This document shows, in pieces, positions 1-64,000 of a stretch of 64,000 bases of DNA. Under the pieces are notes generated by a model. That model did no database searches, had not been told where the DNA came from, and worked only from the letters and a program-made list of their open reading frames with translations. The position numbers and the translations under genes were made by a program. Origin of the DNA: Echinarachnius parma (lineage: Eukaryota > Echinodermata > Echinoidea > Clypeasteroida > Echinarachniidae); the NCBI GenBank assembly GCA_037951105.1, contig JBAMJV010002065.1, positions 210,750-274,749 of the forward strand, in the 5' to 3' direction. Each line of letters begins with the position of its first letter. Positions within the stretch are counted from its first letter, which is position 1.

Positions 1-182
1 CTGTAATGATAATCCACTTACTAAATATATTAATTGTTTGAAATGTATAGTGTGTGATCTAAATAACATGATGTAAAATTAAAATGATAAACTACGTAAG
101 TGCCAGTGATATTATAATGTGATTATATCATTAACTCTTTCCTATCTAAAAGGACATAGTGTGCAACTGTCCTCTCGTGGGT

Positions 183-346
183 TCACACTGTGCATCATGT
201 GTGTTCACACTGTGTATTACAACTTTTTCACACCGTGTATTGCAGTGTGCGCACATTGTGAACACACTTTGTATCACAGTATGCATACAGTGTGTTCACA
301 CTCTGTATCACAGTAAGCACACTGTGTGTTCACACTGTGTATCATA
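183..346. repeat. Short tandem repeat based on TTCACACTGTGTATCACAGT
   Basis: Imperfect units of about 30 bp built from CACTGTGT/ACACAGTG-like palindromic words repeat five or six times. The two small plus-strand ORFs here follow the repeat and are not credible proteins. Confidence 0.6.
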
Positions 347-462
347 GTGCAACGAGTTGTTTGTACTAAAACAATGCCCATATTAAACATGGTTCACACA
401 GTGTTTCCACATGTTGATTCATATTATGAATACTGCCTTTGCAGGTATCGGTACTTAATGCT

Positions 463-840
463 TTAAAGGGACTTAGTAACATTGTCCAAATCCTCAAAAT
501 AAAATTTTAATTCTAGCGGTTCCCTTATACCTTGTTGTATTCGTATTAAAAACAAAATCATGGGACAGGTTTCGGTTTTTCAAATTTCCCTTTCGTTACA
601 AAGATATGTAATGATTGAAGTATTCAGATAAGAAAAACTCCGGGCGAGTTTTTCTTCCGTGTACAAAGTGAGTGCAGTGAGTTACAGAATATCACTTTGC
701 ATTTTCGCCCATAACTTGGCCATACCATGTCCATTTGACTTGAAATTTTCACACAATACCCTGAGGTAACTACAGTATACATTGCATCAACCATTCATCA
801 CTTTTTTGCACATGTCAACGAAGTTACTAGATCCCTTTAA
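463..840. mobile_element. TTAA-flanked MITE, family A
   Basis: Starts TTAAAGGGACTTAGTAAC and ends GTTACTAGATCCCTTTAA, giving a TIR of about 18-24 bp with TTAA at both ends, as in piggyBac-like non-autonomous elements. A second copy is at 21276-22115. No coding capacity. Confidence 0.65.
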
Positions 841-2055
841 TACTAAATGTGACAAATACTAAATTATGTACATTATAAATGAAACAGTAAACATTAACTG
901 ATATTATATTTTTAAACAACTTCATAAACTTGATCAAGTAATAACAATATGCATGTTTATTGTTTTGTTTTTCTTTCTTAATTTTAAGTCTAATTATCAA
1001 TTAAAATAACCACCAACTCAATGAATTTTCCAGTGTGGTTGGATCACGATTGTATGTAAATGTTCAAAAATGAATTGAACACTTGTAATGTTTTATTATG
1101 TTTGTTATTGACTAACATTACTTGTATCTTTGACAACATAATATTTCGTGTAGGATTTTAAATGCCTGGATATTGATTACGTAAATGACTATAATATTCG
1201 GACGTCTTTTTAGAAATATAACATGTTTCATTTTATTTTACAATGTTTTATTTGTTTTGCTTTTTTTGTTTGAAAGTTAATATGACTCATACAAAAATGT
1301 TATTGTTGTACATTTCATTATTAATACAAATATGAATCCGTGCTAGTTACAGTTTATATCCATATTTATACTTCGTTTTTGTACGTTTGTTTGTGCCGTT
1401 TTTGCCTATTAATTACACTACGTTTTTATATTTATTTTATCGTATACTCAAACTATTAACTTTTTGTTATTTATTTTAGCGCAGCTGTGCAATATACAGT
1501 AGGTTTAGGTAACATATTTAACTAACAGTTTTGTTGTAAATTGTATTAGTTATTGCACAACCATATTTTTTACCCACCACTCGCGTATAGAACAAGTTAT
1601 AGAGTAACAAATAAATAAATCATCTGTTTATGTTGTTTTCTGTTATTATATTGTTGTCACAAGTTATTGAAACATAATTAAATCGTGAAATGTTATGAAA
1701 AGTTGAAGTGGTCACATTTACAATAAGATTGTGGTTTAGGCTAACTTACCAGTTATACCAGAAACTTTATTAAGCTTTTTTTATGTTAAGAGTTTATAGA
1801 TATCCGTAGTTAGTATCCCTTACATGATTTTTAAAGAGAGAAAACATTAATCCTCAAATAAGTGTGTTTTTGTGAGAGGAGTTCGGTGTTTTCCTGTATA
1901 ATGTAGCTATTTTATGATAATACATTTACGTAGTGACGTCTCCATATACGATCCTAAAATAAAATCCGTCTTTTGAAGTACTTCGATAGCAGCTGAGGAG
2001 GTTATATTATGTCATTTTCTTCAACTCTACATTTCATGTTTAGTTAATTTCGTAC
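841..2055. other. AT-rich non-coding stretch
   Basis: No supported gene, RNA or repeat was recognised. Stop codons are dense in all frames. Confidence 0.5.
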
Positions 2056-2623
2056 TTAAAGGGGTATTCCGGGCCTGATACAACCATTCGTTATTTGAAT
2101 AAGCAGAATAAGAGGCATAATTGGTGAAAAGTTGATCAAAATCGGACAAGAAACAAGGGAGTTATACCTATTTGAACATCATGTAGTAAGGAGCGATCGT
2201 TTCAAAATTGCCGCCATATGCAACATCATTGACGAGCAACTCGCCATGGCTTTAGTACATGAAAATACACTTATTTCTCATTTTCGTTGCTAAAAATTAT
2301 TTTTTCCCTGCTTGTTTTCACGAATTCATAGAAGAATATCGATGGGCCAACCTCTTTGGAATGTGTAAGCTCATAAATTTGCTTTGTTATTAAGAAAATT
2401 TAAGATTTGTAACATTTCCATGTAGAAGTCAAAATGGCTGCAGCTCGCAAGTGACGTCACGATCGATAGCAATTGCGAACGATACTAAAAATCGGAGCAA
2501 AGTTCATTCTGTCATAACTTTTTTATTGCTCTACCGTTTTGGCTCAGATTTTCGATCATGATTTTTCATATTCACTTCATTTTATAGCAAACATCACATT
2601 TCTGGGGTGGAATTTCCCTTTAA
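2056..2623. mobile_element. TTAA-flanked MITE, family C
   Basis: Starts TTAAAGGGGTATTCCGGGCC and ends CTGGGGTGGAATTTCCCTTTAA (last 20 bases considered). The TIR core is TTAAAGGG-ATTCC with terminal TTAA, again piggyBac-like. The interior is non-coding. Confidence 0.6.
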
Positions 2624-3185
2624 GATATACAACTTTGTTACCATGCAGTGCTGTACATGTATATTATTTGGTAATGAAAATAAAAACGACCTATTTATGC
2701 ATCTCCTGTTTTTATGCCTTATCATTCATTTTCTATTTCGTATTAATATATTAATTTATTGATAAATTTAGCCAACTAATGTACTTTTTCCTTATCATAT
2801 ATGGTCACTAGTAATATTATGTCCTCCTACTAAAAGGTATAATACTGGAGACATGTTAAACCATGTCCTTGGAATGTCAAGCATCCCATTGTCTGGATCT
2901 CTAATGAAAAGACAAAATCAGAAATAATGCATGACAACCATCAATGTGATTGTTAAATTCCACTTTTGTGAACTGGTTACTGGGAATTTCTGTCTCTTTT
3001 AGTCTAGCTTAAGTTGATAAATTTAATAGAATACCGGTCAATATGTTTTACCATCCGACAAAACAAACTCTCGGGGAATATTATCCTCGTTGTCGTGGTT
3101 ATTCTTGAATTTTGCTCTTTTAAAGCATAACTACTTTCCATCTCAGTACAGTGGAGCCTCGTCGTGATACATACCATTAAATAAC

Positions 3186-3780
3186 GGGTGCGGTTCGTTA
3201 TTCCGAAGGTTCGTTATTCCGAAGGTTCGTTATTCCGAACACGCACATTTCCTATACCTGAGTGTTCGTTAATCCGAAAATGAAATAGGGTTCGTTAATC
3301 CGAACATTTGTTGCATTATTCCGAAGGTTCGTTATTCCGAAGGTTCGTTATTCCGAAGGTTCGCTATTCCTAAAAATTTAATGAAATCGGGTTCGTTAAT
3401 CCGAAAATGAATTTGGGTTTGTTATAATGCTATAATTTCATATAAAGAGATAAAATAAACTTAAATGATTGATTGGTCTGGCCAAGGGAGGGAAAGGTGG
3501 AGGGGTATGCTTAATGCAGGCTGTAAATTAAATAAACAAAACACAAACTATAGTATTATAACAAGCCCGATTTAATTTTCGGAATAACGAACCCGATTTT
3601 ATTTTCGGATCAACGAACCTTCGGAATAACGAACCCGATTTTATTTTCGGATCAACGAACCTTCGGAATAACGAACCTTCGGAATAACGAACCTTCGGAA
3701 TAACGAACCTTCGGAATAACGAACCTTCGGAATAACTGAACCTTCGGAATAACGAACCTTCGGAATAACGGACTGTAACC
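3186..3780. mobile_element. Fold-back element of 16-bp tandem repeats (copy 1)
   Basis: Both arms are tandem copies of GTTCGTTATTCCGAAG (left) and its complement (right), around a unique core that contains GGCCAAGGGAGGGAAAGG. The element starts GGGTGCGG, ends CTGTAACC and is flanked by an 8-bp duplication TAAATAAC (3178-3185 and 3781-3788). An inverted copy is at 23788-24459. Arm-internal TTAATCCG variants show subrepeat divergence. Confidence 0.72.
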
Positions 3781-3984
3781 TAAATAACATGGGAACTTTT
3801 TTGTGCATTATAAAGGTGTTGCAAAGCACATCACATAACAGATTTTCTAACAGATTATAATATTAACAATACCAATTTAAGAACAAACAACAAACATTTG
3901 ATAATCGGAAATGCACTCTAAAAAAATAGAACAAGAAAGTAGTATTACTAACTGTATAATTATTAAAATAATTAACGTTGTTAT

Positions 3985-4391
3985 TATAGGATTTCCCGCT
4001 CAATTTCGCGATTGTGTCAATTGAATTGATAAAAGGAGCAAACGAATTCGCGCGATTTGCGATCGCCGTACCAAAGCAGCATTCGAATTCGTAAATAGTC
4101 GTTCAAAATCACGTAGGAGCAAGTGAATTTGCACAAAGTGCATACCTTTTCATCAATGGTCATTCGAATTCGCGAAAGGCCGTTGACAGTTGGCTGCACA
4201 TTCGCGAATTCGAATGCCCATAAATGAACTTCTGTTTCTATTCACGAAAACGTGTGCGTATGCATGAATTCGCATGCACTTATTCGGAATTTGGAAGACC
4301 GATACCAACGATTACGCGGCAACGCGCGAATTCGAATGACCCTAAATGAATTCGATTGAAAAAAGTGCAAAATTGAGCGGGAAAACCTATA
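3985..4391. mobile_element. MITE with TIR TATAGGTTTTCCC, short copy
   Basis: Left end TATAGGATTTCCCGCTCAAT and right end (complement) ATAGGTTTTCCCGCTCAATT. The body repeats GAATTCG-type words. Longer relatives are at 39434-40340 and, as a left end only, at 44529. Confidence 0.65.
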
Positions 4392-5275
4392 TTATTATCA
4401 GTATTAAAATTATCAGGGTAAACAGGAACAAAACAATAATTACTCAGAGCTTTGTCCAACAAATGACCTTGTTTAAAGATAATTATGTTATCAGCTCTTC
4501 ATAACAAGGTTCCACATTTAATTATTAACACACTTTGAACGAAATAGATCAAGCACCGAAAACATAAAATATTGATGAAATCAGGGCTACTAGAAACACG
4601 GAATTCTGTGTGACGTATTGTGCAGCTGCATTTATTGGTTGATCAGATGATCAGTTTGGTACATTCTACATCAGAGAAAAGCAATTTTAGAATGTGTCGT
4701 GTCATATGTAACTGTTATTTACTCATTGTGATACGTTATAACTGTGCAACACCTGTAAATGTTTGTTTTTGTCTTCATATTCATTACTTGCCTAAACATC
4801 GACATATTCTAAGAACACCCTTGGTAATCTTATCGATAGATTAAGAGTCAGATTAGTCTGAGAATATTGTACTTACTTATTTATGTTTCAATTGAAAACA
4901 AACATTGCCTTGACTTGTTGCTCTTTAAAATCAAAATCATAATATTCAATAAACATTTTATTATAATAGCAAAGCTAATTAAATGGAGTTTAAACAAAGT
5001 GTAGGTTTAATTATGTACAAACACACCAAGATTAAAACACTACAACGTACTTACAGAAGACAAATACAAAACCATCATACTGTTACTGTGTTATCTATAA
5101 AGTGTCCTCTCGCAATGCGAGGTATACATTATGTGCAATATAATAGTCAAAACTGTTAATCATGCACCAAATTGGATACAATTGCAACATATATTTTGAT
5201 ACAATTTTCACTTACATTTGTTTAAATAATCAAAATTATGTAAAGAAGTAAGAACTTATTGTTTTCCCATGTCGA
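4392..5275. other. Non-coding stretch
   Basis: AT-rich sequence with no supported gene or element. Confidence 0.45.
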
Positions 5276-5836
5276 CATAAGCGTACCCGGGGGGGGGGGG
5301 GTTGGGGGGTTCAAACCCCCCCCCCCCCTTTGACCCCAAAATGACTGTTTTGGGGGGGTTTGAACCCCCCCCCCCCTTTGAAAATTATTACTGGTCTCGA
5401 GACCCAATTTGAGCGGTCTCGACCATCATTATTGATGGCCTCGGTCTCGAAAAATGTGAAGAACCGGCCTCAACAATGCCGAAAAGTGTTGAAAATTCGG
5501 ACCAGTCCTGGTCTCGGCTTCGAAATTGTTCCACGACTACACCCCCCTCCCCCCCCCCCCCCCTCCCCCGCTGACAGGATTTTATAAACCACTGGGTCCT
5601 GGTCTAGCCTTCGAAAATTTGTCTCGAAATTTTGTTTGGACCTGGCCTGGGTCTCGAAAATGTTGGACCGGTCTTGATCTCGGTCTCAAATTTGTTGGGA
5701 CCGGTCCTGGTTTCGGCTTTGACAATTTTCTACGACTACCCCCCCCCCCCCCCCCACCCCATGACAAAAATTTTCCTGGCGAAATAACCTCCCCCCCCCC
5801 CCCCCCCCCCTTGAAAAAATCCTGGGTACGCCACTG
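5276..5836. mobile_element. hAT-like non-autonomous element with poly-G/poly-C blocks (copy 1)
   Basis: Left end CATAAGCGTACCC and right end GGGTACGCCACTG form a 13-bp TIR related to CAGTGGCGTACCC. Flanks CATGTCGA and CATGTCAA are an 8-bp target duplication (7/8), as in hAT elements. The body contains G and C homopolymer runs and repeated GGTCTCGA words. ORFs across it are low complexity. Confidence 0.72.
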
Positions 5837-7351
5837 CATGTCAACGCTACTATTTAACAACCTGTGTGTAGGTACACTGTATAAAAAAACACTAATTCAC
5901 TTGGTCACTTTATTGAGATGGATTGAAAGCTTAAGGAAAACAAGGAACCCGGATTTTCTCAGGATTCAAGCCTTCACAATGTCAAACTTTCTTTTTTATG
6001 TTGTGCATTTATTTTGCATGTAGAAAGTTTCCTTTGGGGTCTTACACATACATATATATAGACAGTCAAGTAAGTAAATAAATAACTACTTAAAGTACAC
6101 AAATTAATTAATTCCAACATGTGTTTAATTCTTAATAGCCTTATAGTACTATATTCCAAATTTGCGCATGCGCAATGTCACCGGAATAAAGGACTGAGCA
6201 TTCTTCAATAAGTTGGACTGCTATAATTAAAAGAAAGACATTCAAACCAAACAACCAGTTATTAAATCATGGCATGGCTCTAAGTTGTATTTTGTCTTAG
6301 TTTACGATCCATTTGCTTATAGCCTTGTTATGAGAGGATCACTTATAACTGTCACATCACATTGTTATGCTATAAATTTGTTGCATCTTAAAATTGCGTG
6401 GCATGATGCGTGATTGTTCCTTGAAGTGTTACTTTCACAATGACAATCAATTTGTTTATTTTTCACATGGAAAATAATTTACTAGATGTAAACACACTTG
6501 AGAACACTTTAGTCAGTTGGTTTCTGTCATGTACATTTCACTTATGAAAATATCACTGTTTTATACACCATTTCAATTAGACGGAACTTTACAAGATAAT
6601 GAATTACGTGTATGATACAGGGATATTTCTTTTAAGTTAACATTTTGTTGGAGAACTATCGTCAAAGCTGTGCATAATATGTTCGAATTAAATCTAAGGC
6701 CCGTTCAATTATTCTTCGGGAAACTATTCATTGTCAGTCTGTGATACAAACTGTGCTTATCTCCACAATATTCTATCCCACATTAAACAAATACCAAAAC
6801 GCTAACATCAACTTTACAAAAACACCATCAAACTCAAAAGTAACATCTTGTATTCAGCATTTAGCCGTTGTGTGTTTAGATGGTATTTGATATTAAGTCT
6901 AAGACAAACACCTGAACAAATCTATCCTTAATTTAATTGATGACACTTTAGACTATACGCAAAATTGAAGAAGTACAAATAATACACTCTTTCCAATGCA
7001 ATTAATAAATTCGATATTTACAGCTAAAGAAACTTAATTATTGAGATAAGCGTTTAAGATTAACATTTTGTATACATTTTAAGTGCAAAATACATCAGTT
7101 TATGTATGCGTGATGGTTAAATGGTTATATGATAATACCTTTTCCATAAAGTGCCGATGCTAATATAATTACAAGTAATAATACATATTTTGTTGGCCAC
7201 ACGACGACATCACTACTTTAACATGAACAACGAAGTATTATTTTCGGTGACCTCCAACCCTAGGTATATTCGTCATACTACTGTACATTTGTAAAAAAAA
7301 ATGTATATATAAATAAATAAAACATCAATTTCTCCCATGATTTGATATCAC
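5837..7351. other. Non-coding 3' flank of the receptor gene
   Basis: AT-rich with no recognised repeat or gene. Confidence 0.45.
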
Positions 7352-7357
7352 TTTATT
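7352..7357 (-). terminator. Candidate poly(A) signal of the receptor gene
   Basis: TTTATT on the plus strand is AATAAA on the minus strand, about 330 nt past the stop codon of exon 13b. The hexamer is common in AT-rich DNA, so support comes only from its position. Confidence 0.35.
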
Positions 7358-7683
7358 GTAAATTCAACAAAGGAACAAGAGTAAAAGTGAACAGACTATT
7401 CCATAGCCCAGGACATGACGCAGGGACATGTATAATGTACTTGATACTGTGCGTATACAAAATCTAATATCAACAGAAATACGCTTACAACAAAACGAAA
7501 TAAAACCTATAATTTATCTATTATGTACGCATTTTACAGATGCTTTGTTAGTTTTTGCAAATGGCAACAAAGTATCTAGCTCCCTTAACATGTAATGCAA
7601 GTAATAACTGTTGTATCAGTTGTTTCATTTTCTCTCTTCTTTCTTTAGAAGGTAGTAGCTGAAGTTGGTGCCACGTCTGCCCA

Positions 7684-7737
7684 TCACTTCCCATGTCTGT
7701 TTACGACGGCATACTCAGTACTCAGGTTCCACGGCAC
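7684..7737 (-). CDS. Receptor terminal exon 13b (ITSM TEYAVV end)
   Basis: 54 nt including the stop, after a TTATTAACAG acceptor in phase 0. It encodes VPWNLSTEYAVVNRHGK followed by TGA. TEYAVV matches the ITSM consensus TxYxx(V/I). It is the second of two tandem last exons and would be reached only if 13a is skipped. The canonical poly(A) signal at 7352-7357 lies about 330 bp downstream. Confidence 0.7.
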   Translation of the reverse strand: MPWNLSTEYAVVNRHGK

Positions 7738-10700
7738 CTGTTAATAAAGAGAGCATTATTTGATGGAAATTAAACAAAATCACGTCGGAAATTAAAACAA
7801 TCATATTCATAATAATTATAAAAAGTAATATTCATCAAATTTGCCATGGGCGCATACACAATTATGATAGACGAAGTTTAATTTTCATCGTCCCATATTG
7901 TTTCGTATGTGTATTTTTTTCTTTATCTGTTTATTGTTGTCAAATTAACTACTCTGTGTGCATATCAGATTACAGAAATATCCAATGTATTAGCACTTTT
8001 AAGTTTTTGCAATTAAATATAGTTACTATATCCCTAAATCAGCAATACCTGTTGTATGAAAGAAAGTAATTTCAGAAGTTGGTGCTAGCTGCAATTTAAT
8101 GCTGTAAATTACTTCCCACATCTGTTCAAAAATACATACTTGGTATTTGGGTTCAACGGCACCTGTTCACCGAAAAAGAGGAATATCATACAGCGAGTCC
8201 CCATATGAATAATTTAGTGATCTACTCTCAAACCGTTCGACCCCAAACCCCCTCAAATTAGTATTCCCAAATCAACTGACGAAATAAGAAGAGGAACAGA
8301 AGACGAGTTACCGGCATGTGATCGACCCTGGGTGAATTCGCACATCTTTCGTTGACATTCCTTTTGTCAACCACAGCATATTCCACCTTCAATACGGAAA
8401 TTGTATAAATATTTTGTATAATTAAATACATGTTCATTGTATGATTATAAACATTATAATCATTTAGACTTCATTAGAATGATAACGTGACATATTTCTT
8501 ACCAACATGAGAATTTAATTGCTATTACAAAACATATCAAGTTACATTAAAAGTACAAATGGCTGACCTCAACTAGCCAATTAAGCTATAAAAAATTTAA
8601 TTTGTCCATCAAATTTTTCCATGTGGTTCAACATCAGTTTGATTACTTTCTCAACCGAAATCAAAACAGATTTCCTATCACCTAGTCAAATTACAATCAG
8701 AAAGGAAAGGTTCCCATTACAGATTCTGCTTGTAAACCAACACGAATTTGTTTCCTTTCTAAGTAGTGTATGACTGTATTTGTCGAAGCAGAGTTAATAC
8801 TAATTCTGTACGGGAGTATACTTTTGTATACACACAAACTAACCGTAAATATAAAACAAGGAGAGACTAAGTAAGATTGTGTTACCATGCCAGATTCTGC
8901 TTGGACAGACAAGTGCGGAACATCAGATGTGGGGTTATCTAAATTGGCATACATCAGAAGGTCTGCAGAATCCTGCAACAAAAATAATTGTAAAATGTTT
9001 AATTGAGAAACGACGTGTGACGTCACAGCTATCCCTTGCAATGTCAGACAAACCAAACATACATGTATGTGCTCTGGCGTTCGCTAAGAAGGCAATCACC
9101 CAGTTCCAAAAAAGCCCAAATAATAGAACAAGTTGAAGTTTCTTTTTCTTATTTATATATATATAACAACAGAATGTAACGTCACTATTTCGTTACTCTA
9201 AAACATAAATATTTTCTACATTTGGACTTATATAACGTGGCATAAATCGGACGACCTGTATCCTGTTATATAATTTATAAATAAGGAAATACTATATTGC
9301 TATTCAATATTTAAATTGTGTGAATTAAAATTCACGTTGGGTCAGGCCTGCGTTGGGTTCACGTATTTCAATTAAATAATTGTTTTTTTTTTAGAACATT
9401 GTAGTAAATAGATTACATATTCCTTCATCATAAAATTTTAAAATAATGTTTAAAGTCTAATCAAAATGGTGTTTCACTTATCATGCAATCTATACTTCCT
9501 TGTTTTGAATTTAGGGATCATCTAATCTCAAAATGTATACCATGCAAATCGGTTCTCAGCAAACCATTTACGAAATTAAAAATCGATGAAAATAGGAGAG
9601 TTACCAGCATGTTATCGACCCTCGGTGAATTCGCACATCTTTCATTGACGTTTCTTTTGTCAACCACAGCATATACCACCTTTAAAACAGAAATTGCAAA
9701 ACAAATTTCTATAATTATAACATTTACATTGTACAAATGTTTAATTTTATATCATAAACTTGATGAGAATATACTTCACCATACACTCAACCTATTTCCT
9801 TTTAACATGAACATTTCATTGATAATGCAAACATATTAATTGTTTTTAAGTAAAAAATGATAACCTTAACTATGACATCTTATTTTATTACCACATTTTT
9901 TACTTATTTATTATTCACATATTAATCTCTCGTATTTTTAAATAAGAATACTCGAAATCGGTGTCACAATAAAGCCTCATTATATATACCTTTCAAACGG
10001 TGCATTATGTGTAGTGATTATGCAATTGAGGCGATTGCAGTAGCCCAGAGAATAGGGGGAGGCAGGAAGTGAAATCTCGCAAAATGGCCCCAATGCATTC
10101 AATTTACGAGTGCATGACTGTGTTGATCAGTTTTCTAAAGGTTAACATTCTATTGAATACTGCCACCCTTTCAATTCATCAAATTTGTTGAATTGGATAC
10201 CATTTTAATGGAAATTATCTCTTCATTACGATGGCATATTAATCGTAAGGATTATGCAAATGGAGTGTGTGCAGCGAACCGGAATATGGAGATGGGTCGA
10301 GTGTGAAATCAGACAAAAAGATATGGAGTTGACAACAAATCAGAGCGTTGCATATTTTTCGAGCTTTTGGGAGGATTTTTTAGCATTTCAAATAAAATAT
10401 TCATGATCAAATATGATATCAACGGAAAGCCCAACAACTCTTCTGTATGAAAATGTGAAATTTAAAATGATTTTTGTAAAGGGCGGCTGCAGGGAGATGA
10501 ATGGGAGGGAGCCTCAAAAGTGACCCATTTTGAAACGCTCTGATTTCAAGGCACTATTCATGCGTTTTCAATTGAATTCCTCTCATTCATGGCCAACTCA
10601 TTCAAGTCGCATTACATCCTCTACACAATGGTATACAGATACCGACACCAAATCAGAGCGTTTTGAAATGAGTCACTTTTGAGGCTCCCCCACATTCATC

Positions 10701-13700
10701 TCCCTGCAGCCACCCTTTACAAAAATCATTATAAATGTCACATTTTCATACAGAAGAGTTGTTGGGCTTTCCGTTGATATCAATTTAAATCATAAATATT
10801 TTATTGAAATGCTAAAAAATCCTCCCAAAATCTCGAAAAAAATGCAACGCTCTGATTTTTTGTCAACTCCATATCTTTTTGTCTGATTTCACACTCGACC
10901 CATCTCCATATTCCGGTTCGCTGCACACACCCCATTTGCATAATCCTTACGATTAATATGCCATCGTAAGGAAGAGATAATTTCCATTAATATGGTATCA
11001 AATTCAACAATTTTGATGAATGGAAAGGGTGGCAGCATTCAATAGAATGTTAACCTTTAGAAAACTGGTCAACACAGTCTTGCACTCGTAAATTGAATGC
11101 ATTGGGGCCATTTTGCGAGATTTCACTTCCTGCCTCCCCCTATTCTCTGGGCTACTGCAATCGCCCCAATTGCATAATCACTACACATAATGCATCGTTT
11201 GAAAGGTATATAATGAGGCTTTATTGTGACACCAATTTCGAGTATTCTTATTAAAAAATACGAGAGATATGATCGATGAAACTTGAGTTTCCGAACTTTT
11301 TTTGAGGGGTTTAGTTTTGTCGGTGCGTGGTTTATATTATAAACAATACGTGGAATACATTCGATGTTATTTCATTTAATGAGAAAAGGAGTGTTGAATG
11401 GTTACCATGCTAGATTCCACTTGGGCCGACACGTGAGGAACTTCAGACGTGGAGTTATCTAAGTTGGCATACATGAGACGGTCTGCGGAATCCTGTTATA
11501 GATAAGGGAAATGCAATTTCTTTTTGTTTACATTTGAACTATGTGTATTCAAGTAAAAATATGGTTCACACATTCTACTAAGAAGAAGATTGTTCGACGA
11601 ATGCATTCTAACAACCATGACATATGTATCAGAAAAATGGTCATTGAAAACAAAAAACTAAAACAGAAACTTGAGACAAGTCAACGCGCTATGGAGAGAT
11701 AAACTGTCGCAAGATAGGGGAACCCGGGGCAAAGTGGACCAAAAAAATTGGAACAACCAGAACAGGATTACAAAGCAAAGAAAAGCAAAACATTTGGTTT
11801 ATACTTTTACCTTAGGACTACCACTAACAAATGACACTAACAATGTTTCTCAAATAATCCGTTTTATTAAATGCTATGAACTTGAAAAAAATATTAAAAA
11901 TCCATTTTGCCCCGGACCTCCGGGGCAAAGTGAAACACGGAACGGGGCAAAGTGAAACGCTTCCCCAAAAGAGGTTGTCTTCAATGTCAAAACCATTTAC
12001 CTCCTGGTGAATCGTTGTACTTTATGACCTTACACATATGTCCATAGATTTGAATGTCCTGTTTTAATTTAAAGGGAGAATGGAGTAGTAATGTTGTTCA
12101 GTGTGAAAAACTTGAATTTTCATGGTCTCGTTCGTTCTAATTCTTAAATGTAACACAATAATCGCATGACCGACACAATCATTCACGTTAAATGCATTCC
12201 ACTATGCCCCAACCACTTTGCCCCGAACAAGTGAAATTTTACAGACATGCATTACTTCACGTGGGCCAATGATTACTAGCGGTGCTACGATGTATACAGT
12301 TAAGCTTCAGCCCATCCATCATTAATATGGCTTTCGTGATAATTCGGCATAAACACAATATTTTAGCAGATAATATACTTATATTAATTATCGTTTTTTT
12401 ATGTATGAAAAATTGATATTTTCCGTAAAAAGTACACATGATGACGTATTCGCGCAACTCCGGTCAAAAACGATGCATCCTCGTTGCAGTGTTATTGGCA
12501 CATGAACTTAGATAGATGGCAGCACAAACACAAATTTACCGGGCGTGTTTCACTTTGCCCCGCGTTCCATTTTGCCCCGGGTTCCCCTACTTATCCCAGA
12601 TAAGCATTTCCAGGAAATCTCATTTTTAGCATTTTTGTATTCCTTTAATATATTTGTAATACACACAAACAAAAGAATCTAAAAGACAAGCATCAAGTAT
12701 CGACGCAATATTTTACTAATTCGATGAAAAAAACAACAATACAAACTGTGACTACATTTCGCAATGGGCATGTATGATATAGTTCATAGGCGTACCCAGG
12801 GGGAGGGGGGGGGGGGGTTGCGGGTTCAACCCCCCCCCCCCCCCCTTTGACAAAAAAATGGCTGTTTTGGGGGGGTTGAACACCCCCCCTTTACAAATTT
12901 TAGCCGGTCTCGAGACTACTTTTAAGCGGTCTCGAGACTACTTTTAAGCGGTCTCGACCGTTTAAAACTTGGTCTCGACCGACTAAAACCTGGTCTCGAC
13001 CGACTAAAACCCGGTCTCGGCCCCCAAAAATGTCGAAGATCTCCGGTCTCGGGCTCGAAAATGTTGAAAGTACTTGGTCTCGGGTTCGAATTTTTTTTTA
13101 CGGACACCCCCCCTCCCCCTCCCCCCAAGTGAGAGGGGTTTTCAACTTTGAAGGTACATGGCCTCGGTCTCAAAAATTGTTAAAGTTCTTGGTCTCGGCT
13201 TCAAACATTTTGTACGAACACCCCCCCCCCCCCCCCCCCCCCCCCCGAGAGGGGTTTTCAACTCTGCAGGTACTTGGTCTCGGTCTCGAACATTTTGAAA
13301 GTAAATGTACTTGGTCTCGGCTTGGACTTTTTTTACAAAATAACCCCCCCCCCCCCTTTAAAAAATCCTGGGTACGCCACTGATGTAGTTGATACACCCT
13401 GTGATTTACATAAGCGTCCAATGATCACTGTTACAAGTATATACATCGTGTTTATAAATGACGTTTATTTTGGCTGAAGAAAAAAGACGATTTGTTACCG
13501 TCGGGTGATCAATTCTTGGCGATTTAGCACATCTTTCCTTTATCTTCCGTTTGCCAACGACCGCATATTCAACCTATACAAAAAGGCAAATAACTGTATC
13601 ATATCACATTATGTAGAAATGCTAACAATTGGTTGGATAAGTGAAATGTGTAACAAAGAAATAATAAATATTGATTATTAGCAATTTGATTTAAAAACAG

Positions 13701-16700
13701 ACAAGTTCTAATATCAAACTTAAAATAAAACTATTTTTATTCCGAGTGTTCTCCTTTCGAAGTATATTACAAATTTGTTGAAGTAGAGTTACAGAGTTCA
13801 CTTTATTATACTGACACACTTACACTAAATGTCCAATGAGAATAGACATATGAATAATTTGTTTACCATGCCAGATTCTGCTTGGACCGACACGTGTGGA
13901 ATGTTAGATTTGGAGTTATCTAAGGTGTCATACATCATGTCGTCTGCTGAATCATGCTATAAAGAAAAACGAAATTAAGCATTTTGTGTAATCGTATTAT
14001 TGGTGTGAGTAATGTTATCGGTAACATTGTTAGTGACGGGAATGTTGTACGTTCAAAGCCATAGAACAGTATTGGGAAATTATATATTGGCCAAACAAAT
14101 TGATCAACATGGTTGAAATCGTATAGACGAGGGTGTATGTGATACAATATGAATCATAATATTGTAAAACGCTGAAAATTAAGGAAAATTCCATGCGCCG
14201 TCGATTAGATTGAGCGAAAAGTTCATAGCATAACGGTAGTGTTTAGTATTGGTATTTCCCGAAATGCCCCCCGATATTTTTTGTGAGATAATGAAAAACT
14301 GACTGTCAAATTCGAAAGAACATACAAAATTAATGGAAGAATTAACTTTATTTGATCAAAATCGGTTTAGAAACAGCTGAAATATCGATAAATATATTTT
14401 TATTCAAAATGTTCTTCACCGGCAATCACCGGGCGATATTTAGACTTTTTAGAAAAAATTCAAAAAATGCTCGAAGACTACTTTGAAAAAAATCAGAATA
14501 GGTATTTAAAAAGTAGTTGATAATATCTCTATTGAATCATTATTTCAACAAATATTAAATGCACAATTTTGTATGAAAAAAGGCTAAAACCAATGATTTT
14601 TTTAAATAGCGCCCTCTTGAGTTCTAACGGCTCTTTTTGAATAACAGGGGTTTTACTTAGTCGTTTGTAATTGTGTATACTTTTCGAGCATAATGGTGCA
14701 GGTTTTGGTTACTAAAGTTAAGTTTGACCAATACTCAACTATCCCTTTAAATGCCCGGGCGTCCCCGGCCGCGAGTCTAGTAGATAGTCGAATATTATAG
14801 CCAATCTGCCACGCGTGGCGAGGTTTGCATGCAATGTGCGGACGAACATTTCAAATTACAACCGTCGGCGATATCGATCTGTTACCATATATTTGTTTCG
14901 AGAATGCAAATTAACCCATTGATAGGTGGTTTAGTTGCCAAATTTGTGTAATCCCATATAAGTAAAATAAATTATTTCATATGTTCGGTCAAAAAAGGTG
15001 CATATTTCATTATTTTGTGTGGGCCGTTTCCCAAAACTATAATTTAGCTTTAAAGAGATCAGTTGATAGATTACTACAGAAGGTATAGAGTATTTATGTC
15101 ATGTATATTGACAAATATTTGACAAAAACAATGAAACATTTAAAGGGGAATTTTTGTTTAAGTTACAAAGAGTGTGCCTCCCAATACGTCCGACCAGGCT
15201 ACACCATGAACATAATTGTATCGAGAAATTGACTTGCTGCACATATGACACGCGTGATAAAAACCTCGATACTCTCGGGAGATTCTTGCTGAGGAATCTG
15301 GACCGGAGTCCGCGCCCGTCGTCCTAGAAACCCGGACGGCGTCGACGGTACGGATGGGACGGGGCGGAAGACATGGTGGTGACGCTGTCCTGGTGACGAG
15401 GACGCTCCCATGACGTCGAGGATGGTCGCCTGATGTCGATGACCATTCACGGGCGGAAGTGGCAATTCTCTGCTAGTCGTTGTAGGGGGTGGTAATTGTG
15501 TTGAGCGTGAGCCTATGGGATAAATATTAACTATTGATATGGAAAGAAATCCTGATTCGTACATAATCATTATTATGGTGATGCTAATCTAGAGAGAAAG
15601 CTTAACGGAAGGATATCGAGGATTGTCATGAGATGTCGATGCTAGTCCCCGATAGTTGTTGGAGGTGGTGGTCTTTGCGTCAATATTCCGCCATTGTACA
15701 TGTATTCAATATCGTATGGTGGTAGGGAAATACTGTTACTACTGTTATTATGTCATGTACATGCTACACGCATGTGCGCACAATGGCAACATTGGCAAAA
15801 TATAATACAATGTTAATTTGAGTTTTTAAGGACGTTTTATACGATTATTGGGAAATGGTGAATACTGTGTGGCATGACTGGTCATGCCATTCAGTCGTGC
15901 TGGTTGCGTATACATGGATGAGACAGCCATCACAGCTAAGGTGGTATTCCCGAGGGGGGGGGGGGGGGTATGGGGGCACTCGAATCGTCTTTTGGCGGGC
16001 TGTGCCAACTTCGAAACGGGGGTCTAGGAAGCGGATGAGATGGGGAAAATAGGGTTTTGGGAGCTGTCCAGCGCGGTGGTCGAAGAGGTCCAGAGAGCAA
16101 CCGTAAGAGAGTTTTATGTGCAGCAGACGGCATCACGGAGTCATGAGTCTATTGAGTGGCTCCTTTTTTTATAGGTCTAAAGAGCAGCTATTTCTTAAAA
16201 CCCATATTCTATAGAGCAGACATTTTTTGTTTAATTCATAGGTCTATTATCAGCTACTTTTGAAGATAATGAGACCATTGATAGCGGTACTGGGCTCTGA
16301 TAAAGGGGGTCTTCAAAGCGGCACATACACGTATTGCCAATATACATGAATGCCCCCATCCCCCACCCCCGATAGTATCATTCAATGCTTAGGCAGACAT
16401 GACAGATGTATGCTTTGTTTCAATATATTGCTAAGTGCTATAGTTAAACAATTATAGATAAATAGTATAAATCACATAAATTAGATAGCAACGTGTCTCT
16501 CAATCATCACAATCATAATAATGTACTCTCTAGTCTTCTGGCAAAGTAAACACATACATTGTAATAAGATTAAGTCGGGAAGTGCTGCATTACCCTTTCT
16601 TTTCATGACGCACTTGATGGTGACGATCATACATACAAGGAGGATGACTGTAAGACCGACTGACGTAATAATCACGACCAGCATGGTATCTGATCGTAAT

Positions 16701-19700
16701 ATAAAATAAATCAAACAAGGACAAAACGATAGTCATGTCAAGAAACGACATATTTTACGTATAGGAATAAGTCATATATCATAAATAGGAATACACTGTA
16801 TATTGAGAGAAACTGTGACATTTATTTGTTTACTCCATATTCACAAATCATCATCACATGTTTTTTTAAACTTTAGTTTCCGCATTGAATATTCATAAAA
16901 TAAACAAAAATAATGCTTATTTAACGATTATCTGAATGTACAATACGTGGCTTCTCTGGTTGGTGGATAGCTATGGCGGGATTTTATGCAATTTATCTTA
17001 ATCACGATATACGTCTTGTTAGGCTTTGAAAGAGGAAGATGAACAGGGTTATATTTATTATTTAGTTCTTAAACTTATGAATTAACTGTTTGTATACGAC
17101 GTTTAATTTCCATTTCCAGGTATAGGCCCACTTTAAGTGTACACTAACATCTGTATAACATTAAAAACATGAAACATTGATACACTTTTTAACAAAGAGA
17201 TATAATAAATAACTACTTATTAATTTGATTTGTATTTTCCAAGACTAGTATCAATTGCCCTTCTCATGTGTGACTTCACGTTATTGATGAAATGAGGTGA
17301 ATAATTTGCTAACTGACACTCAGGTCACTCAACAAAGGTAATTCTTATGTGCGCATGTATAAAATGTCTCTCAATTTAAATGAACAATATAATGTAATTA
17401 TGATACAACTGTTCTATATTGTAACAAAATCAAGTTCCTTTATACAGCTAGGCAATGGTAAACCACATCCTTTTAATATACATGTACATCAATATAATTT
17501 CATTTTGAATGATTTCATTGCAAATTTACCTCCTTTTCGTGATTTTTAACAATTTGAATAAGTGGATAAAACATAGCCGGATGCGTACAATATGTTTCGT
17601 GCACTAAAACGGGTTGGTTTGTTTATTCATAATTCTATGTTCGTGCACTAAAACTTACGCGCATACTCACACGAGTGGACACGCAACTTCATCTATGACG
17701 TCACCGCTGTTTCTTGATCAACCACATTTGAATTTGACCGCCAAAATACTTTGATTCGGCAAGACCAATAGGTGATTAGGTATGAATAACAATTTATAGT
17801 GGGGTAGTCTGCAGTTAAGCCCTGCGCTATACAGGGTGGCCCAAAAAAACGGAACGGGGCACTTCCCAAAACATTGTAACAAATATATTATGTCCAGGGC
17901 GCTGTGATTGACACCATGTCATGTCCTCTTTTTTGACAATTTTCACCCAGCCAGAGCTTGATGAATGGCACGTACCGCCTTTCATAGCGTTAAGCATCGC
18001 GCATTATTGTTAGTGTGCACTCAGCCGTGTGCCGAGAGAAAAGGCATGTTCGTACAATGGTATTACGTGCAGGGAGTGCGATGTAACTGGCGCTGACGAG
18101 GTAGAAATTGACAAAAATTGGCACCTGACATGGTCTCACTCACAGCGTCCTAAAACAAAAACTACACCACCAAAATTTCTGTTCTTGGTATCATTTTTCA
18201 TTGGAAAAAAAAACACCCTATCCGACTGACATAAACATTTTGGTACTTTATTTTGGGAAGTGCCCCGTTCCGTTTTTTTTTTGGGCCACCCTGTATTGTA
18301 CATAAACTGTGCTGCCTTGCACGCAATAAAAGGAAGGTATACTGAGACACAAGCAAGATCGCGATAATGGGTATGAGCGATCATGAATGTGCTGAGCATC
18401 ATAACGTATACTAAGGCAAGCATCGATGTCTTAATTTACAATAATTTTGTAATACTTCTGACCTGGGTTTTGTGAAGACATATTTTCAGTTCCTTGAATG
18501 CCACTGGTATCTATCATTCCCTTTGAATCAGTAGTGATAGAGACACTTGTAACTTGAGTAGCAGCCGTAGTGGTCGGAACTGCAAAACAACATCATTTGA
18601 AAATATTAATGTCATAATACTAATTGTTTGCAATTTGTTAGAAAATAAGATAATAGATTTATTAAAGTGTGATAAACCAGTATGGTTTTACATTTAATTT
18701 TGGTTTGTTGACCATATTAAAGGGATAGTTGAGTTCTGGTAAGGAGAGTACAGTTTTAGTGAAACTGAATTTTAGTAACCAAAACCTGCATCATTACATT
18801 ACAAACTAATAGTTATAACTAGAAAGGAACACAACATTACAAATGACGTAGTAAAGATCATGTTATCATTCAAAAAGAGCCGTTAAAACGTAAGAGGGCG
18901 CTCTCTAAACACTCATCGGTTTCAACCATTTTGAATAAAATATTGTGCATGTGATGCTTTGTTGAAATAGTGATTAGATAGAGAAATAACCAACAACTAT
19001 TTAAATACCTATTTTGTAACTTTTTTGAAAAGAGGAAGCATTTTTTTGAATTTTTAACGGCTGGTTCAAAATTCTCTAATAAACCCGGGCCCCGGGTTTA
19101 TTACAAATTGTTATATTTATGGATATTTCAGCCGTTTCTGAACCGATTTTGATCAAACAAAGATGATTTTATTGTTTAAATATTATGCTCTTTCAAATTT
19201 TACACTCAGTTTTTTATTACCTCACAAACCAATTAAGTAGTCTAGCGCCCTCTCTACCAAAACTCAACTTTCCCTTTAAGCATTCATTGAATTATAACTT
19301 TACAGTGATCTTATTATTATATACTCCGCAAAAAAAGAAACTGGACACTTGTATAAGTCGAAATATTTCATACTAATGTACGATAAAGTCTACATTATCA
19401 TATATCAAGTTAAAGAGGATTTAGTCCTCTACATGCAGGGCATAAATTAAAGGTGTAATCGTTCATGCATGAAATGCCATGGTCAGTTAACAATAGCAAG
19501 GTCTGTTTTCAAAAATAGCAAAAACAATGGAAGACCACACCATTCGACTGAAATGATAGTAAGCGTTTCACTTAAAACATGATGTGCGGGGCAAGTAAAT
19601 TATGACATTATTCAACTTTATTGTTATGAACAAACTCTGAAAAGACAAATGTTTCAATAAAACAGAGCTAGGTTATGAGAGCATCATCATACTGGTCTGT

Positions 19701-22700
19701 ATTATAGGCATGAAGCTTGTCTGTTTTATGTGTCCCCTGCAATTTTAACCATAGTTACCTAGAGAAATGTCATGTTAAAGACTGCCCAACTGTTTGACCA
19801 AGGGTGACATCAGGTTTTGAAGATCTTTGGACTACGGTAGAATTCTTGAGAATAATTTATACAATTTTTCATGCTGAAATAAGGGCACAAACTGTTGTTT
19901 CGACTGAAAAACCTTTGCCATGGAATTCCCCATTTTGTTACGTTTTGATAAAACATAAAACCTATAACGTTCACAATGTGTCTTCATTCATACTTTTTAT
20001 TGAGATGAAGATAGAAAAGGTCACATTTGTAATGAAAAATTATGCCATGGCATGAATTTAGCGTTTTAGATTATGCTTAGCAACATTTGTATGGTTGAGT
20101 GGATGTTCCATGTTTGCTATTTTTTAAAACAGACCTTGCTGTGGTTAATTGGCATGAATGATTTCATCTGGATTTCATGTCAATATTGAAGAGGGTCATT
20201 TTATCTTTAATTTGATATACAATATCATATATTCTATCGTTAATGAATATGAAATATTTGGTCTTATACAAGTGTCCAGTTTCTTTTTTTGCGGAGTATA
20301 TTAATGATGCATGTGTCAATTGAAGTGTTTAGGTTAATAGTTTGTTTGGTTTTGTTGCCGTGACACAAAGACAAAACAGTTATCTCTATGAGATAAATAT
20401 ATTGCATTTGTGATATGTTGTTCAATCATATAAAATACTGCCAACGATGAAGTAAGAATCCTGTGTCTACTTAATAACATTGACACACTTTCCTAATTTG
20501 GATGTCATGAATATAAACAAACTTCCAATCCGTCTGCAATAAATGAAGATTGACTATAATCGACTATGCTGACATGAGTCTACAAAGGGATTATATTGGT
20601 TAGTTATAATGCACGGCAGTTAGTATTATGTTTTAAAACAAATAAAAATTTGCAGCCTGGCGATCTGTTAGGTTGTTAATATAGTTATTGTCATATCTGA
20701 GTGGTATTTTTCTAAATCATACTCGCCATTGATTAGTAGTTCCATGCTAAGCTGCACATCACTGTTGTTTTTGACAAAACATTTGATGTTCGTTCCATTT
20801 CTCCCTTCGATCGCAGTGAACGTCATTGTGGTGTAGCTGGTGACTAGACTTGAATCAGATTCTGCCTCATTTCTCGTCATGCTGTACACATGGACTATGT
20901 CTGACTGATTGCAACCTGTTTGCCATTCAAGTGTTACTGCAGGCATCACAGGTGCGTCCGTCCCGCATCTCAGAGTCTTGTTCATCCCTACCATCACAGG
21001 TATAGTGACCTTATGATTGTATGTTGTATTCGTGTCCATATCAAGGATATTCAGACTATATGGGGGTACTTGTGATACAAGGAGAACAATAAATATTATG
21101 TTGAAAATAACTAAAGGATTTATTGATATCATCACATTTATAACTATTAAACAAAATCAGATTATCAGCTCATATGGCAACTTGCGGTTCCTTGAATCAT
21201 ATGTTGTAAAAGTTTTACTTGACTTCGACGACCGTATTATCAGTCCTTGTTTTACCATTCAACTGTAAAAATGAATTACAGGGACTTGGTAACATTGTCA
21301 AAATCCTCAAAATCCAATTTCCCTTTCGTTAAAGGGATAGTTGACTATTGGTATAGGGGGGCACTTCACAAAATATTGTTTGTGAGATAATGAAAAATTA
21401 ACTGTCAAATTGGAAAGAACATACAATTCTAGTGACAGAATAAACTTTATTTGAACAAAATCGGTTTAAATATACGGCTGAAATTTCCATAAACATATTT
21501 TTATTCCAAAATTCTTCAGTAGGGGATATTTTTACTTTTTAGAAACATTTTTTAAAATGCTTAAAGACTACTTTGAAAAAAATCTAAATAGGTTTTTAAA
21601 AAGTTGTTGATGATATCTCTATCGAATCATTATTTTAACAAAACATTAAATGCCCAATTTTCTATGAAAAATGGCTCAAACAAATTATTTTTTTAGAGAG
21701 CGCCCTCTTGAGTTGTAACGGCTCTTTTTGAATGATAACAGGGGTTTTACTTAGTCGTTTGTAATTGTGTATACTTTTTGAGCATGGTGAAGTTATAACT
21801 ATTATTTTGTACCGTAATGGTGCAGGTTTTGATTACTAAAGTTAAGTTTGACCAATACTCAACTATCCCTATAAAAATATATTGACAATTGAGGTGTTCA
21901 GATCTCAAATATCCACTGGATCGTCCAAACCGTGTACAAATTGAGTGCAATGATTTAGTGAATATCACTGTGCATTTCTGTTCATTAGTCGGCCGTCCAT
22001 TTAACTTAAAATTTTCACACAGCACCCAGTGGACATATCAGATAACAACAATATACATTGTACCAACCACTCATCACTTTTTGCACATGTCAACAAAGTT
22101 ACTAGAGCCCTTTAACCCAGTTATGTAAATGTTGGATATTTCATGGATCTAAGCGATTATGAGCTTAAAAATAAAAAAAATCTTAATATCACAAGCATGT
22201 TGTCTTGTGTTATAGCTGTATTGCTATTTTGATCTTCATACGTTTTCCAAAGCGAAACCATTATATGTTTAAAGCTTTGATATTGTCTGCATCACCTTGA
22301 GTCTAAAATAAAGTGTAACAAGTTTTTGAAATTAAATCAAAATAAACATTTGAACATATCCAACCAGTGGTACATGTATGAACATATAACTTGTATTACA
22401 TGGCAAATGTGGGCGTTTTGTTTCCTTTGACTGGCTGAGGTGGTGGAATATTCAATGTTCAATGTTTTATTTCTCATGTCACCATGTCGACGGGTATTGA
22501 AGAAAATAACATTTAGCACAATATAACATATTTGCATGTTCGAAACATATATCACAACATGAATACACAAGAAATAGAAAGTAAAAATGCAACCTAAAAC
22601 CAACAGGATATATGTTAATTACAATTTACAAATTGATTAAAAGAAAACTGTTTGAACATGTGAAGAAAATGTAATTTAATTATTTACGAGGAGTACCTAT

Positions 22701-25700
22701 TGTTTTGTTTTACATTATAGGTCAGACCGCTTTTTAATAATGACCATTCTAATGAATAAACACTACTGACAAATCTAGCATCAAACTTTTTAGGGTGATC
22801 TGAAGTAAGCTTGTCAAATGTACTTTTCCATAATCAATAAACCTTACTTTTATATGAGGACTAAATCAATATATTATGTTTTATATTAGTGGATAAAGAC
22901 TTCTATAGTGATATGATGTTATGCATGAAATATAACGTACTTACCATAAATAGCAATTGAGACGTTAAAAAGAAGAACAAAAACAAGTTGAACTCAAATT
23001 ATAAATTGATCAAGAAAGTTCAACAGTCAAGAAAAATGCACACCGTTAATACATCAATGCATTGGAAACTTTATTTTTGCGCAACAGTACACCAAACGTG
23101 TTTTTTGGGATGATGCAGTAAAAGTACGCATCAACATACGTGTATACGATGAACAGACTGTTCTTTCTTAATGACCACGAGTGAGCATATTAGTACATGT
23201 GAATAGTCACATTTTAAAGGGCAATCATACAGATTAAAATGATGTTTTCCAAACAAAACATATCAGAGGAACAGGCGTTTGTGATTGCAAACCGCAACTA
23301 TAACTGGCTCATTTTCAATATGATGATGTTTGTAAGTAACAGGGCTCAATTCAGAGAGTTGTTGACGAACTTGTCACTTGGACACTTGATAATGATATGC
23401 AAATTAATCAAAAGAAAAGAAAGGATGAGATGATATCTTTTGTAAAAAATTAGGATTTGCAACCAGTACAAATAAATGGCGAACTTGTTAAACGTATGCA
23501 CTGCAAATATAGGATTATGGATAAATGATGAATTAAATTGGAACACACATATTGATGAAACGTACGCAAAAGCTGCAAAAAAATATTTTAGCTCAGCTAC
23601 GTAGGGCAGGTCTTAGTCAATTATACCTTTGTTTATATTTCACAGGATGTATCAGAGCTGTTCTTGAATATGCATGTCAGGTATTTCATAGAAGGATGAC
23701 TAAGGAACCGTCGGACTTGTTTTATCCTAGGTATGGCAACACTTCAAGCTTCCAGCTTATAATTATATTGCCAGACGTCTGTCGTCTGGTTACAGTCCGT
23801 TAATCCGAAGGTTCGTTATTCCGAAGGTTCAGTTATTCCGAAGGTTCGTTATTCCGAAGGTTCGTTATTCCGAAGGTTCGTTATTCCGAAGGTTCGTTAT
23901 TCCGAGGGTTCGTTATTCCGAAGGTTCGCTATTACTAAAACAAAATCGGGTTCGTTATTCCGAAGGTTCGTTTATCCGAGAAAAAAAAATCGGGTTAGTT
24001 ATTCCGAAGATTCGTTATTCCGAAGGTTCGTTATTCCGAAGGTTCATTAGTCCGAAAATAAAATAGGGTTCGTTAATCCGAAAATTAAATCGGGTTTGTT
24101 ATAATACTATAATTTGTGTTTTGTTTATTAAATTTACAGCCTGCATTAAGCATACCCCTCCCCTTTCCCTCCCTTGGCCAGAACAATCAAACATTTAAGT
24201 TTATTTTATCTCTTTATATGAAATTATTATAGCATTATAACAAACCCAAATTCATTTTCGGATTAACGAACCCGATTTCATTTTAGGAATAGCGAACCTT
24301 CGGAATAACGAATCCTCGGAAAAAACGGACCTTCGGAATAACAAACCTTCAGAATAACGAACCTTCGGAATAACGAACCTGATTTCATTTTAGGAATAGC
24401 GAACCTTCGGAATAACGAACCTTCGGAATAACGAACCTTCGGAATAACGAATCGCACCCTGTTGTCTGTCGTCTGTCTGTCGTCTGACGTCTGACGATGT
24501 TATGACAGTTTATTTTATGTACGAAATTGATTGTTGTGAGACATGCATGAATATAATAAATAAATAAAATAAATAAAAATAAGAATACAAAATCGAGCTC
24601 TTCGTATAATAGCCTCACACTTGTCATACGCTGAAGCTCTTGATCGTATAAATAATATGTATTGACAACTCTTTACAATTGTAAAACCCTGATCATAAAT
24701 TAACTTGTTTTCTTCCAGAGCGTAGGAATATTGCATATAATGTACGTAATGGTAAACAATTATGCCCACCCAGATGCAAAACAAACCGCTGCCAAAACAG
24801 CTTTATCCCAAGGTGTTTGTATAATCTTAATATAATGTCTGTTTAATATTAATAGTGTATACCTACAGTTCACTCTCTCTCTCGAGCGCTCATATTATAA
24901 TGAAGTAGTAAATGATGATAGTTATCGATGCATAATATATTCCTTTTTTGTCAAAGCAGCAACCTATACTACCCAACTAAAATCATGTTATGGATACCAT
25001 GCATGTTATGGATACATACATGTATATCTCAGTGTCTTATTATACTTAATTAATTAATCAAATATAGAATCAGAATGTTACATAAAATTAAAATGTATGA
25101 AACGTCCATCTCATTTTTTTTTCTCTCCGTCCTTTCTACCATTCCTTATTTTATTTCTCCTTCCGTTTTTTCTTCTTCTTCTCCTCTTTCTCCTCTTCTT
25201 CTTCTTCTTCTTCTTGTTCTTCTTCTTGTTCTTCCTCTTGTTCTTGTTATTCTTGTTCTTGTTCTTCTTTTTCATCTTCTTCTTCTTCTTCTCTTTCTTC
25301 TTCATCTTTTTGTTAACTTCGTGAGTGATTTAGAATGTTTAATGTCTGATTCGTTCAGTTTGTGCATTTTCAATACTTGTTGCTTCTTAATGATAATTGT
25401 ATTAACTGTATTTTTTTGTAAACAATTCATCTTTATTCGGTTGAAATAAACTTTATTTGAATATATAAATAATATAAAACATTTTTGAAAGAAAGTTATC
25501 ATAGCACAATGGAAACGGAAATCTAACGGTAAATATTGTTTTGTTAATGAATAGATCTACTGTAAGGTAGGCAAAGCATGTAGTTTGTGGAAAGTTATTA
25601 CACATTATATTAAACAATAAAGCATCATAATTAGTAAATGAGATCGCGAATGCATTTTTTTGCATTATTTCGTTTTAACAAGATGTTAAAACTATTTACT

Positions 25701-28700
25701 ATTGCGTCACCCTCCTTGCGGCGGGGTGGCGAGGTCAACGAGGGGGTCAACCAGGCACTGACCAAGTGGGGAGATTAACGGTCAACAGGTGTTGCGTCGT
25801 CGCGTCCCCCGCCTCGCAAGCTACGCACGTGGTTGTTTTTGTTACTGGAACATTTTGGGGGAAGAAAGAATTTAGTCACTCGGCGTGGTTTATTGGTTGA
25901 CACAACACGTAAAAGGATTTCGTAAAGCAGCTCTCACACTTTGGCGAGTTGAAGGTACGAGTTGCGGCGAGTTGATACGAGCTTCAACTCGTGTGTAACT
26001 CCTGGGAAATCGGGAAAATCGACGGATGTACAAGTTTGTCTCGAGTCAATGTCGATTTTAATACGATATTAATATGAGTTACGCCGAGCTAGTCCGAGTT
26101 GTGATGAGCTATGGACGACCTGAACCGATCGTTGAACGACCTGTACCGATCTCCGCTCGAGCTGTTACGAGCTCCCTGCGAATAACAAGAACCTTGTACG
26201 TGTTTGTACGAGTTGTATGGAAACAAATTGAGCGTGCATTCGAGTTGCCAATATTTTGGTGAAGGTTATCATGGCCAAGATGGAGTCTCATCCCTGGTAG
26301 CAATCGTAGCATGCCTATATGGGGCGCATATGGGTCCCATCTGGGTTCCAATATGGGTCCCACATGGGTAGACCAATATGGGCACCTAAGATTTTGCACC
26401 CAAGATTCATATGGGACCCATATGGGCGATCCCAGATGGCCCACTTGGGTTCACCTTGGGGCCCATCTGGGTAGTTCATGTGGGAAATATGTGGGCAAAA
26501 TGTGGGTTATCCCACATGGGCATTAGCTGGGGGTTCCATTATGAGTCCCACATGGGTAGGCCAAGTTCGGCCCCTTAAGATTTTCATGGGACCCATATGT
26601 GTTATCCAGATGGCCCATATGGGTTCACCCTGGGGCCCATCTGTATGCCCATATGGGGCGCATATGGGTCACACATTGGTAGACAAATATGGGCCCCCAA
26701 AGATTTTGCACCAACGATTTATATGGGACACATATGGGCGATCCCATATGGGTTCACCCTGGGGCCATCTGGATGCCCATATAGGGCGCATATTGGTCCA
26801 ATATGGGCATGATTTACATGTTTCGCTATACAAGTTACACTTTTTTCATTGCAATTTAATAGCCTGTAAACTTATCCTATTTCGAATCCTTATCCTAAAC
26901 CTATCATCTTATTATCCCATCATCCTACTAACATTATACATAATTGGTTCAATATTACACCTCTTTTTAATATGTGACTGTGTTTGTTAATGGTTAATAT
27001 TTGCAGAGAGTTGATTCTAAAATAATTAGCCTTCAATTCATATTCATATCACTATAAACAGGTGATATTTGTATTATCTATAAATTATATTCAACAGCAA
27101 GGACATGATAACAATGTTTTCAATATGAATATTTACAAAAAGAAAGAATATTTTAGAATTCACTTACAATTGTTCATAATCGATCATGAATTCCCCTAGC
27201 GGTAGCGTGGGGATCGATTATGGAACCAGTATATGGGCTGCCCATATGGCACCCAGATGGGCCAATATGGGGCCCATATGCCCCATATGGTACCTATATA
27301 CTTTGCTATCTGGGAATGGTAAAGCTCAAAGTAAAACTGGTCTAATAAAAGCTCCTAATCGGGCATTACAGCTTGAAAGGAATAAGAGAATACTGATTCT
27401 ACTGAATGGGCTATGGGCCCCATGTGGGCTAAATGGGGACCATATATGATATCATATAAAGCCCATATGGGCAGTCCATCTGGGTCCTATTTTGAAGCCT
27501 TTATAAGCCCACATAATAACCATATGTACCCCATATATTTTGCTCACTGGGTTGGGTCTCATCTGGGGCCCAATAAAAAAATACCCATATTGAGCCTACG
27601 TAAATTTTACTTCGTGCATTTACATTCAACTTACATCTTAACTACAACAGCAAAGATTGATGTTAATGACTAAAGTTGAATATTTATAATGGGTATATAA
27701 CTGGAGCTCTATTTCTTGAATTTAAAAGAGCGTTTGATTCTGTGAATCATATCATCTTATTGCATAAATTAGGTATGGTTACGGTATATGTGGTTCTGAA
27801 TTAGCATGGTTCACCAATTACTTATCGGACAGAAATCAGTGTGTTTGTTACAATGGAAAACGAAACGTTAAAATGCCATAAAACATTAAAACGGCGGATG
27901 CTTCTACATTTGAGGATCTGCTTGAAAAGGCAGAAATCTAGTGCATAGCCTTGATTGCATAAAGGCCTGCACGTTTATAGCCACCATCTGGAGGCGATTT
28001 GTGCAGTATTAACAAGACAAGACAAGACAATAGATATACCATTAATAATTCTTTATATGTAATTAAGACAAACAAAGAATATATGAAAATTTTCGTTTGA
28101 GTATTTAGGATCGATACTTTTGAATAATCTCCCACTTGTATTAGAAATACCACATCAATTGCCTCTTTTAAAAGGCAATGTAAACTATTATAATTAATTG
28201 ATCTAATTAACATTATATAACGCCTTAGAATATTCTCGTGTTGTGATTGGCTGAATTCAGGTCACATTATATTCAGAAAAAGTGATCTATCTGCACTCAG
28301 TAATGACGTCAGCCGTGCATCAGTCGACTGATGCACGGCTGACGCCATCAATTATTAAAGGAGTGATGTACCGGCGGTACACCCTACACGTTATTAAACG
28401 TACATTACGCGTCGTGTGAACATGCATGCAGCGAGCTTCGCTGCATTTTTATAAGCGCGCTTTAGTCGTTGTTGGTTTGTTTACTGCGTTCGCGTTGCGA
28501 GGATGGTTTGTTTGTTTACTCTGTTGCCTGGACAACAAGCGCGCTAAGCGCGCACAAGCTTTCTGGTCGTTAAGATGTTCATAAAGGTTGTACACGTCAG
28601 GTTCACCCGTGTACAAAGACCGCGTCGCGTGTATTAAGCGTTCTACTACTAGTTCTCGCACTTTGAACCCAATTACCTACTTCACTTGGATTATTTATCT

Positions 28701-31700
28701 GGATTAAATATTGACTCGCACCTTATTTGGATTATTTATCTGGATAGAAATATTGACATTGTTTTATTGTAATCGAACATGGTATGTATATACTTTTACG
28801 ATGGTGAATTTTGTGTTATTAACTGAAGATGAACTAGACAATTTTCTTGATTGTGACTCTGTTAATACCAAAGGTTAACTAAATATGCAGTGAATCGTCT
28901 TGAAGCTTTTGCAAAATGTGTAGGGCTAAACTCTCTTGAGGATGTTGATCATTTGAAAGCGGATGAACTAGACAAGTTGTTGAGTCGCTTTTATGCTGGT
29001 TTGAGAAAGGATGACGGGACATTGTACACCAAAAAGAGCATTCAATCGATGAAATATGGGATCCACAAATATTTTCTTGCAAAGGAAATTGATACAAATG
29101 CCGAGAACTTTCGAGAAAGTCAACAGAGTTTCAAGGCCATGTCCCAAAAACTGAAACGCGAAGGCAAAGGCTTTGTGAAACATAAGAATCCTGTCACCAA
29201 AGAGGATATGATCAAACTAAACGAGAGTGGACTTATTGATATCGACACGCCATCCGGACTTCAGAACAAGGTCTTTCTAGATGTCATGGTTTACTTTGGC
29301 CATGAGAAGTGATGATTATGAGCTCAAAGAAGATGAAGAAGGACGATATTTCGAGAGAAGAGATACGCTCACAAAATCAAGAAGGGAAAATGAGGACGAA
29401 GAGTACGGAGGCAGAATGTACGAGATTAAAGATTCTCCAAGTCGCCTGTCCGCAATACAAAGCACTGCTCAACCCATTATGCATCTCATTTTGGCAGAAG
29501 CCAAAGTCGAAAGCAACACAAGAAGGCCCTTGGTACGACAAAGTTCCTGTCGGCGTCAACACACTTGGAAACAAGGTGAGACAGATCACAGAAGTTGCTG
29601 GGTGTGGCGGAAAGTACTCAAATCACAGCCTAAGAGCAACAACAGTTACCACTTTGAATGACGCTGGATTCGAAAGCAGGGATATCATGACAGTGACTGG
29701 ACATAAATCAGAGTCATCCCTGAAGCACTATGCTTCACAATTACGGTTCTAATCACATCCCAGGTAGCAAGCCAACGTCGGACCAACGTTGGAAACTTGC
29801 AAACTCGTTGGAACTCGTTGGACGTTGGACAATCTCGTTGGACCAACGTTGGATCAACATCGGTAACTCACATTAAAATTGACGTTGAACAGACTTGTTG
29901 GACCAACGTTGGATCAACATCGGTAACTCACAGTGAAATGGACGTTGGACAATCTCGTTGGACCAACGTTGGATCAACATCGGTAACTCACATTAAAATT
30001 AACGTTGGACAATCGCGTTGGACCAACGTTGGATCAACATCGGTAACTCAGAGTAAAATGGACGTTGGACAATCTCGTTGGACCAACGTTGGATCAACAT
30101 CGGTAACTCACAGTAAAGCGGACGTTGGACAATCTCGTTGGACCAACGTTGGATCAACATCGGTAACTCACAGTAAAATGGACGTTGGACAATCTCGTTG
30201 GACCAACGTTGGAGCAACATCGGTAACTCACAGTAAAGCGGACGTTGGACAATCTCGTTGGACCAACGTTGGATCAACATCGGTAACTCACATTAAAATG
30301 GACGTTGGACAATCTCGTTGGACCAACGTTGGATCCACATCGGTAAATCGCAGTAAAATTGACGTTAGACAGACTTGTTGGACCAACGTTGGATCAACAT
30401 CGGTAAATCGCAGTAAAATTGACGTTGGACGATCTCGTTGGACCAACGTTGTATCAACATAGGAAACTCGCAGCTCGAAAGCCGTTGGACAATCTCGTTG
30501 GATCAACATCGGTAAATCACAGTAAAATTGACGTTAGACAGACTTTTGGACCAACGTTGGATCACCATCGGTAATTCGCAGTGAAATGGACGTTGGACAA
30601 TCTCGTTGGACCAACGTTGGATCAACATCGGTAAATCACAGTAAAATTGACGTTATACAGACTTGTTTGACCAACGTTGGATCAACATCGGAAACTCGCA
30701 GTGAAATGGACGCGTGGACAATCTCGTTGGACCAACGTTAGATCAACGTTGGATATCCGCATACAAATATCACAATCGTTGTTCGAATCAGGTTGGATGC
30801 CAACGTTGGTCCAACGCTAGAAACTCACTGCAGACGTTGGACAAACTCGTTGGAATAACGTTGGATCAACATCTGTTGCGCATCGGTTACTCATAGCCGG
30901 CCGATTTGTACAAGTTAGCGTGCCATAGACACAAGAGGGCTTGATATTATCTACATGTAGCAACATCACGGCAGTTCTTTTGTGTTTATTTTTTTTTTTT
31001 TTAAGAACTCGTGTGAGTGAACTCGGGCGAGTCTACGGATATGGATGGTGATGGAGTATACCAGTCCATTTATAGTTTCCTGCAAGTTTCTAGGTAATAA
31101 TTGCCTGTGGTGTATGCTGTAGTATATTTTGTGTGCTTCCCCGGTATTTGGTGTGTTATGATCAGCTGAGATTACCACGCCTAGAGTAGCTGGCGTGCGT
31201 GAGCTTGTCGAGTCGCTCGTTGACGGTAGATTTTTGTGTACGTGCGGGTGCACTCTATTATAGTAATACATACTGCTATCGTTCTTTGACAATTTGCTGT
31301 CAATTCAATGAGATTAAATTAAATCCCTATTTTTAGTTTGAATTGATACTCATCGAAAAAATGATCTAGATTTAAGATATGCATGCATTTGATTAGTGGT
31401 AAATGTGTAACACAAAAAACAGTGAATCTATTCTAGCAAAATTGTCATGGGAGTGAAATATGCAGAATCACAGTAGGACAAGTATGAAGTAAACACCATA
31501 CAGGGTGGCCCAGAAATAACGGAACGGGGTACTTGCCATACTAAAGACTCATGATCCCCGCCATACTGCATCGAGTAACGACCAACCGTGTGCCATTGTG
31601 AGTGTGCGTTCAGCCGTGTATTATAGAGAAGAAGGGGTACTAACAATGGCGCACGCATTGAACGTTACTAGTTGCTATGACGGGCATCATGTGTCTTCAT

Positions 31701-34700
31701 TATAGCAAGCACCCCGTTCTGTTATTTCTGGGCCACCCTGTATAAGCTACAGCTATAGTGCATTGTTTGAATTATGTTGTAAACATACTTCATTGATGGA
31801 ATGAGGTACTATTCCAATCTTGATCCACTATTAAACACTCATCATTGTAAAGGTATTGGACATTAAGCTTCCATGGATTAACGTTCTATATTATAGCTTA
31901 GGTGAAACGTTAATCCAACGAGAATCCAACATTTCACATCTGTTGTTCACTAGCTTTGATGTTAGAAAAGTCAATTATTTTACTTGTAGCACAGGTGGTT
32001 AAAACCCCCTTGCATAATAAAAGGATTTAAAATTAGCTGCTGGAATCAGGATGTATGCCAACGTTGGATCAACGTTGGTTCAACGTTGAATCAACGTTGG
32101 TTATTATTCATGAATATTCATGTTCGGTTATCATTGACTGCAAAAAGCATTAATTATCGTGTTATTTGATTGTTCAGAATGAATCCAATGTTATTATTTA
32201 CTCATTATTTGAAATATATGTAAGTTATTTATCTACAAAAACATACTAAAGGTTTGTTTCCATGATGTATTAATGTAAATTCTTAAAACTTTATCCAAAC
32301 ATTCAACTTTATCCAAATACCAACCATCAAACAAATATTAATACAGAAGCTAGGTTATATAAAGCTGAGTGGATGAAGATATGTACATGTAGTGAGTGTA
32401 GGAATAGGAATAGGACTATATGGATAGGAATAGGAATAGGAATAGTCTTAGGTATAGGTATAGCAATCACAGGATAGGATGCTCTAGATATCACCGATAG
32501 GCGTGCCATATGAATATTAATTTAATTTTTTTAGTATGGCGAGACGTTGGACCAACGTTGGTCCAACGTTGGAGAAATGTTGGTGAATTACGCTGGACCA
32601 ACGTTGGATGCTTGTTGGAGACATGTTAGAGACATGTTGGATGCTTGTTGGAGACATGTTGGATGCTTGATGGAAATATGGTGGATGTTTGTTGGACACA
32701 TGTTGCTTTGACGTTGGATCAACGTTTGCGTACGCCCAAATGACGCTGGTCCAACGTTGGCGAAAACAAAATACCAACCTTGGATCAATGTTGGAAAAGC
32801 GTTGGTCCAACGTTGACAAATAACAATTTTCCAACGATGGACCAACGTTGATGCAACGTTGGTATTTTGTTTTTGCCAACGTTGGAGCAGCGTTGTTTGG
32901 GCGTACGCAAGCAACGTTGGTCCAACGTTGCCGGACAACGTTGGACCAACGTTGCCGAAAAAATTGGACAACGTTGGTCCAACGATGGACCAACGAAAGA
33001 GTTCAGAGCGACCAAATTGGTACATGAAATTAGACATCTCACTTACGAGGAAAGACTTCGAGCACTGGACCTTCATTCGCTCTTCTACAGACGAAGGCGT
33101 GGCGACATGATCCAGGTATTCAGAATTCTACGCAGCCTTGATAATGTAGAGTCGGAACATTTCTTTACTCGTAACGACTACCCGTCTACGAGGGGCCACA
33201 CACTGGAACTATTTCACCCAAGATGCCGTCTAAACATTAGACTAAACTTTTTTAGTCTAAGGATAATAAATGATTGGAATAACCTCCCCGAAGATGTTAT
33301 TGCTGCACCATCAGTTGACGTTTTTAAAAGAAAATTGGACCAATTTTGGTGGGAAGAAAGATTCAATTTGCACTGAAGTCCGCCTCACACGCAACACCCA
33401 AATGCAGTTATTATATTATAGTATAGTACAAATTCAGCCACACCAACCCAACCTATATGCAACGACCGGAAGAACTACAGGACAACCTATCCTTCCGTAC
33501 AGATGATGATGATGATGATGCCAGGACCAGTGCACACAAACAGAAGGAAATGAGCAACAATATTGCAAAGGGGTTGGCTCAGAACAGTGCTGGAGACGAA
33601 GTGGTGCATGAGGGTACTGTTGCGGCTATTCGCGACCTCCAGCAACTAGTTCAAATCCATGAAGGTGGCGATGATGAGGCACATAACATGAACTTGGCAC
33701 TATCCCAAGAATTAGTGAAAATTCAGGCCTCATCATCGTCAACCACTACAAACACTGTCCAGCACTTCCATTTCCATGGACCGGTGACATTCATCAATAG
33801 AGGATCGATTAACTTGTAAATATGTTCAAATAGTTGACTTTACTTTTTACTTGTTTACGTTTTGGAGTTGGAAGTTGAATTGTTCGATATGTCAGTCAAG
33901 ACATTGTTTGAATTTGATATTTTAATGCAACCAGCAGCGGCACAGCATTTCATGTTTTAACCAAAACTTGTTATATATTTTGGATTGAATTACACTTGGA
34001 GAGGCATTTTACGGCGAGTTGAACCAGCAGCGGCACAGCATTTCATGTTTGAACCAAAACTTGTTATATACAGTGCGAGTAAAAAAGAAAACGAAACCGG
34101 ACTTTGATAGCTTATACATCCACAAATATACAAGTATATTTGTTGATATTGGTATCCTGTTAAAGCTTGGGAAATGTCCTTTAAAATCATATATCATACA
34201 CTCCTATCACTTCACGCTTCACCGAACGCGACCTAATTATCAAATAGGCATACAGAAACTACCGTGTCCAAGTTTGCAGTGTTCTTGTTTTGTGAATGGT
34301 TGCATTTGTTGTTTGATTGTCAAAGATAACTTCATCCTGCATGTCCTATTCAGGGGACCCTGCCTCCCAACAGTGTGGTTGCTGATGTGAGGACAGTGTG
34401 TGATCCCCTTCCACCCTGATAAACATGAAAACACTGGCAACCACCTGATATTTTGTTATGATTCACCAAAGGATATTCTTGAAATGTTCATTTGAAGAAA
34501 AAAACGTAAACAGACGCATTCATTCATGATAAACAACAAAAAACCTAAGTCCCCCTAATCAAAATTGCGTAAAAATGTAAAGGTTTGGAGCAAAATGACT
34601 TGGCAGGATTGTTCCTACACGTATTGACTAACTTCTCTGTGGAAATGAGATTGATCCGCCATGTCATGCATGAGTGAGCACACATTAAAGGCAAAATTGT

Positions 34701-37700
34701 CACTTTTCAAAAGTCACTAGAGTAAACAAGTGACAATTTTGTCTTTAATGTGCGCTCAATCATGCATGACTCGACGGACCAATTTTATTTTCGCATATAA
34801 GTTAGTCAATAAGTTTAGGAACAATCCTGCCAAGTTATTTTTCTCAAAACTTTTTCGTTAAAAAGTTATTGCTATTTTGATTAGGGGGGACTTACTTTTG
34901 TTGTTGTGTTTAGAACAAGACAACGGCAAACTTGGACACGGGTAGTTTTTGCATGACTTTGGATAATAAGGTCCTGCTCAATGATGCGTAAAGTGATCAA
35001 AATGTGTGATGCATCATTTTAAAGGCAATTTCCCAAGCTTTAACATGATATCAATATCAACATATACCGTGGGTGCTAGAGAACCCGGACAGTCATGCAC
35101 AACACAGATTAGCACAGTGCGTCATTGACTTTGTACACGCACCGTGCGCGGTGGCCGGGTTCTCCTGCACTGCGATAAATTGAACCTTCGTGCATGAAAT
35201 CGCGCCGTGCAGAAACCCGCTTTGCCGTTGAGCGATAATTTTTTTATCAGCGAAGGCACTGCGATATTACGGTCCAATTGGTGTAAGTTTCTACCGAAAT
35301 GAACTACTGAGCGTAGATTTACAAAAGCGAGAATAAAGATTATAAAAATTGTAATCTCAAATTATCGTGAATAAAATAAAAAAAGAATAACAAATTTTGG
35401 AGTTTAAAGACTGACTTTCAAGCGATTTTCTGGATAACCAGGAGGACTACAGAACAGCAATATACATGTATTTTATGAGCAATATGCAGATAAATCGTTT
35501 GATATAAGTTTCGAGTCGCATGTTCAGTGCATTCTCGGCAAATCTAATTTCAAAGGTAGCCCTGTCTATTTTTTGGCCGGGTTCTCCCCCCGTCCGGGTT
35601 CTCTAGCCACGGTTCTCTACGGTACATGTTTGTAATTGGGGATTTATAAGCTATCAAAGTCCGGTTTCGTTTTTTTTTTGACTCGCACTGTATACGTCGC
35701 ACAAAAAGTTCCGCAATCGAGGTTTGCGCATTAATAACTTTTCTATTAGGTTATTACCATTGATAAATTTGGTATCATTGGAAAGCGTAAATTCTCCCCT
35801 TTACATTGATATAACATTTGCTATGAGTATTTCATCATGGAATGTGCATTGCATCCAAATGTAGGGCAAAGTCAAAAGTGAAATGTTGCAAAATGCACTG
35901 AATCTGTCAACAAAGGGCCTTCCTTTTGTTTGAAGATTAACATGTGGCTTGAATGCCTATTACGTTATTACCATTCATAAATTTGGTATCATTGGAAAGC
36001 GTGAATCCTCTTCTTTACATTGATATAACATTTGCTATGGATATCATGGAATGTGCATTACATCCGAATGTAGGGCAAAGTAAAAAATGAAATGTTGCAA
36101 AATGCACTGATTTTGTAAACAGTTTGCCTTCCTTTTGTTTGAAGATTAAAACGTGGCTTGAATGCATGACCACCTCACCCCCATTCAAGCCAGGGAAGGC
36201 AGTCTGTTGACAAAATCAGTGCATTTTGTAACATTTCACTTTTGACTTTCCCCTACATTTGGATGTAATGCACATTCCATGATAAAATATTCATAGCAAA
36301 TGTTATATCAATGTAAAGAGGAGGATTCACGCTCTTCAGTGATACCAAATTTATGAATGGTAATAGCGTAAGGAAAAAGTTATTAATGTGCAAACCTCGA
36401 TTGCGGAACTTTTTGTGCGAGGTATATTTTGGACTGAATTACTCTTGGAGAGGCATTTTACGGCGAGTTCTTTTTGAACTGGATAGAGCTTCATGGACAT
36501 GTTGGAACGGCATCGTTTTTCCTGGGATTATAAAGGTAAGAACATATGTTATGTCAAACGTATAGTTGTTATATAAAGGAAATAATAAATGATTTTTTGT
36601 GCGAGGGCAGTCTATTTGCACTCACCGTGCAGCTCCGTCAGTACTATTGAACTCGCTACTTCGTAGCTCGTTCAATAGTACTGACGGAGCTGCACGGTTC
36701 GTGCAAATAGACATGCCCTATCGCACTCAAAATCATTCATTATTTCCTTACTATTTACTTTCTTGTATACATATACATATAAATATATCACACACTACCA
36801 CAGTTCCCAGTTTGAGTAATAGTTAAGTTTTGTTCTCTTTTTTTATTTTGCATACAATTCTGTATGCAATTATGGCAATCAAGGTTAAAAGCTGCACTAC
36901 CTAGATACACACTACTCGCAAATGCTCACCATAGACGCTCGTAGTCACTCGTCAAGCTTGTAAACAACTCGAGATAACTCGCGATCCATCTGCACTACTC
37001 GTAGCAAACTCGTCAATGCTCGTACAATACTCGAGATAACTCGTATAACACTCGTGCTTACTCGAGACAACTCGTATAACACTCGAGCTTACTCGTATGG
37101 CGCTCTCCATCCGGTCTTGACGGCGAGTTCATGTGAGTTAATACGAGTGCACTACGAGTTTATAGCGAGTAGTGGCGAGCTCATTACGAGTTACTACGAG
37201 TTAAAACGAGTTGAGTACGTGTTGGAACGAGTAAATCAAAATTTTGAACACGTTCAAAAATGTTCTGACCCTTTCCCGAGTCTACGCCGAGTTATGCAGA
37301 GTTAGCCGAGTTAAACCGATTTCACTCGAGTTGTCCCGAGTTATCCCGAGTCATATAACGAGTTCTGCACGATTTATCGCGAATTACCGCGAGTGCCACT
37401 TTTTGACTACTCGCCCTTACTCGCCTCAACTCGTACATGCCACTCGCCAAAGTGTGAGAGCTGCCTTAGAATTGTTGTGCTTTTATTTTGGCTCCATTGA
37501 ACTGTTAAGCAGCTCTCACACTTTGGCGAGTTGCATATACGAGTTTGACACGACCTAGACAATAGCTGACCACAAGTGCTGGAATTTTTTTTTTGTCCAC
37601 GAAGGATATGAATAGAAAGATTATCTCACATGCGTCAATAGATAATCTTCCATGAATACACAGACAATAGCTCGCTGAACAAAAGAATAGATCGGCGCAG

Positions 37701-39310
37701 TGCGGCGACTGTCCAAAACAAGCGGGGCTCTTCGGCGACCTGATATCTGCTCATCTTTTGTTCAGGGGCTATTGTGTGTCCATGCATAGGAGGATATCTT
37801 TTCATACAAGTGTCATCATCTTCTCATTCATTCCCAAGTTGAACAAAAGACATTCTTGCAGATCTATTCCAGCGATTGTGATCTGCTAGTGGACGCTATA
37901 TACTGTACTGTATATATATGTCGTGGCAACTCGTATATGCAACTCGCCAAAGTGTGAGAGCTGCTTTAGGAGGATTGCTTTGACACTTTACTAGTATAGT
38001 GACAAGCGAGGAATAATTGAGTTTTAGCTTGGCTGGGTTCCATTCGCTGGAGTTTTGTGTGGCGAAGTGCGGACTTTTAGTTGGACAAGCATTACAATTT
38101 GGATATCATTCCACGAGCACCAGTATGCCGAAGGGGCGGGCTAAGACGGGAGTACGGGGCACACCGGCGTGGCCACGACGCGGACGACCGGGATCGAAGA
38201 AGCCAGCCGCTATCGAGGACAACGGCAACACCGAGCCCATTCCCGGTGAGTACCCTGTGGTGGCATGGCCTTCCGTGGTCGATGCGGTAGTGGATGAGGC
38301 TGTGTCCAATCTAGTGATCAAACTAATTCCGTATCATCATGACGATAAACTATTGTCTCCAGCGAACAGTATTAAATGAACGATAATGAAAAACAATTCA
38401 TATATATAAATAAATAAGAGAAATAAGATGCCTCCCGTCGGACACCACAAGTTATGTCGCGAAGTTATGCATTATGCTAATATAAAAACACGCATTGATT
38501 TAATAGGAAAGGAATTTTCCGAACCCAACAAATGCTTTCACACGCGCCCTGATCAGAAAGTTGAGAAGAAAATCTTAAGACTGATATTTTTAAAGAACTT
38601 GAAGAGGTCTAATAATTAGGCCAGCATATGGAAAGACACTATCAACGGCATAAGACACTTTCTCAAAACCAACTTAGAATTCCATAAAACATCATTTCCT
38701 TTTTTTTATCGTTTCGAAGGCATACTATTTTCTGTTATATCAAATTAATGTTGGCTAAATTCATTGATTGTTTTTCAATCTTCTTTCTAATTATCGACAG
38801 CAAAGACTTTGAGATACTAGAGAGCCCGGGGCTAATTCGCACCTTTACTCACTTTGATTTGTAAGTTAATTTCATATACTTTGCAAAGCGCCTAGAGATA
38901 ACTTTATTTTAAGCGCTATATAAATCGAATAATTATAATATTATCATCATTATTTGGAACAAGAAAATTTTATTGTTGTAGCTCAAGAGTCTCATAAACA
39001 AAGTATACAACAACAATTGTATTATTTACACAGTCATATTTATGAAAAAACATTTGTAATCCAACACTTCAATTATTTGCATCAAGATGTGCACTATGGG
39101 CAAAAGGACCTTTAAAGACAAAAACGTGACATAGAGCATAGAGTATGTGCCATACACTGTAATGTATGAGAAAACTACACGTATAGATACAACAACATTT
39201 TATTAGCAGAAGCATTTAAAACAAGAGTGAGGTTAGAACTTTATCTATTTTAATTGGCGAGCTTTTTTGTAAGTTTTATAATGATATAATAATAATAATA
39301 ATGATGATAA

Positions 39311-39369
<59 letters not shown>

Positions 39370-40338
39370 ATACTAATACTAATACTACTACTACTACTAC
39401 TATTACCTCTTCTACTACTACTACTACTACTACTATAGGTTTTCCCACCCATTTTCAAACTATCGTCAATCAAATTCATTCAATGCTTACTTCAATTTCG
39501 TCCCGAGAAGTTAGGAAACTGCAATTGCTACATTCGATTTAGTCATTTACTATTCTAATTGATCAATGGTCATTCTAATTCAAAATTGGCTTATTCGAAT
39601 TCGTCATTTTGTAATGGAATTCGTCCCGACTGTTTATAAGACGCACAATGTGAAATTCAAATTCGTCATTGGTCATCCGAATTCAAGACTTAGTCGTTCA
39701 AATTCGTCATGTATAGTCTGGTTGCTCTGGTTCATATGTATTTTTCTATGGAAGCTCATACAAAAGCAATTACTTCAATGATAATTGTTTATAAAACGAT
39801 AAACTGATCACAAACAATTCATTTCGATATTGCAATTCACAAAACGATAATTAACCAAAAGTCTGATTGATTGATCTGTGTTGGGAGACACATTACCATA
39901 TCAAATTAATGATGTAAAAATACAAAAATTATTCAATAGACGATAGACGAAAATTGTATGAATTTCCGGGACACAAAACAAAGATAGAATCTGGGTTCAA
40001 ATAAATAAAGGATAATAATGAAGAGATGATGAAACAAAGTATCAAATACAGCTTTCAATATTGTTTGACGAATTTGAATGGGAAATAACGAAATTAAATG
40101 CCTAATGACGAAATTGATCATCACATTGTACACCGGCAGGAGTGATCGGACGAAATTGAATGAGCTTTGACTAAAACGATCGGTACATTGACGAACTTGG
40201 TTGCGAAAGAACGAACTTGTGTGATGAATGACGAAATCGAACATTACATACGATCGGCAAAAGACTTTCCGGACGAAATTGAAGTTAACAATGATTGAAA
40301 TTGAATGACGATTGTTTAAAAATGGATGGGAAAACCTA

Positions 40339-40376
<38 letters not shown>

Positions 40377-42178
40377 GAAGTACTACTACAACTTCTACTA
40401 CATGTACTACTCAAAATAATAATAATAAAGAGAATATATGCACCAATTATATCTTTTGAAAAATGCTAAGGATGCAGTTATCATGGTTAAAGGGATAGTT
40501 GAGTTTTGGTATAGAAGAAGATAATGAAAAATTGAGTGTCAAATCCGAAAGAGCATAACATTTTAAGGCAAAATAAACTTTATTTGATCAAAATCGGTTC
40601 AGAAATGGCTAAACAAATCCATAAATATAACCATTTGTAATAATTGTGGAGCCCCATATTCGATAATTTTGAACCAGCCGTTAATAACTTTTGAAAAATA
40701 CTTCCTCCTTTCAAAGATTTACACAATATTTTTTTAAATAGCTGTTGATTATCTCTATATCTAATCACTATTTAGACAAAATATCACATGCACAATATTT
40801 TATTTAAAATGGTTCAAACCGATGAGTGTTTAAAGAGCGTCCTTTTGAGATTTAACGGCTCTTTTTTTTTATGATAACAGGCTTTTGACTTAGTCATTCG
40901 TAATTTTGTATTCCTTTCGAGCATGGAGGAGTTATATAATAGTTTGTAACGTAATGGTGCAGGTTTTGGTTACTAAAATTCAATTTGACCATAACTGTAC
41001 GCTCTTTACCGAAACTCAACTATCTCTTTAAGTTTATCTATACACACGTTCGCATATTGCAATGTCATATTATCAACATAACAAAATGAGGAAATCATAA
41101 TCATAGAAAAACAAAATCAAGTAAATAAAAGTTCTGGTGACCTTTTATTATGAAACTTGATTCTTTTTAGTTGTTATAATAGTATGAGTACCGTTTGTAT
41201 AACTATTCATAAGAAACCAAATCTCAATTTCTTTATATCCCATAATTGTATTCCCCCCCCCCCAAAAAAAAAAAAAAACAATATATACAAAAATAAGGCA
41301 AATTATAACATGGGAACATTTGATATGTCGACGTAAAGAATAATTAAATAAACGTGGAACGAATAATTACCTTGTATGTAAAGCGTGATGCTTGCAATAA
41401 CAGACTGATTACCTCCATCAATATTACATGTGTAAATCCCTTCTTCAGATGGTGATAAGTTGATTTTTTTCAGAGAACTGCGAACGTGCCCAGATATGAA
41501 CTCCAACGTATGCTGCCAATTGCTGTCTTCTATAATCCTTGGTGTATTACACTCCAAATATCTTCGGCATCTAAATAATGTATCATTCTTTCGCGACCAT
41601 ACTAACAGCCTGACATCTGTAGGTTCAACACCCTGAGGCAACGTACAGACGAGCGACACATTTTCACCGGCAGCTTTCCTCAAGACTGTATCTGGGTTGT
41701 CCTCACCATTGACAACAGCTAGATAAACGAGAGAATCGCGATTATGAAAATTATTGTCACTATGAAAATATTAAAACAGTAGCATCTACAATTTACTACT
41801 ATTTTTTCTGTAAATCATTGGGTAGTAAGAGGAATAAGACAGGAGAGAACAAAGGGGGAGGGGTGACATATTTTACAAAATAGTGGATTATAATGATTCT
41901 CTTTGTACCAAAATTAAATAGAAGACTCTTTAAAGATTCAATTGTTTTTTGCCTCATTTCCAACAGAAAAAGTACACACTAAACAAAAAAACACAAAAAA
42001 AAATCAATTTATAAGGTATAGAACTAATAATAATTAAACATAACATAAATTAGAATCGATATCATTATACAATAATGATATCAATAATTGTCTTCAGCAG
42101 GAGAGAAAACCATATTCTTTCATACTTACAACGAACAGATACACCCAGAGAAACTAATAATGCACTGATAAACAACAT
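7684..42178 (-). CDS. Ig-superfamily type I receptor with tandem ITIM exons (gene model, 13 exons plus an alternative last exon)
   Basis: Inferred gene spanning exons E1 to E13, listed separately. Coding parts sum to 49+348+342+117+96+248 = 1200 nt up to the end of E6 (400 codons), then phase-0 exons of 90, 75, 87, 75, 87, 75 and 54 nt, giving about 580 residues. Layout: signal peptide (1-16), Ig V-like domain (about 17-132), second Ig domain (133-246), Ser/Thr-rich stalk (247-285), transmembrane helix (about 287-310), proline-rich tail, then tyrosine motifs near residues 409, 433, 463, 487, 517, 541 and 572. ITIMs of this kind recruit SHP-type phosphatases in known inhibitory receptors; that function is inferred here. 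Every junction has an AG acceptor and a GT donor, except one GC donor after E3 and a weak GTTTTT donor after E6. Phases agree throughout: 1-1 in the extracellular part and 0-0 in the tail. The link between E2 and E3 across 20 kb is the weakest point. Confidence 0.78.
8109..8162 (-). CDS. Receptor terminal exon 13a (YVFL end)
   Basis: 54 nt including the stop, after a GTGAACAG acceptor in phase 0. It encodes VPLNPNTKYVFLNRCGK followed by TAA. TKYVFL has the TxYxx spacing with Leu at +3, so it is at most a relaxed switch motif. It is paralogous to exon 13b (VP.N..T.Y...NR.GK) 425 bp further downstream. Using this exon would exclude 13b. Confidence 0.7.
   Translation of the reverse strand: MPLNPNTKYVFLNRCGK
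8312..8386 (-). CDS. Receptor exon 12: cassette 3, ITIM VEYAVV exon
   Basis: 75 nt, phase 0-0, between a TATTGAAG acceptor and a ATGCCG/GTAACT donor. It encodes VEYAVVDKRNVNERCANSPR, then VDHMP. The ITIM core is perfect. It is the last cassette exon before the two alternative terminal exons. Confidence 0.78.
8886..8972 (-). CDS. Receptor exon 11: cassette 3, YANL exon
   Basis: 87 nt, phase 0-0, after TTGTTGCAG and before GGCATG/GTAACA. It encodes DSADLLMYANLDNPTSDVPH and then LSVQAESGM. It carries the same LMYANL core as exon 9. The 119-residue minus-strand ORF around it is mostly intron read-through and is not a separate gene. Confidence 0.78.
9605..9679 (-). CDS. Receptor exon 10: cassette 2, ITIM VVYAVV exon
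   Basis: 75 nt, phase 0-0, between a TTTTAAAG acceptor and an ATGCTG/GTAACT donor. It encodes VVYAVVDKRNVNERCANSPR, then VDNML. VVYAVV is a perfect ITIM. It is closely similar to exon 12, and the similarity continues a short way into the flanking intron, which indicates a recent cassette duplication. Confidence 0.78.
9925..11268. repeat. 1.34-kb near-perfect inverted repeat in a receptor intron
   Basis: The arms, about 620 bp each (9925-10548 and 10648-11268), are reverse complements with only scattered mismatches and enclose a loop of about 100 bp. Outer ends are ATCTCTCGTATTTTT and its complement. It lies in the intron between receptor exons 9 and 10. It has no coding capacity and fits a large fold-back element. 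A transcript would form a long hairpin. Confidence 0.8.
11406..11492 (-). CDS. Receptor exon 9: cassette 2, YANL exon
   Basis: 87 nt, phase 0-0, after TATAACAG and before AGCATG/GTAACC. It encodes DSADRLMYANLDNSTSEVPH and then VSAQVESSM. LMYANL fits the ITIM consensus, and YAN also fits the pYxN ligand of Grb2-type SH2 domains, so it could serve either role (inference). Confidence 0.78.
11717..12587. mobile_element. TA-flanked MITE with GGGGAACCCGGGGCAAA TIR
   Basis: Left end GGGGAACCCGGGGCAAAGTG and right end complement GGGGAACCCGGGGCAAAATG, with TA at both borders as in Tc1/mariner-like elements. Internal copies of GGGGCAAAGTG occur near both ends. Lies in the intron between receptor exons 8 and 9. 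Confidence 0.68.
12785..13382. mobile_element. hAT-like element with poly-G/poly-C blocks (copy 2)
   Basis: Ends CATAGGCGTACCC and GGGTACGCCACTG; flanks ATATAGTT and ATGTAGTT form an 8-bp target duplication (7/8). Same family as 5276-5836, with C runs and repeated GGTCTCGA words. Lies in the intron between receptor exons 8 and 9. Confidence 0.72.
13499..13573 (-). CDS. Receptor exon 8: cassette 1, ITIM VEYAVV exon
   Basis: 75 nt, phase 0-0, between a TTTGTATAG acceptor and a CCGACG/GTAACA donor. It encodes VEYAVVGKRKIKERCAKSPR, then IDHPT. VEYAVV fits the ITIM consensus (I/V/L/S)xYxx(I/V/L) exactly. The basic KRKIKER stretch after the tyrosine recurs in exons 10 and 12. Confidence 0.78.
13867..13956 (-). 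CDS. Receptor exon 7: cassette 1, YDTL exon
   Basis: 90 nt, phase 0-0, after a CTTTATAG acceptor and before GGCATG/GTAAAC. It encodes HDSADDMMYDTLDNSKSNIP and then HVSVQAESGM. The core MxYDTL is a near-ITIM (Met instead of I/V/L/S at -2). It is homologous to exons 9 and 11 over almost its whole length and is the most diverged of the three. Confidence 0.75.
14229..14750. mobile_element. TTAA-type MITE, family B (worn left end)
   Basis: Right end ATACTCAACTATCCCTTTAA matches the family; the left end is mutated (TAACGGTAGTGTTTAGTATTGG). The interior matches 21329-21874. Lies in the intron between receptor exons 6 and 7. Confidence 0.6.
15265..15512 (-). CDS. Receptor exon 6: proline-rich cytoplasmic segment
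   Basis: 248 nt, starting in phase 1 after CCCATAG and ending in phase 0 at ATCGAG before GTTTTT. It encodes GSRSTQLPPPTTTSRELPLP..., with RELPLPP matching a class I SH3 ligand (RxxPxxP), a His cluster (RHHHVF) and RRARTP. The donor is weak beyond AG/GT, but it is the only site I found that gives phase 0 for the next exon and avoids the read-through stop at 15199. GC content is clearly higher than in flanking DNA. A decayed copy of its first half lies just upstream at about 15610-15690. Confidence 0.65.
15610..15690 (-). pseudogene. Decayed tandem copy of receptor exon 6
   Basis: The minus strand here retains the order of exon 6 sequence (CCACC, CCAAC-ACTA, CTAGC, CATCGACATC, ATCCTCGA), but without an open frame or splice sites. 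It lies between exons 5 and 6, as expected for an old tandem exon duplication that was not kept. Confidence 0.5.
16594..16689 (-). CDS. Receptor exon 5: transmembrane helix
   Basis: 96 nt, phase 1-1, after a CGATCAG acceptor and before AAGG/GTAATG. It encodes DTMLVVIITSVGLTVILLVC, MIVTIKC and then VMKRKG. This is one hydrophobic helix followed by a basic stop-transfer segment, which sets the tail on the cytosolic side (type I topology). No charged residue lies within the helix, so pairing with an ITAM adaptor through a membrane salt bridge is not suggested. Confidence 0.8.
16695..17828. other. Receptor intron, no further feature seen
   Basis: AT-rich intron sequence between exons 5 and 4, with no recognised element before the MITE at 17832. 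Confidence 0.45.
17832..18293. mobile_element. Tc1/mariner-like MITE, CAGGGTGGCCCA family
   Basis: Left end CAGGGTGGCCCAAAAAAACG and matching complement at the right (TIR over 30 bp), TA on both sides. Relatives are at 31501-31740 and, diverged, at about 60540-60710. Lies just downstream of receptor exon 4 in its intron. Confidence 0.75.
18463..18579 (-). CDS. Receptor exon 4: Ser/Thr-rich stalk
   Basis: 117 nt, phase 1-1, between a TTTTGCAG acceptor and a CCCAG/GTCAGA donor. It encodes PTTTAATQVTSVSITTDSKG and continues through MIDTSGIQGTEN to SSQNPG. The composition is rich in Thr and Ser with no Cys, as expected for an O-glycosylated membrane-proximal stalk. It sits between the Ig exon and the transmembrane exon, in frame with both. 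Confidence 0.72.
18717..19279. mobile_element. TTAA-type MITE, family B
   Basis: Starts TTAAAGGGATAGTTGAGT and ends ACTCAACTTTCCCTTTAA. TTAA at both ends. Lies in the intron between receptor exons 4 and 3. Confidence 0.7.
19319..20300. mobile_element. Long-TIR element, ATACTCCGCAAAAAAAG family
   Basis: Left end ATACTCCGCAAAAAAAGAAA and right end TTTCTTTTTTTGCGGAGTAT; the TIR extends about 40 bp through GGACACTTGTATAAG. Borders are TA-rich, which suggests a Tc1/mariner-type origin. About 0.98 kb, non-coding; inner segments are also partly inverted. Lies in the intron between receptor exons 4 and 3. Confidence 0.7.
20727..21068 (-). CDS. Receptor exon 3: second Ig domain
   Basis: 342 nt, phase 1-1. 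The acceptor is ATCACAAG and the donor must be GC (AATG before GCGAGT), because the nearby GT site at GAGTATG would leave phase 2 and hit a stop in the next exon. The domain has NKTLRC (B-strand Cys), VTLEW (C-strand Trp), NIKCFV (F-strand Cys) and LSMELLIN (G strand), with sequons NTT, NKT, NQS, NGT and NNS. The acceptor region is also open in frame upstream and encodes a hydrophobic, signal-like segment (MMISINPLVIF...VLLVSQ, ATG at 21135), so an alternative start here is possible. Confidence 0.78.
21276..22115. mobile_element. TTAA-type MITE, family A, interrupted by family B
   Basis: Outer ends ACAGGGACTTGGTAAC and GTTACTAGAGCCCTTTAA match 463-840. The family B copy at 21329-21874 is inserted within it, so B moved after A at this locus. 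Confidence 0.68.
21329..21874. mobile_element. TTAA-type MITE, family B, nested in A
   Basis: Starts TTAAAGGGATAGTTGACT and ends AATACTCAACTATCCCTATAA (end worn). The interior shows the same 'acggctgaaat...' and 'gagagcgccctcttgag' blocks as the copies at 14229, 18717 and 40487. Confidence 0.7.
22116..23238. other. Non-coding stretch in the large receptor intron
   Basis: AT-rich; no gene or repeat was recognised. Confidence 0.4.
23455..24835 (+). pseudogene. Decayed LINE reverse-transcriptase C-terminal part (CR1/Jockey-like), interrupted
   Basis: Pieces of the region after the RT palm remain on the plus strand: INDELNWNTHIDETYAKAAK, then LAQLRRAGLSQ and IRAVLEYACQVFHRRMT before the interruption, then RIQNRALRIIASHLSYAEAL and RNIAYNVRN...FIPRCLYNLN after it. 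These match the usual order (DLxWxxHI, LxRAG, LEYACPVWH, IQxRALRII, SFIPxxxxLWN) of CR1/Jockey-type LINE ends. Several frameshifts and stops show it is dead. It is split by the fold-back element at 23788-24459 and by a short retroposon-like tail ending in AAATAAATAAAAT at about 24560-24585. Confidence 0.7.
23788..24459. mobile_element. Fold-back element of 16-bp tandem repeats (copy 2, inverted)
   Basis: Starts GGTTACAGTCCG and ends ATCGCACCC, the reverse complement of copy 1 (3186-3780). The core (CCTTTCCCTCCCTTGGCC) is also inverted. Flanks TGTCGTCT and TGTTGTCT give an 8-bp target duplication (7/8). It was inserted into the LINE relic. Confidence 0.75.
25165..25312. repeat. (CTT)n microsatellite
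   Basis: Interrupted CTT repeats with TTG and CCT variants. The Leu/Phe-rich plus-strand and Lys/Arg-rich minus-strand ORFs here are repeat artefacts. Confidence 0.85.
25690..25850. other. Short GC-rich island of unknown nature
   Basis: About 130 bp of GC-rich sequence (CCTTGCGGCGGGGTGGCGAG...GTCGCGTCCCCCGCCTCGCA) within AT-rich DNA, just left of an element boundary. No ORF, tRNA box pair or known motif was recognised. Confidence 0.3.
25923..26265. mobile_element. Element of the AAGCAGCTCTCACAC family (right end worn)
   Basis: Left end TAAAGCAGCTCTCACACTTT followed by GGCGAGTTG and many CGAGTTG/ACTCG words, as in 37506-37968. The right end is only weakly recognisable (CGAGTTGCCAATATTTTGG). 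Confidence 0.5.
26288..27315. mobile_element. TIR element built of degenerate CATATGGG repeats
   Basis: Starts CCCTGGTAGCAATCGTAGCA and ends TTTGCTATCTGGGAATGG, ends that resemble TCCCAGGTAGCA of the 60-bp-repeat element. Both flanks are degenerate repeats of CCCATATGGG, with a unique core at about 26820-27200. The Gly/His/Trp-rich ORFs are repeat by-products. A further block of the same words is at about 27405-27600. Confidence 0.5.
27405..27600. repeat. Second block of CATATGGG-type degenerate repeats
   Basis: Words such as GGGCCCCATGTGGG and CCCATATGGGCAGTCCATCTG continue the pattern of 26288-27315, ending near TTTTGCTCACTGGG. Probably part of a second, damaged copy. Confidence 0.5.
27700..28195 (+). 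pseudogene. LINE relic: RT palm and C-terminal fragments
   Basis: The plus strand encodes GALFLEFKRAFDSVNHIILL, then after a frameshift GSELAWFTNYLSDRNQ, matching the (L/F)xDxxxAFDxVxH...WFxxYLxxRxQ segment of LINE reverse transcriptases. Downstream pieces read SFEYLGSILLNNLPL and TTSIASFKRQCKLL, the usual C-terminal tail. The YADD catalytic region is missing, and about 150 bp ending in (AAGAC)n (27880-28030) has been inserted or substituted between them. Confidence 0.6.
28304..28347. repeat. 44-bp near-perfect palindrome centred on GTCGAC
   Basis: The arms TGACGTCAGCCGTGCATCA and TGATGCACGGCTGACGCCA differ at one position. It lies about 450 bp upstream of the Crypton start codon and may be part of that element's 5' region, or a separate fold-back. 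Confidence 0.75.
28801..29752 (+). pseudogene. Crypton-type tyrosine recombinase gene (broken)
   Basis: The plus strand starts MVNFVLLTEDELDNFLD, then continues in shifted frames as KYAVNRLEAFAKCVGLNSLE, ELDKLLSRFYAGLRKDDGTL, then MKYGIHKYFL...HKNPVTKEDM. The catalytic end is NHSLRATTVT (Arg), VTGHKSESS (His) and LKHYA (Tyr). This is the DUF3504 / KIAA1958- and ZMYM-like domain derived from Crypton DNA transposons. At least two frameshifts break it: one near 28875, where NTK should run into LTKYAVN, and one near 29300 after VYFGHEK. It stops in the LKHYASQLRF region, 6 bp before a TIR element begins. The 33510-33819 ORF may be its displaced C-terminus. Confidence 0.75.
29812..30770. repeat. 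60-bp minisatellite array, about 15 units
   Basis: The unit GACGTTGGACAATCTCGTTG-GACCAACGTTGGATCAACAT-CGGTAACTCACAGTAAAATG repeats with small changes and occasional deletions towards the right end. The period is a multiple of 3, so it stays open in several frames and yields repetitive 20-residue pseudo-proteins. Confidence 0.9.
30975..31292 (-). mobile_element. Retroposon-like insertion with poly(A) tail on the minus strand
   Basis: A run of T at 30990-31004 followed by unique sequence reads as a minus-strand poly(A)-tailed insert. It is absent from copy 2 of the host element. The family is not recognised, and the small minus-strand ORF is not credible. Confidence 0.4.
31501..31740. mobile_element. 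Tc1/mariner-like MITE, CAGGGTGGCCCA family, short copy
   Basis: Left CAGGGTGGCCCAGAAATAAC and right complement CAGGGTGGCCCAGAAATAAC, identical over the first 20 bases, TA at both sides. 240 bp, nested in the 60-bp-repeat element. Confidence 0.8.
33001..33525 (+). pseudogene. LINE C-terminal fragment with (GAT)n-type 3' end (CR1/L2-like)
   Basis: The plus strand encodes LTYEERLRALDLHSLFYRRR, RGDMIQVFRIL, TRGHTLELFHPRCRLNIRLN, FFSLRIINDWNNLPEDVI and SVDVFKRKLDQFW, a standard CR1/L2 LINE C-terminus ending at 33376. The 3' UTR ends in GATGATGATGATGATG at 33503-33522. It is 5'-truncated directly against CCAACG repeat sequence, so the open frame upstream is accidental read-through of the minisatellite. 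Confidence 0.75.
33510..33819 (+). CDS. ORF fragment, possible displaced Crypton C-terminus
   Basis: After the LINE tail the frame reads ARTSAHKQKEMSNNIAKGLA, and ends SSSTTTNTVQHFHFHGPVTF-INRGSINL. In the Crypton/KIAA1958-like family the recombinase domain is typically followed by a short stretch like QKREMS. From memory of the family, I infer this is the rest of the gene at 28801-29752, separated by the element and LINE insertions. No start codon of its own is convincing. Confidence 0.45.
33929..34068. repeat. Tandem duplication of a ~93-bp segment
   Basis: AACCAGCAGCGGCACAGCAT...AAAACTTGTTATATA occurs at 33929 and again at 34022. The linker ATTTTGGATTGAATTACACT...ACGGCGAGTT recurs once more at 36425, after two inserted elements, so those elements landed inside this repeat. 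Confidence 0.75.
34071..35690. mobile_element. Tc1/mariner-like TIR element with nested inserts
   Basis: Left CAGTGCGAGTAAAAAAGAAA and complementary right end; the TIR runs about 48 bp through ACGAAACCGGACTTTGATAG. TA borders. It contains an inner inverted repeat bounded by AAGTCCCCCCTAATCAAAAT (34547-34892) and a further element at about 35067-35622 with CTAGAGAACCCGGAC ends. Confidence 0.75.
35067..35622. mobile_element. Nested TIR element, CTAGAGAACCCGGAC ends
   Basis: Left CCGTGGGTGCTAGAGAACCC and right complement CCGTGGCTAGAGAACCCGGA. Lies within 34071-35690. Non-coding. Confidence 0.6.
35695..36422. mobile_element. TA-flanked TIR element, CGTCGCACAAAAAGTTCCG family
   Basis: Left CGTCGCACAAAAAGTTCCGC and right complement CCTCGCACAAAAAGTTCCGC; the TIR continues through AATCGAGGTTTGC for more than 50 bp. 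Internally a block with TTGGTATCATTGGAAAGCGT is duplicated in direct and inverted form. It adjoins 34071-35690, sharing a TATA border. Confidence 0.75.
36576..36749. repeat. 174-bp hairpin-forming palindrome
   Basis: The arms AAGGAAATAATAAATGATTT...CCGTCAGTACTATTGAAC are complementary almost end to end, with a few mismatches and a short loop around GCTACTTCGTAGC. Resembles a short fold-back MITE. Confidence 0.75.
36880..37468. mobile_element. Element of the AAGCAGCTCTCACAC family, ACTCG-rich (left end uncertain)
   Basis: Right end CACTCGCCAAAGTGTGAGAG-CTGCCTTA matches the family. The left half is ACTCG-rich and the right half CGAGT-rich, so the whole is a diffuse inverted repeat. The exact left boundary is unclear. 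Confidence 0.5.
37506..37968. mobile_element. TIR element, AAGCAGCTCTCACACTTTGG family
   Basis: Left TTAAGCAGCTCTCACACTTT and right complement TAAAGCAGCTCTCACACTTT; identity continues through GGCGAGTTGCATATACGAGT to ACACGAC, a TIR of about 45 bp. Non-coding interior. Confidence 0.75.
38125..38245 (+). CDS. Candidate first exon encoding a basic AT-hook-like peptide
   Basis: ATG at 38125 opens MPKGRAKTGVRGTPAWPRRG, then RPGSKKPAAIEDNGN, followed at 38246 by a strong GTGAGT donor (phase 1). RRGRPGSKKP resembles an AT-hook core (RGRP). The segment is GC-rich against its surroundings. No downstream exon was found. It could be a host gene's first exon on the plus strand, opposite to the receptor, or a transposon exon. 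Confidence 0.3.
38800..38955 (+). mobile_element. LINE/SINE 3' tail
   Basis: GCAAAGCGCCTAGAG...TAAGCGCTATATAAAT followed by AT-rich short repeats (ATAATTATAATATTATC) is a typical 3' terminus of invertebrate LINEs and the SINEs that share it. The body is not recognisable. Confidence 0.5.
39288..39433. repeat. (TAC)n microsatellite, left part
   Basis: ACT/TAC repeats with some AAT units. Continues at 40341-40378 beyond an inserted element. The Val-rich and Ser-rich minus ORFs are artefacts. Confidence 0.9.
39434..40340. mobile_element. MITE with TIR TATAGGTTTTCCC, long copy, inserted in a (TAC)n tract
   Basis: Left TATAGGTTTTCCCACCCATT and right ATGGATGGGAAAACCTATA are complementary. The body is rich in AATTCGTCAT (left half) and ATGACGAATT (right half), so it is a diffuse inverted repeat. 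Microsatellite is on both sides. Confidence 0.75.
40487..41031. mobile_element. TTAA-type MITE, family B
   Basis: Starts TTAAAGGGATAGTTGAGT and ends ACTCAACTATCTCTTTAA. Lies about 340 bp downstream of receptor exon 2 in the large intron. Confidence 0.7.
41371..41718 (-). CDS. Receptor exon 2: N-terminal Ig V-like domain
   Basis: This 348-nt exon (phase 1-1) starts after a TATCTAG acceptor and ends CAAG before GTAATT. It encodes SVVNGEDNPDTVLRKAAGEN, then VSLVC (B-strand Cys), LLVWSRK (C-strand Trp), LSPSEEGIYTC (F-strand Cys) and ITLYIQ (G strand), the hallmarks of an Ig V-set fold. Two extra cysteines (FRCRRYLEC) lie between the core pair. N-glycosylation sequons include NVS, NDT and NQS. 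It is probably the ligand-binding domain of the receptor. It could belong to a separate gene if the 20-kb intron is not real. Confidence 0.8.
42130..42178 (-). CDS. Receptor exon 1: start codon and signal peptide
   Basis: The minus strand reads MLFISALLVSLGVSVR from an ATG at 42178 with A at -3, then a GTAAGT donor at 42124-42129, leaving phase 1. The short hydrophobic stretch is a typical signal-peptide core. Phase 1 matches the next acceptor at 41718, which completes a serine codon. Two very short upstream ORFs (MSVKE-stop and MIC-stop) lie in the presumed 5' leader and could dampen translation. No TATA box or transcription start was identified. Confidence 0.72.
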
Positions 42179-42639
42179 CGTGCCTGTTTTCAGCAAATCA
42201 TGTTCGTGTGAAAATTCTAAAACTCTGAGATCACTCTTTGACAGACATCTATTATCTCCGCGCGTTCACTAAACCTATTCATGTAAGCGCGAATAGTTTT
42301 CTCTATGTGTGTGTAAAGCTCTTTATTTTGAGAAATAGTAACATCATATTTTCAGCGACGTATATAATCATGTATTCTCTATAAGGTGGGAAACTTTTTC
42401 TTTCAAGTACTTTGACGAGGGTTTGCGTAACCGAAAGTTCACAAATCCGATCATGAGGAAACAAAAACAAATATAAATCAAAGTATAAAGCATAGAATAT
42501 ATATACAGGCTTCGATCCTCGGGGGCAGGGGGCAGTCGGCCCCGATGAAAATATTTGGGGGCAAAAATATCGTATCAACTATTGCATGAATGAGAGGGGG
42601 CAATGTCCGTTCATTTTAAAATATTATTTTCTATTTCTG

Positions 42640-42775
42640 AATCCAGCATTTGGCGGGGGGGGGGGGGGGGGGGGGGGAGGGGGGGAAATAATAATACAGG
42701 CCTTTCCCACATCCACAATATTTGGGGGATACATCTCCATCCCCCCCCCCCCCCCCCTCCCCCTCCCCCCTGCCG
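42640..42775. repeat. Poly-G and poly-C tracts
   Basis: A G run of more than 20 near 42655 and C runs near 42740, as in the hAT-like elements above, but without identifiable TIRs. The ORFs crossing them are low complexity. Confidence 0.7.
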
Positions 42776-42849
42776 TGATTGACGCACTTTGCCACAAGCG
42801 CTGACTGCATTTTGGAGAACGATTGTTTTGCCTGGCACACATATTCCTT

Positions 42850-43078
42850 GGATCAAAAGAAAAAAATCATCCAAAGAGACACTCTGTATCTTTGCAGGCC
42901 TAATTTCCATAATTTATGAAAATTTATTCATGAAAATGGGATATACTATGAAAATGGTGTTTTTATATACATTGGATCAAAAGGAGAAAATTCATCCACA
43001 GAGACACAGGTATAATTTCCATAATTTATGCAAATCTATTTTTGGGAATGGGATATTCTATGAACATTTTGTATTTAT
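42850..43078. repeat. Tandem duplication of about 120 bp
   Basis: TTGGATCAAAAG-AAA-ATCATCCA...AGAGACAC...AATTTCCATAATTTATG...ATGGGATAT-CTATGAA occurs twice, at about 42850 and 42973, with moderate divergence. Confidence 0.7.
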
Positions 43079-43449
43079 TTAAGGAGAAGCATTTGAAAAT
43101 AGATGACCTAGGGTATATCAAGGTCAGTGGGTCAATCTAGCAGATTATTTTAACGTTTGGTGACCGTCTAACTCCTCAAATTCACGATGGCCACCGGCAG
43201 CAATCTTAAAATACGCACGTTTTGTGTTATTGTTAAACTCCATATCTGTAAGATATCTCTAGTAAAATCATTACTGGGATGCAAAAATCCACCTATTACA
43301 CAGAAGGCACACAGTTAAGAATGGTAAGAAGTGACAAAAAGTACACGGTAATATATTGTTTAGATGTTGTCACCTATCACCTGGGTGACGAGGTACTCAG
43401 TAAAGTACCGTCTGAGGGGATGGATACTAGGTACGTACAATCAGGGAGT

Positions 43450-43800
43450 ATACTGCGCGCGTGCGCGCACGTATTACGGCATATATTACGCCCGCGATAC
43501 GTACCGGCCGGCCGCGCGTGCATGCCACCTGTTTTTCAAAACAGACTCGATAACATAAGGATCAAGATTCGGAAAGCAGGCATGATAATATCAGGCATAG
43601 ATTATAAGCTCATCATCTGGGTTACAGACCTCTTGACAAATTATCGATAGGTGTTACGTGTGCGTGCGTGCGGTACGGACGTACGGTACACCAGCCGTAC
43701 ACTAGCTGCGCGCGCGCTTGCATGCAGTATATGCAGCTATATGATAGAGCTTGTCTGCGCGCGCGCTCGCGCGCGGGCGGCGTGCAGGTTGGGGGAGGGG
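43450..43800. other. Alternating purine-pyrimidine GC-rich tract
   Basis: Stretches such as GCGCGCGTGCGCGCACG and GCGCGCGCTCGCGCGC stand out from AT-rich surroundings. Such DNA can adopt Z-form. No gene was recognised across it. Confidence 0.5.
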
Positions 43801-44059
43801 GGGGGGGGGGGGGTAGAAAGAGGGGAGAAACGGAGGGCGGTGGCGGGGGGTTGGCTTCACCTAGGCCTAGCGCAGGACTAGCTCTAGTATAGGACAATCC
43901 GCTGATCTCAAGATAATTGGTGTAAACTGAATGTATCCGATCGGAATAAATATACGGCGCCCACATAATTTTATGTATTCAAAGATTAAAAAAAAATAAA
44001 AAATGCCTACACCTTTTCATAAAATGTTCAAAATATGTTTTTTGTTGATGATTTCTCTA

Positions 44060-44528
44060 ATCATAATTATTTCAACAAACATCACAGTCATGCATAATTT
44101 TGTATGAACAAAATAATCGTTTAGAATGATAAAATCTTGCAAGCTTATAGCACCTGACTAACGTATTGTTCATTGTTCACTCATTCGTATATAGTGTTGT
44201 TAATTTTATTGTAATTAAATTGTATATATGAAATAATATAAATAATTATAAATGGAAAATTGTATTTAAATTGAAAGTGTTTTAAATTGTAATTCTTCAT
44301 TCATGCTGATGTTTATTATTGTCAATTATTTTGTAATAATTGAAATGTTACAATTATTATGTAAAAGTTAATTGTATTTGATCTGAATGTAAAATCAAAC
44401 GCTGTATAATAATATTATTTTTATGTTGATATGCTGATTAAAAAAAGTTATGTGTTCAATACTTTGTTATTGTTTGTATGTAAGGAATGAAGAAAAAAAT
44501 TTCAATGAAAACAAAAAAGGCTTTTTAA
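44060..44528. other. AT-rich non-coding stretch
   Basis: No supported feature. At 44529 a lone TATAGGTTTTCCC end begins, followed by ATTCGTCCCGAGGAACC like the element at 39434. Confidence 0.4.
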
Positions 44529-44759
44529 TATAGGTTTTCCCATTTATTTTAACACTTTTGTCATTCAATTTCATTAATTTGTAATTCCAATTCGTCCCGA
44601 GGAACCACCAGTGCGGAAATCCTAACTTCAATTTCGTCTTTCGTCGATCAATTTAACACAAAGACGACACAATTTAGTCATTAGTAACACGCATCAATTT
44701 TAATCGCTGGTTATATACATAAATAATTTATTATTCTTTCGTTTATGCTCGTAGGCCTA

Positions 44760-46330
44760 TATTTTATTTATTTATTTATTTATTTCAATATATTTTACCA
44801 GGGTGGCCCATTCAACAATAAGTTGGTCTCCCATGGGGCCCTGGGATACAGTATACAAACATTGTTGTTATAAAAACATGACTTTTAAACATCGTTACAA
44901 AAACATTTGAAATGAATTTTACGATTGTACATAAATATATAAATGTTTACATTAAAAGAATAAAAATATCAAGATACTGCAATTCATATACACACATTTT
45001 GAAGGAAAAAAAAAGTCTAATAGGGTTTATTCATAATATAAAAAACAACATAAATGTTGCTCACATAATTATTTCATCACTTAAATAACAAATATAAAAA
45101 TACTGAACAATACTTAATAGTAAGATATCACTCATTACAATTTTAGACTATATGGCAAGGTTTTTGAATAAATATTGTTTCATTTTCTGTTTAAAAATAT
45201 TCAAGGAATTTGAAGTTTTAATTTCAATGGGTAAATTATTCCAGAGGAATATAGAAGAATAAAATAAAGAATGTTTATATTGTTCTGTGCGAGCCCTAGG
45301 AATAATCAAATTCAAATTTGCCGCGTGTCTAGTATTAAATGAATGAGTATCAGAAACAAAAACAAACGAATCATAATAAAAATTAGAGGAAAGGCGATGA
45401 ATACATTTGTACATAAATACACATTTAAAATATGTCCCACGATCATTAAATGGTAGCCATTTTAACTGATTAAACATTTCCTTGGACGGGGTATGAAAAT
45501 TACAGCATAAAATCATCCTTGCGGCCCTTTTTTGTAATTTAATAATACGTTCTGTTTGATGAATAGAATGAACCCCCATATCTCGCAACAATAATCAATT
45601 TGAGATTGAATCAAACATAAATATAATAATTTCATAGTATCTTTTGGAACATAAGGCTTTATTCTCCTTAACATACTTAAACTAATAAATACCTTTTTAC
45701 ATACATAATCAACATGTTCTGACCAATTTAAATGTTCATCAATAATTACTCCGAGACATTTAATACTTTTACATTGTTCAATAATTGTCCCTTTAAATTT
45801 TATTTGCACATTTCCCTTATCAATTAATCTTTGCGGAGTACCTATAAATATTAATTTAGTTTTATCAACATTTAATGTCAATTTATTAGCATAGAGCCAT
45901 AATTTAACATTATTCATATCTTCTTGTAATCTATTTTGAATATCAATTCCAGATGAGCTACTGTAATAAAGGGTTGTATCGTCAGCATACATGGTTACAT
46001 GACAATGTTTCAATGCCATCACTAAATCATCAATATAAATCAAAAATAAAAGAGGTCCTAATATGGACCCTTGTGGTACCCCGAGAGATAGAGACCTTTC
46101 ATCTGATAGAGTGTCACGGATTATAACTCTTTGACTCCTGTTATTTAAGTAGGAGTTAAACCAATTTATAACAGGGTCAGAGCAGCCTTTCTTACGTAAC
46201 TTGACAAGTAGGATTTCCGTATCGGCAGTGTCAAAAGCGCGTTTTAAATCAATGAAAATAGAACCTATTACATGTCCGCTATCAATAGATTTCAACCAAC
46301 TATCAGTCAAAGAACCAAATTGAGAAAAGA
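44760..46330 (-). pseudogene. 5'-truncated LINE (CR1/Jockey-like) with RT domain
   Basis: The minus strand encodes IFIDLKRAFDTADTEILL, WFNSYLNNRSQRVII, GVPQGSILGPLLFLIYIDDL, YADDTTLYY (catalytic YADD), LWLYANKLTLNVDKTK and LGVIIDEHLNWSEHV, the ordered motifs of a LINE reverse transcriptase. A frameshift near 45560 splits off the C-terminal part (LQKRAARMILCCNF...WNNLPIEI...FKQKMKQYL). The 3' end (GGGCCCCATGGGAGACCAAC, then an AAATAAATAAAT tail at 44765-44790) is intact. The endonuclease and ORF1 are missing. It inserted beside, or into, a TATAGGTTTTCCC element. Confidence 0.85.
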
Positions 46331-46399
46331 CCTTTCAAAAAGATGAACATTTTCTGGACATCAAGGGTGATAGATAAATATTTACGTCAATCGTCAAGC

Positions 46400-46910
46400 A
46401 TGTAGTGGGCGTGGCTGATTTCTCTACTGTGATTGGTTGATGATCGAGTAATGCGAACGTGTCCTCAAACTGTCAATCTGTCAGAAAAGATCACACTAAT
46501 ATTACCCGATCATGTATAAAATAGTTTGTGTGAGTGGTGCAGTAGCTAGCTATAATATGAATTGGCTAGCTTTGTACTAGTTTATCATCGCGGCGGCTTG
46601 TAAGTTTGCTGTGATTGCCAGTGGTTAAGAGGATATCATGCTTCATAGAAAACAATGTTAATTGCGTTGCGCGGATGAATATTGAATACTCCCGCTACGA
46701 CGTGACTTTGAAATGCTTCTCGACATTAAAATTAGCGTGAAAAATACCCTGTCTTAGCTTGTAAATGTCTTTCTTGAAAATGAAGAAGTCACTAAATGAG
46801 ACATATAGAAATGACCAGCAACTCATAATTAACGGAAATATGTAGAATTAATGACATAATTCAAGTAATTGACTGAGAAAATAACTTAACTTGGAGCACA
46901 TGCATCCGCC
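46400..46910. other. Non-coding stretch with a possible TATA motif
   Basis: Contains TGTATAAAATAG near 46514 and a moderately GC-rich segment after it. No ORF follows, so no promoter is claimed. Confidence 0.25.
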
Positions 46911-46950
46911 TTCATTCGTATAGACGCAAAAGGTACATTTCGTGAAAATT

Positions 46951-46977
46951 TGACCTGTGACCTTTGAACTTTGACCT
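46951..46977 (-). promoter_or_regulatory. Four nuclear-receptor half-sites in DR1 spacing
   Basis: On the minus strand AGGTCA-A-AGTTCA-A-AGGTCA-C-AGGTCA are four half-sites each spaced by one base. DR1 is the recognised spacing for RXR/HNF4/COUP-type receptors. The surrounding text looks like an interspersed repeat, so the sites may be dispersed with it. Function is not shown. Confidence 0.45.
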
Positions 46978-47634
46978 CATGACCCCTAAAATCACAACAC
47001 ATCCTTGGCCTATCAAGGTACATAGATATACCAAGTTTTGTGACGATTGGTCATTTGGTTCTTGAGATATTCCAGAAACAAGATATTTCGTGATTTTTTT
47101 GACAATTTTGAAAATTTGCAAAAAATTGATAATTCAGAAAATGGTCATAACTTTTTCAAAAATGATCGGAAATGTCTGAAATTTAGAGAGAATTCTCACG
47201 AAGATGTCTTCTTAGTTTTACATTTTTAAAATTCAAAATCGGAGCAAGCCCTACTTTTTGTTGTTGTACCGAAGTTTTTAGATGATATGTGTTCATGGAA
47301 CATAACCAGCCAACTGCAGTTTTTTGAAAATTTGATGTCCTGATTTTTAAATAATTACATGTATCTTTAAAAAAAAAATTCTTCAGGGTTAGTGAGGGAT
47401 GCTCACGTGCATCATCTGAATCTAACCTGACAACTAAACCCTATTCTCTAAGTATGCTAACTCGAAAAACCTACTTCCGCGTAACCGACGAATTTTATAC
47501 GAGCTGTAGCCTATATAATTATTATTATCTCCTTTAATAACGATTAGTTTTTTTGCACGCGTTTATAAATTATACATTAAAGTCTGCTGAAATAACCCAT
47601 TCCGGTTTACAGCACCCACATCAGAACATATCTG

Positions 47635-48570
47635 AGGGAGGGTGTGTGTGGGTGGGAAGGAGAGGGAAGGAGGTATGGAAGGAAGAGGGAGGGTGTGTGT
47701 GGGGATGGGGAGAGGATGGAAGGAGGTGGGTGAAGGATGAGGGTGAAGGATGAGGGAAGGAGGTGAGGAAGGAAAAGGGAGGTGTGTGTGGGTGAGGAGA
47801 GGTGGGACAAGGGTGGGGAAGGATGAGGGAGGGTTTGTTGGGGAGGGGAGGTGAAAAAAGGAAGTGGAGGAGGATGAGGGAGGGTGTGTGTGGGTGGGGA
47901 GAGGAGGGAATGAGGTGGGGAAGGAAGGGAGAGAGTGTGTGGGGATGGGGATGGAAGGAGTTGGAGAGGAAGAGGGAGAGTGTGTGGGGTAGGGAGGGGA
48001 AAGAAGGAGGTGGGGAAAGGATGAGGGAGGGTGTGTGTGGGTGGGAAGGTGGTACGGAAGGAGGAGGGATGGTGTGTGGGGGGAGGAGGAGAGGGACAGA
48101 GGTGGAGAAGGAAGAGGGAGTGTGTGGGGGATGGGGAGAGGAGGGAAGGAGGTGGGGAAGGATGAGGGAGTGAGGGAAGGAGGTGAGGAAGGAAAAGGGA
48201 GGTGTGTGTGGGTTGAGGAGAGGTGGGACAAGGGTGGGGAAGGAAGAGGGAGGGTGTGGATGGGGGAGGGGAGGTGAAAGAAGGAGGTGGGAGGATGAGG
48301 GAGGGTGTGTGTGGGTGGGAAGGATGGGGAAGGAGGAAGGGAAGGAAGAGGGAGGGAGGTGGGGGAAGGATGAGGGAGTGAGGGAAGGAGGTGAGGAAGG
48401 AAAAGGGAGGTGTGTGTGGGTGAGGAGAGGTGGGACAAAGGTGGGGAAGGAAGAGGATGTGTGGGGGAGGGGAGGTGAAAGAAGGAGGTGGAGGAGGATG
48501 AGGTAGGGTGTGTGTTGGTGGGAAGAGGAGGGGAGGGATCGGAAGAAGGAGGTGGGGGAGGATGAATGAG
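47635..48570. repeat. G-rich minisatellite (GGAAGGAGGTGGGGAAGGAT type)
   Basis: Degenerate units of about 40-60 bp built from GGAAGAGGGAGGGTGTGTGTGG-type words. The plus strand is almost free of C. The long Pro/Ser/His-rich minus-strand ORFs (over 290 codons) arise from the missing G on that strand and are not proteins. Confidence 0.9.
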
Positions 48571-48599
48571 GATGCGTGTCGGTGGGATTTCTGGAAAAT

Positions 48600-49010
48600 G
48601 TGCATGTTAGGAGCATTTTGGGGTAAAAGTTGGGAACCAAGCTATTTTACATAATTTGGGGGTGCTGAATCCGATTAGCCCTGTTCCCAAGCGAAATTCT
48701 GAGTTTTTGACCATCTAATTTGCATATACAAAATGGCCGCCAAAATGACACTATTTTGACTTCATAAAAACATGTTTCTTTAATAACTCTCCAACCAGGT
48801 GAGCAAATCATTCACTTTCAAGCTATTTCACATAATTTTGGGGTGCTGAATCCGATTAGCTCTGTTTCCAAGCGAAATTCTGAGTTTTTGACCATCTAAT
48901 TTGCATATACAAAATGGCCACCAAAATTATACTATTTTGACTTCTTAAAAACATGTCTCTTTAATAACTCTACAACCATCTGAGCAAATCATTCACTTTC
49001 AAAGTCTATA
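48600..49010. repeat. Tandem ~185-bp repeat, inverted relative to 53.3-53.4 and 57.2 kb
   Basis: Two direct copies of GGTGCTGAATCCGATTAGC...TTGACCATCTAATTTGCATA...ATGGCC(G/A)CCA. The reverse complement of the same unit occurs at about 53330-53460 and 57150-57280. Confidence 0.75.
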
Positions 49011-49579
49011 CCCAGATTTTGAATGCCACTGAATATGATTAAGATATATTTGATGGTTATAGGTTATACCTTATTTGGTAATATGTAAATTAGTGGCCGC
49101 CATTACAGAGAAATAATATAAACAAATAGTGATAACTTTGTTAGTTTACACACATAGGCCTACTGTATATATGCAGATCATTATCAAACGGCAATACTGC
49201 ATGACAAGTTAATTTACTTTACCAAGATTTGATGGTCAGAACATGCCTAGATCGCCATGATGACCAAGAGTCCTTGTACATGTATAGTGAACCGGTTTTC
49301 CTTAATAACGTTTTTTGTAATAAATCAGTCACCCAGATGATTTCAGAATGAATATACCAATAGGCAACCAATTCTGAAAAGTCAATAGGCTAATGTTGTG
49401 AAGTCATTGCAAACACCCAGTTCAATCTACGTATCGGTAGAGACGTCAACTCATACTCATTCTCCTCAATTAATGATTGGAAATGTTACTGTGTTGATCA
49501 CTTTACCCACAAATTGTTCTATTTCATGAAATGTAGTTGTTTGTGCCAATAGGCCTGATTCATACAAGGAGTTTGACCA

Positions 49580-52500
49580 TCAGTCTGTTGATGACATGCA
49601 CACATTGTTGTGCAACATAATCCGGCCTCGTTGCATCCTACACTGTTTCTTGTATGCACAAGATATCATTTCCAGGCAACATTTTGGGATGGGGCTCAAT
49701 GATATCAGAACTGGCTGTAGTCCTGAATCAGTATGGCTCCATCCCATGTCTGCTGGCGCAGGAAGTTCAGGTATGGCACAGTGAGCATTTCTCCAAACCA
49801 TTGTTTGGTAGTGTACCCTCATCAGATGGAAGCGAAGTACATCGCTTGTTGGAAACATTGCTTCTGGCTTCCCAGTTTTGGAGAACAGTACATGTCTTAC
49901 TGCATCAACAGAGTCTGTGTTGTGGATACCATATATTCGGCAGACAAATGACTCTGAAGTTCGAATGGTCTCATCTGTTAGTCCACCGATTCCTAGGCCT
50001 TGGAGCAAATGGTGGTGCTTTTAGAACACCTTCCATGATGACTTTTTGCTGTGATAAACGAAGAAAGAGGTGGTATCACTGAATCTTGTGGTAGGTTGTT
50101 GAAAACGGCATTGATTTGTATGTATTTCCACCTCTTTGCTGTCCCAGACAAAATCTATAGGTGTTTGCACATTACATGTGGGAAAAAAGACACCATAAGC
50201 ACAAGAACAACAATGTCCCTTGATGCAACAACAACTGAATCAATTTGGCAATGCACAGCATGTAACACCATCCTAGTGTCAGCTTCTTCATGCGTAGCTT
50301 TGAGTTGAGTCAAGTCAGTGGTTGTCTTTGATGACATAGCTTCACGTTCCTCTCTGAATCCTCCAGCAACAACAATCTCTTTATAATCGGGAGCCTGGGA
50401 GCAAAGCTCCTCTGATAATAACTGTGCGAGATCAGCCTTGTTGTCGGGAAGAGCGAAAATGTCAGTCCACTTCTTTGAAAGGGGCACATCTCAACCTTCA
50501 ACAACACATCTGATTGGTTGAGCTGCTTTGGTACGTCTTGTCCTTGTGGCACCCTTGATTGTTTCGTCTCTGTACCTATCAAACACAATATCTATGCGCT
50601 GGAAGTGGGAACCTGCCTTCAGTACTTCTCGCACATATGTATCAGCAAAGTCCCCAAATGTCACTGCATTGTTACGCTTTCCAAGAGCTACAACTAATGC
50701 CTGTCCATCAATGATTAGGCAAGATGACGAGTCTTAAAGATCAAGAGATTCTGGACAGGTAACATCTTTCGTAAGCTCATCTGCAAGAAGTGACTTGTTT
50801 CCAGTACGGAGTGTTCCATTCGTATTGGCAAGTGATATAGGAACCGGAAGGAGCTCATGCCTTGGGACAGCTGTCAAATCAACAGGCCGACCTGCCTTGT
50901 AAGCAATTACAAGGCGTTGGAGCACATTTCTGTCTGCCTTCAAGATCGTTCTATTGCCTTGTCTTTGTCGCCTTTCACCACTTCATACAATGATGCAAAA
51001 GTCTTTGCATTACTTTTGTGAAGAGGTGCATGGATTTGAACATCTGGTCTGTCAACTTGGTCATGTTCGTCGGGTACAAGCATTCTCTCCTCTATGAATG
51101 CATTCAACTTGCTTGTCCAAGTTCCTTTGCATGGAGTAAAGACTTGTGGATAGCCTCTGTTGCTAAGTCTTTTGTCACCAGATTTTGCAAGGAGCCAGGT
51201 GAAACGGAGGCAAACATGTTGAATCCCTTGAAAGCAGTTACCAATGCCATTTCATCATTGTTGTCTCGCCTTTGCCTTGCTTTGGTAGCTTCATTGTGAA
51301 ATCGATTACTGGCAGGAGGGTGATTGTACATGTCATACGTTTCAGCCGCTATGTTTGTCTTCAGATTGAAGGAGAGAGCCCATCTACACAGTGCGGATGA
51401 TGACTTTGTGATGCCAATTATTCCACCTGCTTTCTTTCCAGTACCGTTTATCCATTCCATTGCTTGGTCCGGGTCTACTTGGTTGCACTTTTGGAGGGAA
51501 CGTTTGACAACAAAGTTGCCTTCTTGAAACGACAACACTGGTTGTGGAAGCTGCTGCATCTCAGCTACGTACACGGGACCCCATATACAGATATAGCATA
51601 GTTTAGGTGGTCATACCGTATGCATGTTGGGCAATATCGATGTGAAGGAATGCAGATGGAGTTCCCAGATGCATTCACGCTGTGCTCGTGTGAATTGGAG
51701 TAGTACCGATACCATTGCCATGTAGTTCCACTAGAAGACAAAGTTCACATCATCAGCTTACACCTCGTGAAGTCAGTAAGCAGTTTATGAAACCGCTCTT
51801 GTTTCAGACAAACTATCAGTTCCGCAATCCTTTCAGGGTTGGCAGACAACTGGTCATGGTTTGCGCTGTCTGATTCTGCTGCAAAAGAGAGCAACTCTGG
51901 CAGCAATAGCTTCCAATGAGCAAGAGCTTGCAATGTAAGCTTGTGTGCTGTCATAGCCCTATTGTAGGCCTTTCCTGACAAGATTAGCTGCACAGCACTC
52001 TCTCCTAGCAGGCCACACTCCAGCCACACTTCGGCTAAACCAGATCCGGCCATGTGATCTCCAGTAGTCTTAAAGAAGTGCATTGATGTATGAAGTCCAC
52101 CAAGGCGAGGGATCAATTTCCTCTTGTATTCTTTGACAGACCACTTCAGTTCCATGAGTTTGCAGAATAGAGCTGGGTCCACTGTGATGATTGTGTACTT
52201 CTGGCCAAAATACGAGGCTATTGCCATGCACCTCTTCACAACTCTGTTGAGTGTATCAAATTCATGGGCATGGGCAAGAACCAAGGGCATATATCCTACG
52301 CTTGTGTACTCTGGATCCTCTGACAAAACAGACTGATTGAAAACTGTCCAAGAAGGTTTTGATTCAAAATCTTGACGCTGCAAGAAGAAGGCCATGTCCA
52401 TCGCCCTGGCCTTTTTCACACTGTCAATATATACTGCAGGCTCTGTGAACCAGTTCTTGTCGACAGGAGTGTTGAATTCTGGTTTACTCGTTGAAGGATC

Positions 52501-52860
52501 GATGTTGACAGGATGCAGGAATTGCAGAGCATCTGGTACTTTCAGAGTGTGGTTGGTCGATGGTTGGAGCATTTGGAGTTCTGCATCAGGTTTGTTACCT
52601 CTTTGCCAGGCTGCCATTTGTGTTGCATGGAAAGTATTTTTCCATCAAGACTGGCGTCAAGGATGTCAATGTTGTCAGCAGTGAAATGCAAGAATTCGTT
52701 TGGCACCAGGTTTGTTGGAATGATAGCACCTAATGCTTTGTCCATTTTATGCAGGGCGCTCTCAGCTAGGGACGTGTCTACTTGCAGGACCTGCTCATAA
52801 CTTAAGCAGTGCCCTGCCTTGTGAAAAAACTCCATTGGGTGAATACACTGTGGCAATATT
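49580..52860 (-). pseudogene. Decayed gene of a multi-copy invertebrate family with HEEADTR motif
   Basis: On the minus strand, from right to left, are segments with ADNIDILDASLDGK, then MAAWQRG, a long middle part (YTIITVDPALFCKLMELKW, HMAGSGLAEVWLECGLLGES), a GNFVVKRS / GGIIGITKSS block, ATHEEADTRMVLHAVH with SVVVASRD (relatives usually have a DTDVLVL motif there), and a C-terminal part with MVWRNAHCAIPELPAP, MGW and a worn Cys-rich tail. I recognise this order from large uncharacterised proteins present in many copies in cnidarian, mollusc and echinoderm genomes. Their function is unknown, and the copy number suggests a mobile origin. This copy is broken in several places. Inverted copies of one repeat lie on either side. 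Confidence 0.6.
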
Positions 52861-53134
52861 ACTTGGTTCCCTTGATCATAGTACGTTATAAAAAGTGCAC
52901 TAATAGGGGTTGCATATTTTGAGTACTAATTACATTCTATTTTGATATATTACTTGGTTGTGGAATAATTTGATTTGTTTTAAGAGCTTGCCTGGTTGCA
53001 GAGTTATAACAATAACAAGGTTGTATTATGCCAAACAGTGTCAATATAGTGGCCATTTTGTTAATGCAAATTAGGATATCACATATATAGACTAAAAGTG
53101 GAAATATATCAATTCTACAATTTTAATCTAACAG

Positions 53135-53700
53135 GGTACACTGCTGCGATGCAGCTTGGTTGTTCTAGCTATAATGCGTTACAGAAAATATATCTCTTTT
53201 TAAATTTATATCTAAAATGGCGGCCACTAATTTGCATATTGTCCAGCATCATATACCGTTAAATACGTTGAAAATGTTTTAATCATGTTCCTTGCAAGAA
53301 ATAACATAGATATAGACATTTCTTTTGTTAGAATAGCTTGTCAAGTATTAATTTTGCGGCCATTTTGTTTATGCAAATTAGGTGGTCAAAACCTCAAAAT
53401 TTTGCTTGGGAACCGGGCTAATCGTATTCAGCATACTCAACTTATGTTTACAAGACCTATTCCCAACTTTTCTAAAAGGGTACACTGCTGCGGTGCACCT
53501 TGGTTTCGAGGTATAATATATTACAGAAAATATATCTCTTTTTAAATTTTATATAAATTGGCGGCCACTAATTTGCATATTTTCAAACACTGTATACCAT
53601 TAAATATGTTGAAATGTTTAAATCATGTTCCTTGCAAGAAATAACATAGATATGGACATTTCATTTGTTAGAATAGCTTGTCTAGTAGCGAAGTTATTCA
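53135..53700. repeat. Tandem ~340-bp repeat, continued at 57150
   Basis: GGGTACACTGCTGCG...GGCGGCCACTAATTTGCATA...CATGTTCCTTGCAAGAAATA...TATGCAAATTAGGTGGTCAA occurs in two copies; the second is cut by the 53719-57144 element and resumes at 57148. Confidence 0.75.
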
Positions 53701-53772
53701 CGAAACTAGATTATAGTATCCCAGGTAGCAAGCCAACGTTGGACCAACGTCGGAAACTTGCAAACTCGTTGG

Positions 53773-54770
53773 AACTCGTTGGACGTTGGACAATCTCGTT
53801 GGATCAACGTTGGACCAACATCGGTAACTCGCAGTGAAAAAGAAGTTGGACAATCTCGTTGGACCAACGTTGGACCAACATCGGTAACTCGCAGTGAAAT
53901 GTACGTTGGACAATCTCGTTGGACCAACGTTGGATCAACATCGTTAACTCGCAGTGAAATAGACGTTGGACAATTTTGTTGGACTAACGTTGGATCAACA
54001 TCGGTAACTCGCAGTGAAAAAGACATTGGACAATCTTGTTGGACCAACGTTGGACCAACATCGGTAACTCGCAGTGAAAAAGACGTCGGACAATCTCGTT
54101 GGACCAACGTTGGACCAACATCGGTAACTCGCACTGAAATGGACGTTGGACAATCTCGTTGGACCAACGTTGCACCAACATCGGTAACTTGCAGTGAAAT
54201 AGTCGTTGGACAATCTCGTTGGACCAACGTTGGATCAACATCGGTAACTCGCAGTGAAAAAGACGTTGGACAATCTCGTTGGACCAACGTTGGACCAACA
54301 TCAGTAACTCGCAGTGAAATGGACGTTGGACAATCTTGTTGGACCAATGTTGGATCAACATCGGTAACTCGCAGTGAAAAAGACGTTGGACAATCTCGTT
54401 GGACCAACGTTGGACCAACATAGGTAACTCGCAGTGAAGAAGACGTTGGACAATCTCGTTGGACCAACGTTGGACCAACATCGGTAACTCGCAGTGAAAT
54501 GGACGTTGGACAATCTCGTTGGACCAACGGTGGACCAACATCGGTAACTCGCAGTGAAATTGACGTTGGACAATCTCGTTGGAGCAACGCTGGACCAACA
54601 TCGGTAACTCGCAGTGAAAAAGACGTTGGACAATCTTGTTGGACCAACGTTGGATCAACATCGGTACCTCGCAGTGAAAAAGACGTTGGACAATCTCGTT
54701 GGACCAACGTTGGATCAACATCGGTAATTCGCAGTGAAAAAGACGTTGGACAATCTCGTTAGACCAACAG
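53773..54770. repeat. 60-bp minisatellite array, about 17 units
   Basis: The unit GTTGGACAATCTCGTTGGAC-CAACGTTGGACCAACATCGG-TAACTCGCAGTGAAAAAGAC is close to the unit at 29812. Unit length is exactly conserved. Long ORFs in several frames are artefacts of a 20-codon period. Confidence 0.92.
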
Positions 54771-54774
54771 TAAT

Positions 54775-55789
54775 GAGTGGACTCAAGTAGAATTACAATC
54801 ATAAATAGAAGTGCGCCATCCCCGGTGAATTACCATATAGGATCGATATCGGGTGTCAAGAGACCATGTATGAGTTGGGCCATCGATCTACAAGCAGTTA
54901 ATAAAGTAAGCTTTCAACTATACTCGTGTGCCTACTTGTATTATATTACAACATGGTGTCTGAAGTGAAAGTGACTGTATGTCTGATTCGATTCGCCATG
55001 ACCTGTGTTGTAGAAATGCTAATTTGAATCCATTTTGGGAGGCGAGCTTCACGGTTGATGTGTGACCGGATATACCATCCAGAAAACGCTTTATTGAGAA
55101 CTGTACTGTTCGTTATCAACGGTGCATAGCTAGTAGGAAGAAAGAGCTCCAGAAGAGGCAGAAGCGATACTATGACCAGGGTGCCAAGTCGCTGCCGGTG
55201 TTGAAGTCTGGAGAACGTGTGTACTACCAAGTGGGAAAAGAATGGAAACCTGGCGTAGTGACAACTCAAGATTCAACGCCCCGCTCGTACCACATCCAGA
55301 GTGAGAAAGGTGGGCGGTATCGCCGGAACAGACATCATCTAAAGAAGCGTCGCGCACCTGAAGGTAACATCCATGTTCCAGTAAACGAGGAAACGGAGGT
55401 CCCAGAAGCGTGCTGGAGTGAGGTGAAGCCGCCCTCGCAAGAACGTGACAGGCGCTACCCACTTCGACGTCTACTCTCAGACCACCGGATAGATTAGATT
55501 TGTGATAGAGATGAATACCATTTAGGGCAGAATAATCCCTTGGTATCATCTAGGCGTTGGGTAGTCCACCCTGGCACTAGCACGTTAAACCATTTTGCAT
55601 AAGGTAAATGTCGGTCTTACAATAGGGGATGACAACCGTACGAAAGGGGCAGAATAATCCCCTGGTTCCATCTTCTGGGTGTCGGGTAGTCTACCCTGAC
55701 ACTCAATTAGTTTGTAATTTACCAGTATTTATTATTGTTATGCCAGAGTTACACATGGCATTTCGCCTACTTGTATTATATTACAACAC
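54775..55789 (+). mobile_element. Ty3/Gypsy-like LTR retrotransposon fossil, short remnant
   Basis: An old, broken remnant nested in the 60-bp-repeat element. The parts seen are a left LTR end followed by a primer-binding-like TGGTGTC, an integrase C-terminal part (about 55090-55495, recognisable by AKSLP, W.PGVV and YRRNRHHL) and a right LTR end sharing about 25 bp with the left one. Most of the internal region is missing. Age: younger than its host element, but clearly degraded. Confidence 0.65.
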
Positions 55790-57302
55790 CATGCGATGGA
55801 TCAACATCGGTAACTCAAAGTGAAATGGAGGTTGGACAATCTCGTTAGAGCAACGTTGGATCGACATCGGTAACCCACAGTGAAACGTTCGTTATTCCAA
55901 CGAGAATCCAACATTTCACATCTGTTGTTCACTACATGTAGCTGTTATGTTAGAAAAGGTAATTTTTTTACTCGTAGCACAGGTGGTCAAAACCCCCTTG
56001 CATAATAAAAGGATTTAAAATTAGCTGCTGAAAGCAGGATGTATGCCATCGTTGGATCAACGTTGGTTCAACGTTGGATGAACGTTGGTTATTATTCATG
56101 AATATTCATGAGTGGTTATCATTGACTGCAAAAAGCATTAATAATCATGTTATTTGATTGTTCAGAATGAATCCAATGTTATTATTTACTCATTATTTGA
56201 AATATATGTAAGTTATTTATCTACAAAAACATTCTAAAGGTTTGTTTCCATGATGTATTTGTGTAAATTCTTAAAACTTTATCCAAACATTCAACTTTAT
56301 CGAAATACCAACCATCAAACAAATATTAACACAGAAGCTAGATTATATAAAGCTGAGTGGATGATGTAGATGTAGTGAGTGTAGGAATAGGAATAGGACT
56401 ATATGGATAGGGATAGGAATAGGACTAGGAATAGGGTTAGGGTTAGGTTAGTCTTAGGTAAAGGGAAAGCTAGGATAGGATGTTCTAGATATCACCAATA
56501 GGCGTGTCATATGAATATTAATTAAATTTTTTTAGTACGGTGAGACGTTGGTCCAATGTTGGACCAACGTTGGACCAACGTTGGATCAACGTTGGACCAA
56601 CGTTGGAGAAATGTTGGTGAATTACGCTGGACCAACGTTGGATGCTTGTTGGAGACATGTTGGAGACATATTGGATGCTTGTTGGACACATGTTGCTTTG
56701 ACGTTGGATCAACGTTTGCGTACGCCCAATCAACGCTGCTCCAACAAAATACCAACCTTGGATTAACGTTGGAAAAGCGTTGGTCCAATGTTGGCTGCTT
56801 GTTGGATGCATGTTGGAGACATATTGGATGCTTGTTGGACACATGTTGCTTTGACGTTGGATCAACGTTTGCGTACGCCCAATCAACGCTGCTCCAACAA
56901 AATACCAACCTTGGATTAACGTTGGAAAAGCGTTGGTCCAACGTTGACAAATAACAACTTTTCAACAATGGACCAACGTTGATCCAACGTTGGCATTTCG
57001 TTTTCGGCAACGTTGGAGCAACGTTGATTGGGCGTACGCAACCATCGTTGGTCCAACGTTGCCGGACAACGTTGGACCAACGTTGCCGAAAAAATTGGAC
57101 AACGTTGGTCCAACGTTGGACCAACGTTGGCTTGCTACCTGGGATGTCAGTGAGTGTTAATTTGGCGGCCATTATGTTTATGCAAATTAGGTGGTCAAAA
57201 CGTCAAAATTTCGCTTGGGAACAGGGCTAATCGGATTCAGCATACTCAGATTATGTTAATAAGACCTGTTCCCAACTTTTACTAAAAAATGCTTCTAGGG
57301 CC

Positions 57303-58120
57303 TAGGAGAGGGAAGGAGGTAGGGAAGGAAGAGGGAGGGTGTGTGTGGGGATGGGGAGAGGATGGAAGGAGGTGGGGGAGGATGAGGGAGGGTGTGTGTG
57401 GTTGGGAAGGAGAGGGAAGGAGGTAGGGAAGGAAGAGGGAGGGTGGAAGGAGGTAGGGAAGGAAGAGGGAGGGTGGAAGGAGGTGGGGAAAGGATGAGGG
57501 AGTGAGGGAAGGAGGTGGGGAACGAAAAGTGAGGTGTGTGTGGGTGAGGAGAGGTGGGACAAGGGTGGGGAAGGAGTCGGAGGAGGATGAGGGAGGGTGT
57601 GTGTCGGTGGGGAGAGGAGGGAAGGAGGTGGGGAAGAAAGAGAGAGGGTGTGTGGGGATGGGGGGATGGAAGGAGGTGGGGAAGGAAGAGGGAGAGTGTG
57701 TGGGGTAGGGAGGGGAGAAAAGGAAAGGAGGTGGGGAAGGAACAGGGAGGAGTGTGTGGGTGAGGAGAGGTGGGACAAAGGTGGGGAAGGTAGAGGGAGG
57801 GTGTGTGGGGGAGGGGAGGTGAAAGAATGAGGTGGAGGAGGATGAGGTAGGGTGTGTGTGGGTGGGGAGAGGAGGGGAGGGATTGGAAGAAGGAGGGTGT
57901 GTGTGAGTGAGGAGGGGAGGAACAAGGGTGGGGAAGGAAGAGGGAGGGTGTGTGGGGGAGGGGAGGTGAAAGAAGGAGGTGGAGGAGGATGAGGTAGAGT
58001 GTGTGTGGGTGGGGAGAGGAGAGGGGGATTGGAAGAAGGAGGGTGTGTGTGAGTGAGGAGGGGAGGAACAAGGGTGGGGAAGGAAGAGGGAGGGTGTATG
58101 GGGGTTGGGGAAGGATGAGC
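57303..58120. repeat. G-rich minisatellite, second block
   Basis: Same words and same strand as 47635-48570, although the neighbouring repeat unit is inverted between the two. Long Pro/Ser/His minus-strand ORFs are artefacts. Confidence 0.9.
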
Positions 58121-58404
58121 GAGCCTCGCCGTCTGGCAAAAGGGCGTATCTCGAGTGTCGCGCCGGGATCTCAACACCGAGAAAAATGCCTTTGAAGTTT
58201 GACATATTCAACCCTTAGTAAAGCGTTGGACGTAACATTTTTATTGCGGGGTTGATTCTAGTTGAAAGCCGACATATGAAATATTATTTTTAAATTTTAA
58301 AATTGATTCTGAACTTGATATTTCTTTGTCTAGGACCATTTAAAAAAAGATAAGCCTTTCTGCCAAACAAATTTAAACAAATTCATAGTTGCTTTTGTAC
58401 GGCA

Positions 58405-58628
58405 GAAGGGTGTATCTTTAGATACGTGGAGATATCGCCCGGTATCGTCCTGCTATCGTCTGGCAGAAGGGCGTATCTTTAGATACGTGGAGATATCGCC
58501 CGGTATCGTCCTGCTATCGTCTGGCAGAAGGGCGTATCTTTAGATACGCCTTCTGCCTTACAAATGTGACTACGAAATTGTCCACATTTGTTTGGCAGAA
58601 GGGCCTATCTAAAGATACGCCTTCCTTT
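58405..58628. repeat. Tandem repeat with palindromic GGCGTATCTTTAGATACG units
   Basis: GGCAGAAGGGCGTATCTTTA-GATACGTGGAGATATCGCCC-GGTATCGTCCTGCTATCGTCT repeats about every 74 bp, ending in two hairpins (58522-58556 and 58594-58626). A related GGCAAAAGGGCGTATCTCGAG is at 58135. Confidence 0.75.
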
Positions 58629-58989
58629 TGTACAATTTTATATGCCATTGAGATGATATTTTTTGGGAGCCGACTTGATGGATGTGACGCGCGTGTAGAC
58701 CTGACTATACGGTTCGATCCGGATATCCGGTACCGGTGCGCGCGGCACCATCCAGTAACGAACGCCATGCATATGCATGCATTGGTCGCGCCGTCGTCAG
58801 AATTAACAGCTTACTAATACTAGTCTAATTCATGAGTAGACAATTATCTTGGATTTATTTCAGTATTATACGGTTCGTGCGCGCAAATGCCTAGGTGTCT
58901 TTAAAATCCATCATTACTAGAAAATTGGGGCAGACATGACATGACAAGTCTTGACTTGAGTCTTGAGACTTGACAGTCTGTCAATGACG

Positions 58990-59620
58990 CTGACGGTTTT
59001 CATTTGCATCACTTCTAAGTAACTGACTAAAGGTTCGTATTTGGTAACTCCTTGCAGTTAATTGCACTCTTTTCTTATCATTCATGGTCTGTTGTAATAT
59101 TTTTGTCAAACTGTAAGTAATTTGTTTACCACTTAAATCGATGTTTACGTCGCTGCGACGTAATAATCGCGGTCGCTGAAAAAGAAGTTAGCGGGACTTC
59201 ACCAGCAGCTATGCCGTTAGCTAGGGGCGACTTGTGACGTGATTGGAGAGAGAATATCGCATTCCTGCGACTCGTCTTACCGGTACTGGTTACGTCCGAT
59301 ATATGGTGGCTCAAAATTGGAAACGTAATCAATCGAGCAAGTGGGTGGCCAATACGATTGTTGTTTTCAGTTTCATATTTAGAGCCACCACATCAGTTTG
59401 AGCTACGGATGTAACCGCAGGAGTACGGTACTATTCTCTCTCCATTCGCAAGTCACCCCTAGCTAAGGGCATAGAGCTCTGCAGCTAATGAAGTCTTGCT
59501 AATTAGTGACCGCTAAGTGAGACCAAAATATAACCACAGACCCAAGGAAAAAAAAATAGTGCAATGAGTTATACGAACCATTTTAGTCAGTTTGAAGTGA
59601 TGCAAATGAAAACAAGTATG
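58990..59620. repeat. 630-bp inverted repeat (fold-back element)
   Basis: Left TTTTCATTTGCATCACTTCT...AGTTAGCGGGACTTC...TAGCTAGGGGCGACTTGTGA...ATGGTGGCTC is mirrored by GAGCCACCACAT...TCACCCCTAGCTAAGGGC...GAAGTGATGCAAATGAAAAC. Arms are imperfect and no ORF is credible. Confidence 0.7.
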
Positions 59621-59653
59621 GGCTGAGTGTACCATTTAGATGTGGGATAGATT

Positions 59654-59821
59654 CAGTGGCGTAGCGACGAGGGGGGGGGGGGCACGTGCCCCCCCCCCCC
59701 CAATAATTTGGAAAAAAACAATAGAAAACATAAGAGGACATTTTTTTGAAAAAACAAAGAAATACATAAGGTGTGCCCCCCCCCCCCCCTCCCCAATCAG
59801 TCCGACCACGCTACGCCACTG
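59654..59821. mobile_element. Small hAT-like MITE, CAGTGGCGTAGCG ends
   Basis: Left CAGTGGCGTAGCG and right CGCTACGCCACTG. Flanks GATAGATT and TATAGATA are a worn 8-bp duplication (6/8). Contains G and C runs. Confidence 0.7.
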
Positions 59822-60539
59822 TATAGATATCATGCCTTCATGCTCTTTAGGAAAAGGAAGTTCAAATTGACAATTTCTAAAAATAGATTTTTGATGAAAT
59901 CACACTTCACCACTATTGGATAACGAATACTTGTTTTTTCTCTGTTTTATCCTCTGTACACATGCAAATCACACCCAATTACATGCAAGTCAGTCACTGA
60001 GCATAACCCAGACAACCAAGAACTTTCAAGTCATATACAAAGAGGCTCTGGACATCGTGATTAAAAAAAATATATATATATTTATTATTTATATAGATCA
60101 TCCTTGTTAGCGTAGCAACATCATTCGTACAGGATTTTGTATGATGAATAAGTGCATAGATTAACCGTGCGTAGAAGCATTTGAATTTCAAACCCTGTAA
60201 AAATGAAAATTCAGTCATGTAGAAATGTACATGAAAGAATAACAACACAAATATGAACGCAACCCACATTCCATTATCATGAACAAAATAAAGGTTATTT
60301 TAATGCAAATAAAGGTAATGTATACAGATATTAAATATCTTTTTCAAACAAGAAAATTTACATGAACATAGTAATTCTCAATCAGGCCGTTGCAGGACAA
60401 ATACCTATACTCATGCAGCATTGGTTTTAATTCCATTTGAAAGTTCATTAAATAAGATAATATATGTGAAATAAGAATCATTCAATTTCAAATGCTCTCA
60501 TACATGTAGTTGTAAAATTTGATAAAGGGTGTCCTTTCT

Positions 60540-60710
60540 AATAAACAACGATACCTAGAAAAGTACTTTTGGACGTGTAGTTTTTGTTTTAGGGCGCTTT
60601 GAGTGAGACCATGTCAGGTTCCTATTTTTGTCAATCTTACCAAGTCAATGCTTGATGAATGAGAAGTCTTACTGCCCGTCATGCCCATTTAGACAGTGGG
60701 CCTAAAGGTC
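60540..60710. mobile_element. Diverged copy of the CAGGGTGGCCCA MITE interior
   Basis: GTTTTAGGGCGCTTTGAGTG-AGACCATGTCAGGTTCCTAT is the reverse complement of the right part of 17832-18293. The ends are not preserved. Confidence 0.5.
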
Positions 60711-61340
60711 AATATGTCTTCCAAAATTGATTTTCATAACCTATTAGGGAGGATGGGAACAGTGTTGCAAATGATGGCCAATATATTAGCTAAAAACATC
60801 ATTTTTTTTTTATAAGTGCAAATGTTGACCATTTTGGAAAAACGTGCATTTCCGTGAAGTGATCATTTTCGCATATAACACATAATAATGCATTACATAC
60901 ATGTAAGTGTACATACACATGAACTTCAAACAAAATTAAACTTAAACCTCACTCAACTTAAAGGGTACCACCACCCAAAAAAAATATACTTATTAAAGAA
61001 AGGTAACATCTTTAGTATTCCATTCCATCAACAAGTTCACAAAAATATGTTTCCAGAAAAAAAGAAAAAAAAATTGGAAACGCATCACCATTCTAAAGCA
61101 TGCTTTCATGCGGTTTGAATTACGCAGACTGCCATGTGTGCGGTGAATTGCAACGTGTGCAGAGCGAACGAATCGCCCGGGAATCTATTGTTTACAAACG
61201 TGCGCGTGAATAGCATTGGCGCACTCGCAAATGGTTGGCCCGTATGGAACCAGGAAATAGCAGTGGTTCCGTAAGTAGTGGAAATTAATTGCTTTGTTTA
61301 TGAATTACACAACCCTTTGCAAAATGTTGGGTATCCCCTG
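60711..61340. other. Non-coding stretch
   Basis: No gene or repeat was recognised; a short GC-richer part is at 61130-61260. Confidence 0.4.
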
Positions 61341-61361
61341 GTCATTTTGAACCCATTGAAA

Positions 61362-61745
61362 ACCTATTTTTTCACTATTTTTTGGCTATTTTTCCACTAA
61401 ATGGATGATTTTTTGACTATTTTTTCAAAAAATAGTATAAAAATAGCCTATTTTTCAACTATTTTTTCAAAAAATAGCTGAAAAATAGGCTATTTTTTAA
61501 CTATTTTTTAAAAATAGTAAAAAATAGGCTATTTTTTCACTATTATTCAAACTTTAAAATCACATCAACAATTTTTTGGCTATTTTTTTCACTCTGAATT
61601 CCACATCAACTATTTTTTTGCTATTTTTTTCACTCTGAATTCCTCATCAACTATTTTTTTGCTATTTTTTTCACTCTGAATGAAACATCAACTATTTTTT
61701 GCACTTCGTTAGAACAATCAACTATTTATTTCCTATTTTCCACTT
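61362..61745. repeat. CTATTTTTT-type degenerate repeat, left block
   Basis: GGCTATTTTTTCACTATTTTT and complements AAAAATAGCC alternate, forming many small hairpins; TTTTTTTCACTCTGAAT blocks repeat three times. A sister block is at 63120-63415. Confidence 0.8.
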
Positions 61746-61756
61746 TGTAATAAAAA

Positions 61757-62098
61757 AAATGTACACACACACACACACACACAAAAAAACACGCACATAC
61801 GCACACAAACAAACATACGCACATACACACATACAAACACACACGTACACACAGTCACACACACACACACACACATACAAACAAACATACGCACACTACA
61901 TGCACACAGACATATACACACAGGCACACATACATATATGCACGCACGTACAGACACAAACACACACACTTGCATACACGTACGGACACAGGTACAGACA
62001 CAGCATACATACATACATACATACATACATACATGCACATATACACAAACGTGCACGCACAGTATGCATGCTCTCTCTCACACACACACCGTGACGCA

Positions 62099-62149
<51 letters not shown>

Positions 62150-62210
62150 GCATGCACACACACACAAGTATACACACACACGCATGCACACACACATACA
62201 CATACTTACG
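61757..62210. repeat. (CA)n/(CATA)n microsatellite
   Basis: Long ACACAC tracts with CATA and CACG variants. Translations (His/Thr- or Cys/Val-rich) are artefacts. Confidence 0.95.
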
Positions 62211-62265
62211 ACCCGGTCATATTGCATGCACACAGACAGCTGCAACATTTGTACATCATAATATA

Positions 62266-62402
62266 TAGTCAAACCTGTGTATATGGCCACCCAGGGAGAC
62301 AAGAAAAGTGGCCACTGTAGACAGGTGACCTCTATATATAGACAGGTTCCATTTTTTTCCTCAGCTGGCCTATTTGGTGGCCACTATAGGCAGGTTTGAC
62401 TG
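62266..62402. mobile_element. Small TA-flanked MITE, AGTCAAACCTG family
   Basis: Left TATAGTCAAACCTG and right complement TACAGTCAAACCTG with inner GGTGGCCACTATAG, TA borders. 137 bp. Confidence 0.7.
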
Positions 62403-63119
62403 TAGTTCAATGTGTACAAATTGAAATACAGAAAGAAAAAAAGCATGGCCATCTCTCATTGGTTAGTTTCTGTCATGATATCCCATCATGCAATATATTC
62501 ACAGCCATTTTGTTTTGAGGAAGAGCATGTGCCAGCTAGCTTGTACTCCTCATTTTTGGGGATATTTTGCAGTTTTGGGTGAGAAAATGGTGCTTTTTAA
62601 TAATATTCATTGCATGCATGCATCACTAACTATTGTTCATTACTAATTTACTGAAATTTATCAACACTAACTATCAAATTACCACAGTTAACTGTTGTGA
62701 AATCAGACCATTCTGACATGCAGTCCTATCTATTCAATTTTGTGTGTGCATGCTCACATAATTTTTGAAGGGATGTAAAATACACTCTTCTGCTTATAGC
62801 CTATATGCATATTGCATGTGCACTGAATGATTAAGGGATATTATTTTGATTTCATTTCCATGCAATTATCACTGGCTTATTTGTTGAAACCTATAGCTCT
62901 ATATTCAGAAAAACAATTATACTCATCAAATTTTGATTAAATCAATTTAACTATTTGTTGGCTATGGGGCTTTCAAGCTTAGTCAAACAGCTTAATAAAA
63001 AATGCAAACATGCATGTTTTTCCTCATTCAAATAGCTTAAATAATTCATGACACAGATGTATAAGCAAAGTGTAATTAGTGTGTTACTTTGAATGAACAT
63101 TAAAATACAATTTCAAAAT

Positions 63120-63415
63120 ATAGTTTCCAAGAAAAATAGCCAAAAAATTGTTTTTCAAGATTTGTCTGAAAAAATAGCCATAAAATCTATTTTTAGGCTA
63201 TTTTTCTCCTTCAAAAATAGTATAAAAATAGCCAAAAAATAGCCTAAAAATCTATTTTTTCCCTATTTTCTTCAGAAAAATAGCCCAAAAATACATTTTA
63301 GTTATATTGATTTCGCGTTCCAAATATCGATTGTAAAAATAGTGTTTTTTGCTATTTTTTCGTACTATTTTTATACTATTTTTTTGCTATTTTTTTGCTA
63401 TTTTTTTTCAAGCAG
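63120..63415. repeat. CTATTTTTT-type degenerate repeat, right block
   Basis: AAAATAGCCAAAAAAT and GCTATTTTTT words alternate as in the left block, 1.4 kb away. The two may be the ends of one element of about 2 kb. Confidence 0.75.
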
Positions 63416-64000
63416 GGTCTATTTGATATCACAAAACGGTACCAAAACATATAATAATGTGTTGTTCTTTGCCTGGTGGTCCCCTTTAAAACTAAAATTT
63501 ACAGTTGTTATTTTAACCCATCAAGAAGTAACAACATTTTAGTACATAAACACTCAAATTGGCAACTCCAAATTGGCAACATCTTATTTTAACTTGCCAT
63601 TTTTACATGTTAGCTCAATTGTTCCAAGTTCATCCAAACTAGTCTTCTTTTTTTGCCTAGTTGCCAATTTGACTTTTATACAGTGAAAAAAAATAATAGT
63701 GTATTGCCAATTAGAAGATTTAAGTCTAAAAGTCACAATGAAAAAAAATAATGAAAAACATAATACATAACAAATCATTTTTAAAAAGGTACAATAATAA
63801 ATTAGAGCACAATTCTTGAAAATGTTACTTTATTTTATATTATGTACATGTACGCTCTATGCGGATAAATTGAAAATTTAAGTCTAAGATTCAAATTTAA
63901 AATGAACAAATTGCTATATCAGTGTACATTTAAACAAAAAATAGTACAATAATAGTTGAATGCATAAATCCGAGATCCTGTTATGACTTTTGAATTCTAC

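Follow-up and report, generated by a model that had tools for sequence, protein, structure and literature searches.

The minus strand of a 64,000-nucleotide stretch of Echinarachnius parma DNA, the whole of which is here called the window, raises two linked questions: whether fourteen short exons belong to one real gene, and what a receptor would do with a tail whose tyrosines all lie in a ladder of small exons. By the evidence of the letters themselves, the stretch very probably holds a real gene. The favored reading, to which a probability of roughly two in three is assigned, is a functional type I receptor gene of the Ig superfamily with a multivalent and mainly inhibitory (SHP-type) cytoplasmic tail.

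Exon chain and splice sites

The fourteen exons run from 42178 to 7684 on the minus strand, with AG/GT borders except for one GC donor, and yield an open frame of 580 aa with either last exon (T1 or T2). In the order of a type I receptor they encode a signal peptide, an Ig V-set and then a C2-set Ig domain, a Ser/Thr stalk, a transmembrane helix and an SH3-ligand tail, after which come the series D1-V1-D2-V2-D3-V3 and finally T1 or T2.

E1, 42130..42178, minus strand: carries the start codon; signal peptide MLFISALLVSLGVSVR; donor GTT|GTAAGT in phase 1; N-terminal hydropathy 2.06 over 19 residues
E2, 41371..41718, minus strand: Ig V-set (Pfam); phases 1-1; additional close Cys pair Cys67/Cys73
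E3, 20727..21068, minus strand: Ig C2-set, CD80-like (Pfam C2-set_2); phases 1-1; GC donor; moderate acceptor
E4, 18463..18579, minus strand: Ser/Thr-rich stalk; donor CAG|GTCAGA
E5, 16594..16689, minus strand: transmembrane helix (residues 290-308, hydropathy 2.97) with a KRK stop-transfer; moderate acceptor
E6, 15265..15512, minus strand: juxtamembrane proline-rich tail; RELPLPP and RPVPSVP fit the class I SH3 ligand pattern; entered in phase 1, left in phase 0; weak donor
E7 (D1), 13867..13956, minus strand: MMYDTL, acidic pair upstream; start one codon longer than in D2 and D3
E8 (V1), 13499..13573, minus strand: VEYAVV, strict ITIM
E9 (D2), 11406..11492, minus strand: LMYANL, strict ITIM, also YxN
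E10 (V2), 9605..9679, minus strand: VVYAVV, strict ITIM
E11 (D3), 8886..8972, minus strand: LMYANL, strict ITIM, also YxN
E12 (V3), 8312..8386, minus strand: VEYAVV, strict ITIM
E13 (T1), 8109..8162, minus strand: alternative last exon; TKYVFL (TxYxxL); stop TAA
E14 (T2), 7684..7737, minus strand: alternative last exon; TEYAVV, strict ITSM; stop TGA
AATAAA, 7930..7935, minus strand: possible poly(A) signal 3' of the T1 stop
AATAAA, 7352..7357, minus strand: possible poly(A) signal 3' of the T2 stop

All fourteen exons are free of internal stops and frameshifts. The five introns from E1 to E6 are in phase 1 and all later introns in phase 0. T1 and T2 are alternatives because each carries its own stop, and each isoform therefore has seven tyrosines.

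When each exon end was given its top-scoring splice site and phase was ignored, every one of the 13 junctions was compatible, that from V3 to T2 included. At a chance of 1/3 each this corresponds to P = 6e-7, a value that is too small and overstates independence: the tail exons are paralogues, and the exon cores were placed after the exons were known. The search extended as far as the first in-frame stop or some 150 nt, with a single candidate at five of the 13 acceptor ends, and the scoring matrices represent the common animal consensus. At three ends (the E3 acceptor, E6 donor and E11 donor) the top-scoring site differs from the modelled one with identical phase, which makes these borders less sure. 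The E3 donor (ATG|GCGAGT) is the sole non-GT donor of the gene. The modelled E6 donor (GAG|GTTTTT) is weak, with a score of 0.0 that beats only 62% of the GT sites in the window, and a stronger alternative at 15205 leaves the phase unchanged. The E3 and E5 acceptors are moderate, scoring above 75% and 77% of AG sites, respectively. The preliminary description had mapped fourteen minus-strand exons and asserted a fit at every junction. The exons do lie at the place and on the strand it gave, in consistent reading frames, and the fit stands for the phases; it is less clean at the splice sites, given the GC donor of E3 and the weak donor of E6.

The intron between E2 and E3 spans 20.3 kb and is rich in tandem arrays. 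Long arrays of a nearly identical 60-bp tandem unit lie about 23 kb apart, at 29819-30747 in this intron and at 53782-54768 upstream of the gene. The same intron contains a plus-strand open reading frame (28866-29309) with a weak QRICH1 match (E 9e-5, below the cut-off), which is perhaps a tyrosine-recombinase transposon. Further along, the intron between D2 and V2 includes a strong foldback (9925-11268) whose arms measure 414, 181 and 62 nt and are complementary at 96%, 86% and 97%, respectively.

Ectodomain and searches for relatives

Tested alone, E2 matches the Pfam V-set family with E 1.2e-5 and 25.9 bits, just below the cut-off of 26, and E3 matches C2-set_2 with E 4.2e-5 and 23.9 bits, above the cut-off of 21. 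In the joined protein the two matches drop to 23.0 and 19.6 bits, both below the cut-offs. A search of PDB sequences returned 28 matches at E <= 1, of which 25 bear Ig-type names by reading; all are weak (best E 0.00097) and include JAML (E 0.0038) and the poliovirus receptor (E 0.16). Single-sequence fold models reached a mean pLDDT of only 43.9 for E2 and 42.9 for E3, and Foldseek searches with them found 84 and 141 matches, respectively, up to E 10, but not one with E <= 0.001. Models of such low pLDDT, and the Foldseek results obtained with them, count neither for nor against an Ig fold. The layout of an ITIM-bearing type I Ig receptor (signal peptide, Ig domains and a single transmembrane helix) is found here with Ig matches close to the Pfam cut-offs, and the receptor is very likely of Ig type. 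Both the pair of Ig domains proposed earlier, for which a Pfam test had been suggested, and the proposed succession of leader, Ig domains, stalk, helix and SH3-ligand tail are borne out, with the qualification that the joined protein scores below the Pfam cut-offs. E2 has an additional Cys pair six residues apart (67/73) and E3 an additional Cys185; these could form a second disulphide and support a covalent dimer.

Neither the whole protein nor its first 318 residues found a homologue at E <= 10 in the protein database (7672 and 1249 candidates). An open reverse transcriptase piece of a retroelement, at 45516-46334 on the minus strand (Pfam RVT_1 E 4e-24), has a best match of 68% identity in the same database, where 7869 of 7993 scored candidates matched it at E <= 0.001. 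Such abundance means that the database contains elements of this kind; a shortage of animal genes in it is a guess. A crude Ig pattern applied to open segments of at least 60 aa gave 15 matches, one of them E2; the other 14 were set aside by eye, two of them lying in open reading frames that Pfam did not call Ig. The pattern missed E3 and is hence not sensitive, and it is with this pattern that no third Ig exon was found in the window. Pfam found no Ig family match in 14 other open reading frames (four tested at E <= 1 and ten at E <= 0.1), and Rfam found no match in the window.

Duplicated exons and tyrosine motifs of the tail

Each isoform has seven tyrosines in 266 tail residues, all within the exon ladder and all in YxxPhi motifs, with spacings of 24/30/24/30/24/31. 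Five of the seven (VEYAVV, LMYANL, VVYAVV, LMYANL and VEYAVV) conform to the strict ITIM, (I/V/L/S)xYxx(I/V/L). None of 100,000 composition shuffles of the tail contained five ITIMs (mean 0.38, either isoform), a comparison to be read with the descent of the five from two exon types in mind. The last tyrosine sits in a strict ITSM (TEYAVV) in T2, but just in TxYxxL (TKYVFL) in T1. The first, MMYDTL of D1, is neither ITIM nor ITSM; the acidic pair preceding its YxxL (SADDMMYDTL) is reminiscent of the hemITAM consensus. A ladder of up to seven ITIM- or ITSM-like motifs had been described before. Its assignment of VEYAVV and VVYAVV to ITIM and of TEYAVV to ITSM is confirmed, all three being strict matches, and LMYANL can be added as a strict ITIM; the count of seven holds for YxxPhi, whereas T1 and MMYDTL fall short of the named motifs.

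The exons that carry these motifs are duplicates. Across seven exon pairs no gap column falls inside an exon, whereas every one of the 14 flanks, 120 nt long, has between 6 and 34 (D1's extra first codon and the T stops were left out of these comparisons). Five contrasts, all among the duplicated tail exons and sharing D3 and V3, gave a pS of 0.39 and a pN of 0.13 (32/82 synonymous versus 38/293 other sites; Fisher 5e-7), and single pairs gave dN/dS values from 0.14 to 0.54. The other two sense frames showed no such signal (pN/pS 0.92 and 1.10), and the antisense frames gave 1.03, 0.43 and 1.47, the value of 0.43 belonging to the frame whose third positions coincide with those of the gene. Of the six frames, the predicted one thus shows codon-level selection, that antisense frame shows it more weakly, and the other four do not show it. 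The low pN relative to pS in the predicted frame indicates that the duplicated exons evolved as protein. By sequence, the three D-V exon pairs arose by duplication and are kept under purifying selection. The closest DNA identities are those of D2/D3 (84%) and V2/V3 (91%), so that pair 1 looks oldest and pairs 2 and 3 youngest. No D, V or T relatives beyond 3 + 3 + 2 copies were found among the best six matches per query and strand, on both strands. Besides YAVV, all three V exons keep KRx(V/I)xERCAxSPR(V/I)D, which suggests a second function for this stretch, such as a Ser-Pro phosphosite.

A further alternative is that the gene is in decay, or is a damaged copy within a family whose intact members lie elsewhere. 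The GC donor of E3, the weak E6 donor and the array-filled 20.3-kb intron would all be in keeping with decay, but the fourteen exons are free of stops and frameshifts, and the tail exons, to which the selection test applied, bear the mark of codon-level selection. Decay is considered very improbable.

A second alternative starts from the YxxPhi form of all seven motifs. The protein might be a nectin-like adhesion molecule whose motifs serve chiefly endocytosis or adhesion turnover, an idea that also draws on the V-set then C2-set_2 order and on the weak matches to JAML and the poliovirus receptor. Five of the seven sites, however, have V or L at -2, which endocytic motifs are not known to need; the crude pattern disclosed no third Ig exon, and the C-termini are not PDZ-like by eye. 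Nectins, as described in PMC7286890, combine three Ig domains with a PDZ motif, or in the case of PVR with an ITIM. An adhesion role of this kind is unlikely, if less so than decay.

Proposed signalling output and comparison with known systems

The preferred reading, an inhibitory receptor, can be cast as a sequence of steps. Ligand binding would lead a Src-type kinase, perhaps held at RELPLPP, to phosphorylate the tail, and each D-V pair, with its tyrosines 24 residues apart, might then dock one SHP-2-type phosphatase by its tandem SH2 domains. Three such docks in series and the terminal ITSM-like site would give a graded inhibitory output, and the two YANL sites could also recruit Grb2 through YxN. 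The ITIM-ITSM pair of PD-1 spans about 25 residues, and it is the closeness of the D-V spacing to this value that allows each pair to be read as one bidentate dock. In PD-1 the ITIM binds the N-SH2 and the ITSM the C-SH2 domain of SHP2, according to PMC12905495, and tandem SH2 binding is described as spacing-dependent (PMC7337045). Botryllus is reported to have an SHP-1 homologue along with almost the entire ITIM/ITAM machinery (PMC12065747).

Splicing may add a further layer. All D and V exons start and end in phase 0 and are hence skippable without a break in frame, although phase only permits skipping. Splicing could thus govern how many docking sites a tail has and of which kind, with an upper limit of 2^6 x 2 = 128 tails (none observed), and the choice between T1 and T2 would exchange TxYxxL for a strict ITSM. 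A tentative extension, possible but held well below the inhibitory reading itself, is that the single gene works as a splicing-tunable inhibitory rheostat, in which six phase-0 docking exons, each skippable independently of the others (five with an ITIM and one hemITAM-like), and two alternative terminal switch motifs would let each cell choose dock number and kind. As part of the same proposal, the evolutionary unit would be the duplicated D-V exon pair and not the single ITIM.

The main rival is a dual-function or mainly activating scaffold, in which YxN would recruit Grb2, D1 would act as a hemITAM, PxxP would gather SH3 proteins and the ITIM-like sites would use SHP-2 positively. The motif mix lends itself to this, since YANL occurs twice and D1 has its acidic pair ahead of YxxL. 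Strict ITIMs at five of seven sites argue the other way, as do the 24 residues from the D to the V tyrosine, more than a classical ITAM allows, and the want of an acidic residue at -2 in D1. What gives this rival its standing is catfish IpLITR 1.1b, which with a like mix of ITIMs, ITSM and YxN has both inhibitory and stimulatory output, inhibiting killing and promoting phagocytosis in the account of PMC4810170. Some Botryllus FcoR loci can, moreover, exchange an ITIM for a hemITAM via splicing (PMC12065747). Such a scaffold is judged improbable, though it fares better than the adhesion and decay readings, and the output of the receptor is probably inhibitory or dual.

If expressed, the gene, for which no relative was found, would present inhibitory-receptor logic that grows as a two-motif exon pair is duplicated, and would offer a natural series relating docking-site number to strength of inhibition. 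ITIM-type motifs have been reported in Botryllus and Hydractinia allorecognition genes (PMC12065747), and the receptor therefore bears on the age and convergence of ITIM signalling. In searches of an open-licence library no account of a repeated ITIM exon pair was found, a weak negative, and a phrase search for five, six, seven or eight ITIM likewise returned nothing.

KIR and FcR-like proteins are type I Ig receptors with tail ITIMs. Teleost LITR and mammalian LILR share this plan, and LITR 1.1b combines ITIMs, an ITSM and YxN (PMC4810170). The present gene differs from all four in that two motif exons alternate as a pair three times before one of two last exons. The protein database search found no sequence relationship to any of them.

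Dscam has about ten Ig domains and fibronectin III domains, whereas the joined protein has two Ig domains and, by Pfam, no fibronectin match. The likeness lies in the tails, where shrimp and Daphnia Dscam have skippable exons and alternative stop-codon exons; Daphnia Dscam can include or omit an ITIM or ITAM, and shrimp Dscam is described there without an ITIM (PMC6851185). Shrimp tails thus show the principle of skippable exons and alternative stop exons in an Ig receptor, but the tail-exon table of that source has no repeated ITIM exon pair (PMC6851185).

The closest system in layout and size is Botryllus FcoR, a type I protein of 520-610 aa with a V-type Ig domain and a long tail, which carries an ITIM, a hemITAM or the core Yxx(I/L/V) and in some loci swaps motifs via splicing (PMC12065747). 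FcoR, by that account, includes two C2 Ig domains as well as a sushi domain (PMC12065747), whereas Pfam finds no sushi domain and one C2-set domain in the joined protein. Hydractinia Alr proteins are, by description, invertebrate allorecognition candidates with ITIM and ITAM-type motifs (as cited in PMC12065747). Oyster CgIgIT2, likewise from an invertebrate, is a transmembrane Ig receptor that carries an immunoreceptor tyrosine motif, but it is described with five Ig domains and, in place of an ITIM ladder, an activating ITAM (PMC11999971). PVR (CD155) and the nectins resemble the present protein in their V-type then C-type Ig order and in the ITIM of PVR; they have three Ig domains (V, C, C) and one ITIM in PVR (PMC7286890), against two Ig domains and five strict ITIMs here. 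The closest in kind are LILR/LITR-type receptors, Botryllus FcoR and Hydractinia Alr, and those defining features of FcoR, nectins and Dscam that were tested were not found here. As far as the literature searches tell, the unusual parts of this receptor are its duplicated two-motif exon pair and its alternative switch-motif ends.
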